Assembly (NCBI GenBank): GCA_028817405.1
Contig: JAPPPS010000081.1
Location: forward strand, 1-49,074
Length of the DNA stretch: 49,074 nt
DNA from: Gammaproteobacteria bacterium
Lineage (GTDB): Bacteria; Pseudomonadota; Gammaproteobacteria; Arenicellales; Poriferihabitantaceae
Direction of reading: 5' to 3'
This document shows positions 1-49,074 of this stretch, one piece after another. The notes below the pieces were generated by a model that was not told the DNA's origin, ran no database searches, and saw nothing but the letters and a program-made list of their open reading frames with translations. A program made the translations under genes and the position numbers. Position 1 is the first letter of the stretch. Each line of letters opens with the position of its first letter.

Positions 1-1648
1 ATGCCAAACCGGCGTTGCCATGCCCGGCGCGCTGCGGCAGTTTGGCGTTAATGTCCTTCAACCGGTCAGCCATCGCGCGCTGCTCGTCATCGGCGGTGCT
101 GAAGCCGGCAAACGACGGCACCGGCTTGTCGGTAATCTCATGATTAGTCGGCCGCGTGAACGGCGGATTCATAATCACCAAGTCGCAACTCTCATGCTCC
201 AACTGAAACATCGCGCCGAGGTCGGACGCGCCGAGTTGTTTTTCCCCGCGGCCGCCCAACCGTTTGCGCGTCTGCAGCAAATCACGCGAGGCTTGCTTGT
301 CGATTAAATCCAGCGCGCCGAGGAACAAACCGTTGTCATGCCAACCGTACGGCAAGGTATAAACTTTGGTGTCGTCAAAAGTCACCGCCGGATGCACGCT
401 GGAGAGAATCGATGCGGTGAGATGCACGCCGGCCGGCATGATGTCGGTGGCAATCAGCGACTCTTCCATCATTTGTTTATGAATGTCGGCATCGTCATGA
501 CCGGCGCGACGGTGGCGCGCCAACACCGCATGATAAGCCGCGCCCAACAAAGTGCCGGTGCCGCAAGCGAAGTCGGCGATGCGCAGCGCCGGCGCGGTCG
601 ATTCATCGGCGAAGTCGACATCCAGTTTATCCACCGCCACTTCCGCCAACAGCATGGCCGACTCCGGCAAGGTGTAAAAAGTGGCGAGGAATTTGCGGTC
701 GGTAATCAGCCGCTGAAACATGCGGCCGTATAAATCATGCGAGGCGGTGATGCCGAGCGCGACAAGGTCGCCGGCGACTCGCGACAGTATCTGGACAACA
801 TCGAAGGTCGCGCGCGTTGGAATTTCCGTTATCACCCGGCAGGCGATGTCGAAAATCGGATAGTAGTTGATGTCATCGATGATTCGCCACCATTCGTCGA
901 GCACATCATCGGGCATCAAAAGTTTTTGCGATGTCCTCCGCAGTTGCTTGAAACTTTTGACCGCGTGTGTGCCGCCCAACATGGCATGAAAAGTCAGCGC
1001 GTTGGCGACAATCGCCATGGCCATGCGCGTGGTCTGCGGGCCTTCGCTTTGATGCAACAGTTTGGCGATGTTTGAAATAACCGCGGGCTTGTCGTGAGTG
1101 GCGGCAATCAGTCGCGCCGCGGCCGCATTCACCCCGCCTTCCAAGATTTCCAAACTGTCCGCAATCAAACGCTCCGACACCAATGCGTTCTCGAGCAGCG
1201 CAACCAAGTCATCCACGCCGCCTTGCAGCCAGCCGCTTCGAGGCCAGCGTTCCGCCGGCGTTTTAGGGTAAGACGGATCCGCGGACAACAAACAATACTC
1301 CAACTGCGCCGCGCAAATCGCCCCCTCCAACCGCGCCGCCGAAGTTTGTTTCACCGTCGCCGGCGCGCGCAACGCCACCACTTGCTCGATAAGCATGTTG
1401 CCGCCGCGCACCTCGCAACCGAGACGCTTCTCGGCGTCTTCTTCCACCGTGCGCGCCGGCATAAACTCGGTTTCCACGACGATGGGCGGCGCGCCTTTCG
1501 GACAGATAAAAACATCCGGCGTGCCGCCGCCGACCAAAATCCGCCCGCCCTCGGCCACCGCCGCATCATCGGTCCGCCACCGCGGATTCTTCCGCCGCAA
1601 AATATCGGTCAACTTGGCGTTAAAAGTGGTCTCGCGAATAACGGGCAT
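1..1648 (-). CDS. N-6 adenine DNA methyltransferase (type I / IIG-like), C-terminal part beyond left edge
   Basis: Reverse-strand reading from ATG at 1648 stays open to the window edge: MPVIRETTFNAKLTDILRRKNPRWRTDD...; contains FACGTGTLL (SAM-binding motif I) and VIMNPPFTRP (NPPF catalytic motif). Missing from ORF track because it has no stop inside the window. Confidence 0.85.
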   Translation of the reverse strand, partial: MPVIRETTFNAKLTDILRRKNPRWRTDDAAVAEGGRILVGGGTPDVFICPKGAPPIVVETEFMPARTVEEDAEKRLGCEVRGGNMLIEQVVALRAPATVKQTSAARLEGAICAAQLEYCLLSADPSYPKTPAERWPRSGWLQGGVDDLVALLENALVSERLIADSLEILEGGVNAAAARLIAATHDKPAVISNIAKLLHQSEGPQTTRMAMAIVANALTFHAMLGGTHAVKSFKQLRRTSQKLLMPDDVLDEWWRIIDDINYYPIFDIACRVITEIPTRATFDVVQILSRVAGDLVALGITASHDLYGRMFQRLITDRKFLATFYTLPESAMLLAEVAVDKLDVDFADESTAPALRIADFACGTGTLLGAAYHAVLARHRRAGHDDADIHKQMMEESLIATDIMPAGVHLTASILSSVHPAVTFDDTKVYTLPYGWHDNGLFLGALDLIDKQASRDLLQTRKRLGGRGEKQLGASDLGAMFQLEHESCDLVIMNPPFTRPTNHEITDKPVPSFAGFSTADDEQRAMADRLKDINAKLPQRAGHGNAGLA

Positions 1649-1790
1649 GACGGTCGGCAGCGGCGGGGAATCGATGCATTGTAACGCAAAAACATGCGCC
1701 GCATTGGAAACTGAACCGCCGCGTTTTTCCATGCGCTTGGCGCGACCACTCGTCGACCGTTCGCCGCCGCTTGCCTTAAAATCCAGCGCC

Positions 1791-3032
1791 ATGAACACCG
1801 GCATCCGAGTTAAAACGCAGTTGCTCCAAGCGTGGAAAACCGCGGTGGCGCGCGTGGGCGGCGCGCGGGTGACGCGCGCGGCGGTGGCCGAAGATGGACT
1901 GGCGTCGATAACGCGGTTGTTGGCGGTCGGCAAGGCCGCGGCGGCGATGGGCGCGGGCGCGCTCGACCGTTTTGCCGCGCACGGCGAGGCGTTGGTGGTA
2001 ACCAAGTACGGGCATGGCGCGCCGCTTGCGTCGGCGCCGGCTACGCATGCGCGCATCGAGTTAATCGAAGCCGGGCATCCGCTGCCGGATGAAAACAGTC
2101 TGCGCGCCGGGCGGGCCGTGGAAGAATTTGTACGCGCAACGGCCGCGGAGGAAGAATTGGTACTGTTAGTTTCCGGCGGCGCATCGGCGTTGCTCGAACT
2201 GTTGCCGGCGACGGTTGACTTGCGCGCCTTGCAAACCATGACCTCGGTGTTGTTGGCCGGCGGTTATGCCATCGACCAAATCAACGCCGCGCGCATGCAT
2301 GTGTCGCGCATCAAAGGCGGCAAACTGCTGCGCAACTTCGGCGGCCGGTCGGCGCGCGTGTATGCGGTCTCGGATGTGCCCGGTGACAACATCGACATCA
2401 TCGGCGGCGGCATCGGCGCGCTGCGCGGGGAATCAAAACCGCCGCCGGACATTATGCGCTTGCTGGAAAACATGAACTTGGCGAGCGATGCAACAGATGC
2501 CGCGTTTGATTCAACCACGCGCATGCCGTTCGACTACCGCGCGCGCATCATCGCGTCCAACCGCATCGCGCGCGACGCGGCCGCGGAATTTTTTCGCGCG
2601 CATGACTGGCCGGTGAACGCCAACGAAGAATCTTTGAACCGTGACATTTATGCGGCCGCGCAGGAACTCGCGGCGGCGTTAATCGCCGGACCGCCGGGCG
2701 CGTATATCTGGGGCGGCGAATCGACGGTGCATCTACCGCCTAAGCCGGGCGTTGGCGGGCGCAATCAAAGTCTCGCGTTGGCGTTGGCGAAAGAAATCCG
2801 CGGCCGGCGCAACATCGCGGCGTTGGTTGCCGGCAGCGACGGCAGCGACGGCCCCACGCAAGCGGCCGGCGCGCTCATTGACGGTGATACTTTTGATGCC
2901 GCATCCGGCGCCGAGCGCGCGCTGGCGCGCGCCGATGCCGGCGCTTACTTGGCGCGCATCGCGGCGCTGTTCAAGCCCGGCCCGACCGGCACGAATGTGA
3001 TGGACTTGGCGGTGGCGATTAAATGGCAATGA
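1791..3032 (+). CDS. Glycerate 2-kinase, MOFRL/DUF4147 family
   Basis: MNTGIRVKTQLLQAWKTAV...; LVVTKYGHG, EAGHPLPDENSLRAG, LVSGGASALLE, GGRNQSLALALA, GSDGSDGPTQAAGA motifs. Track ORF starts further upstream at 1395. Confidence 0.9.
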   Translation: MNTGIRVKTQLLQAWKTAVARVGGARVTRAAVAEDGLASITRLLAVGKAAAAMGAGALDRFAAHGEALVVTKYGHGAPLASAPATHARIELIEAGHPLPDENSLRAGRAVEEFVRATAAEEELVLLVSGGASALLELLPATVDLRALQTMTSVLLAGGYAIDQINAARMHVSRIKGGKLLRNFGGRSARVYAVSDVPGDNIDIIGGGIGALRGESKPPPDIMRLLENMNLASDATDAAFDSTTRMPFDYRARIIASNRIARDAAAEFFRAHDWPVNANEESLNRDIYAAAQELAAALIAGPPGAYIWGGESTVHLPPKPGVGGRNQSLALALAKEIRGRRNIAALVAGSDGSDGPTQAAGALIDGDTFDAASGAERALARADAGAYLARIAALFKPGPTGTNVMDLAVAIKWQ

Positions 3033-3072
3033 ACGCGCGATACAAAACAAAACACGCGCGCGATTTTATTTC
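3033..3072 (+). terminator. Possible intrinsic terminator after glycerate kinase
   Basis: CGCGCG ... CGCGCG arms followed by ATTTTATTT; weak and loop is long. Confidence 0.3.
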
Positions 3073-3161
3073 GATGTTAACCGCGCGCCACTGGACTTAA
3101 TTAGGCGCGTACTTAATTGCGCGACGAATGATTAACCGTGCGCCATCGCCGCAACAAAACA

Positions 3162-5078
3162 TCAAGCCACCTCCGCTTGGTCGCCTTTCGCGCTCAGCCA
3201 TGCTTTGCGGTCCGGCGCGCGTTTTTTCGCCAGCAGCATGTCCAACATCGCGCGCGCATCGGCGGCGTCGGACACTTCCAACTGCAGCAAGCGGCGCGTG
3301 GCCGGGTTCATGGTGGTCTCGCGCAGTTGCAATGGATTCATCTCGCCTAAGCCTTTGAAGCGCTGCACATTGACTTTGCCGCGAATTTTGTCCGCTTCGA
3401 TGCGCGCGATGACGGTGTCCTTCTCGGCGTCGTCGAGCGCGTAAAACACTTGGCGCGCGACATCGATTCGATACAGCGGCGGCATGGCGACGCACACCCG
3501 CCCGGCCGCGACCAAGGCCGGGAAGTGGCGCATGAACAACGCGCACAGCAGCGTGGCGATGTGCGCGCCGTCCGAGTCGGCGTCGGCGAGAATGCACACC
3601 CGGCCGTAGCGCAAGCCGGACAATCCAGCGGCGTCCGCGCCGGGGTCGACGCCGAGCGCGATGGCGATGTCGTGAACTTCCTGCGATGACAGTACTTCCG
3701 CGGGGTCGACTTCCCAAGTGTTTAATATTTTCCCGCGCAGCGGCATGATGGCTTGGAATACCCGGTCGCGCGCTTGCTTTGCCGAGCCGCCGGCCGAATC
3801 GCCTTCGACCAAAAACAGTTCGGTCATCTCCAAGTCATCGCTGGTGCAGTCGGCCAATTTGCCGGGCAGCGCCGGACCGCTGGTGATTTTTTTGCGCGCC
3901 ACGCGTTTGCCGGCGCGCAGCCGGCGCTGCGCGTTGTCGATGGCAAGGCGGGCGATTTTCTCGGCGTCCGCGGTATGCCGGTTGAGCCACAAACTGAACG
4001 CGTCCTTGGCCGCCGCCTGCACGAACGGACCGGTCTCGCGCGACGCCAGGCGCTCCTTTGCCTGGCCGCTGAACTGCGGATTTTTCACCCGCACCGACAG
4101 CACATACACGCATGGATTCCACACATCCTCCGGCGCCAATTTAACCCCGCGCGGCAACAAGTCGCGGAACTCGCAGAACTCGCGCACCGCTTCGGTCAGG
4201 CCGATGCGAAAGCCGGCCAGGTGGGTGCCGCCCTGCGGCGTCGGAATCAGGTTGACATAACTCTCGGCGACGGTGTTGCCGTGGCCGCCGGCGCGGTCGC
4301 GGTCGATCAGCCAGGCCACGGCCCAATCGGCCTCCCCGTCATCGCTTTTGTGGCGGCCGACGAACGGTTTGGCCGGCAGCGTTGCGGCGTCGCCGAGCGC
4401 GGCGCGGAAGTACGCCGGCAAGCCGTTTTCGTAGCGCCATTTTTCGTCGTTGGCGGGGTTGGCTTCGTCGCGAAAACTCACCCGCAGGCCGGAACACAAC
4501 ACCGCCTTCGCGCGCAGGGTTTTTTTCAGCCGGGCGATGTCGAACTTGGCGGAGTCGAAATATTGCGCGTCCGGAGTGAACCGCACCGTGGTGCCGGTGG
4601 CGCGCTGGCCGACCGTGCCGACCGCGGTGAGCGCGGACTCCACTTCGCCGCCGGCGAACCCCATGTGCCACCGCTTGCCGCCGCGCTTGACCCACACTTC
4701 AAGGCGCGTCGACAGCGCGTTCACCACGGCCACGCCGACGCCGTGCAAGCCGCCGGAGAAACGGTAGTTCTTGCCGGAGAATTTGCCGCCGGCGTGCAGC
4801 CGCGTGAGGATGACTTCGACGCCGCTCGCGTTCTCTTCCTGGTGCAAGTCGGTCGGCATGCCGCGGCCGTTGTCGGCGACGCTCAATGCGCCGTCGGCGT
4901 GCAACTGCACTTCGATGGAATCGGCGTGGCCCGCAATCGCCTCGTCGACGCTGTTGTCGATGACTTCGTGCGCGAGATGATTCGGGCGGTCGGTGTTGGT
5001 ATACATGCCCGGCCGCTTGCGCACCGGCTCAAGACCGGTGAGCACCTCGATGGCGGAGGCATCATAAGTTTGCGGCAT
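3162..5078 (-). CDS. parE: DNA topoisomerase IV subunit B
   Basis: MPQTYDASAIEVLTGLEPVRKRPGMYTNTDRPNHLAHEVIDNSVDEA; TOPRIM ELFLVEGDSAGGSAKQARDR. Confidence 0.96.
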   Translation of the reverse strand: MPQTYDASAIEVLTGLEPVRKRPGMYTNTDRPNHLAHEVIDNSVDEAIAGHADSIEVQLHADGALSVADNGRGMPTDLHQEENASGVEVILTRLHAGGKFSGKNYRFSGGLHGVGVAVVNALSTRLEVWVKRGGKRWHMGFAGGEVESALTAVGTVGQRATGTTVRFTPDAQYFDSAKFDIARLKKTLRAKAVLCSGLRVSFRDEANPANDEKWRYENGLPAYFRAALGDAATLPAKPFVGRHKSDDGEADWAVAWLIDRDRAGGHGNTVAESYVNLIPTPQGGTHLAGFRIGLTEAVREFCEFRDLLPRGVKLAPEDVWNPCVYVLSVRVKNPQFSGQAKERLASRETGPFVQAAAKDAFSLWLNRHTADAEKIARLAIDNAQRRLRAGKRVARKKITSGPALPGKLADCTSDDLEMTELFLVEGDSAGGSAKQARDRVFQAIMPLRGKILNTWEVDPAEVLSSQEVHDIAIALGVDPGADAAGLSGLRYGRVCILADADSDGAHIATLLCALFMRHFPALVAAGRVCVAMPPLYRIDVARQVFYALDDAEKDTVIARIEADKIRGKVNVQRFKGLGEMNPLQLRETTMNPATRRLLQLEVSDAADARAMLDMLLAKKRAPDRKAWLSAKGDQAEVA

Positions 5079-5175
5079 GGCGGCGGAGGGAATGCTGTGG
5101 CGGCGATGATAACCGATTCGCGGCCACGGTGACGCCGCGCCGCGCCGGTCGCGCGAAAACCGAAAAACTAATGAA

Positions 5176-5232
5176 TTGTCAATTTGACAAGAATTAGCAG
5201 TTCGGACTAAAATGCTAATTAAGTGCTAATTC
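5176..5232 (+). promoter_or_regulatory. Fic gene promoter with overlapping operator-like repeats
   Basis: TTGACA (5184-5189), 18-bp spacer, TAAAAT (5208-5213); perfect palindrome TTGTCAA-T-TTGACAA (5176-5190); GAATTAGCA (5191-5199) inverted to TGCTAATTC (5224-5232), with another TGCTAATT at 5213-5220. Confidence 0.65.
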
Positions 5233-5260
5233 GAGCAAATTTAGCCGTTCGGAGGCGACG

Positions 5261-6613
5261 ATGAAAATTCCGTTATCACCGCCCGCGTTCAGCGACGCGG
5301 CGCGAAAACTCACGCCATCGCAGTTAAACATGGAGGTGGGCGCGCTGGCCGGCGGGCGTTATCTGCACTGGGATGAACTGCGCCACCGCGCCCCGCCGCC
5401 CGGCCTGACGCATGACACTTGGTGGGCGAAACTGGAACTGGCGCGCCAAGCCATGCGCCGGCCGTTGCCGTTATACGACAAGCGCAACCGCCCCATGGCG
5501 TTCGCCACGCCCGACCCGGTTCTGCATCAACTGCACCGCATCGACCAACGCGCAGCCGGCAGCGTGGGCATGGAAAGCCCGGTCGCCTCCGGCGGCGACC
5601 GCAATCGTTACTTGGTCAATTCCCTGATTGAGGAGGCGATTACCTCCAGCCAACTGGAAGGCGCGGCGACCACGCGCAGAGAGGCCAGGGCGATGCTGCG
5701 CAGCGGCCGCCGGCCGCGTGATTCCTCGGAGCGCATGATTTTGAACAACTACCACGCCATGGAGACCATCCGCGATTTGCGCGAATCCGAACTGACGCCG
5801 CAGCGGGTGATGCATCTGCACCGCGTGGTGGCGGACGGCACGCTCGACGACCCCGGCGCGGCCGGCCGCCTGCGCACGACCAAGGAATCGATTCGAGTGG
5901 TCGACGCCGGCCGCGCCATGGTGCTGCATGAGCCGCCGCCCGCGGCCTCGCTGCCGAAGCGGCTACGGCGGCTGTGCGCATTCGCCAACGCGCCGACCGG
6001 CAGCCGCCCGTTTGTGCACCCGGTGATTCGCGCCATCCTGCTGCATTTCATGCTCGGCTACGACCATCCGTTCGTGGACGGCAACGGCCGCACCGCGCGC
6101 GCGCTGTTCTACTGGAGCATGGCGCGCTCGGGGTACTGGTTGATGGAATATGTGTCGATTTCGCGCCTGCTGCGGCGCGCGCCGGCCAAATACATCCGCG
6201 CCTATTTGCACACCGAAACCGACGCCAACGACGCCACCTACTTCATCATTCACCAGTTGGGAATCATCGAGCGCGCCATCGATGCGCTGCATGAATATCT
6301 GGAGCACAAAGCGGTCGAACAGCGCGGCGTGGAGGAATTGCTGCGGCATGCGCCGCGCTTGTCCAGTTGCTTGAATCACCGTCAAGTCGCGCTGCTCGGC
6401 CACGCGCTGCGGCGCGCGGGCGGCGCTTATACGGTGGAGAGTCACCGCCGCTCGCACCGGGTAACCGCGCAGACCGCGCGCGTTGATTTGCAGCGACTGG
6501 TGGAATTGAACCTGCTGCAACAAGTCAAACGTTCGCGCGCGTTTTGGTTCTACGCCCCGGACGATTTGCGCGCGCGCATCGCCGGCGCGGCCGGGTTGGA
6601 TGGCGAGGATTAG
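5261..6613 (+). CDS. Fic/DOC family protein with N-terminal inhibitory-helix motif and C-terminal winged-helix-like region
   Basis: HPFVDGNGRTAR Fic motif; N-terminal ITSSQLEGA matches the (S/T)xxxE(G/N) inhibitory motif. Confidence 0.93.
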   Translation: MKIPLSPPAFSDAARKLTPSQLNMEVGALAGGRYLHWDELRHRAPPPGLTHDTWWAKLELARQAMRRPLPLYDKRNRPMAFATPDPVLHQLHRIDQRAAGSVGMESPVASGGDRNRYLVNSLIEEAITSSQLEGAATTRREARAMLRSGRRPRDSSERMILNNYHAMETIRDLRESELTPQRVMHLHRVVADGTLDDPGAAGRLRTTKESIRVVDAGRAMVLHEPPPAASLPKRLRRLCAFANAPTGSRPFVHPVIRAILLHFMLGYDHPFVDGNGRTARALFYWSMARSGYWLMEYVSISRLLRRAPAKYIRAYLHTETDANDATYFIIHQLGIIERAIDALHEYLEHKAVEQRGVEELLRHAPRLSSCLNHRQVALLGHALRRAGGAYTVESHRRSHRVTAQTARVDLQRLVELNLLQQVKRSRAFWFYAPDDLRARIAGAAGLDGED

Positions 6614-6689
6614 CGCGCCGACGACGCATCGACGCGCGCGCGTTCTGCTACACTGCGCGCAACTCACCGGCGAAGCGGCGGAGCGCGCC

Positions 6690-7079
6690 ATGGCAAACAG
6701 CGGGAAAAATCCATCCATCGACTTTGAGAAGTCGCTGGCGGAGTTGGAGAAAATCGTGCGGCGGATGGAGCAAGGCGAGCAGTCGCTGGAGCAGACGCTC
6801 AAGGATTTTGAGCGCGGCATGGTGCTCTCGGAGCAGTGCCGCAAGCGCCTCGACGCGGCCCAGCAGCGGGTGGAAAAGTTGGTCGCCCGGCACGGCGAAT
6901 ATCGACTGGAGCCGGTCGCTGACGGTGATGACGGTGACGACGGTGGCGATGGCGACGGTGATGACGGTGACGACGGCGGTGGCGATGGCGACGGCGATGA
7001 CGGTGACGATGGCGATGACGGCGGCGACGACGGTGACGGTGACGGTGACGGTGGCGATGACGACGGCGACACGGCATGA
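6690..7079 (+). CDS. xseB: Exodeoxyribonuclease VII small subunit with Asp/Gly repeat tail
   Basis: [56 protein letters not shown] then (D/G)n tail; precedes ispA and dxs. Confidence 0.93.
6919..7076 (+). repeat. GACGGTGA/GATGGC low-complexity repeat encoding DG tail of XseB
   Basis: Nearly continuous GACGGTGAT/GACGGTGAC units by eye. Confidence 0.95.
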
Positions 7080-7146
7080 GCGCCGGCATCGTTCAGCCGA
7101 CTTTGTCACCGCCGCCCCCGCCACACCCGACATAGTGCGCCCCAAT

Positions 7147-7200
7147 CCGCCACGCCCACAGTCTGCCAACCCGCCACGCTCGCAGTCTGTTAAGCGGGCG
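7147..7200 (+). repeat. Dispersed hairpin repeat copy 1 (CCGCCACGCTCGCAGTCTGTTAAGCGGGCG) with a partial tandem copy
   Basis: 30-mer at 7171-7200 is 28/30 identical to 22441-22470; partial copy CCGCCACGCCCACAGTCTG at 7147-7165. Confidence 0.85.
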
Positions 7201-7268
7201 TCCAGCACTCCCCGCTCGTGGGCGGCGCCGGATTTTCGCGCCACCGGCCGGTTTAACTCACTCGAATT

Positions 7269-8318
7269 TTGAACACCTTCGAATCCGCCTGCCGGGCCTA
7301 CCGCGCGCGCGCCGAACCGGCCTTGGCGGCGCGGTTGCCGGGGGCCGGCGCCGACAGCGATTCCGGCTCCGACATCGCCCCCAACGCCGCTCCCTCGGCC
7401 GCGCTGGCGCCAGCGCAATTGGCGAACGCCATGCGCTACGCCTGCTTGAATGGCGGCAAGCGGTTTCGCGCCATGCTGGTCTACGCCGGCGGCGCAATCG
7501 CCGGCGCGGAAAGCGCGGCCTTGGATGCGCCGGCGGCGGCGGTGGAAATGATTCACGCCTACTCGCTGATTCACGACGACCTGCCGGCGATGGACGACGA
7601 CGACTTGCGGCGCGGCCGCCCGGCTTGTCACATCGCATTCGGCGAGGCGGCGGCGATTTTGGCCGGCGACGCGCTGCAGGCGTTGGCGTTTGAAGTTTTG
7701 AGCGCCGACCCGGCGTTGCGCGTGTCGGCCGGGCGGCGGTTGCGCATGGTGGAGACCTTGGCCGTCGCCGTCGGCGCGCGCGGCATGGCCGGCGGCCAGG
7801 CGTTGGATATGCAAGCCGGCGGCGGCGACTTCCCCGATAATTCCACCGTCGATGATTCCGCCGTCGCCCCCGCCACCGTCGCCGATTCCGCGCCAAACAC
7901 CGTCGCCCACCTGGCCCGCATCCACCGCTTAAAAACCGGCGCCTTAATTCGCGCGTCGGCGCAACTCGGCGCGCTGGCGGCCGAAGATGCCGGCGACGAA
8001 TTACTGCAACGCATCGACGACTACGCCGCGCACCTCGGCCTGGCGTTCCAAATCACCGACGACATTCTGGACGCCGAGGCCGCGCCCGACGGCGGCGCGT
8101 TGGGCAAGCGCGGCGGCGCCGACAAACGCATGCAAAAAGCCACCTACGCCGCGTTGTTGGGCGTGGAAAAAGCGCGAATCGAAGCGCGCGAAAGCGGCGA
8201 ACGCGCCGTCGCGGCCGCGGCCGGATTGCGCGAAATCGCCGCCGGCTTCGGCGATAATGCCGCGCATGCCGATTTCCTCGCGCATCTTGCGCGCTTTGCG
8301 GTCAACCGGAATTTTTGA
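7269..8318 (+). CDS. ispA: (2E,6E)-farnesyl diphosphate synthase / polyprenyl synthetase
   Basis: [55 protein letters not shown]. Confidence 0.94.
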
Positions 8319-10297
8319 TGACGGCCGACGCCTACCCGCTCCTGTTCAGCATCGACAGCCCGGCCGATTTGCGCCGGCTGGAGCCGCGCCGCCTGCCGGA
8401 ATTGGCTGATGAAATCCGCCGATTCCTCATCGAAGTCACCTCGCGCACCGGCGGCCACTTGGCGCCGGGCCTCGGCACCGTGGAGTTGACCATCGCGCTG
8501 CATTATGTGTTCGACACCCCGGCCGACCGCTTGGTATGGGACATCGGCCACCAGGCTTATCCGCACAAACTGCTGACCGGCCGGCGCGATGAATTCCACA
8601 CCATCCGTCAATACGGCGGCTTGTCCGGATTCTTGAAACGCGGCGAAAGCGCATACGACACTTTCGGCGCGGGCCACGCCAGCACCTCGGTCAGCGCCGC
8701 GCTCGGCATGGCGGTGGCGGCGCGGTTGGCCGGCGCGAAAAACGAAGTGGTGGCGGTCATCGGCGACGGCGCGCTCACCGGCGGCATGGCGTACGAGGCG
8801 CTGAACAACGCCGGCGATTTGGACGCCAATCTGCTGGTGGTGCTGAACGACAACGAGATGTCGATTTCCCCGAATGTCGGCGCGATTTCCAATTACTTGG
8901 CGCGGATGTTGTCGGGCCAGGCGTATAACAGCGGGCGCAGCGTGCTCGGCGCGTTGCCGGCGTCGGTGAAACGCCTGGCGCGACGGTGGGAAGAGCACAT
9001 GAAAGGCATGGTCATGCCCGGCACGCTGTTCGAGGAACTCGGCTTCAACTACATCGGCCCGGTCGACGGTCACAACTTGAACGCGGTCATCGCCACGCTC
9101 GCCAATATGAGACGCATGGACGGCCCGCGCTTCCTGCATCTCATCACGCAAAAAGGCAAAGGTTTCGAGCCGGCCGAAGGCGACCCGTGCATCTACCACG
9201 GCGTCACCCCGTTCAACCCCGACACCGGCAAAATGGAAAAGAAAAAAGGCCGCACCTACACGCATGTTTTCGGCGACTGGCTGTGCGACATGGCGGCGCG
9301 CGATGAGCGGTTGGTCGGCATCACACCGGCCATGCGCGAGGGTTCCGGCTTGGTGCGGTTCTCCGAACAATTCCCCGCGCGGTACTTCGATGTCGGCATC
9401 GCCGAGCAGCATGCGTTGACTTTCGCGGCCGGCCTGGCGGCCGAGGGTTTGAAGCCGGTGGTGGCGATTTACTCCACCTTTTTGCAGCGCGCGTACGACC
9501 AATTGATTCACGACATCGCCATCCAAAACCTCGATGTCACCTTGGCGATTGACCGCGCCGGTTTGGTCGGCGCCGACGGCGAGACGCACATGGGCGCGTA
9601 CGATTACGCGTATCTGCGATGCGTCCCCGGCATTGTCATCATGGCCCCCGCCGACGAAGCCGAATGCCGCGACATGCTGTTCACCGCGTACCGTCACGCG
9701 GGCCCGGCCAGCGTAAGGTATCCGCGCGGCGGCGGGCCGGGGGTGAAGGAACGCGCCGAGATGCATGCACTGCCGATTGGCAAAGCGGAAGTGCGACGAC
9801 GGGGTGGCGACGGTGTTGTCGATGTTGCCGGCGACGCTGTTGCCGGTGACGGTGTTGTCGATGCCGGTGTTGCCGGCATCGCCGGGGGCGGAGTCGCCAT
9901 TCTCGCTTTCGGCTCGCTCGTGGCGACGGCCGAAGCGGTCGGCCGGGAACTGGATGCCACCGTGGTCAACATGCGTTTCATCAAACCGTTGGACGAAGAA
10001 TTAATCGTCGAACTCGCCGACACTTGCGCGTTGTTGGTCACCGTCGAAGAACATGTCACCGCCGCCGGCGCCGGCTCGGCCGTAAGCGAAACCTTACGCC
10101 GCCGCGCCCGCCCGGTCGAACTCCTAACCCTCGGCCTGCCCGACAAACACTTAAGCCACGGCTCACAAACCGAACAACTCGCCGCCTGCAACCTCGACAC
10201 CCCGGGCATCAAACGCAGCATTCAAAAAAAACTCGAAAGCATGTCCGGTCGCGATTCGCCGCACAACCAAAACCTAAGCGAAAACCTAAGCGCCTGA
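8315..10297 (+). CDS. dxs: 1-deoxy-D-xylulose-5-phosphate synthase
   Basis: [60 protein letters not shown]; start is TTG 8315 or ATG 8318. Confidence 0.96.
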
Positions 10298-10350
10298 CCC
10301 CGACCACTTCATGCCGTGGTTTGGATGGGTTGATGAAAAAGTCGTTGGCA

Positions 10351-11211
10351 TCATGTTTTCTCCGCATCCTTGGCGATGTCGCGCAGGATGTTGAGGGCTA
10401 ATTTTAGGGCCGCGGGGTCTTTGGGGTTGTCGGTGTAGACCACGTACGCCGGGCGGCGGGCGGTGGGGGCGCCGCGCACCAGGTGCAGGTCGCCGGCCGC
10501 GACCAACGGGTCGACCATGCGGCGCGGGAAGTAGCCGGCGCCGCCGTTTTGCAGGATGTATTGCAAGCCGAGCGCGCCCAAGCCGACCGACACCGCCGGC
10601 GTCTCCAAGTCCGGGAAGGCCGCGCCATGGTCGGCGCGGAAGGTGTCGCCCCAGTCGACGAACACATAATCCTCGACCCAGTCCGGCGACACCGCGCGCG
10701 GCGTGCGCGCGGCCATCACCAGCGTTTCTTCGAACAAGTCCTCGATGACGATGCCGGCCGCCTGGCGCGGCTGGTACATCACGCAAATGTCCAGCAAACC
10801 GTCGGTCAGTTGCCGCATGAGACTGTTGGAATAATCGGCCTGCACCTGCAGCGCGACTTCCGGCGCTTGGCGGCGCATGCGCGGCATCCAGTCGAGAATC
10901 AACCTCTCCCACAAACTCACCTGCGCGCCCAACGCCAGCACCGTGCGGTAGCCCTCCGGCAGCGTCAGTTGCTGCTGCGACTGCTGCCACAAGCGCTCGA
11001 TGCCTTCGGCGTATCGGCGAAACCGCTGCCCGGCCGAGGTCAATTCGACGCCGGTAGCCCTGCGCGCGAACAGCGGCCGGCCGAACCATTCTTCCATCGC
11101 CTTGACCCGCCCGCTGACCGTTGACTGGGTGACATTCAGGGCCTCGGCGGCGCGGCTGAAACTGCCGTCGGCGGCGATTTCGAGGAAGGTGCGGATGTGT
11201 TCGAGTTTCAT
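10351..11211 (-). CDS. LysR family transcriptional regulator
   Basis: MKLEHIRTFLEIAADGSFSRAAEALNVTQSTVSGRVKAMEEWFGRPLFAR. Confidence 0.95.
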   Translation of the reverse strand: MKLEHIRTFLEIAADGSFSRAAEALNVTQSTVSGRVKAMEEWFGRPLFARRATGVELTSAGQRFRRYAEGIERLWQQSQQQLTLPEGYRTVLALGAQVSLWERLILDWMPRMRRQAPEVALQVQADYSNSLMRQLTDGLLDICVMYQPRQAAGIVIEDLFEETLVMAARTPRAVSPDWVEDYVFVDWGDTFRADHGAAFPDLETPAVSVGLGALGLQYILQNGGAGYFPRRMVDPLVAAGDLHLVRGAPTARRPAYVVYTDNPKDPAALKLALNILRDIAKDAEKT

Positions 11212-11357
11212 GGTTTCCCCCCCGTGGGCGGCGGCGATGGCCGGTTGGCGGCGGCTGGTCTCGGCGGCCGGTTGGCGGCGCGGCTATCGGAAAGTACGAT
11301 AAATGCTATCAAAAAAAACCGCTTTCCAAATGGCAATTTCGGTCGCAGATTCGCGCC

Positions 11358-12518
11358 ATGTCGACCGCCGCCCCCCCGCCGTTGTCATCGCCGTTGCCGC
11401 CCGCTGCGCCGGCGTCGCCATTGCCGGCCGCGCCGGGCCACCCGGCCGCCGGCATCGCGCTGTGCGTGTTCGGCTTGTTTTTGTTCAGCGTGCAAGACCT
11501 CATCATCAAGTGGTTCAGCGGCGCGTATTCCGTGCTGCAACTGGTGTTCATCCGCGGCCTGGCGGCGCTGCCGCTGATATTAATCGCGGTGCGCTTGACC
11601 GGCGGCTGGCGCGGTTTGCGCTGCGCGCGGCCGAAGTTGCTTCTCGCGCGCGGCTTGCTCGGCTTCCTCTCGTATCTCGCGTACTACATGGCGCTTGCCG
11701 CGCTGCCGTTGGTGGAGGTGGTCACCTTGGTGTTCGCGGCGCCGGTGATTCTCACGGTGCTGTCGGCGGCGGTGCTGAAAGAGCCGGTCGGGGCGCGACG
11801 GTGGAGCGCGCTGGCGGTCGGCTTCGCCGCCATCGTGCTGGTGGTGGGGCCGTCCGGCGACTTCCGGCACTTGGCGACTTTTCTGGCGTTGTTCGCGGCC
11901 TTTGCGTACGCCTGCCAGAATCTCCTCACGCGCGTCATCGGCGTTAGCGAATCACCGTGGACGGTCATACTGTACACGCTGTTCGCGTTCATCGGCGGCA
12001 GCGTGGCTGCGGCCGCGGCGGTGGCCGTGTTCGGCGGCGCGCTGCTGGATGGGGTCGGGGTCGGGGCCGGGGCCGGGGTCGGGGTCGGGGCCGGGGCCGG
12101 CGGCGCGGACAACCCGGCGCTGCAATTTCTGCTGCGGCCGTGGAAGTTGCCGCCGCTCGGCCACGGTCTACTGATGCTGTTCCTCGGCCTCAACACCGCG
12201 CTGGCGTTTTACTGCATCACCCGCGCGTACCGCGAAACCCCGGTCAGCGTGGTCGCGCCGTTTGAATACACCTACATTATTTGGGCGGTGCTGTTCGGCT
12301 ACTTGTTGTGGGGCGAGACGCCGAAAACCACCAGCATCATCGGCGTCGCGCTGCTGGTCGGCAGCGGCTTGTACATCTTCCGCCGCGAGTTGCGCTTGAG
12401 CGCGCAGGCGGCCGACGGTCAACCGCGGCCGCGACGGTGGCGGAAGTTCCGCGGCGGCGGGTTGCCGACGGTCGATTCCGGCGGGGTGCGGCCGGTGCGG
12501 CCGGCCGGCGCGACCTGA
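11358..12518 (+). CDS. EamA/DMT superfamily transporter
   Basis: Multi-TM protein with two EamA-like halves; GIALCVFGLFLFSVQDLIIKWF ... FEYTYIIWAVLFGYLLWGETP. Confidence 0.9.
   Translation: MSTAAPPPLSSPLPPAAPASPLPAAPGHPAAGIALCVFGLFLFSVQDLIIKWFSGAYSVLQLVFIRGLAALPLILIAVRLTGGWRGLRCARPKLLLARGLLGFLSYLAYYMALAALPLVEVVTLVFAAPVILTVLSAAVLKEPVGARRWSALAVGFAAIVLVVGPSGDFRHLATFLALFAAFAYACQNLLTRVIGVSESPWTVILYTLFAFIGGSVAAAAAVAVFGGALLDGVGVGAGAGVGVGAGAGGADNPALQFLLRPWKLPPLGHGLLMLFLGLNTALAFYCITRAYRETPVSVVAPFEYTYIIWAVLFGYLLWGETPKTTSIIGVALLVGSGLYIFRRELRLSAQAADGQPRPRRWRKFRGGGLPTVDSGGVRPVRPAGAT
12051..12098 (+). repeat. Two perfect 24-bp repeats GGGGTCGGGGTCGGGGCCGGGGCC inside EamA gene
   Basis: Exact by reading; encodes GVGVGAGAGVGVGAGA; eight G4 runs with 2-nt spacers. 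Confidence 0.97.
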
Positions 12519-12632
12519 AAACCGCGGCCACGGTGTCCGCGCCGCCGGCCCCATCATAATGGTCACCGTCGCCGCCGCGCCTTTGCTACAATCCCCGCCA
12601 TCGCCCCCGCCCCCGCCCCCGCCCCGCATCCG

Positions 12633-13523
12633 ATGAACGAACCAATGACTCCCCGGCCCGGCCTTTTCGATAACCCCATGGTGGAAGCCAAGGGCGTGGA
12701 TTTTGCTTTCGGCGCCGGCGCGCGCGCGATTTACCGCGGCCTGGATTTGGTGGTGCCGCGCGGCAAGGTGACGGTGATTCTTGGGCCCAGCGGCTGCGGC
12801 AAATCCACCTTCTTGAGTTTGGTCGGCGGCCGCCTGCGGCCGGGCCGCGGCGAAGTGTTGTTCGACGGCGCGCCGATTCCGCCGCCCGGCAGCGCGCGGT
12901 TGTTCGCCATGCGCCGCAGCATGGGCATGCTGTTTCAGAGCAGCGCGCTGCTGACCGATTTGTCGGTGTTCGACAATGTCGCGTTCCCGCTGCGCGAGCA
13001 GACCAAGTTGCCGGAAGAATTGATTCGCATCGTGGTACTGCTGAAGTTGGAAATGGTCGGCTTGCGCGGCGCGCGCGGTTTGATGCCGGCCGAGTTGTCC
13101 GGCGGCATGCAGCGGCGGGTGGCGCTGGCGCGCGCCATCGCCCTCGACCCGGAGTTGGTGATGTACGACGAGCCGTTCGTCGGCCTGGACCCGATTTCCA
13201 TGGGCGTCATCGTCAAACTCATCCGCGAGTTGAACGACGCGCTCGGCTTGACCTCCATCGTGGTCACGCATGATGTCAGCGAGGGCCGCGCCATCGCCGA
13301 CTATCTGTATTTGCTCGGCGACGGCCGGGTCATCGGCCACGGCCGGCCGGCCGACATGGCCGACAGCGACTTGCCGCAGGTGAAGCAGTTCATGGGCGGC
13401 TTGCCGGACGGGCCGGTGGCGTTTCACTACCCGGCCGACGCGTTGGGCGATGACTTGGGCGCGGGCGGCCGCGGCGGCGCGGCCGCGGCGCGAGCCGCTG
13501 AGACGGTCAGATTCGCGCCATGA
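12633..13523 (+). CDS. mlaF: Phospholipid ABC transporter ATP-binding protein MlaF
   Basis: GPSGCGKST Walker A, LSGGMQRRVALARAIA signature; followed by permease/MCE/MlaC/STAS. Confidence 0.92.
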   Translation: MNEPMTPRPGLFDNPMVEAKGVDFAFGAGARAIYRGLDLVVPRGKVTVILGPSGCGKSTFLSLVGGRLRPGRGEVLFDGAPIPPPGSARLFAMRRSMGMLFQSSALLTDLSVFDNVAFPLREQTKLPEELIRIVVLLKLEMVGLRGARGLMPAELSGGMQRRVALARAIALDPELVMYDEPFVGLDPISMGVIVKLIRELNDALGLTSIVVTHDVSEGRAIADYLYLLGDGRVIGHGRPADMADSDLPQVKQFMGGLPDGPVAFHYPADALGDDLGAGGRGGAAAARAAETVRFAP

Positions 13524-14299
13524 AACTCATCGCCGCATTGGGCGCCTGGGCCATCGCATTCGTTGCCCGCTTGGGCGCGTCGTTTTTGTTTCTGCTGCGC
13601 GCCTTGGCCGGCGCGGGCCGGGCCTTGCCGCGGTTCTCGTTGGTGGTCGAGCAGTTGTACGCCATCGGCGTTTTGACTCTGCTGATTATCCTGGTGTCGG
13701 GCCTGTTCGTGGGCATGGTGTTGGGGTTGCAGGGCTACTATCAACTGGTCAATTTCAGCGCCGAGTCCAGCCTTGGCTTGGTGGTGGCGTTGTTTTTGGT
13801 GCGCGAGTTGGGGCCGGTGCTGTCGGCGTTGCTGTTCGCCGGGCGGGCCGGCTCGGCGTTGACCGCGGAAATCGGCCTGATGAAGGCCACGGACCAATTG
13901 GCGGCGATGGAAATGATGGCGGTCGACCCGTTCGCGCGCGTCATCGGGCCGCGGTTTGTCGCCGGTCTCATCGCCATGCCGCTGCTGGCGGCGCTACTGA
14001 GCGCGGTCGGGGTGTTGGGCGGCTATCTCATCGGCCACGGCCAGTTCGGCGTCGACCCTGGGGTATACTGGTCGTCCATGCAAAACGGCGTCGACTTGGT
14101 GGACGATGTGCTGAACGGCATCATCAAAAGCGTGGTGTTCGGCTTCGTCATCACCTGGGTGGCGTTGTTTGAGGGCTACGCCGCGCCGCCGACATCCGAA
14201 GGTGTGAGTCGCGCCACCACGCGCACCGTGGTCGCCTCGTCGCTGGCGGTGTTGGGCGGCGACTACATTCTCACCGCGTTAATGTTTGGAGGATTGTGA
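13520..14299 (+). CDS. mlaE: Lipid asymmetry maintenance ABC transporter permease MlaE
   Basis: GMVLGLQGYYQLVNFSAESSLG, RELGPVLSALLFAGRAGSALTAEIGLMKATDQ. Confidence 0.95.
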   Translation: MKLIAALGAWAIAFVARLGASFLFLLRALAGAGRALPRFSLVVEQLYAIGVLTLLIILVSGLFVGMVLGLQGYYQLVNFSAESSLGLVVALFLVRELGPVLSALLFAGRAGSALTAEIGLMKATDQLAAMEMMAVDPFARVIGPRFVAGLIAMPLLAALLSAVGVLGGYLIGHGQFGVDPGVYWSSMQNGVDLVDDVLNGIIKSVVFGFVITWVALFEGYAAPPTSEGVSRATTRTVVASSLAVLGGDYILTALMFGGL

Positions 14300-14300
14300 A

Positions 14301-14765
14301 GTGCGAAGCAACCGAATCGAAATCTGGGTGGGGATTTTTATCCTGCTCGGCCTGGCGGCGCTGACCATGTTGGCGGTGCAAGTGAGCAACGCCGGCGGCG
14401 CGGGCGGAGACACCTACCGCGTCAACGCGCACTTCGACAACATCGGCGGTCTGACCGAGAAAGCGCCGGTGATGATTGGCGGCGTGCGCGTCGGCCGGGT
14501 CGGCGTCATCGGCATCGACACCGACAGTTACCGCGCCGTGGTCGGCCTCGACATCGACGCGCGATACGACACCCTGCCGGCCGACACCAGCGCCTCCATC
14601 CTCACCGCCGGCCTGCTCGGCGCGCAGTTTGTCGGCTTGCAACCCGGCGCCGATGATTTTTATTTGGAGGACGGCGACCGTTTGGAAATCACCCAGTCGG
14701 CGATTCAACTGGAGTCGCTGATTAGTCAGTTTATGTTCAGCCAAGGGCGCGGCGGGGAACAGTGA
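14301..14765 (+). CDS. mlaD: MCE-domain outer membrane lipid asymmetry protein MlaD
   Basis: VRSNRIEIWVGIFILLGLAALTMLAVQVS; MCE core; GTG start likely. Confidence 0.92.
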   Translation: MRSNRIEIWVGIFILLGLAALTMLAVQVSNAGGAGGDTYRVNAHFDNIGGLTEKAPVMIGGVRVGRVGVIGIDTDSYRAVVGLDIDARYDTLPADTSASILTAGLLGAQFVGLQPGADDFYLEDGDRLEITQSAIQLESLISQFMFSQGRGGEQ

Positions 14766-15499
14766 ACAGCGGAATACAATTCGCGCCGGCAGCGAGGCGG
14801 CGGGCGGTTGCCGGGCGGTTGCCGCGGCGATTCGTGGGTACGCCGTGGGGGCGACGCGCGGTTGCCGGGTTGCTGAGCGCCGCGTTTATCGCCGGCGCCG
14901 GTGGACTTCTGCTCGCGCCGGCCGCGGCCGTCGCGCAAGTTGCGCCGGAAGAACCGCAAGCGCTCATCGAACGCAAGGTGCAGGAATTGCTGGACCAATT
15001 CACCGCCCGCCGCGCCGAACTGGAGGCCGACCGGCGCGCGTTGTTTGCGTTGGTGGACCAAGTGGCGTCGCCGCTGTTTGACTTCGAGCGCATCGCCAAA
15101 TTGGTACTGGCGCAGAACTGGCGGCGCGCCAGCGCCGAGCAGCGCGCCGAATTCCGCGACGCGTTTCGCCAACTCCTCATCGCCACCTACGCCACCGCGC
15201 TGCACCAGTATTCCGGCGACGAGCGCATGACTTTCACCGCCTCCAAAATCACCGAGCGCAAGGGGCGGAAGTTCGCGCAAGTGTCATCCGAAGTCACCCT
15301 CGCCGACGGCGCCGAGCCGATTGCGGTCGAATATGCGCTGCTGCTCGACAAACGCGGCGCGTGGAAAATCTACAACCTGACCGTCGGCAGCCTCAACATG
15401 ATTGTCAACTACCGCAACGCCTACGCTTCGTCGGTCGGCGAACTTGGCATCGACGGTGTCATCGCGGAAATGAAGCGCGTGAACGCCGGCAATTTCTAA
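14762..15499 (+). CDS. mlaC: MlaC/Ttg2D family phospholipid-binding protein
   Basis: FDFERIAKLVLAQNWRRASAEQRAEFRDAFRQLLIATYATALHQYSG; position in mla cluster. Confidence 0.92.
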   Translation: MNSGIQFAPAARRRAVAGRLPRRFVGTPWGRRAVAGLLSAAFIAGAGGLLLAPAAAVAQVAPEEPQALIERKVQELLDQFTARRAELEADRRALFALVDQVASPLFDFERIAKLVLAQNWRRASAEQRAEFRDAFRQLLIATYATALHQYSGDERMTFTASKITERKGRKFAQVSSEVTLADGAEPIAVEYALLLDKRGAWKIYNLTVGSLNMIVNYRNAYASSVGELGIDGVIAEMKRVNAGNF

Positions 15500-15864
15500 T
15501 GCCCGCCCCCGCCACCCTCACCCGCGCGCGCGGCCGCCTCGAGTTGGCCGGCGATTTAACCGGCGGCAGCGTGCCGGGGTTGTTCGCGCAGACGCCGCGT
15601 TTCGATGCTGAGTCGATGGCGGAGTCGGCGGCGGAGGCGGATGCATCGGCGGAGCCGGCGGCGTTGCGCATCGACCTGCGCGCGGTCGGCGAGGTGGACA
15701 GCAGCGGCTTGGCGTTGCTGCTGCACTGGCGGGGGGTCGCGGCGCGCGCCAACGCCCGCCTGACTTTCACCGGCGCGCCGGCGCAGTTGCGCGAGATGGC
15801 GAAAATCACCGGCGTGGAAACATTGCTGGATTTGGCAACAAGCGGCGCGAACGCCGCGCCTTGA
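15499..15864 (+). CDS. mlaB: STAS-domain protein MlaB
   Basis: LRIDLRAVGEVDSSGLALLLHW STAS signature; TAATG overlap with mlaC. Confidence 0.85.
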   Translation: MPAPATLTRARGRLELAGDLTGGSVPGLFAQTPRFDAESMAESAAEADASAEPAALRIDLRAVGEVDSSGLALLLHWRGVAARANARLTFTGAPAQLREMAKITGVETLLDLATSGANAAP

Positions 15865-15923
15865 CTTCCCGCGATTCGCCGTTATACTCGCTTTAATCCA
15901 CCGCAATCCATCAGGAGGAAACC

Positions 15924-16175
15924 ATGAAAACCCCGCAACTCGACACCGTATACAAATCGTACATCGACGCGTATCACGCGGCGTCCATCCTCAAAAAGCG
16001 GGATGCCGATGCGGACACTTTGGTGCGCATTGAAAAAGCGCCATATGGCGACGGTTATGTGGTCCGCTCCACGCCGATTTTTCTTGAAACAACTTTCCCC
16101 ATGCTCGGCGTGGGGGAGCCGCTCGCGTCTGACTGGGACACCGACTCAACGCGCGGTTACGGTGGCAAGCGGTAG
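15924..16175 (+). CDS. Small conserved-type hypothetical protein (83 aa)
   Basis: AGGAGG Shine-Dalgarno just upstream of ATG; inserted between mlaB and ibaG. Confidence 0.65.
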   Translation: MKTPQLDTVYKSYIDAYHAASILKKRDADADTLVRIEKAPYGDGYVVRSTPIFLETTFPMLGVGEPLASDWDTDSTRGYGGKR

Positions 16176-16181
16176 CCGCAA

Positions 16182-16604
16182 ATGAACGATTCCGAACATG
16201 ACCCGTCCGGACAAGAGTTAATGCCCCCGGTCGATGATTTAATCGACCTGGAGCGGGCGCGCATCGACAACGCCAACCGTCTGGTTGATGTGAGAAGAGA
16301 ACTCATCGCCGCCGGCGACCGCAATGACCAGCGGCATTTTGAATTCCACACCAACCGTTTGGAACGCGAAATGGCGTTTCATCACACCCGTCACAAAACT
16401 TATAAAACGGTCGTGTATGCAGTCATCATTGCATCCGTTGCAACCGTTTGCTTTTTGTTTTACAACGCCTTTTACGGCGAAGGCCGGCAACAGGAATACG
16501 CGCTGATGATTATCAAATACCTTGCCATCGGCTTGGCCGGCTACGGCGTCATCAGCGGCATCGCCGGCTTGTTCAGGCGGTTGATGAAACCTGATGCGGA
16601 ATGA
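16182..16604 (+). CDS. Two-TM small membrane protein, hypothetical (140 aa)
   Basis: Charged N-terminal region then VVYAVIIASVATVCFLFY and YLAIGLAGYGVISGIAGLF hydrophobic helices. Confidence 0.7.
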   Translation: MNDSEHDPSGQELMPPVDDLIDLERARIDNANRLVDVRRELIAAGDRNDQRHFEFHTNRLEREMAFHHTRHKTYKTVVYAVIIASVATVCFLFYNAFYGEGRQQEYALMIIKYLAIGLAGYGVISGIAGLFRRLMKPDAE

Positions 16605-16640
16605 CGGAATGAACGCGCGGTCTGTTTTGCGCTGAAACCG

Positions 16641-16883
16641 ATGCCGACTCCCGAAGACATCCAAGGCTGGATTCAAGCCGGCCTGCCGCGCGCCGAGGTG
16701 CGCGTGGCCGGCGATGGCCGGCATTTTGAGGCCGTCATCGTCGACGACGGTTTCGCCGGCCAGTCGCTGCTGGCGCGCCACCAGATGGTCTACGATGCGC
16801 TCGGCGCGCGCATGAAAGCGGACATCCACGCGCTTTCCATGCAAACGCTGACGCCCGACGAACACCGCGCGCGCGGCGCATGA
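16641..16883 (+). CDS. ibaG: BolA family protein IbaG
   Basis: AEVRVAGDGRHFEAVIVDDGFAGQSLLARHQMVYDALGARMKADIHALSMQTLTPDE. Confidence 0.92.
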   Translation: MPTPEDIQGWIQAGLPRAEVRVAGDGRHFEAVIVDDGFAGQSLLARHQMVYDALGARMKADIHALSMQTLTPDEHRARGA

Positions 16884-16926
16884 CGCGGCGGTTTTTTTGA
16901 TTCAAGCAAACCATGAGAGGCCACCC

Positions 16927-17247
16927 ATGTCAGTCCATGAGCAACTGAAACAAGTCATCGAAAGCAACGAAGTGGTGTTGTTTATGAAAGGCACGCCGGA
17001 CTTTCCGCAGTGCGGATTTTCCGGGCGCACCGCGCAAATTCTTCAAGCGTGCGACACGCGTTTCGCGTCTGTCGATGTGCTTGCCGACGACGCGGTCCGC
17101 CAGGGCATCAAGGATTATTCCAACTGGCCGACGGTGCCGCAGTTGTATGTGCGCGGCGAATTCATCGGCGGCTGCGACATCATGACGCAGTTGTATGAGA
17201 GCGGCGAGTTGCAAAAAATTCTGAAGCCGGAAACCGCGCCGAACTGA
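16927..17247 (+). CDS. grxD: CGFS monothiol glutaredoxin
   Basis: VVLFMKGTPDFPQCGFSGRTAQIL ... NWPTVPQLYVRGEFIGGCDIMTQLYESGEL. Confidence 0.96.
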   Translation: MSVHEQLKQVIESNEVVLFMKGTPDFPQCGFSGRTAQILQACDTRFASVDVLADDAVRQGIKDYSNWPTVPQLYVRGEFIGGCDIMTQLYESGELQKILKPETAPN

Positions 17248-17265
17248 GTCGCGGCGACGACGGTG

Positions 17266-17410
17266 CTATTCGCCGCCGTTGCCACTGTCGATTTTGTCGC
17301 TGTCGCCGTTATTCCGGCCGCGGTCGCGGCCGCCGTTACCGTCACCGTCGTCGCCGCCGCGGTCGCCGTTACTGTCACCGTCACCGTCGCCGCAGCCACC
17401 ACCGTCACCC
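17266..17410. repeat. CACCGTCGCC-type low-complexity repeat forming C-terminal tail of Rieske protein
   Basis: ACCGTCACCGTCGTCGCC...; encodes GDGDGDSNGDRGGDDGDGNGG. Confidence 0.9.
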
Positions 17411-18780
17411 AACGCAGCGCGGTATTTGCGCGCCACCCAGCGGTGGAAGTGGTGGGTCGGCGCGTCCATCGCCGGCGAGAACACGCCGCCGCCGAAGCCG
17501 GGCGACTGCCGCCCGCGCTGCATGCCCTCGACCGCGCTGATGTCCTCGCTGAACACCCGCGTCCACGCGGCCAGGTTGGCGGCGCGCGCGGCTTGGCAGC
17601 GCGCCGCATGCGCGCCGTCGCCGGTGTAGAACAGGCGCACTTCCTCGCGGATTCGGCCGGCCGCCAGCGGGCGGATAATCAGCGCGAAAAAGTGGTTGAC
17701 CTGGAAGCCCAACAGGAGATTCGGGTAGAACACCGGATACTCGGCGGTCTCGCGCTGCGCCGCCGGCCAGTCGGGGAATTCCGGCAACGCGCCATCGCCG
17801 CCGGCACCGTCGCCGTCACCGTCGTCGCCGCCACCGTCACCGTCGCCGCCACCGTCGCCAGCACCGTCACCACCGTCACCGTCGCCAAGCGCCGGGCGAA
17901 AAGTGCGCGTGCCTTGCCCGGCGAAGTCCTCGGAGACGATGACAGCGTAGTGGTCTTGCAGCGGCGAGTAGTCGTTCAGCGACGGGTGAATCCACGGCAG
18001 GTGGTAGGCCTCGCAGTAGTTTTCCACCGCCAATTTCCAGTTGCACTCGGCCTCCAGCGTGAGGCCCGCATCGGCCGCCGGCGACGCCAACGCCTCCGCC
18101 GCGGCCGCGCCGCCGTCCATCGCCGCCCCCAAATACGGCCGATACCGCGCCACCAACGGCGCCGCGTACTCCTCAAACGCCGGCGCGTCGCCGCTCAAAT
18201 CGATGAACAACACGCCGAGCCAGCAGTGCGACCGCACCGCCTTCAAGCCGTGCGCGGCGCGGCAAAACCCGTCCGCTTGATGCGCGCCGACGCCGCCGAT
18301 GTGCGGCGTGGATTTCAATCGGCCGCTCGCGTCGCTCAAGTCATACGCCCACGCGTGATACGGGCAGACCAGCAGGCCGCCGGTGGTTTTGGGCGCGTCC
18401 ACCAAGCGGCGGCCGCGGTGGCTGCAGACATTGTGGAACACCGCCGGCCGGCCGTCGCGGGCGCAGGCGATGAGCAGCGGCCAGCCCATGAAATCCACCG
18501 GCGTCACCCGGCCCGGCGTGGCATGGTCGGCGCAGAACGCCAGCGCGGTCCAGGCGCGGGCGAATAGGTGCGCGCGCTCGAAACGGTGGAATTCGGCGGC
18601 GGTGTACGCGGCGTTCGGCAGGCCGCGGGCCGCGGCGATGGGGCGGTCGACGGCGGTTAAATGGGCCGCGAGATGGGCAGCCAAACCGGCCGGCAAGTCA
18701 GCGCCGGGGTCGACGCCCAAGCCGGCATCGCGGCGCGAAAAACGCGCCGGGCGCGCGGACGGAATCGGGGAATCGGCCAT
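17266..18780 (-). CDS. Rieske 2Fe-2S aromatic-ring-hydroxylating dioxygenase alpha-subunit family protein
   Basis: CSHRGRRLVDAP...LLVCPYHAWAYDL Rieske ligands; NYCEAYHLPWIHPSL catalytic-domain motif; start ATG 18780 likely. Confidence 0.88.
   Translation of the reverse strand: MADSPIPSARPARFSRRDAGLGVDPGADLPAGLAAHLAAHLTAVDRPIAAARGLPNAAYTAAEFHRFERAHLFARAWTALAFCADHATPGRVTPVDFMGWPLLIACARDGRPAVFHNVCSHRGRRLVDAPKTTGGLLVCPYHAWAYDLSDASGRLKSTPHIGGVGAHQADGFCRAAHGLKAVRSHCWLGVLFIDLSGDAPAFEEYAAPLVARYRPYLGAAMDGGAAAAEALASPAADAGLTLEAECNWKLAVENYCEAYHLPWIHPSLNDYSPLQDHYAVIVSEDFAGQGTRTFRPALGDGDGGDGAGDGGGDGDGGGDDGDGDGAGGDGALPEFPDWPAAQRETAEYPVFYPNLLLGFQVNHFFALIIRPLAAGRIREEVRLFYTGDGAHAARCQAARAANLAAWTRVFSEDISAVEGMQRGRQSPGFGGGVFSPAMDAPTHHFHRWVARKYRAALGDGGGCGDGDGDSNGDRGGDDGDGNGGRDRGRNNGDSDKIDSGNGGE
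17791..17886. repeat. CACCGTCGCC-type repeat inside Rieske gene
   Basis: CACCGTCGCCGTCACCGTCGTCGCCGCCACCGTCACCGTCGCC...; encodes [27 protein letters not shown]. Confidence 0.95.
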
Positions 18781-18850
18781 GGAAAAGACGGTGAGACGAC
18801 AGGCCCCAATCGTCGCATCCCGGCGCGCGCTGGGCAAGGGCGACGGCGCG

Positions 18851-18931
18851 GCGGCGATGAAAACCGGCGGCCCGGCCGCGGCGATAAAAACCGGCGACTC
18901 GGCCGTGGCGGCGAAAGCCGGCGCCCCCGCC
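18851..18931 (+). repeat. Three imperfect 27-bp tandem repeats upstream of Rieske / uspA
   Basis: gcggcgatgaaaaccggcggcccggcc / gcggcgataaaaaccggcgactcggcc / gtggcggcgaaagccggcgcccccgcc. Confidence 0.85.
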
Positions 18932-19105
18932 GCGGACGGTGGCCGCACCCGCGCACGCTAAAAAACCAAGCCCGGCCGGAAAACTGGACTCTTGGCAAAA
19001 AAACCGTTATCGTGGCAATTTCTTCCATCTCCAATCTCGCAATGCGGCCCGCGCCGGGCAAGTCCCCGCGCCGCGCCGCCGGCGAATCGCAAGGGGGAAA
19101 CGCCC

Positions 19106-19540
19106 ATGTCGCAAACCATGTTAGTCGGAATAGACGGCAGCGCGCCCGGCTCGCGCGCGGCCGAGTTCGCCGCCTCGGTGGCGCGCGCCCAGCAGGCGAA
19201 CCTGTTGGTCGTCTATGTCATCCCGTGGTCGCCGTTCACTTTCAACACGCCGGAGGAAAACGAATCGCGCCACCGTCGGCGCGAGGAGGAAATCGAACTG
19301 GCGCGCTCCAAAGTGCTGGCGCCGCTGCTGGATTCCTTGAACGCCGGCGACGGCAAAGTCGAGGGCTTGGTGCGGCACGGCCGCCCGGCCGAAATCATCA
19401 ACCATGTCGCGGAGGAGCGCAATGCTTCGCAGATTTTCATCGGCCGCACCGGCGACTCCGGGCTGAAAGACATCCTGTTCGGCAGCGTGGCCGGCAACCT
19501 GGTGCAGACCGCGTCGATTCCCGTGACCATCATTCCATAG
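19106..19540 (+). CDS. Universal stress protein, UspA family
   Basis: MSQTMLVGIDGSAPGSRAAEFAASVA ... IFIGRTGDSGLKDILFGSVAGNLVQTASIPVTIIP. Confidence 0.93.
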   Translation: MSQTMLVGIDGSAPGSRAAEFAASVARAQQANLLVVYVIPWSPFTFNTPEENESRHRRREEEIELARSKVLAPLLDSLNAGDGKVEGLVRHGRPAEIINHVAEERNASQIFIGRTGDSGLKDILFGSVAGNLVQTASIPVTIIP

Positions 19541-19583
19541 CGCCGCGCGCCCGGATGAACCCCAACCAAGAGAGGCTCCGCTC

Positions 19584-21269
19584 ATGAACAGAATTACCAT
19601 CAACGGTTGTTTCGCCGCGCTGCGCGCCGCCGCCATCGTCGCCGCCACCGCCGCGCTCATCGCGGCCGCGCCGGCTGTAGCGCAAACCCAAACGCAAACT
19701 CAAACCCAAGGCGACCGCGCGCTGTCGCCGACCCAAGCGTGGATTGAAGGCATCGAAGACCCGTCGCTCGGCTACCGCGCGTGGATCCACGGCATCGTGC
19801 CGGCCGCAGCCGAAGCCGAAGCGCCGTCCGGCATCGACGCCGCCATCAACGCGTTCACCGCGCCGGTCGCGTCGTTCATCGGCAAGGTGGTGTTTTTCCG
19901 CATCGAAGTGTTCGGCGCGGGCCTGCCGCTGGTGGTGTTGTGGCTGGTCATCGGCGCGGTGTTCTTCACTTTGTACATGAACTTCATCAACCTGCGCGGC
20001 TTCAAGCACGCCATCGAACTGGTGCGCGGCGACTACGCCGACCCCAACAGCCACGGCGAAGTCTCGCACTTCCAAGCGCTGGCGACCGCGGTGTCCGGCA
20101 CCGTCGGCATCGGCAACATCGGCGGCGTGGCGGTGGCCGTCACCGTCGGCGGGGCGGGGGCCACCTTCTGGCTCATCGTGGCCGGCTTCCTCGGTATGTC
20201 GACCAAGTTTGTGGAATGCACGCTCGGGGTTAAATACCGTCAGGAATTTGAAGACGGGCATGTGTCCGGCGGCCCCATGTACTACCTGCGCAAGGGATTC
20301 TCGGACCGCGGCATGCACGGTTTCGGCAAGTTCATGGGCGCGTTCTACGCCATCGGCATCTTCATCGGCGCGCTCGGCATCGGCAACATGTTTCAGTCGA
20401 ACCAGGCGTACGTCCAATTGAACAATGTCGCGGGCGGCGCGCTGGACGGCCTCGGCTGGCTGGTCGGATTGGTCATGGCCGCGGTGGTGTTCATGGTCAT
20501 CGTCGGCGGCATCAAGTCCATCGCCCGCGTCACCGAAAAAATCGTGCCGTTCATGGCGTTGTTCTACTGCGTGTTCGCGCTCATCGTCATCTTCCTGAAC
20601 AGCGCGGTGTTGCCGCAGGCGGTGGCCAACATCTTCGCCGGCGCATTCACCGGCGAGGGCGTGGCCGGCGGCGCGTTGGGCGCGCTGATTATCGGCTTCC
20701 AGCGCGCGGTGTTCTCCAACGAGGCCGGCATCGGCTCGGCCTCCATCGCCCACTCCGCGGTCAAAACCGACGAGCCGGTAACCGAAGGCATCGTCTCGCT
20801 GTTGGAGCCGTTCATCGACACCATCGTCATCTGCACCATCACCGCATTGGTCATCGGCACCGCGCAAGTCGCCGACCCGTACTTCGCCGGCGACGCGCAG
20901 GGCGTGGCCATGACCTCGGCCGCTTTCGCGCGCGAGTTTTCGTGGTTCCCGCTGCCGCTGGCGTTCGCCGCGGTGCTGTTCGCGTTCTCGACCATGATTT
21001 CGTGGTCGTATTACGGTTTGAAAGGCTGGTCGTATTTGTTCGGCGAGAGCGCCAAGAGCCAAATCAACTACAAAGTCATCTTCTGCGCGTTCGTGGCGCT
21101 GGGCTGCGTCGTGCAACTCGGGCCCATCCTCGACATCTCGGATGCGCTGGTGTTCCTGATTTGCGTGCCGAACATCCTCGGCCTGTACTTCCTCGCGCCG
21201 ATTGTGAAGAAGGAAATGAACTCCTACTTCGCGCGCATCGACAGCGGCGAGATTAAGAAATACAAATAG
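19584..21269 (+). CDS. Alanine/glycine:sodium symporter (AGCS family)
   Basis: NFINLRGFKHAIELVRGDY, GTVGIGNIGGVAVAVTVGG, FSNEAGIGSASIAHSAVKTDEPVTEG. Confidence 0.95.
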   Translation: MNRITINGCFAALRAAAIVAATAALIAAAPAVAQTQTQTQTQGDRALSPTQAWIEGIEDPSLGYRAWIHGIVPAAAEAEAPSGIDAAINAFTAPVASFIGKVVFFRIEVFGAGLPLVVLWLVIGAVFFTLYMNFINLRGFKHAIELVRGDYADPNSHGEVSHFQALATAVSGTVGIGNIGGVAVAVTVGGAGATFWLIVAGFLGMSTKFVECTLGVKYRQEFEDGHVSGGPMYYLRKGFSDRGMHGFGKFMGAFYAIGIFIGALGIGNMFQSNQAYVQLNNVAGGALDGLGWLVGLVMAAVVFMVIVGGIKSIARVTEKIVPFMALFYCVFALIVIFLNSAVLPQAVANIFAGAFTGEGVAGGALGALIIGFQRAVFSNEAGIGSASIAHSAVKTDEPVTEGIVSLLEPFIDTIVICTITALVIGTAQVADPYFAGDAQGVAMTSAAFAREFSWFPLPLAFAAVLFAFSTMISWSYYGLKGWSYLFGESAKSQINYKVIFCAFVALGCVVQLGPILDISDALVFLICVPNILGLYFLAPIVKKEMNSYFARIDSGEIKKYK

Positions 21270-21410
21270 CGCGCACCGTGACGGCGTGACGGTGTGACGG
21301 TGCGGCGACGGCGACTGCAACCACAACAGCAAACCAGTCGCCGTTGCCGCGCGTTTTCCGATGCGGCATAATCGACGCGCCGTCGATACCGCGTGCGCGA
21401 ATCCTCAGTC

Positions 21411-21458
21411 GACACCGTCACCGACACCGTCACCGACACCGTCACCGACACCGTCACC
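21411..21458. repeat. Four perfect tandem copies of GACACCGTCACC, 32 bp upstream of orn ATG
   Basis: Exact by base count. Confidence 0.97.
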
Positions 21459-21490
21459 GTCGCGCGCGCGTCGCCGCTTTACGATGCCTC

Positions 21491-22039
21491 ATGCCGACCA
21501 AGCGCAAACGCAACCTGGTTTGGATGGACCTGGAAATGACCGGTCTGTCGCCGCAGGACGACCGCATCATCGAAATCGCCACCGTGGTCACCGACCCGCA
21601 CTTGAACATCATCGAGGAAGGCCCGGTACTCGCCATTCACCAGTCGCTGACCCGCTTGGCGCGAATGGACGAATGGAACACGCGCACCCACACCGACAGC
21701 GGCTTGGTCGCGCGCGTGCGCGAATCAAAAATCGACGAAGAGGAAGCGCAGCGCATCACCCTCAAGTTCATCGCCAAGCATGTGCCCGGCAACCACTCGC
21801 CGTTGTGCGGCAACTCGATTTGCCAGGACCGGAGATTCCTCGCGCTCTACATGCCGAAGTTGGAATCGTACCTGCACTACCGCAACCTCGATGTCAGTTC
21901 GCTCAAAGAACTGGTCATGCGCTGGCGGCCCGACCTGCTGGATGTGTTCAAGAAAAACAACACCCACCGCGCCCTCGACGACATCCGCGAATCCATCGCC
22001 GAACTAAAGTTCTACCGCGAAACCTTCATCCGCGCATAA
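21491..22039 (+). CDS. orn: Oligoribonuclease
   Basis: [30 protein letters not shown] ... [23 protein letters not shown]. Confidence 0.97.
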
Positions 22040-22115
22040 TCGAAGGCGGCAGGTTGAGTCCAGCGTCTTTAATTAGGCCGGCGTGGCGGTGACGGTCAAG
22101 GAAGCGATGAACTCC

Positions 22116-22380
22116 AATTCGCAATTCCTGATGGTAGAAAAGCATGTCCCGTGCTACGACACGGGATAGGGAGCGATAGCGACCATATTTTTCACCAATC
22201 AGGAAGCCAGAGTCTTTAATTGGCCCCGCGAGCAAGCAACAAAAAACAAAGACTCTGGACTCCGGTTGCCACCGGAGTGGCAGTGGGGCGCGTCCGGCGA
22301 CCCAAATGCAGCATCGTCGAGTCGGCCAATTTGCCGTCCTTGGCGTCTGGATTCCTGTTTCCAAACAGGAATTGCGGATT
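22116..22380. repeat. Multi-hairpin intergenic repeat element copy 1 with terminal inverted repeats
   Basis: Ends AATTCGCAATTCCTG / CAGGAATTGCGGATT (14/15 inverted); internal perfect hairpins 22147-22166, 22207-22258, 22259-22278, 22351-22372; blocks shared with 31114-31290. Confidence 0.8.
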
Positions 22381-22440
22381 AGACATTTTCGCCGCCCCGA
22401 CCATCACCGCCGCGCGCCGTTCCCACCACAACACCCCCAC

Positions 22441-22470
22441 CCGCCACGCCCGCAGTCCGTTAAGCGGGCG
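22441..22470. repeat. Dispersed hairpin repeat copy 2 (CCGCCACGCCCGCAGTCCGTTAAGCGGGCG)
   Basis: 7-bp stem CGCCCGC/GCGGGCG with loop AGTCCGTTAA. Confidence 0.85.
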
Positions 22471-22491
22471 GCCAAATTACCGGCGCTGTCG

Positions 22492-23850
22492 TCAACCGAC
22501 TAACTTTCGGTAGATTTCCGGGTCGGTTGCGCCTTCGGTGCCGAACACTAATATCCGGCTGCGCGCGTCCAAATCGAGGGCCGCGGCGAGGGGCGGGTTG
22601 GCGCGGGCGGCGATGGCGGCGGCGAGGCCGGCGACCGCGGATTCGCCGGCCTCGATGGGCGGTTCGGCGCGCGCCAATAGGCGCATGGTCGGCGCGACCA
22701 AGTCGTCGGCGATGGTGAGAAAATCATCCGCGGCCGCGCCCAGCGCCTCCCACGCCAGCGCCGATGCCTCGCCGCATGACAGGCCGGCCATCAGCGTCTC
22801 TTCGGCGATGTCCACCGCCGCGGCGCGGCCCTGCTGCGCGCTGCGCAACAAACACGCGGCCAATTCCGGCTCGACCACGATGAACCGCGGCCGCCGCGCG
22901 CCGCACCGCTCCCACAAATACGCGGCCACCGCGGCCGCCAATCCGCCGACGCCGCCCTGCACGAACACATGGGTTAATGGGCGGGCCGGTGACGGTGACG
23001 ATTCCGGCGACGGTGATTCCGGTGACGGTGACGATTCCGGCGACGGTGATGCATCTGGCGACGGTGAAGATTCCGGCGACGACTCCCCCGACCGCCCCGC
23101 CCCCGCCAACAACCCCTCCGCTTGCGCGGCGATTTCCGCCAACATCACGCTGTAGCCGGCCATCACCGTGGCCGGCGTCTCGAGGTCGTCGGGGCGCGAG
23201 GTGTCGGCGACCAAGTGCCAGTTGTTGGCGGCGGCGTGCGCGGCCGCGAGGCGCACCGATTGGTCGTAGTCGCCGCGGATGCGCGTCACTTGCGCGCCCA
23301 AGTCGCGCATCGCCTGCGCGCGCCCGGCGCTGACGCCGGCGTGGATGTAGATGCGGCAGGCGCAGCCGAAGCGCGCCGCGCCCCACGCCACCGAGCGGCC
23401 GTGGTTGCCGTCGGTGGCGGTGACCACGGTGACGCCGGCGGCGATGTCGCGAAATCGACGGTGTTGACGGTGTTGACGCTGACCGTCGCCGCCCTCCAAA
23501 TCGCTTGCCGATGCATGTTCGCCGGTGGCGGCAAAAATCCGCTTCTGCAGCAGTCGCAGCACCGCAAACGCGCCGCCCAGGGCCTTGAAACTGCCGAGGC
23601 CGAAGCGCGCGGATTCGTCCTTGTAATAGACCGCTCCGAGTTCAAATTCGTCGGCCACGCCGCGCAACTCCACCAGCGGCGTCGGCCGGTAACCGCGCCA
23701 CGCGGCCATCTCGCGCGCGGCTTCCGCGGTCGCCGCCAAACTGAAATGCCGGCGCAATGCGGCCGGATACGCGGCATCCGCGGGCGCGGCGCGACGGTTG
23801 GCGTGGTGGCGCAGGCGGGCGTTGGCGAACGCCGAGTTGGTTTTATTCAT
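22492..23850 (-). CDS. PLP-dependent diaminopropionate ammonia-lyase-like / threonine dehydratase-fold enzyme
   Basis: YYKDESARFGLGSFKALGGAFAV (PLP lysine), TATDGNHGRSVAW, VQGGVGGLAAAVAAYL. Confidence 0.85.
   Translation of the reverse strand: MNKTNSAFANARLRHHANRRAAPADAAYPAALRRHFSLAATAEAAREMAAWRGYRPTPLVELRGVADEFELGAVYYKDESARFGLGSFKALGGAFAVLRLLQKRIFAATGEHASASDLEGGDGQRQHRQHRRFRDIAAGVTVVTATDGNHGRSVAWGAARFGCACRIYIHAGVSAGRAQAMRDLGAQVTRIRGDYDQSVRLAAAHAAANNWHLVADTSRPDDLETPATVMAGYSVMLAEIAAQAEGLLAGAGRSGESSPESSPSPDASPSPESSPSPESPSPESSPSPARPLTHVFVQGGVGGLAAAVAAYLWERCGARRPRFIVVEPELAACLLRSAQQGRAAAVDIAEETLMAGLSCGEASALAWEALGAAADDFLTIADDLVAPTMRLLARAEPPIEAGESAVAGLAAAIAARANPPLAAALDLDARSRILVFGTEGATDPEIYRKLVG
22975..23110. 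repeat. GGCGACGGTGATTCC-type repeat inside the PLP enzyme gene
   Basis: gacggtgacgattccggcgacggtgattccggtgacggtgacgattccggcgacggtgatgc; encodes SPSPESSPSPES. Confidence 0.95.
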
Positions 23851-23975
23851 CGACCGTGCTTTACAATACCGCGCGCGGCCGGCGCATGATGCGATGCGGC
23901 GGCGCGGCGTTTGGATGGATTTCGTTTGCGTATTTCAACCGCGGAGTGTATCAAACCCCCTTCCCCGCCGCCGCC

Positions 23976-25580
23976 ATGCACGCCTTCCTGCCCGCCGTTC
24001 CGTTGTTGGTTTTGCTCGCCGCGCTGCTCTTGAAACGCGGCGCCGTGACCAGCGCCGCGGCCGGCATCGCGGCGGTGGCCGCGGTCGCGCTGCTCGATTC
24101 ACGGTTCGCCATCCGCCCGGCCGACCTGCTGGCCGCGGACCTGCCGGTCGTCCTCATCCTCACCTTGTCGGTGGCGTTGGTCATCGCGCCGGGGCAAATA
24201 TTCAACGCGCAACTGCAAGCCGCGGGCGTCATCGACGCCATCGGCGCGCGCATCGAGCGCATCGCGCTGTCGCGCATGAAAATGGCGTCGGTCATCGTGC
24301 TCGGCGCGGCCCCGGCGCTGGAATCGCTGACCGGCTTCGGCGTGTCGCTGTTCTTCACGGTGCCGGTGTTAGTGCAACTTTTCCCGCTGCGCAAGGCGTT
24401 GCTGCTGTCGCTGCTCGGCATGAACATCATGCCGTGGGGCACGCTGGCGCTTGCCACGCTGTTAGGCGCGCAACTGGCCGGCGCGCCGTTCGCGCAGTTG
24501 GCGTTCGCCACCAGCCTCACCAGTTTCGCGGTGTTCCCGGTCATCGGCGGCTTGATTTTTTTCATCTGCCGCGCGCCGGGAACACCGTGGCGCGCCCTGC
24601 TCTTTCCGCTACTCACCGGGCTGCTGCTGTCGGGCGGCTTGGTGTTTTACAACGCGTTTGCGGCCGCGGAATTGGCCGGCGTGTGCGCCGGCCTCACCGC
24701 CGCGGCGCTGATGTTGTTGGCGGAAACCTTGCGCCGCGGGCCGGGCATTTTTGCGGCGGCCGGGGCCGAGGCCGATGCCGGTGCCGCGGCCGATGCCCAA
24801 GACCCATGGCCGCTGTGGCGGTTACTCACCCCGTATTGCATCCTCATCGCGCTCATCGCCATCTCGCGCCTCGGGCCGGTCAATCACGCGTTGCAAAACC
24901 TGCTGCGCATTGAGAGCGGCGGCGTGCAGTTGGCGGTGTTCACCAGCCCCGGCGTTTTCATCGGCCTCAGCGCGGTGTTGTTGGGGGTACTGTCGTCGCG
25001 AATTTTGGCGGGCAATGCGGCGCGCAATTCATCCGCCAATTCGCCGGCTTGGCGCGACGGTGTTTTCGCGCGCGGCCTGCAGCGCGCCGGGTATCCGGTC
25101 GCGGCAATTGCGCTGTTCGTGGTGTTCGCGCAACTGCACCGCGCCAGCGGTTTGTTCGAGGCGTTGGCGGCGCGCTTGGTGGAGTTGGATTTGACGCAAA
25201 TCGCGCTGGTCGCGCCGCTTCTCGGCATGCTGAGCGGCTACGCGACCGGCTCCAATGTCGGCGGCAACGCGCTGTTCATGGCGTTGCAAAGCGACGCCGG
25301 CCGGCATTTTGAGCAGCAATTGGCGTTCGCCGCGGCGCAGAACAGCGCCGCCGGCCGGCATTTTGAGCAGCAATTGGCGTTCGCCGCGGCGCAGAACAGC
25401 GCCGCCGGGCACGCGGTTTTTATGTCGCTGCCGATTATTCTCCTGGCGCTGTCGATTGCCGCGCCGGCCGCCGGGGCCGCCGCAAAAGATGCGCAAACCT
25501 GGCTGATTCGCCGCGCGCTGCTGTGCGCGCCGCTGATTTACGCCGCGCTGGTAATTCCGTTTTTCCTGTTAATTCGCTGA
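23976..25580 (+). CDS. L-lactate permease family transporter
   Basis: LSVALVIAPGQIFNAQLQAAGVIDAIGARIERIA, ALESLTGFGVSLFFTVPVLVQLFPLRKALLLSLLGMNIMPWGTL; start uncertain (upstream in-frame starts exist). Confidence 0.85.
   Translation: MHAFLPAVPLLVLLAALLLKRGAVTSAAAGIAAVAAVALLDSRFAIRPADLLAADLPVVLILTLSVALVIAPGQIFNAQLQAAGVIDAIGARIERIALSRMKMASVIVLGAAPALESLTGFGVSLFFTVPVLVQLFPLRKALLLSLLGMNIMPWGTLALATLLGAQLAGAPFAQLAFATSLTSFAVFPVIGGLIFFICRAPGTPWRALLFPLLTGLLLSGGLVFYNAFAAAELAGVCAGLTAAALMLLAETLRRGPGIFAAAGAEADAGAAADAQDPWPLWRLLTPYCILIALIAISRLGPVNHALQNLLRIESGGVQLAVFTSPGVFIGLSAVLLGVLSSRILAGNAARNSSANSPAWRDGVFARGLQRAGYPVAAIALFVVFAQLHRASGLFEALAARLVELDLTQIALVAPLLGMLSGYATGSNVGGNALFMALQSDAGRHFEQQLAFAAAQNSAAGRHFEQQLAFAAAQNSAAGHAVFMSLPIILLALSIAAPAAGAAAKDAQTWLIRRALLCAPLIYAALVIPFFLLIR
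25296..25403 (+). repeat. Perfect 54-bp in-frame tandem duplication within lactate permease gene
   Basis: Encodes AGRHFEQQLAFAAAQNSA twice. Confidence 0.97.
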
Positions 25581-25604
25581 CCGCGCGGCCCATCAAAAAC
25601 GCGC

Positions 25605-26798
25605 TCAGCCCGGCAATTCCGGCAATTCCGGCGGCGCGCGCGCGGTCAGCCATTCCGCGCCGGACTCGGTGATGACGATGTTTTCCTCGTGCACCATCTC
25701 GCGGCCGGGCGCGAAGGTCATGCCCGGCTCCAAGGTGATGACCATGCCGGGCGCGAGTTTGGCGACGCCGAGGCGCGCGGCGTTGGACGGCGGCTCGGTG
25801 AGTTGCAAGCCGAGGCCGTGGCCCATGCGCCCGACCGTGTTGCCGCGGCTGCCGCCGGCGACCAACTTCGCGTTCATCGCCCGCCACACATCGGCGGTGC
25901 CGGCGCCGGGCCGGGCCGCGGCGAAGCCGGCTTCGGTGGCGCGCCACACCACTTGGTACGCGGCGCGCGCGTCGGCCGGCGCGCGGCCAAAAGCGAAGTT
26001 GCGGTCGAAGTCGCAGAAGTAGCCGTCCCAAGTCGAGCCGGTGTCGATGACCAAAATATCGCCGCCGCGCAGCCGCCGCTCGGACGGGCCGGTGATGATG
26101 CTGGCGTAGCCGCCGGGCCCGGACGCGGCCGCCAAGTACGGCGTGTCGTCAACCCCGCGCTGCAGCAGGTCGATGCGCATGGCGCGGCCGATGTCGGCTT
26201 CGCTCATGCCGGCCGCGGCGAACCCCGGCAACGCCGCAAACGACGCCGACGCCAGTCGGCAGATGTGGCGAATTTTGGCGATTTCGCGCGTTGATTTGAC
26301 CATGCGCTGGCGTTGCAGCATGGGCGCGGCGTCGACAAACTCCAACGCCGCGGTGTTTTCCAGCAACCCGCGCAGCCGCGCCAAGTCGTTGACCGGCATG
26401 CGCGCCACGCTCTCCGCGCCCAACGGCATGCCGATGCGGCCGAAGCGCCGCGGCAGGCCGCGGATGCAGTCGACCAACAAACTCACGCCCTCGTCGTGCG
26501 GGCGCGGCGATGGCCAGGCGCGGATGTCTTCGACCCAAGTGGCGGCGAACGCGCTGGCGCCGATTTCCGGAATCACCGCCACCGGCCCGCCGCCGCGCAG
26601 CGGGATGAGCAGAAACCACGGGCGGGTCGGGCTGCGCCAAAACGGCGAGTCGAAACCGGAGAAATACCGCACATCGGCCTCGGTGGTGAGCAGCACCGAG
26701 TCGAGTTTTTGCGCGCGCATGGCGCGGCGCAAGGTGGTCACGCGGCGGCTGAATTCGGCCTTGGGGAAGCCGCGCGGCGGCGGCGACGGCGGCTTCAT
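25605..26798 (-). CDS. M24 family metallopeptidase (Xaa-Pro aminopeptidase/creatinase fold)
   Basis: VIDTGSTWDGYFCDFDRNFAFG, MGHGLGLQLTE, MVITLEPGM, MVHEENIVITE metal-ligand motifs. Confidence 0.9.
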   Translation of the reverse strand: MKPPSPPPRGFPKAEFSRRVTTLRRAMRAQKLDSVLLTTEADVRYFSGFDSPFWRSPTRPWFLLIPLRGGGPVAVIPEIGASAFAATWVEDIRAWPSPRPHDEGVSLLVDCIRGLPRRFGRIGMPLGAESVARMPVNDLARLRGLLENTAALEFVDAAPMLQRQRMVKSTREIAKIRHICRLASASFAALPGFAAAGMSEADIGRAMRIDLLQRGVDDTPYLAAASGPGGYASIITGPSERRLRGGDILVIDTGSTWDGYFCDFDRNFAFGRAPADARAAYQVVWRATEAGFAAARPGAGTADVWRAMNAKLVAGGSRGNTVGRMGHGLGLQLTEPPSNAARLGVAKLAPGMVITLEPGMTFAPGREMVHEENIVITESGAEWLTARAPPELPELPG

Positions 26799-27756
26799 GA
26801 GGCGCGGCCGGGGGCGGTTTGGACGGTGTCCGCGGTTTTGGCGGGGGCGGCGGCCGCGGCGGTTTTGGCGGCCGCGGCCGGCGTGGTTTCACGGTCCGCG
26901 GGCCGGCCGGATTGCAGTAGTCGGGCAATCGCGGCCGGTGGGAGTTCCTGCCACTCGCCGGGGCGCAAGGTTTTCGGCAAATCGACGCTGCCGTACCGCA
27001 CCCGAATCAGGCGACTCACGCGCCCGCCGACCGCCTCCCACGCGCGCCGCACCTCGCGGTTGCGCCCCTCGGTGACGACCACCGCATACCACGCGTTGCG
27101 GCCGGCGGCATCCCCGTCCGTGGTTTTCCCCGCCCCAGCCACGGTTTTCCCCGCCCCGGCCGCGGTTTTCCCCGCCCCGGCCACGGTTTTCCCGGCACCG
27201 GCCGCGGTTTTCCCGGCCCCGGCCGGCGCCGGGCGGCGGCGGACGGCGTCGAAACGCAATGTCTCGCCTTTCGACCGCACCCCGGCCCGCAACCGCGCCA
27301 AGTCCGCGTCGCCGACCGCGCCGTATACCCGGCACAAATATTCGCGCTCCAAGCCGAACCGCGGATGCATCAGGCGGTTGGCGAGGTCGCCGTCGTCGGT
27401 GAATAGCAGCAGGCCGCGGCTGTTGAGGTCGAGGCGGCCGACCGCGACCCACCGTCCGCCGGCGATTTTCGGCAGCGCCGCGAATACGCTCGGGCGGCCG
27501 CGCGGGTCTTTGCGCGTGGTGAGTTCGCCTTCGGGTTTGTGGTAGCGGATGACGCGCGGCGGCGCGGCCGGGCGCGCGCGCAGCGGCCGGCCGTCCACGG
27601 TGATGCAACTGGCGGCGTCGACTTTGTCGCCGAGTTCGGCCACTCGGCCGTCCACGCGCACCCGGCCCTGCGCGACCATGCGTTCCACCGCGCGCCGCGA
27701 GTCCACGCCCAAACGCGCCAAGCGTTTTTGCACCCGCTCGCGCGGCGCGACCGCGG

Positions 27757-27760
<4 letters not shown>
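26795..27760 (-). CDS. rluB: 23S rRNA pseudouridine synthase RluB-like
   Basis: S4 domain RVQKRLARLGVDSRRAVERMVAQGRVRVDG; VGRLDLNSRGLLLFTDDGDLANRLMHP; EGRNREVRRAWEAVGGRVSRLIRVRYG. Confidence 0.93.
27119..27224. repeat. ~5 copies of a 21-bp unit (cgcGGTTTTCCCCGCCCCGGC) inside rluB
   Basis: Encodes (AGAGKT[A/V])n heptapeptides. Confidence 0.93.
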
Positions 27761-28589
<829 letters not shown>

Positions 28590-28590
<1 letters not shown>

Positions 28591-29702
28591 TAGGGGCGAG
28601 GGTCGTTTTCGTTGTTGTCGGCGACGGTGTCGTTGCCGGGAACACCATCGCCGGCACCGTCACCGGGAACGCCATCGCCGGGAACACCGTCGCCAGGGTC
28701 AAAATCACCGTCACCGGGGTCGAAACCACCGTCGCCGCTTTCACCGTCACCATCACCGTCACCGCCCCCCACCCCCTTCAAATGAATCGGCGCGAACGGC
28801 GCATTCTGCACCGCCACGATGGTGCGGTCGCGCACCAATTCCAGCACCGCCATGAAGTTCACCACCAGCCCGGCCCGGCCCTCCGCGCCCAACAGCAATT
28901 CCTCAAACCGCACGAACCGGTGGCGGCGGATGCGCGCTAAGATGCGCGTCATTTTCTCGCGCACGCTCAGCGTTTCCCGGCCGATGGTCCAGTTGCGATA
29001 CTGCTCGGAGCGCTCCAGCACGGCGCGAAACGCGCCGGCCAAATCGGCCAGCGAGGCCTGCGGCAGCGGCGCGGCAGCGGTGTCGGCGCGGTCGAATTCG
29101 GCGCCCACCAAATACAACTCGCGCTCCAGCCGCGGGCGCGCATCGAGGTCGCGGGCCGCGTCGCGGAACCGCTCGTACTGCCGCAGCCGCCGCACCAACG
29201 CCGCGCGCGGGTCTTCCTCTTCCTCGTCGCCGGCCTGCACCGGGCGCGGCAGCAGCATGCGCGATTTAATCTCCGCCAGCATTGCGGCCATGACCAAATA
29301 TTCCGCCGCCAAGTCCAAGCGCAAATGCCGCATCAGTTCCACATAGTGCATATACTGGCGCGTGATGTGCGCGACCGGGATGTCGAGAATGTCGAGATTG
29401 TCGCGTCGGATGAGATACAGCAGGAGGTCGAGCGGCCCCTGAAAGGTCTCCAAAAACACCTCCAGCGCGTCCGGCGGGATATACAAATCCTGCGGCCACT
29501 GGTCGAATTTCTCGCCGTTGACTAACACCTCGGCGCGGCCCGGCGGCGCGGCCGGCGAACCGGCCGGTGTTTCGGGCGACGGTGATTCGGCCGGCGATGA
29601 ACCGGTCGCCGCGGCCGGCGGTTGTTCGGATTCGTTCATCGGCGATTGGTTCATCGGCGATTGGTTCATCGACATTTGGTTGGCGTTGGCGGCGTTATTC
29701 AT
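28590..29702 (-). CDS. scpA: Segregation and condensation protein A with repeat extensions at both ends
   Basis: ALEVFLETFQGPLDLLLYLIRRDNLDILDIPVAHITRQYMHYVELM ... AAEYLVMAAMLAEIKSRMLLPRP; start ambiguous among tandem ATGs. Confidence 0.93.
28615..28770. repeat. CACCGTC(A/G)CC repeat forming C-terminal tail of ScpA
   Basis: Encodes [45 protein letters not shown]. Confidence 0.93.
29635..29679. repeat. Three 15-bp tandem repeats TTCATCGGCGATTGG (third degenerate) at scpA start
   Basis: Each unit brings an ATG (MNQSP MNQSP MNESE). Confidence 0.93.
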
Positions 29703-31020
29703 ACACCGCGCCGACCGCCTCGCGCACCATGGCCATGGTCTCGGCCGCGGCGCGCCGGGCGTTGGCGCAGCCGGCGTCGATGATGTCGCGCACCTGGCCG
29801 GGGTCGTCCTCAAACGGCCGCGCGCGGTCGCGGAATTCTTCCTGCTCAGCCAGCACCGCGTCAATCAGCGGCCGCTTGCATTCCAAGCAGCCGAACGCCG
29901 CGGCGCGGCAGCCGGCCGCGGCCCACGCGCGCGTGTCGGCGTCGCTGTAAACGCGGTGCAGTTGCCACACCGGGCATTTGTCCGGGTCGCCGGGGTCGGT
30001 CAGGCGCACCCGCGCCGGGTCGGTAGGCATCGACGCGATAGCTTTTTGCACGCGCTTCGGTTCGTCGCGCAATGCGATGAGGTTGTCGTATGACTTCGAC
30101 ATTTTCTGGCCGTCCAGCCCCGGCATTTTCGCGGCGTCAGTCAGCAGCACGCGCGGCTCCGGCAAAATGCTGCGGCCGCGGCCTTCGAGGTGGCCGAGCA
30201 ATTGGTGCTTTTGCGCCGCGTCTAAGTTGGCATGCGCCGCCACCAACTGCTGCGCTTGCGCCAGCGCGTCGCGGTCGCCGCCCTCGGTGAATCGCCGGCG
30301 CAGGTTGTTGTACGCCTTGGTGTCGCGTTTGCCCAGGCGCGCAATCGCCGTTGTCGCGGCGCGTTCAAAGTCGTCGCCGCGGCCGAAGAAGTGGTTGAAA
30401 CGCCGCGCGATTTCCCGCGTCAATTCCACATGCGGCGCTTGGTCTTCGCCGACCGGCACATGCGCGGCGCGGTACATGAGGATGTCCGCCGACTGCAGCA
30501 GCGGATAACCGAGGAAACCGTAAGTGGCGAGGTCGACCGCGCGCGCCTTCGCATGCGCCTGTTGCTCCTTAAAACTCGGTACCCGCTCCAGCCACGCCAG
30601 CGGCGTCACCATCGACAGCAGGAGGTGCAATTCCGCGTGCTGCGGCACCCGCGACTGGATAAACAGCGTGGCGCGCGCCGGGTCGACGCCGGCCGCCAGC
30701 CAGTCAATCACCATCTCCCAAACATGCGCCGCAATCGCGCCCGGCCGCGCATAATGCGTGGTCAGCGCATGCCAATCCGCGACAAAAAAGAAGCACTCAT
30801 AATCGCGCTGCAGGCGCAGCCAATTTTTCAGCACACCGTGGTAATGGCCGAGATGCAACCGCCCAGTCGGCCGCATGCCGGACAGCACCCGGTTGTTGGC
30901 AACCGCAGCCCGGTCGCCGCCGGCGTCGCCTGCGGCATCAGCCGCGCCAAGGTCAACAGCGGAAGCAGGGGAAGTCACGCGTACAATTCCAGTTGCGGAC
31001 ACAGTCAGGAAGCGGCGCAA
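29695..31020 (-). CDS. trpS: Tryptophanyl-tRNA synthetase
   Basis: NNRVLSGMRPTGRLHLGHYHGVLKNW; DGQKMSKSYDN (KMSKS); N-terminal start may be downstream of 31020. Confidence 0.95.
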   Translation of the reverse strand: MRRFLTVSATGIVRVTSPASAVDLGAADAAGDAGGDRAAVANNRVLSGMRPTGRLHLGHYHGVLKNWLRLQRDYECFFFVADWHALTTHYARPGAIAAHVWEMVIDWLAAGVDPARATLFIQSRVPQHAELHLLLSMVTPLAWLERVPSFKEQQAHAKARAVDLATYGFLGYPLLQSADILMYRAAHVPVGEDQAPHVELTREIARRFNHFFGRGDDFERAATTAIARLGKRDTKAYNNLRRRFTEGGDRDALAQAQQLVAAHANLDAAQKHQLLGHLEGRGRSILPEPRVLLTDAAKMPGLDGQKMSKSYDNLIALRDEPKRVQKAIASMPTDPARVRLTDPGDPDKCPVWQLHRVYSDADTRAWAAAGCRAAAFGCLECKRPLIDAVLAEQEEFRDRARPFEDDPGQVRDIIDAGCANARRAAAETMAMVREAVGAVYE

Positions 31021-31113
31021 TCAGCGCCCGCGATAACCGCCGATGATAACACGATGGGCCGGCACCCGGCGGGAATGGATTCTGCCGCAGATATGCACAA
31101 TCGCCACGCGCAG

Positions 31114-31290
31114 CGCAATTCCGGTCGATAGAAAAGCATGTCCCGTGCTACGACACAGGGCAAGCAGCACAGCGCCACTATTTTTCATCGTACCGGAACC
31201 AGAGTCCCCCGCTCGTGGGCAGGGGCAGGCTTTAATTGACCCGGCGCTGAGCAACAAAAGGCAAAGACTCTGGATGCCCGTTCTACGATG
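31114..31290. repeat. Multi-hairpin intergenic repeat element copy 2
   Basis: Shares GCAATTCC..GATAGAAAAGCATGTCCCGTGCTACGACAC, CCAGAGTC...GAGCAACAAAA.GCAAAGACTCTGG with 22116-22290. Confidence 0.85.
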
Positions 31291-31318
31291 GGAGTTGCGG
31301 TGCTGCGCGCCCGTGGGA

Positions 31319-31867
31319 TTAGGGCAGGTATGGCAGCAGCAGGCGCAGGGTGAGGTTGGTGAGGAGGGCGGCGGCGAGGTCGTCGAGCATGATGCCGAGG
31401 CCGCGGGGGGCGCGCTCGAGGCGGCGGAGCGGCCACGGTTTGGCGATGTCGAACAGGCGGAACAAGACGAAGCCGGCTGCCACCGTGGCCCACGACAGCG
31501 GGATGAAACACAGCGCCGCCCACATGCCGACCACTTCGTCCCAGACGATGGCCGGGTGGTCGGCCTCGCCCAACGCTTCGGCGGCGCGGGCGCACCAGAC
31601 GACGCCGGCGGCGAATCCGATGGCCACGGCCGCGGCGCACACCCATGCGCCGAAGTGCGCGAACAGGAAGACGAACGGCAGCGCGATGACGCTGCCGAAG
31701 GTGCCGGGCGCGCGCGGCGCCAGGCCGGCGCCGCCGCCTAAAGCGAGGAAGTGGCCGGGGGCGCGGAAAAGAATGCGACGGGCCGGGTGGGCGGCGGCAC
31801 CGTTGCCGAGAGCATTGACCGGGCCGCCGGCGCAGTTGCTGGAATCGCCGCTAATGCGCCGGCGCAT
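31319..31867 (-). CDS. pgpA: Phosphatidylglycerophosphatase A
   Basis: APGTFGSVIALPFVF, VWDEVVGMWAAL, FRLFDIAKPWPLRRLE, GIMLDDLAAAL. Confidence 0.94.
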   Translation of the reverse strand: MRRRISGDSSNCAGGPVNALGNGAAAHPARRILFRAPGHFLALGGGAGLAPRAPGTFGSVIALPFVFLFAHFGAWVCAAAVAIGFAAGVVWCARAAEALGEADHPAIVWDEVVGMWAALCFIPLSWATVAAGFVLFRLFDIAKPWPLRRLERAPRGLGIMLDDLAAALLTNLTLRLLLPYLP

Positions 31868-32288
31868 TCAGGCCGCCGACCGCGCGGGCGATTTTGTCCA
31901 GCACCGCGTTGACATATTTGTAGCCGTTCTCGGAGCAGAACAGTTTGGCGAGATTCACCGCCTCGTCCAACACCACTTTCGGCGGAATGTCGCGGCCGAA
32001 GTTCAGTTCATACGCCGCCAGGCGGAGAATCGCCTGCTCCAGCAAATCCACCTTGTCCGGGTCGCGGTCCAGGTGCGCGGCGATGAGTTGGTCTATTTTC
32101 TCGATATGCTCCGGTATGTTTTTGATTAAGCACAGAAAATAGTCGCGGTTTTTGCCGGTGAGTTTGCTGTTGGCGATGAAACTCGCCTCGATTTCGGACG
32201 GCGCCTGGCGGGTCATCCGCCACTGGTAGAGCGCCTGCATCGCGCAGCGGCGCGCCAGACTGCGGCCGGCGCTGATTCGGGTTGCCAT
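31851..32288 (-). CDS. nusB: Transcription antitermination protein NusB
   Basis: ARRCAMQALYQWRMT ... LEQAILRLAAYELNFGRDIPPKVVLDEAVNLAKLFCSENGYKYVNAVLDKIAR. Confidence 0.96.
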   Translation of the reverse strand: MATRISAGRSLARRCAMQALYQWRMTRQAPSEIEASFIANSKLTGKNRDYFLCLIKNIPEHIEKIDQLIAAHLDRDPDKVDLLEQAILRLAAYELNFGRDIPPKVVLDEAVNLAKLFCSENGYKYVNAVLDKIARAVGGLNAPAH

Positions 32289-32308
32289 GATTTCCTCCTC
32301 GTCGGTGG

Positions 32309-32836
32309 TTAAACGGGCGGCGCCGGCAGCGCGGCCATCGCCAGCGCGGCCCGGGCCGCGGCCCCGCCTTTGTCGGCGCGCGCGGGGTCGGCGCGCTGTT
32401 CGGCTTGCGCGCGCGAGTCGGTGGTGAGCACGCCGAAAATCACCGGCACGCCGGTGTCCAATCCGACTTGCATGACACCGCGCGCGCACTCGCCGGCGAC
32501 ATAATCAAAATGCGGCGTCTGGCCGCGGATGACCGCGCCCAAGGCGATGACGGCGGCGTATTTCGATTTGCTCGGTTTGCTCGATTTGCTCGGTTCGCTC
32601 GGTTCGCCGCCGGCCGGTCGGTCGCGCGCCGCAACCAACCGCCGGCATGCCAACGGAATTTCAAACGCGCCCGGCACCCACACGCAGTCAATGCGCTCGG
32701 CCGCGACCCCATGCGCCAACAGTTCGCGCTCGGCCCCCGCCACCAATTGCGCGCTGAGGTCGCGGGTGAAATCGGCCGCGACCAGGGCGAAATGGCCGCC
32801 CCCGGCGGCGGACAAATCGGCGGAGAATTCACGCAT
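32309..32836 (-). CDS. ribH: 6,7-dimethyl-8-ribityllumazine synthase
   Basis: VWVPGAFEIPLACRRL ... YAAVIALGAVIRGQTPHFDYVAGECARGVMQVGLDTGVPVIFGVLTTD. Confidence 0.95.
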   Translation of the reverse strand: MREFSADLSAAGGGHFALVAADFTRDLSAQLVAGAERELLAHGVAAERIDCVWVPGAFEIPLACRRLVAARDRPAGGEPSEPSKSSKPSKSKYAAVIALGAVIRGQTPHFDYVAGECARGVMQVGLDTGVPVIFGVLTTDSRAQAEQRADPARADKGGAAARAALAMAALPAPPV

Positions 32837-34082
32837 GCGATTGCGCCCAGCGCTCCAGTTGGCGGCGGTCGGCGAGGTAGGTGACGATTTCCAAGCCGAA
32901 GCCGGACAAGCCGTGCGCGCGCTTCTCCCGCCCCAACGCGATGACTTTGCCGACGCCCAAGTCGGCGAGAATCTGCCCGCCCGCGCCCAACATGCGCAGG
33001 TTGGCGGGGTCCGAGTCGGCGGCGGTTTCGATGGCCGCGGCGTGGGCGGCCGCGGAGTCGGCGACCGCGGAGTCGCCGGCGACAGCAGCACCGGCAGCCG
33101 CGGCATCGACAACCGCGGCATCAGCGAGCGTCGCCCGGCCGGTTTCCGGCTTGAGCGTCATGCGCGCGGCCAATTGCTCGGCGGATTCATGGTAGGACAA
33201 TAACACAACCACGCCGCAGGGCTGCGCCGCGATGGCCTCCAGCACTTGGTCTAAAGGCCAACTCGGCGGCGCATCGGCGGTGCGCGCCGCGTCCAGCAAG
33301 CCGTGGTGGACATGCACGCGCACCGGGGTCGGGCGCGCGGCGGCGATTTCGCCGTGCACCAGAGCCAGATGCACGCCGCCCTCGACCACATCGCGGTACA
33401 CGAACGACGCGAAACGCCCGGCTTTCAGGCGCAACTCGCCGGCCGCCACGCGCAGCACCGTCGGCTCGTTCTCCATGCGGTATCTAATCAGTTCGGCGAT
33501 GGAACCGATGCGGATGCGGTGCGCGCGCCCGAAGGCGATGAGGTCCGGCAGGCGCGCCATGCTGCCGTCCGGGTTCAGGATTTCGCAAATCACGCTGGCC
33601 GGCTCGAAGCCGCACAATCTCGCCAAGTCGCTGCCGGCCTCGGTGTGGCCGGCGCGGGTCAGCACGCCGCCGGGCTGCGCCTTGATGGGGAAGATGTGGC
33701 CCGGCGTGACCAGGTGTTCCGGGCGCGCATCCGGGCGCACCGCGGCGCGCACCGTGACCGCGCGGTCGCGCGCCGAGATGCCGGTGGTGACGCCGGCCGC
33801 GGCCTCGATGGAGACGGTGAAATTGGTGGCGATGCGCGCGGTGTTGCGGCTGACCATCAGCGGCAAATCGAGTTGCGCGCATCGCGCTTCGCTCAAAGTC
33901 AGGCAGATTAAACCGCGGCCGTGCGCCGCCATAAAGTTGATGTGCTCAGGCGTAACGCGCTCGGCCGCGACGACCAAATCGCCTTCGTTTTCGCGCTCTT
34001 CGTCGTCGACCAAAATGACCATGTTGCCGCGCCGGAAATCCGCCAGAACCTCGGCGATGGAGTCGATTGGCGGGGCGTTCAT
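32829..34082 (-). CDS. ribBA: 3,4-dihydroxy-2-butanone 4-phosphate synthase with degenerate GTP cyclohydrolase II-like C-terminus
   Basis: NMVILVDDEERENEGDLVVAAE, FMAAHGRGLICL, TGISARDRAVTVRAA, HTEAGSDLARLCG; C-terminal half lacks RibA zinc cysteines. Confidence 0.92.
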   Translation of the reverse strand: MNAPPIDSIAEVLADFRRGNMVILVDDEERENEGDLVVAAERVTPEHINFMAAHGRGLICLTLSEARCAQLDLPLMVSRNTARIATNFTVSIEAAAGVTTGISARDRAVTVRAAVRPDARPEHLVTPGHIFPIKAQPGGVLTRAGHTEAGSDLARLCGFEPASVICEILNPDGSMARLPDLIAFGRAHRIRIGSIAELIRYRMENEPTVLRVAAGELRLKAGRFASFVYRDVVEGGVHLALVHGEIAAARPTPVRVHVHHGLLDAARTADAPPSWPLDQVLEAIAAQPCGVVVLLSYHESAEQLAARMTLKPETGRATLADAAVVDAAAAGAAVAGDSAVADSAAAHAAAIETAADSDPANLRMLGAGGQILADLGVGKVIALGREKRAHGLSGFGLEIVTYLADRRQLERWAQSHA

Positions 34083-34816
34083 TGGGCTGCGCCGGCGTTG
34101 TTGTCGGCAGCGTTGTTGTCGGCACCGTCGCCGCCGGCACCGTCGCTGCCGCCGTTGTTGTCGTTACCGTCGCGCCCGCCGTCCAGCAACCGCTGCGCAT
34201 ACCGCGCCAAAATATCGGCCTCGAGGTGGACGCGCGCGCCGGGCTGCAACGCGCCGAGCGTGGTCGACGCCAGCGTGTGCGGCACCACCATGACTTCGAA
34301 GCGGGTTTCGCGGCCGTGGTCGACGACCGCATTGACGGTCAAACTCACGCCGTCCAACGCGACCGCGCCTTTGGCCGCGATGAGGCGGCCGAACTCGCGC
34401 GGGACGGCGAATTGCATGCGCGCGCAATCGGCGGCCGGGGCGCGCGACAACAGCGCCGCCGCGGCGTCGATGTGGCCGGTCAACAGGTGGCCGCCGAGCG
34501 GAGTTTGCAGGGTCAGGGCCGGCTCCAAGTTGAGCGCATCGCCGGCCGACCATGCGCCGATGAGGCATCGGGCAAGGGTTTCCGGCGACACTTCAAACAC
34601 CGCGGATGCGCCGTCACCGTCGCCACCGTCACCACCGTCGCCGCGCAATTCGGCCACGGTCAAGCACGCGCCGTTGACCGCGACGCTGTCGCCGCGGCCG
34701 AGCGCGCCGGCGTCCAACGCGCCCAAGTCGACTTCCAACGCGCAACCGGCATCGCCACCGTCACGGCGGCGCAGCGATTTGACCGTCCCCATGGCGCGCA
34801 CGATGCCGGTGAACAT
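34079..34816 (-). CDS. ribE: Riboflavin synthase alpha subunit
   Basis: MFTGIVRAMGTV, VAVNGACLTVAEL, GGHLLTGHIDAAA, VALDGVSLTVNAV. Confidence 0.94.
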   Translation of the reverse strand: MFTGIVRAMGTVKSLRRRDGGDAGCALEVDLGALDAGALGRGDSVAVNGACLTVAELRGDGGDGGDGDGASAVFEVSPETLARCLIGAWSAGDALNLEPALTLQTPLGGHLLTGHIDAAAALLSRAPAADCARMQFAVPREFGRLIAAKGAVALDGVSLTVNAVVDHGRETRFEVMVVPHTLASTTLGALQPGARVHLEADILARYAQRLLDGGRDGNDNNGGSDGAGGDGADNNAADNNAGAAQ

Positions 34817-34819
34817 GCG

Positions 34820-36175
34820 TCAATTCCGCGGCGGCTGGGCCGGGTCGGCAACCGTCGCCGCGCCGGCCGCGCCGGCCGCGCCCACCGATTCCCCGGCCGA
34901 ATCCCCGCCCGCCACATCCAGCGTCAGGCGCAAGTCGCGGCCGACTCGCCGCAAGTCGGCGAATTGGAGGCGGTGGCGGTCATCGAGGCTTTCCAAGCCC
35001 GGCAAATCGAACATCTCGCGCGCGCCGCCGCCGCCGAGCAAGTCCGGCGCGAGATAAACCACGACTTGGTCGACCAATCCCTGCCGCAGCAACTCGCCGC
35101 TCAATTGCGGGCCGGCTTCCACCAGCAAATCGTTGACTTCGCGCGCCGCCAGTTCGCGCATGACTTGCGCCAGGTCGATGCGCCGGCCGGCGGCGCGGCA
35201 GACCAGCACTTCCACGCCGGGGCCGCGCAACAGCCCGATGGCCGCGGCCTCGGCCGCGGTGGTGATGAGCAACGCGTTGCCGGGCGCGCGCAGGATTTTC
35301 GCCCGCGGCGGGGTACTCAAGTGGCTGTCGAGGATGACGCGCAGCGGCTGGCGGCCGGTCGCCAGTTTGCCGTCGCGGCGCGCCCCCAAACGCACGGTTA
35401 GGCGCGGGTCGTCGCGCAGCACCGTGCCGATGCCGGTGAGAATCGCGGAACTGGCGGCGCGCAGACGGTGCGCGTCGCGGCGCGCCGCTGGGCCGGTAAT
35501 CCACTGGCTGCGGCCGTCGGCGAGCGCGGTTTTGCCGTCCAAACTGGCGGCCATTTTCAGCGTCACCCACGGTCGCCCGACGCTGAAACGGGCGCAAAAT
35601 CCGCGGTTTAATTGCGCCGCGGCGCGCGCGCCAACGCCGACCGTGACTTCGACGCCGGCGCGCCGCAACGCGCCCACGCCGTCGACGCGCGGGTTGGGGT
35701 CGTACATGGCGATGACCGCGCGGCCGATGCCGGCCGCGATGACCGCATCCGCGCACGGCGGGGTGCGCCCGTGATGCGAGCACGGCTCCAAGTTGGAATA
35801 CAGGGTCGCGCCGGCGGCGCGTTTGCCGGCCTGGCGCAGCGCCGCGATTTCCGCGTGCTCACCGCCGGCCGCGCGATGCCAGCCCTCGCCGACCACCGCG
35901 CCGCCGGCCACCACCACGCAGCCGACGCGCGGGTTGGGGTGGGTGCTGTTGATGCCCTTGGCCGCCAACGCCAGCGCGCGCGCCATGTGTTTTGCGTCGG
36001 CGGCGGCGGTGGGGCCGGCGATGCTGACGACCGCGGCGGCCGGCCGGGCCGCGACCTCGGCGGCCGCGGCGTTTTGCGCCGGTGCCGGTGCCGGTGCCGG
36101 CGCCGGTGCCGCCGGAGACCCCACGGCCGACCCCGGCCGATGCCGGGCGGCGAATTCTTTGACCGCGTCGAACAT
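34820..36175 (-). CDS. ribD: Bifunctional riboflavin deaminase/reductase
   Basis: THPNPRVGCVVV, GGEHAEIAAL, EPCSHHGRTPPCADA, RPWVTLKMAASLDGKTAL; start possibly downstream (repeat-rich N-terminus). Confidence 0.94.
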   Translation of the reverse strand: MFDAVKEFAARHRPGSAVGSPAAPAPAPAPAPAQNAAAAEVAARPAAAVVSIAGPTAAADAKHMARALALAAKGINSTHPNPRVGCVVVAGGAVVGEGWHRAAGGEHAEIAALRQAGKRAAGATLYSNLEPCSHHGRTPPCADAVIAAGIGRAVIAMYDPNPRVDGVGALRRAGVEVTVGVGARAAAQLNRGFCARFSVGRPWVTLKMAASLDGKTALADGRSQWITGPAARRDAHRLRAASSAILTGIGTVLRDDPRLTVRLGARRDGKLATGRQPLRVILDSHLSTPPRAKILRAPGNALLITTAAEAAAIGLLRGPGVEVLVCRAAGRRIDLAQVMRELAAREVNDLLVEAGPQLSGELLRQGLVDQVVVYLAPDLLGGGGAREMFDLPGLESLDDRHRLQFADLRRVGRDLRLTLDVAGGDSAGESVGAAGAAGAATVADPAQPPRN

Positions 36176-36184
36176 GCTTAAGAC

Positions 36185-36691
36185 TCAGACCTTGGCGCCG
36201 CCGAAAATCGACAGTTGCACTTTGTTCGGGCGGCTCAGTTGCGCGCCGCGCAGGCGCTCGACCTCGGTGTTGAAAGCGTCGACATCCTGAAACCGGCGGT
36301 ACACCGAAGCGAAGCGCAGATACGCCACGCCGTCCAGTTCGCTCAACTCGCGCATCACCGCCTCGCCGATGGCCGCGGCCGGCACTTCGCGCTCGCCGGC
36401 GCAGGTGAAACGGCGCATCACGCGCTTAATCGCGCCCTCGACGGTTTCGCCGCTGACCGGGCGTTTTTCCAGCGCGCGGTCGATGCCGCGCCGCAGTTTC
36501 GACTCATCGAACTTCTCGCGCCGGCCGTCGAATTTAATCACCTGCGGCATCGACAGCACGGTCTGCTCGAAGGTGCTGAAACGCTCGGCGCAAGCCGCGC
36601 ATTCGCGCCGGCGACGCACGCATTCGCCGCCGTCGCCGAGCCGCGAGTCGATGACCCGGGTGTCGGGGTGCGCGCAGTAGGGGCATTGCAT
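36185..36691 (-). CDS. nrdR: Transcriptional repressor NrdR
   Basis: MQCPYCAHPDTRVIDSRLGDGGECVRRRRECAACAERFSTFE. Confidence 0.97.
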   Translation of the reverse strand: MQCPYCAHPDTRVIDSRLGDGGECVRRRRECAACAERFSTFEQTVLSMPQVIKFDGRREKFDESKLRRGIDRALEKRPVSGETVEGAIKRVMRRFTCAGEREVPAAAIGEAVMRELSELDGVAYLRFASVYRRFQDVDAFNTEVERLRGAQLSRPNKVQLSIFGGAKV

Positions 36692-36766
36692 CGGTTCACG
36701 CCTCCATCGAAAATGCCGCGCCAAGCCGGGGGCCGGGCACAGGCGCGCGGTCAGGCGGGGCCGCGG

Positions 36767-37930
36767 TTACGGTTGCGCCGCGGGCGCGTCTTCGCCTTCC
36801 TTTTTCACCGGCAGCATGTCTTCGCGGGTGATGCCGAGCGCCAGCACCACCGGGCTGGCGACAAAAACCGATGAGTAGGTGCCGACGACCACGCCGATGA
36901 ACAGCGCGATGGCGAAGCCGCGAATCACTTCGCCGCCGAAAATCAACAAGGTCAAAACCACGAACAGCGTGGTCAGCGAGGTCAGCACCGTGCGCGGCAG
37001 GGTTTGGTTGATGGAGATGTTGATGATGTCGACCGCGCCGTGCTTGCGCATTTTGCGGAAGTTTTCGCGGATGCGGTCGTAGACCACGATGGTGTCGTTC
37101 AGCGAGTAGCCGATGACCGCCAGCACCGCGGCCAGCACCGGCAACGAGAACTCGAACTGAAACAGCGAGAAGATGCCCACCGTGACCAGCACATCATGCG
37201 CCAGCGCGATGACCGAGCCGACCGCAAAACGCCATTCAAAACGGAAGGTGACATAAATTAACACGCCGATGAGCGCATACAGCATCGCCAAGCCGCCTTG
37301 GTTGGCGAGTTCGTCGCCGACTTGCGGGCCGACGAATTCCACCCGGCGCATCTGCACCCGGCAGTCGGCGACGGTGGTGGCGGGCGCGGTTTCCGGGGTG
37401 ACGGTGGATTCGTCGGTGGAATCGGGGACGGTCGATTCGGCGACGGTATCGGCGACGGTGGAATCGGCGACGGTGGAGTCATCGATGAGGGCATCGCCGC
37501 GCACCGACACGCATTGCTGCAAGCCGCCGGGGCTCTCCTCGCCGGACAGTTGCTCGCCGAACGGCGCGCGCAGCACATTGATGAGTCGCTCGCTCAATCT
37601 CGCCGCGGAGCCGGCCGCATCGCCATCGACCGTGGCCGCGGCCGCGGAACCGGCCGGCAACCTCACCAACACATCCCGCGCGGTGCCGAAATGCTGCACC
37701 ACCGCGTCGCTGAAACCGCCCTCGCGCAACGCGCCGCGCACCGACTCGATTTCCACCGATTCCTCGTAGCCGACTTCGACCAAAGTACCGCCGCTGAAAT
37801 CGATGCCGAAGTTCAGGCCGCGGCCGAGCAGCGAGGATAGCCCTGCGACCAACAACAGCGTCGACACCGTCAGCGCCAACTTGCGCCGGCCGAGGAAGTC
37901 GATGCGGGTGGCGCGCTTGAAAATTTCCAT
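36767..37930 (-). CDS. secF: Protein translocase subunit SecF
   Basis: GIDFSGGTLVEVGYEE ... VIGYSLNDTIVVYDRIREN. Confidence 0.96.
   Translation of the reverse strand: MEIFKRATRIDFLGRRKLALTVSTLLLVAGLSSLLGRGLNFGIDFSGGTLVEVGYEESVEIESVRGALREGGFSDAVVQHFGTARDVLVRLPAGSAAAATVDGDAAGSAARLSERLINVLRAPFGEQLSGEESPGGLQQCVSVRGDALIDDSTVADSTVADTVAESTVPDSTDESTVTPETAPATTVADCRVQMRRVEFVGPQVGDELANQGGLAMLYALIGVLIYVTFRFEWRFAVGSVIALAHDVLVTVGIFSLFQFEFSLPVLAAVLAVIGYSLNDTIVVYDRIRENFRKMRKHGAVDIINISINQTLPRTVLTSLTTLFVVLTLLIFGGEVIRGFAIALFIGVVVGTYSSVFVASPVVLALGITREDMLPVKKEGEDAPAAQP
37368..37490. repeat. GGCGACGGTGGAATC repeat inside secF
   Basis: Encodes DDSTVADSTVADTVAESTVPDSTDESTV in minus frame. Confidence 0.93.
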
Positions 37931-37970
37931 GTCGGGTCTCGAATGCTTGGAGGCTGAAATGCTTAAATCA

Positions 37971-39854
37971 CTAAATCGACAACGCGCGCACCGACTTGCC
38001 GCCGTAGTACCAATTGATGAGGACGCGCGTGACCATGATGGCGGTGAACATCGAGGTGAGAATGCCGATGCTCAACGTGACCGCGAAGCCTTTAATTGGA
38101 CCGGTGCCGAAATTGAACAGCACCACGGCGGCGATGAGGGTGGTGATGTTGGCGTCGACGATGGTCGACAGCGCGCGGTCGTAGCCCAAGTGGATGCTGG
38201 CTTGCGGCGAGTTGCCGTTGCGAATTTCCTCGCGGATGCGCTCGAAAATGAGGACATTGGCGTCCACCGCCATGCCGACGGTGAGCACGATGCCGGCCAC
38301 GCCGGGCAAGGTCAGCGTCGCCTGAAAGAACGACAGCACCGCCACCATCAACGCCAAGTTCAAGGTCAAGGCGATGGTCGAGGTGACGCCGAACACGCGG
38401 TAATAAATGAGCATGAAAACCAGCACCAACAGGAAGCCGGCAAGCACCGAGTTGAAGCCCTGGTTGATGTTGGCGCGGCCGAGGCTGGGGCCGACGGTGC
38501 GCTCCTCGATGATTTCCACCGGCGCGGCCAAGGCCCCCGCGCGCAGCATCAACGCCAAGTCGCGCGCCTCGGACACGCTGTCCAAACCCTCGATTTGGAA
38601 ACGCTTGCCCAACTGGTCGCGAATCACCGGCGCGGTCAGCACTTCCTCGATTTTGCGACTCACGCGCAGCGGCCGGCCGCGCGCGTCGCGCTCGACATTG
38701 CCGTCCGCGTCGCGCTTGAGTTGCGAGGCGGTTTCCAGATACACCACCGCCATGCGGTTGCCGATGTTCTCGCCGGTGATGCGCGAGTTGATGCGCGCGC
38801 CCGCGGCGTCCAAGGTGATGCTGACAATCGGCGAGCCGGTCTGGGTGTCCAAACTGGCCGCGGCGTCGATGATGTTTTCGCCGGAATAAATGACGCGGCG
38901 CAGCAGCAGAATGCGGCGGTCGTCGCGGAAACGGTAGAACCGCGAGCCGGCGGGGGCCTGGCCGGATTGCAACGCCTCGGCGTTGTGTTCTTCGTCCACC
39001 AAGCGCATCTCCAGCGTGGCGGCGCGGCCGAGGATGCGCTTGGCGCGCGCGGTGTCCTGCACGCCCGGCAACTGAATCACCAAGCGCGCGTCGCCCTGGC
39101 GCTGCACCACCGGCTCGGCAACGCCCAACTGGTCGATGCGGTTGCGCAGCGCGGTCATGTTTTGCTCCAGCGCGAACGCCTTAATCTCGTCGACGCGCTC
39201 CTCGCCGAGCCGCGCCAACAACACGCCGCTGCGCGCTTCGTCGACGCGCGTCTCCAACTCCGGCGCGCGCCGCGCGATGAGCGCCTCGGCCGGCTCGATT
39301 TGCCCGGCGTCGCGCAATGCGACTTCGATGTCGCCGTCCGGGTTGGGGCGGATGCGACGGTAGCGCAGGCCGCCTTCGCGCAGGATGCGTTTTAGGTCCG
39401 CGGTGTATCGGTCATGCGCGCGCGCGACGGCGCTGTCCATGTCGACTTCCAGCAGGAAATGCACGCCGCCGCGCAAGTCCAAGCCGAGGTACATCGGGTT
39501 GGCGCCGGAGTCGGTCAGCCACGCCGGCGCGCCGGACAACAGCGTGAGCGCGGTGGTGTAACCGTCGCCGAGTTCGCGCTCGATGACTTCGCGCGCCTGC
39601 AACTGGCTCTCGATGTCGGCGAATCTCACGCGGATGCCGTCGGCGTCGCGCGCCAGCGCCTTGACCTCGATGGACGCCTCCGCCAGCGCCGACTCGACGC
39701 GCTGCAGCGCCTCAGCCCCGACGCTCAGCCCGCGCGCGCCGCGCACCTGCACGCCGGGGTCGTTGCCGAACACATTCGGCAGCGCATAAAACGCCCCGAC
39801 CGCGAGCACTAACGCGACCAGCGAATATTTCCACCAAGCGGTTTTGTTCAGCAT
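37971..39854 (-). CDS. secD: Protein translocase subunit SecD
   Basis: LGLDLRGGVHFLLEVDMDSAV ... TLPGVAGIVLTVGMAVDANVLIFERIREE. Confidence 0.97.
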   Translation of the reverse strand: MLNKTAWWKYSLVALVLAVGAFYALPNVFGNDPGVQVRGARGLSVGAEALQRVESALAEASIEVKALARDADGIRVRFADIESQLQAREVIERELGDGYTTALTLLSGAPAWLTDSGANPMYLGLDLRGGVHFLLEVDMDSAVARAHDRYTADLKRILREGGLRYRRIRPNPDGDIEVALRDAGQIEPAEALIARRAPELETRVDEARSGVLLARLGEERVDEIKAFALEQNMTALRNRIDQLGVAEPVVQRQGDARLVIQLPGVQDTARAKRILGRAATLEMRLVDEEHNAEALQSGQAPAGSRFYRFRDDRRILLLRRVIYSGENIIDAAASLDTQTGSPIVSITLDAAGARINSRITGENIGNRMAVVYLETASQLKRDADGNVERDARGRPLRVSRKIEEVLTAPVIRDQLGKRFQIEGLDSVSEARDLALMLRAGALAAPVEIIEERTVGPSLGRANINQGFNSVLAGFLLVLVFMLIYYRVFGVTSTIALTLNLALMVAVLSFFQATLTLPGVAGIVLTVGMAVDANVLIFERIREEIRNGNSPQASIHLGYDRALSTIVDANITTLIAAVVLFNFGTGPIKGFAVTLSIGILTSMFTAIMVTRVLINWYYGGKSVRALSI

Positions 39855-39907
39855 GATTGATGCGGGTTGGATGCGATTTTCATGAGCGGCGGCGCGTTGG
39901 ATTTTGA

Positions 39908-40366
39908 CTACGCGGGCGGATGCGGATGCTGCGTCATCTCACGCCGCAACGCGGCCTGGCGGATGCGCGAACCGTACACGAACACCGCGGCCAGCCCGGT
40001 GAGGTTCAGCCCGACCAGCCCGACGCCGGCCCAGTCGTGACCGATTGCAATCAAATAAATTCCGCCCGCAATCACCATCGTCGAAAGCGCGAAACCGGCG
40101 ATTAAGCCGAGATAACTGCGCTTGGAATCGCCGCGAATCACCGTGCTTTCCATGTCGATGCGATGCGCGGTTTGGGTTTCGGCGAGTTTCAGGATTCGGT
40201 CGGCCGCGCCGGGGACCAGCATTTCGTAACCTTCAAGCGTTTGCGGCGGCGGGATTGGGCCGGACCAGGTTTTTGTCTCGACGGTGGCGATGTGCCGCCG
40301 GTTCGATACGCCGCCCACTGGCGGCCGGGACCGGGACAAGCGATGGTTCGCGCGCCCTCTGCTCAC
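39908..40366 (-). CDS. DUF2335-like small two-TM membrane protein
   Basis: WSGPIPPPQTLEGYEMLVPGAADRILKLAETQTAHR then two hydrophobic helices; GTG start overlaps preceding TGA (GTGA). Confidence 0.8.
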   Translation of the reverse strand: MSRGRANHRLSRSRPPVGGVSNRRHIATVETKTWSGPIPPPQTLEGYEMLVPGAADRILKLAETQTAHRIDMESTVIRGDSKRSYLGLIAGFALSTMVIAGGIYLIAIGHDWAGVGLVGLNLTGLAAVFVYGSRIRQAALRREMTQHPHPPA

Positions 40367-40611
40367 CCTTCACTCGCGGTGTTGTCCGCGGCGGCCAACC
40401 GGTCCGATTCCTCGGCAGTGAACTCCGCCACGGCATGGCGAAAATCCCCTCCGATGACCTCCCAGTCCTTGCGCAGCGCGGCGCTGTCCGGGTCGGTATC
40501 GCCGGGGGCGCCGGACGCGTTGTAGACGCCAAGCGTGTTGCCAAAATCCATGATGCGCGCCACGCCTTCGGCAAACGAAGGGCGGGCGTAGAGGTAGTCG
40601 CTGGGTTGCAT
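40363..40611 (-). CDS. Small conserved-type hypothetical protein (82 aa) coupled to DUF2335-like gene
   Basis: MQPSDYLYARPSFAEGVARIMDFGNTLGVYNASGAPGDTDPDSAALRKDWEVIGGDFRHAV. Confidence 0.75.
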   Translation of the reverse strand: MQPSDYLYARPSFAEGVARIMDFGNTLGVYNASGAPGDTDPDSAALRKDWEVIGGDFRHAVAEFTAEESDRLAAADNTASEG

Positions 40612-40670
40612 GTCGGTCTCCCGTGGGGTTGGTTTAAGGGCGCGAGTATAGGCGTTGCGATGGGCGCGCG

Positions 40671-41450
40671 TCAACTGCATTTGCTCTCGCCGCAGTTCAG
40701 GCAGGTCAGGCAGTTGTCCATGACAATCATCGCTTTGGTGTGGCACTTGCCGCACAACTCCGCGCCCGCGGGGAAGTCGCCGTTGGCGTCGCCGAGGTCG
40801 GCTTTGAGGGCGGCCTGCTGCTGCTCGAACTTGCGGCGTTTTTGCTCGATGATTTCGCGCTGGTGCTTGTCGACCACCGGCGCTTTGATGAGGCCGATGA
40901 TTTTCAGGTGCGCCTCGATGACATAGCCGATTTCCGCGACCAGCGACGGCATGTATTTGCCGCCTTTGCGGAAGTAGCCGCCCTTCGGGTCGAACACGCT
41001 TTGCAGTTCCTTGACCAGAAAGGTGACATCGCCGCCCTTGCGAAACACCGCGGACACGATGAGAGTCAGCGCGGAAATCCACTGGTAGTGGTCCATGTTT
41101 TTGGAGTTGATGAACATCTCGAACGGGCGGCGTTTTTCGTACGGCGTGCCGGGGTTCAGCAGCATGTCGTTGATGGTGATGTAGAACGCGTGTTCGGACA
41201 CCGGGGTTTTGATTTTGTAGGTGCTGCCGACCAACATCTCCGGGCGCTCGACCTTCTCGTGCATGCGCGCGATGTTGCCCGCACCGTTGCCGCCGTGGCC
41301 GGTCGCGCGGGTTTTGGCCGCCGGGGCCGACGCTGTCGATGTCGATGTCGATGCCGCTGACTTGGAGTCGGACTCGGCCTCGGCGGCGCGCTCTTCCTGC
41401 GCTTCGACGAGGTGGTAGTCGACGATTTTCTGCTTGATTTGGATGCTCAT
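40671..41450 (-). CDS. nrdJb: NrdJb-like accessory/C-terminal component of B12-dependent ribonucleotide reductase
   Basis: YITINDMLLNPGTPYEKRRPFEMFINSKNMDHYQWISALTLIVSAVFRKGGDVTFLVKELQSVFDP; C-terminal CGKCHTKAMIVMDNCLTCLNCGESKC. Confidence 0.88.
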   Translation of the reverse strand: MSIQIKQKIVDYHLVEAQEERAAEAESDSKSAASTSTSTASAPAAKTRATGHGGNGAGNIARMHEKVERPEMLVGSTYKIKTPVSEHAFYITINDMLLNPGTPYEKRRPFEMFINSKNMDHYQWISALTLIVSAVFRKGGDVTFLVKELQSVFDPKGGYFRKGGKYMPSLVAEIGYVIEAHLKIIGLIKAPVVDKHQREIIEQKRRKFEQQQAALKADLGDANGDFPAGAELCGKCHTKAMIVMDNCLTCLNCGESKCS

Positions 41451-41538
41451 GTTCGAAGTGCTCTCGAGGTGAAGTTCGCGGTTCGCGCGCCAAGCCGCGG
41501 TTGAAATCCGCAGATTGAATCCCGCTTAAAACCCGCGG

Positions 41539-43692
41539 TCAGAACCGCCCGTAATACCCTTCCTTCAACGCGTCAAACAAATTCGCGGCGGTGTGCGTCT
41601 CGCCGTCGTATTCGATTTCCTCGTTGCCTTTGGCTTCGACCGTCTCGCCGTTGTCGAGGGTAAAACGATAGGTGGTGTTTTCCAAGTCCGCGTCCTTGAC
41701 CAACACGCCTTGGAACACGGCCGGATTGAAGCGGAAAGTGGTGCAGCCTTTCAAGCCCTTCTCCCACGCATAACGGTAGATGTCTTGAAACTCTTCGAAG
41801 GCGAAATCGGTCGGCACATTGGCGGTCTTGGAAATCGACGAGTCAATCCACTGCTGGGCCGCGGCCTGCACATCGACATGCTGCTTGGGCGTGATGTCGG
41901 CGGCGGTGATGAAATAATCCGGCAGTTGGTTGCGCGCATCCTCGGCGCTCGGCGAGGCGTCGGGGTTGACCAGTTGCCGGTACGCCAACAACTCAAACGA
42001 CAGCACCTCCACTTTCTGCTTCGATTTCTTGCCCTCGCGAATCACATTGCGGCTGTACATGTGCGCGAACGACGGCTCAATGCCGTTGCTGGCGTTGTTG
42101 CCGAGCGACAAACTGATGGTGCCGGTCGGGGCGATGGAAGTGTGGTGGGTGTAGCGGCAACCCTTCTCGGCGATGGCATCGCGCAGCGTTTGCGGGAACT
42201 GCTGCATGTATCGACTATACTTCCCCATCAGCACCGCGCCACGCACCCGGTCGCCGGCTTGGTAACCGTCCTCGGCCATCTCCGGGCGGCGCGCCAACAT
42301 CTCGACGGTGACCTCAAACTCCTGGTCGAGAATCGGCGCGCACCCCTTCTCCTCGGCTAATTGAATGCCGGTCTCCCAGCCCACTTCCGCCATCTCTTGC
42401 GCCACCCGCCGGGTGAAGTCCAGCGACTCCTCGCTGCCGTATTTAATGCCGAGAAGCGTCAACGCCGAGCCCAGCCCCAAGAAGCCCATGCCGTGACGGC
42501 GTTTGGCGGTAATCTCGGCGCGCTGCTGCGCCAGCGGCAACTCGTTGACCTCCACCACATTGTCCAGCATGCGCGAGAACACCGCGACCACTTCACGGTA
42601 TTTTTCCCAGTCAAAACGCGCATCGGTGGTGAACGGCTGGTCGACAAACCGCGTTAGGTTGACCGAGCCCAGCAGGCATGCGCCGTACGGCGGCAGCGGC
42701 TGTTCGCCGCATGGATTGGTGGCGCGGATGTTCTCGCAGAACCAGTTGTTGTTCAGGTCGTTGATGCGGTCGATGAGGATGAAGCCCGGCTCGGCGTAGT
42801 CGTAGGTGGAACTCATAATCACATTCCACAACCGCTTGGCGCGCACCGTCTCATACACCCGGCAGGCGGTGCGGCCCAAGTCGTCGGTGATGTAATCGTC
42901 GTTGTCGCCGCGCGGCCAGTGCCGCCAGATAATTTTGGATGCGCCGTCTTCAAACTCGCGCGCCGTGGCCGGAAACGACAGTGGCCATGCGGCATCGTCG
43001 GCCACCGCCTGCATGAACTCGTCGGTAATCAAACACGACAGGTTGAACTGGCGCAGGCGGCGGTCTTCGCGCTTGGCGCGGATGAACCCCATGATGTCCG
43101 GGTGGCTGATGTCGAAAGTGCCCATCTGCGCGCCGCGGCGGCCGCCGGCCGAGGACACGGTGAAGCACATTGAGTCGAAAATATCCATGAACGACAGCGG
43201 CCCGGAGGTATACGCGCCGGCGCCGCTGACGAACGCGCCTTTGGGCCGCAGGGTGGAGAATTCATAGCCGATGCCGCAGCCGGCTTTCAGGGTCATGCCG
43301 GCCTCGTGCACCGAGACCAGAATGCCGTCCATGGAATCCGGCACCGTGCGCGACACCGTGCAATTAATGGTACTGGTCGCTGGTTTGTGCTGCTGCGCGC
43401 CGGCGTTGGCGACGATGCGCCCGGCCGGGATGGCGCCGTTTTGCAACGCCCACAGGAATTTTTCATACCACGCGCGCTGTTGTTCTTCGCCGCTCTCGAC
43501 CGCCGCCAAAGTGCCGGCGACGCGCTCAAAAGTGGCGTCGATGTCGGCGTCCACGGCCTCGCCGCGCACCGTTTTGAGGCGGTATTTTTTGTCCCAGATG
43601 TCGGCCGAAGCGGGCTGCATTTCGATGCGCTGCGGGTCGCGCGGGCCGTGGCGCGGGCCGGTTTTTTGCCGAATGGCTGTAACTTGTGACAT
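41539..43692 (-). CDS. nrdJ: Adenosylcobalamin-dependent ribonucleoside-diphosphate reductase
   Basis: NPCGEQPLPPYGACLLGSVNLTRFV; GIGYEFSTLRPKG; SIAPTGTISLSLGNNASNGIEPSF. Confidence 0.95.
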   Translation of the reverse strand: MSQVTAIRQKTGPRHGPRDPQRIEMQPASADIWDKKYRLKTVRGEAVDADIDATFERVAGTLAAVESGEEQQRAWYEKFLWALQNGAIPAGRIVANAGAQQHKPATSTINCTVSRTVPDSMDGILVSVHEAGMTLKAGCGIGYEFSTLRPKGAFVSGAGAYTSGPLSFMDIFDSMCFTVSSAGGRRGAQMGTFDISHPDIMGFIRAKREDRRLRQFNLSCLITDEFMQAVADDAAWPLSFPATAREFEDGASKIIWRHWPRGDNDDYITDDLGRTACRVYETVRAKRLWNVIMSSTYDYAEPGFILIDRINDLNNNWFCENIRATNPCGEQPLPPYGACLLGSVNLTRFVDQPFTTDARFDWEKYREVVAVFSRMLDNVVEVNELPLAQQRAEITAKRRHGMGFLGLGSALTLLGIKYGSEESLDFTRRVAQEMAEVGWETGIQLAEEKGCAPILDQEFEVTVEMLARRPEMAEDGYQAGDRVRGAVLMGKYSRYMQQFPQTLRDAIAEKGCRYTHHTSIAPTGTISLSLGNNASNGIEPSFAHMYSRNVIREGKKSKQKVEVLSFELLAYRQLVNPDASPSAEDARNQLPDYFITAADITPKQHVDVQAAAQQWIDSSISKTANVPTDFAFEEFQDIYRYAWEKGLKGCTTFRFNPAVFQGVLVKDADLENTTYRFTLDNGETVEAKGNEEIEYDGETHTAANLFDALKEGYYGRF

Positions 43693-43880
43693 GGCTGCCT
43701 CTTTTGGTTTGCTCGGTTGTCGAGTTTGCTCTCGCTTGCTCTGACTGGGTCTCTTTGCGTCTTTTCGCCACCGGCCGCCGGTGCCGCCAATGGCCGCCAG
43801 TTTAACACCGCCTGACCGTCAGTCGCTGCGCCGGTGGCATCAGCCGGTTATTTTAGCCGAAAGCGGTTTTGACCGGCGAC

Positions 43881-43930
43881 CACTATATCTTGTGGCAAGC
43901 GCGCGAGAATATACCACGATATAGTTTTGT
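43881..43930 (-). promoter_or_regulatory. Two NrdR-box-like sites upstream of nrdJ
   Basis: CCACTATATCTTGTGG (43881-43896) and CCACGATATAGTTTTG (43915-43930), centres 34 bp apart. Confidence 0.8.
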
Positions 43931-44065
43931 CAAGCGCCGCTGCCGCCAAAAGGCGAAAATCCAAAAGCCGCGCCCGGCCCGCCTCTCGCCACCGTCCCGC
44001 TGCATCGCCATGCTACACTTTTGCGTCCGCCGCCGCCCGCCGATGCCCGCAATTGGAATGACGGA

Positions 44066-45607
44066 ATGACCCGTTTTTTACTCAACCACGACGAAATCGC
44101 GCTGGATGCGGCGCGCGCGGACGCCACCGTGCTGGAATATTTGCGCGAGAATCGCCGCAAAATCGGCACGAAGGAAGGCTGCGCGTCCGGCGACTGCGGC
44201 GCCTGCACCGTGGTCGTGGCCGAGGCCGACGCGGCCGGCGAGGTGCTCAGTTACCGCGCGGTCAACAGTTGCATCGCCTTCGCCGGGCAGTTGCACGGCC
44301 GCCAATTAATCAGCGTCGAAGACCTGGCGGAGAACGGCGCACTCCACCCGGTGCAACGCGCGTTGGTCGAACACCACGCCTCGCAGTGCGGATTCTGCAC
44401 GCCGGGATTCGTGATGTCGTTGTTTGCGCTGTATAAAAATTGGCATGCGAAATCGCGGCGCGACGGGGAAGCGCGCGAAATTGCCGCCGCCCCGCGCCAT
44501 ATCATCGAAAACCACCTCGCCGGCAATCTCTGCCGCTGCACCGGCTACCGCCCGATTATCGACGCCGCGGCCCAAGCCACGCGCGCCGCGGCCCCGGACC
44601 AATTCAGCCGCGCCGAAAAACCGCAGGCGCGCCAACTCAAACGCCTGCGCCGCCGCCAGCCGGGCGCAAGCGACTTCCACCTGCCGCAATCGGCGCGGGA
44701 ATTGGCCGGCTTGTTGCGCGACTTGCCCGGCGCACGGTTGGTCGCCGGCGGCACCGACCTGGCGCTGGAAGTCACCCAAGAATTGCGGCCGCTCGACGCG
44801 CTCATCAGCGTCAGCCGCGTCAAAGAACTCAACCGCCTGCGCGCCACCGCCCGCCACTTGGACATCGGCGCCGCCGTGCCGCTGGCCGACTGCGCCGGCC
44901 CATTAGGCGCAGAACATCCGGCCCTGGCCGAACTCCTGCGCCGCTTCGGCTCCATGCAAATCCGCAACCAAGCCACGGTCGGCGGCAACCTCGCCAACGC
45001 CTCGCCGGTCGCCGACCTACCGCCGGCGCTCATCGCTTTGGGCGCGGAAGTGAAACTGCAGCAGGGCGCGCGCATCCGCCGCCTCGCGGTCGAGGATTTT
45101 TTCACCGCCTACAAGCAAACCGCGTTAGCGGACGGTGAATTCATCCGCAGCGTTCTGGTGCCGCGCGCCCCGGCCCTGGGTACCCTGGGTACTAAGGCGA
45201 CCAAACCGGATGCCCCGGCCGCCACACTGTACATGTACAAAATCAGCAAGCGCATGGACGACGACATCGCGGCGGTGTGCGCGGCGTTTTATGTGAGCGT
45301 GGAGCGCGGCGGCAACACCGTGGCCGGCGTGCGCGCCGCGTTCGGCGGCATGGCGGAGATTCCCAAACGCGCGCTGCATTGCGAGGAGGCGCTGCGCGGC
45401 CGGCCGCTCACCGCGGCCACGCTGGCCGCGGCCCGGCGCGCGCTGCGCGATGATTTCCAGCCCATCAGCGACGCCCGCGCCGGCGCCGCGTACCGCATGA
45501 CGGTGGCGCAGAATCTACTGAACCGCCTGTTCATGGAACTGCCCGGCGCGCGCCCCGGCGCGACCGTGCAGACCCAAATCGATGCGCGAAACGATGCGCG
45601 AAACTAA
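44066..45607 (+). CDS. xdhA: Xanthine dehydrogenase small subunit
   Basis: 2Fe-2S GCASGDCGACTVV, CGFCTPGFVMS, NLCRCTGYRPI; FAD domain VAGGTDLALEVTQ, NQATVGGNLANASPVAD. Confidence 0.95.
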   Translation: MTRFLLNHDEIALDAARADATVLEYLRENRRKIGTKEGCASGDCGACTVVVAEADAAGEVLSYRAVNSCIAFAGQLHGRQLISVEDLAENGALHPVQRALVEHHASQCGFCTPGFVMSLFALYKNWHAKSRRDGEAREIAAAPRHIIENHLAGNLCRCTGYRPIIDAAAQATRAAAPDQFSRAEKPQARQLKRLRRRQPGASDFHLPQSARELAGLLRDLPGARLVAGGTDLALEVTQELRPLDALISVSRVKELNRLRATARHLDIGAAVPLADCAGPLGAEHPALAELLRRFGSMQIRNQATVGGNLANASPVADLPPALIALGAEVKLQQGARIRRLAVEDFFTAYKQTALADGEFIRSVLVPRAPALGTLGTKATKPDAPAATLYMYKISKRMDDDIAAVCAAFYVSVERGGNTVAGVRAAFGGMAEIPKRALHCEEALRGRPLTAATLAAARRALRDDFQPISDARAGAAYRMTVAQNLLNRLFMELPGARPGATVQTQIDARNDARN

Positions 45608-48182
45608 GTCAACCGGGTCGACGGGGGCGACAGTGTCGACAGCGTCCCCGCCCGCCCCGGCAACCCCGGCCGCGTCCCCGCCAGCGCCGGCCGCGACCAC
45701 AACCCGGGCCGCGCCGCCGCACGACAGCGCCCGCGGCCATGTCACCGGCGACGCGCTTTATGTCGGCGACCACGCGCGCGCCGCCGGGCAACTGTTCGCC
45801 TGCGTCGGCGGCAGCGCCATCGCGCACGGCCGCGTGAGACGCATGGACTTGTCGCGGGTGCGCGCCGCCGCCGGCGTGGTCGATGTCATCACCGCGGCCG
45901 AGGTGCCGGGCGCGTTGGACATCGGCCCGGTCTTCCCCGGCGACCCGCTTTTCGTCGACGCCGCGGCCGGTACCATTGAGTACATGGGCCAGTTGCTGTT
46001 CGCGGTCGCGGCCACCGATTTCACCGCGGCCCGCCGCGCCGCGGCCCTGGCGCGCATCGACTACGCGCCGCGCCGGCCGCTGCTGGACTTGCGGGAGGCG
46101 GCGGAACAATCGCACTTCGTCCGCCCGCCGCACCGCATGCAATGCGGCGACGCCGCGGCCGCGCTGGCGAAAGCCGAACACCGCATCCGCGGCCAAATCC
46201 GCGTCGGCGGCCAGGAGCATTTCTACCTCGAGGGCCAGGTCGCGCGCGCCGTTCCCGGCGAGGACGGCACCGTCACAGTCCACAGTTCCAACCAAAACCC
46301 GACCGAGACGCAGATTCAGGTGGCGACGGTGCTCGGCATCCCGATGCACAAAGTCACGCTCAGCACCCGGCGTATGGGCGGCGCGTTCGGCGGCAAGGAA
46401 ACCCACGCCGGGCCGTGGGCTTGCATCGCCGCGCTGTTCGCCGTGCGCACCGGGCGGACGGTCGAGTGCCGGCTGGCGCGCCGCGACGACATGCGCATGA
46501 CCGGCAAACGCCATCCGTTTTGGAACCGATACGAAGTCGGCTACGACGGCGACGGGCGCATCACCGCCGCGCGTTATGTGTTAGCGGCGCAGTGCGGCAA
46601 CTCGCCGGACTTGTCGGACGCGGTGGTCGACCGCGCGATGTTCCACTGCGACAACGCCTACCACCTGCCGCACGCCACCATCGACGGTCTGCGGTGCAAA
46701 ACCCACACCGTCTCCAGCACCGCGTTCCGCGGCTTCGGTGGGCCGCAAGGCATGTTGGTCGCGGAGGAAGTCATCGACCAAATCGCGTTCGCCCTCGGCG
46801 CCGACCCGCTGGATATTCGCAAGCGGAATTTATACGGAGAGGCACCGCGCAACCGCACGCCGTACGGCCAAACCGTCACCGACTTCCCGCTGCCGCGCAT
46901 CATCGAGCAACTGGAGCGCGAGTCGGATTACCGTCGCCGCCGCGCGCGCATCCGCCGCGACAACGCCGCCAGTCCGGTACTGAAAAGGGGCCTGGCGCTG
47001 ACCCCGGTCAAGTTCGGCATCTCGTTCACGGTCGCGCACTTGAACCAGGCCGGCGCGCTACTGCACTTGTACACCGACGGTAGCATCTTGCTGAACCACG
47101 GCGGCACCGAGATGGGCCAGGGCTTGCAAATCAAAGTCGCGCAGGTGGTCGCGGCGGAGTTGGGCGTGGCCGTGGCGCGCGTGCGGGTGTCGGCGACGCG
47201 CACCGACAAAGTGCCGAACACCGCCCCGACCGCGGCATCGGCCGGCAGCGACCTGAACGGCATGGCGGCGCGCAACGCTGCGCGCGAGATTAAGGCGCGG
47301 CTGGCGGCGCATTTGGCGGCGACGCATGGCGCGGACGCGGCGCAGGTGACATTCGCTGATGACCGCATCACGGTCGCGGGCCGGGCCGTGACTTGGGAAC
47401 AAGCGGCGCAGTCGGCGTGGCGCGCCCGGGTGCCGTTGTCGGCGGCCGGCTTCTACCGCACGCCGAAAATCCACTACGACCGCGCGTCCGCCAACGGCCG
47501 CCCGTTCTACTATTTCGCCTGCGGCGCCGCGGTGTCCGAAGTCGTCATCGACACCTTAACCGGCGAGTACAAACTGCTGCGCGCCGACCTGCTGCACGAC
47601 GCCGGCAATTCCATCAACCCGGCGGTGGATTTGGGGCAAGTCGAGGGCGGCTTCCTGCAAGGCATCGGCTGGCTGACCTGCGAGGAATTAAAGTGGGACG
47701 CGGACGGCCGCCTGCTGACCGACAGCGCCGCCACCTACAAAATCCCCGCGGTCTCGGACGCGCCGGCCGAGTTCAACGCCCAACTGCTGGCCGATTCGCC
47801 GAACGCCGAGGACACGATTCTGCGCTCCAAAGCGGTCGGCGAACCGCCGCTGATGTTGGCGATTTCCGTGTGGTGCGCGATTCGCGACGCGCTGGCATCG
47901 CTCGCCGACTACCGCGTCTGCCCGCGCCTGAACGCGCCGGCCACGCCGGAGGAAATTCTGCGCGTGGCGGAGGAATTGCGGGGTGGGGACGGGGGCGGTG
48001 GTGGTGACGGTGGTGGCGGCCGCGACGAAAATGGCGGCCCTGGCCGCGGCGGCGATGGCGGCGACGGCGACATCTCCCGTCACCCCCGCAGTCCGTTAAG
48101 CGGGGGCGACGGTGATGACGGTGGTGACGGTGGCGGCACCGGCAACCCCGTCCGCGGCAAAACCGGCGAGGGCGCGCCATGA
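45582..48182 (+). CDS. xdhB: Xanthine dehydrogenase molybdopterin-binding subunit with repeat-rich ends
   Basis: GGAFGGKETHAG, FRGFGGPQGMLVAEEVID, HGGTEMGQGLQIKVAQVVA, LHDAGNSINPAVDLGQVEGGFLQGIGW, SKAVGEPPLMLA. Confidence 0.95.
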   Translation: MRETMRETKSTGSTGATVSTASPPAPATPAASPPAPAATTTRAAPPHDSARGHVTGDALYVGDHARAAGQLFACVGGSAIAHGRVRRMDLSRVRAAAGVVDVITAAEVPGALDIGPVFPGDPLFVDAAAGTIEYMGQLLFAVAATDFTAARRAAALARIDYAPRRPLLDLREAAEQSHFVRPPHRMQCGDAAAALAKAEHRIRGQIRVGGQEHFYLEGQVARAVPGEDGTVTVHSSNQNPTETQIQVATVLGIPMHKVTLSTRRMGGAFGGKETHAGPWACIAALFAVRTGRTVECRLARRDDMRMTGKRHPFWNRYEVGYDGDGRITAARYVLAAQCGNSPDLSDAVVDRAMFHCDNAYHLPHATIDGLRCKTHTVSSTAFRGFGGPQGMLVAEEVIDQIAFALGADPLDIRKRNLYGEAPRNRTPYGQTVTDFPLPRIIEQLERESDYRRRRARIRRDNAASPVLKRGLALTPVKFGISFTVAHLNQAGALLHLYTDGSILLNHGGTEMGQGLQIKVAQVVAAELGVAVARVRVSATRTDKVPNTAPTAASAGSDLNGMAARNAAREIKARLAAHLAATHGADAAQVTFADDRITVAGRAVTWEQAAQSAWRARVPLSAAGFYRTPKIHYDRASANGRPFYYFACGAAVSEVVIDTLTGEYKLLRADLLHDAGNSINPAVDLGQVEGGFLQGIGWLTCEELKWDADGRLLTDSAATYKIPAVSDAPAEFNAQLLADSPNAEDTILRSKAVGEPPLMLAISVWCAIRDALASLADYRVCPRLNAPATPEEILRVAEELRGGDGGGGGDGGGGRDENGGPGRGGDGGDGDISRHPRSPLSGGDGDDGGDGGGTGNPVRGKTGEGAP
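47985..48170 (+). repeat. GGTGACGGTGG low-complexity tail of xdhB including hairpin repeat copy 3 (48081-48107)
   Basis: gggggcggtggtggtgacggtggtggcggc ... CACCCCCGCAGTCCGTTAAGCGGGGGC ... gacggtgatgacggtggtgacggtggcggc. Confidence 0.92.
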
Positions 48183-48979
48183 ACTGGCTCGACGCCGCGG
48201 CCCGCCTAACCCGCGAAAACGCCGCCTTCGTGTTGGTCACGGTGCTGGAAACGCAAGGCTCCGCGCCGCGCGACACCGCCGCCAAAATGGTGGTCGCGGC
48301 CGACGCCACTTACGACTCCATCGGCGGCGGCCGATTGGAATTCGAGGCCGCGGCCATGGCCCGGCAACTGCTCGCCGACGGCCGGGCGGCGGTGCAAACC
48401 CGCGCTTTCACGCTCGGCAACGACCTCGGCCAGTGCTGCGGCGGCCGCGTCACGCTGCTGCTGGAATGCTTCCCGGCCTGCGCCTTCCACATCGCGCTGT
48501 TCGGCGCCGGGCATGTCGGGCGGGCGTTGGCGGTCATCTTGTCGGAGTTGCCGTGCCGCGTACGGTGGCACGATTCGCGCGCCGAAATTTTCCCGCCGAC
48601 GGTTGCGCCGAACATCGAGACGCTGGCCATGAAAAACCCGTTCGAGGCGGTGGAAAACTGCCCGCCGGCCGCGTTTTATTTGGTCATGACGCACAGCCAC
48701 GACCTCGACTTCGAACTCTGCGAAGCCATGCTGAACCGCGCCGACGCCCGATACTGCGGCCTCATCGGCTCGCGCTCCAAAGCCGCCTCGTTCCGCGGCC
48801 GCCTGCGCAAAAAAGGCTTCGCCGCCGCCGAACTGTCGCGCCTCACCTGCCCCATCGGCCGCGCCTCCATCCGCGGCAAAACCCCAATGGAAGTCGCCGT
48901 CTCCATCACCGCCGAGTTGCTGGAACTGCACCACCACGCGACCGCGGAATCACCGCAATCACCGCTTAAAACAAGTTGA
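48179..48979 (+). CDS. xdhC: Xanthine dehydrogenase accessory protein XdhC
   Basis: VLVTVLETQGSAPRDTAAKMVV, GGGRLEFEA, QCCGGRVTLLLE, LFGAGHVGRALA, LTCPIGRASIRGKTPMEVAVSITAELL. Confidence 0.95.
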   Translation: MNWLDAAARLTRENAAFVLVTVLETQGSAPRDTAAKMVVAADATYDSIGGGRLEFEAAAMARQLLADGRAAVQTRAFTLGNDLGQCCGGRVTLLLECFPACAFHIALFGAGHVGRALAVILSELPCRVRWHDSRAEIFPPTVAPNIETLAMKNPFEAVENCPPAAFYLVMTHSHDLDFELCEAMLNRADARYCGLIGSRSKAASFRGRLRKKGFAAAELSRLTCPIGRASIRGKTPMEVAVSITAELLELHHHATAESPQSPLKTS

Positions 48980-49050
48980 TTTTTCGACTCATTTCCGGGT
49001 TATGATAGACGCCACTTCCAACTCAACCGCTTGAAAGCGAGGAGACGACC

Positions 49051-49074
49051 ATGGGCTTTTGGAGCAAAAAACCG
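49051..49074 (+). CDS. Start of a CDS running off the right edge (MGFWSKKP...)
   Basis: GAGGAG Shine-Dalgarno upstream of ATG at 49051; product cannot be identified from 8 codons. Confidence 0.5.

What the first reader, a model, noticed from the sequence alone, without database searches (positions are those of the whole stretch)
6919..48170. Family of GACGGTG/CACCGTC micro-repeats apparently inserted in-frame into many core genes, read in different frames and strands
Similar short nucleotide motifs (GGCGACGGTG, GACGGTGATTCC and complements) recur within or at the ends of xseB, ispA, dxs, the Rieske gene, the PLP lyase, scpA, ribE, secF and xdhB, and between genes (21272-21315, 21411-21458). 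Related GC-rich repeats sit in rluB, scpB, ribH, ribBA, ribD, mlaB, EamA and lactate permease. The encoded peptide differs by frame: DGDG (xseB, scpA, ribE, Rieske, xdhB), TVADSTV (secF, ispA), SPSPES (PLP lyase). Conserved DNA with changing peptide points to a DNA-level process, such as a proliferating repeat or repeated slippage, tolerated at protein loops and termini. The closest known analogy is the in-frame Rickettsia palindromic elements, but these have a different sequence and form.
Basis: partly seen in the sequence, partly recalled or inferred. Interest (0 to 1): 0.88.

Follow-up and report, generated by a model that had tools for sequence, protein, structure and literature searches.

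The report
Species-specific in-frame GACGGT repeat outbreak
In one marine-type gammaproteobacterium, about one gene in seven, including core ones, carries short tandem runs of the DNA word GACGGT that its sister species lack; they look like locally grown repeats tolerated in protein loops and tails, and why this one word multiplies is unexplained.

Summary
GACGGTG occurs 103 times in the window against about 10 expected. In 446 kb sampled from the same genome there are 85 same-strand GACGGT arrays. There are none in 882 kb of three congeners (including the orthologous genes), none in 225 kb of another family of the order, and none in about 0.79 Mb of dxs-region loci from other bacteria, mostly Proteobacteria. 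GACGGT is the most clustered of 1,119 hexamers tested. Alignments with congeners show lineage-specific in-frame insertions in xseB, ispA, dxs, the Rieske gene, the PLP enzyme, scpA, ribE, secF and xdhB. Arrays also lie between genes and are read in at least four frames (DG favoured), so the process acts on DNA and protein constraint filters it.

The reading as an RPE-like proliferating element is not supported. Arrays at different loci share no long units beyond a Markov null, carry no palindrome as a rule, and have varied periods. They look like independent, local tandem duplications. MutS is intact, RecJ is present (split by a contig end), and no Y1/RAYT transposase was found. An uptake-word or Chi-like word is weakened: outside arrays the ACCGT bias (1.72x) is ordinary for these species and shows no consistent strand bias. 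Why this word is favoured remains open.

The parts
6921..7069 (+). xseB C-terminal array, GAC-GGT frame (DGDG tail), 33/36-bp nested tandem units
   Evidence: own protein 129 aa against 85-88 aa in G002/G001
7830..7904 (-). ispA internal array (motif on - strand; read TVADSTV), disordered loop
   Evidence: absent from 22 orthologs; pLDDT 50-67 between helices 173-185 and 212-236
9809..9877 (+). dxs internal array, period 15 (VAGDG)
   Evidence: 20-aa own-only insert after residue 498
17318..17409 (-). Rieske/ring-hydroxylating protein C-terminal array (DGDG)
17799..17886 (-). Rieske/ring-hydroxylating protein internal array (DGDG), 28-aa own-only insert
21278..21302 (+). intergenic array, period 8 (not a multiple of 3)
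21410..21461 (-). intergenic array, perfect 12-bp period x4.2
22986..23081 (+). array inside the PLP enzyme (gene on - strand; read SPSPES)
23457..23487 (+). second, short array in the PLP enzyme
28623..28760 (-). scpA C-terminal array, 53-aa own-only insert (DGDG)
34120..34171 (-). ribE C-terminal array (DG/ADNN)
34615..34642 (-). ribE internal array (GDGGDGGDGDG)
37370..37477 (+). array inside secF (gene on - strand; read STVADSTV), 40 aa absent from G002
48000..48133 (+). xdhB C-terminal GDGG array
48077..48112 (.). palindrome CCGTCACCCCCGC-AGTCCGTTAA-GCGGGGGCGACGG nested in the xdhB insert; the core hairpin recurs between genes elsewhere
12051..12100 (+). EamA-type transporter: unrelated 24-bp tandem repeat (own-only insert), same class of event without the motif
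25290..25408 (+). lactate permease: 54-bp in-frame tandem duplication, no motif

Best explanation
The arrays are a lineage-specific outbreak of short tandem repeats. Copies of the word GACGGT (ACCGTC on the other strand) at many unlinked places were multiplied locally by tandem duplication, most likely strand slippage at replication or repair. Units grew in steps of 6, 7, 9, 12, 15, 18 bp and more, and then diverged by point mutation. Each array was born where it stands; nothing was copied from place to place. Between genes any step size occurs; inside genes selection kept only in-frame steps, in loops, linkers and tails, and favoured the frame that reads Asp-Gly. Shown: species specificity, word specificity, insertion relative to congeners, lack of shared long units, frame filter. 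Inferred: slippage as the mutational step. Not known: why this word is favoured so strongly.
For: Own genome 85 arrays in 446 kb; 0 in 882 kb of three congeners, 0 in 225 kb of G028 and 0 in 0.79 Mb of other loci. GACGGT is the top clustered hexamer: 620 same-strand pairs against 53 expected. Spacing is a multiple of 3 in 186/199 steps inside genes but 63/99 between genes. Shared k-mers between loci are at or below Markov simulation: k=24, 27 pairs observed against 30-34 simulated. Frames of clusters: DG 43, TV 10, SP 4, other 2, intergenic 30, i.e. 34% of clusters in 11.5% of the sequence. 27 own-only inserts of at least 4 aa against 2-12 in congeners for the same genes. 25 of 47 own-only inserts repeat a 10-nt word within themselves or 60 nt of flank. 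Protein-defined inserts use GGT for 47/147 Gly codons against 11% in the sampled genes, so the signature is in the DNA. Non-motif tandem repeats are only mildly raised, 543/Mb against 229-427. The IspA insert is a disordered loop in an otherwise well-predicted fold, mean pLDDT 89.
Against: Plain slippage does not explain why one word makes up 35% of tandem-repeat loci when it is not the commonest word and its repeat does not fold stably (DNA fold rank 34 of 84). MutS is intact and RecJ is present though split between two contigs that overlap by 55 bp. Several inserts are only cryptically repetitive. Within arrays the motif is slightly better conserved than its spacers (mismatch 0.078 against 0.111, p=0.0003), which hints at targeting or function, but arrays were chosen by the motif.
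Confidence: 0.62

Rival explanations
1. A site-specific agent (nickase, relaxase-like or other DNA-binding protein, or a stalled polymerase) acts at GACGGT and triggers local duplication, so the word itself is the generator.
For: Word specificity; the same word with different spacers and periods (7, 8, 11, 12, 13, 25) between genes; motif slightly better conserved than spacers.
Against: No agent identified; no Y1_Tnp/RAYT transposase in the genome. Many single GACGGT sites have not expanded (530 isolated copies).
Confidence: 0.2
2. GACGGT/ACCGTC is a recognition word under molecular drive or selection (DNA uptake sequence, Chi-like or nucleoid site) and arrays are strong versions of it.
For: Isolated copies are 3x congeners (1.19 against 0.385 per kb); rare codons are used to make the word (CGT 0.25 against 0.06, GGT 0.21 against 0.08); ComEC present.
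Against: With arrays masked the signal reduces to a 5-mer, ACCGT, at 1.72x, no stronger than the top 5-mers of relatives (1.68, 1.70, 1.76). At aligned conserved sites other words changed more (rank 41 of 1,546 and 11 of 1,473). No consistent strand bias by contig. Known uptake words are long, dispersed and strongly over-represented as single copies (PMC1939737, PMC2346458).
Confidence: 0.08
3. A mobile palindromic micro-element of the RPE/REP type inserted in frame.
For: The genome holds intergenic palindromes resembling CGTC-tagged REPs (GGAATGACGG ends), a class known to enter genes (PMC3733652); a palindrome is nested in the xdhB insert.
Against: No fixed unit, no palindrome in nearly all arrays, no shared long sequence between loci, no RAYT.
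Confidence: 0.04
4. Protein-level selection for acidic Asp-Gly linkers, for example in a salty or calcium-rich niche.
For: 43 of 59 coding clusters read DG.
Against: 30 of 89 clusters lie between genes; TV and SP frames occur; GGT codon excess in the inserts.
Confidence: 0.04
5. Assembly, binning or compositional artefact.
For: Metagenome-type assembly in 160 contigs; word usage differs broadly between these species.
Against: 93% of steps inside genes keep frame against 64% between genes; reading frames stay open; the excess is over codon usage; arrays lie well inside contigs.
Confidence: 0.02

Closest known systems
Rickettsia palindromic elements and intragenic CGTC/GTAG REPs (PMC3733652)
   Same: Short DNA inserted in frame into many unrelated core genes, read in several frames, tolerated at loops and ends
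   Different: Those are copied elements of defined length and palindromic structure; here no fixed unit, no palindrome, no copying signal, tandem growth in place
Bacterial simple sequence repeats and VNTRs (contingency loci, MIRU-type loci; from general knowledge)
   Same: Tandem units, imperfect, multiples of 3 in genes, slippage-like
   Different: One word at an estimated 500-600 loci across core genes of one species, absent from congeners; not confined to surface or switch genes
DNA uptake sequences of Neisseriaceae and Pasteurellaceae (PMC1939737, PMC2346458)
   Same: One short word enriched on both strands inside and between genes
   Different: Uptake words are dispersed single copies with a long consensus; here the strong signal is tandem clustering and the single-copy excess is ordinary
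HIP1 of cyanobacteria and Chi sites (from memory, a lead only)
   Same: Genome-wide over-represented short word
   Different: Not tandem; HIP1 is an 8-bp palindrome; Chi is strand-biased, and no consistent strand bias was seen here

Membership tests
RPE / intragenic REP | Recurrent element of defined length shared between loci | tested here: not met
   pairs of loci sharing 18-30-mers at or below simulation
RPE / intragenic REP | Palindromic (stem-loop) unit | tested here: not met
   repeat strand folds weakly (-4.3 kcal/mol for 7 copies); only xdhB and one L105 gene hold a nested palindrome
RPE / intragenic REP | Inserted in frame relative to close orthologs | tested here: met
GTAG-REP with RAYT | Y1 tyrosine transposase in the genome | tested here: not met
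   none in G000 (93% complete)
Simple sequence repeat / VNTR | Tandem arrangement of short units | tested here: met
Simple sequence repeat / VNTR | Copy-number variation between strains | not testable with these tools
   one genome of the species held
DNA uptake sequence | Long consensus strongly over-represented as isolated copies | tested here: not met
   only a 5-mer at 1.72x outside arrays, typical of relatives
DNA uptake sequence | Competence machinery present | tested here: inconclusive
   ComEC present in own and congeners alike
DNA uptake sequence | Word raises DNA uptake | not testable with these tools
   needs a transformation assay
Chi / strand-biased replication words | Strand bias along the chromosome | tested here: not met
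   isolated copies balanced in 6 of 7 contigs; the window's own contig is skewed 40:19

The most novel reading that the evidence does not exclude
A sequence-directed repeat generator: in this lineage something recognises GACGGT and makes the surrounding few bases duplicate in place, seeding hundreds of arrays in core genes within one species.
Probability: 0.22. Interest if true: 0.85.

Novelty: new variant of a known kind. Interest (0 to 1): 0.6.

Why it matters
Bacterial core proteins are usually thought to resist insertions. Here about 14% of sampled genes (50 of 368) hold such arrays, and proteins from exonuclease VII to SecF, MutS and RecJ took in repeat peptides in one lineage while sister species did not. 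It offers a natural experiment on how DNA-level repeat growth makes new disordered protein segments and on what limits repeat expansion in bacteria. If the word specificity has a cause such as a protein or a lesion, that would be a new kind of mutational process.

Tried and rejected
Copy-paste dispersal: rejected by the shared k-mer test. Loss of MutS or RecJ: MutS intact and RecJ present though split by a contig end. RAYT/Y1 transposase: absent. Parallel outbreak in G154 (62 hits of the 14-mer in the class survey): in the sampled stretches its arrays are TVTV repeats in very long open frames, a different thing. Outbreak in G028: only two short GAGGGT arrays. Drive on single copies: first looked strong, then matched the ordinary word bias of relatives. 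Hairpin-driven slippage: the repeat folds unremarkably. The palindrome CCCGCAGTCTGTTAAGCGGG in viral contigs: no match. Paper searches found no description of this organism's repeats.

Full report
Source. The window is contig C104 of a 2.86-Mb, 160-contig genome, 93% complete. Its Dxs is nearest to marine gammaproteobacterial metagenome genomes, among them records labelled Arenicellales and Arenicella; the order is an inference from those titles. Three congeners (G001-G003) are held. 446 kb of the own genome, 882 kb of congeners, 225 kb of another family of the order (G028) and dxs-region loci of other bacteria, mostly Proteobacteria (0.79 Mb), were compared. Genes were called with a simple hexamer-model caller of my own, so intergenic counts are approximate.

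Observation. GACGGTG occurs 103 times in the window against 9.7 expected. GGCGACGGTGA occurs 393 times in the genome (reversed control 2) against 20, 25 and 5 in congeners. GACGGTGACGGTGA occurs 182 times; the next highest of 109 genomes of the order has 10, and of 369 genomes sampled from the class only G154 stands out, with 62. In the G154 stretches sampled, the arrays are TVTV repeats in very long open frames. Arrays of three or more same-strand GACGGT: 85 in 446 kb own, 0 in all comparison sets. 50 of 368 genes called in the own sample hold an array.

Word specificity. Of 1,119 hexamers GACGGT has the greatest excess of same-strand neighbours within 40 bp, 620 pairs against 53. Tandem repeats bearing the word are 289 per Mb against 0-28 in relatives; other tandem repeats are 543 against 229-427 per Mb. 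So there is a mild general rise and a strong word-specific one.

Insertion, not ancestry. Aligning window proteins with congener orthologs gives 47 own-only inserts of at least 4 aa, 741 aa in all. In genes present in all four species there are 27 own-only inserts against 12, 4 and 2. 18 of the 47 hold the word. Many of the others are unrelated tandem duplications, such as the 54-bp duplication in the lactate permease. All 22 IspA orthologs lack the IspA insert, which is modelled as a disordered loop between two helices in a confidently predicted fold. MutS and RecJ carry GDGDG segments too.

DNA level, protein filter. Clusters: 43 in the DG frame, 10 TV, 4 SP, 2 other, 30 intergenic. Intergenic density is about four times that in genes. 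Steps between copies are multiples of 3 in 186/199 cases inside genes and 63/99 between genes. Inserts defined by protein alignment alone use GGT for 32% of Gly codons against 11% in the sampled genes. A protein-level cause alone cannot do this.

Local birth. In register, arrays at different loci share 12- to 36-mers no more often than arrays simulated from a first- or second-order codon chain. There is no long common unit and no usual palindrome. Unit lengths range from 6 to 36 bp or more. This argues against a copied element and for independent tandem duplication.

Is the word selected? Isolated GACGGT is 3x more frequent than in congeners and is made with rare codons. But with arrays masked the over-representation reduces to ACCGT/ACGGT at 1.72x, the same size as the top 5-mers of relatives. 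At conserved aligned codons many words differ more between species, and there is no consistent strand bias (one contig of seven, the window's own, is skewed at p=0.01). The single-copy bias is ordinary; it may have supplied seeds. The motif is slightly better conserved than spacers inside arrays, a hint that is weakened by how the arrays were chosen.

Machinery. MutS intact; RecJ present in two contig-end pieces that overlap by 55 bp, so split by assembly; ComEC present as in relatives; no Y1 transposase. The repeat does not fold stably.

Verdict. A real, strongly species-specific outbreak of word-biased short tandem repeats in core genes. Mechanism by local duplication is well supported; the cause of the word bias is open.

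Noticed in passing
own genome sample (window and L089-L108): GATC is almost absent (45 against 1,482 expected), while two sampled congeners have 0.72-0.89 of expectation and G003 0.41; suggests a GATC-targeting restriction or methylation history in this lineage.
   Followed up: partly
window 22206-22258, 31273; L092 5374-5817; L093 3225-3880; L099 13571-14360: Mosaic intergenic palindromes (CCGGAGTCCAGAGTCTTTAATTG......CCGCACGGAATGACGG) resembling CGTC-tagged REP/dRS3 repeats, up to 8 near-identical copies in 446 kb.
   Followed up: partly
window 7142-7200, 22440-22475; L102 18119-18190; L099 13985-14040: Tandem half-palindromes CCGCCACGCCCGCAGTCT ending in CCCGCAGTCTGTTAAGCGGG between genes; a relative of the hairpin is nested in the xdhB insert and twice in a gene at L105 1771-1816.
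   Followed up: partly
G028 (L151, L158): Two short GAGGGT arrays and enrichment of GGTGAGGG in another family of the order; a one-base variant of the same word.
   Followed up: partly
G154 L204, L207: Very long open frames (up to 16.7 kb) with TVTV repeats encoded by GACGGTGACGGT; explains the class-survey outlier as far as sampled.
   Followed up: partly
L228 (G000 C115): MutS of the own genome has an open N-terminal stretch rich in PPPKP repeats (start uncertain) and a GGDGGDGGGDGD linker near the C-terminus.
   Followed up: no
G002 sample: Long G homopolymers (GGGGGGGG, 110 overlapping 8-mers in 100 kb), perhaps a sequencing artefact in that assembly.
   Followed up: no
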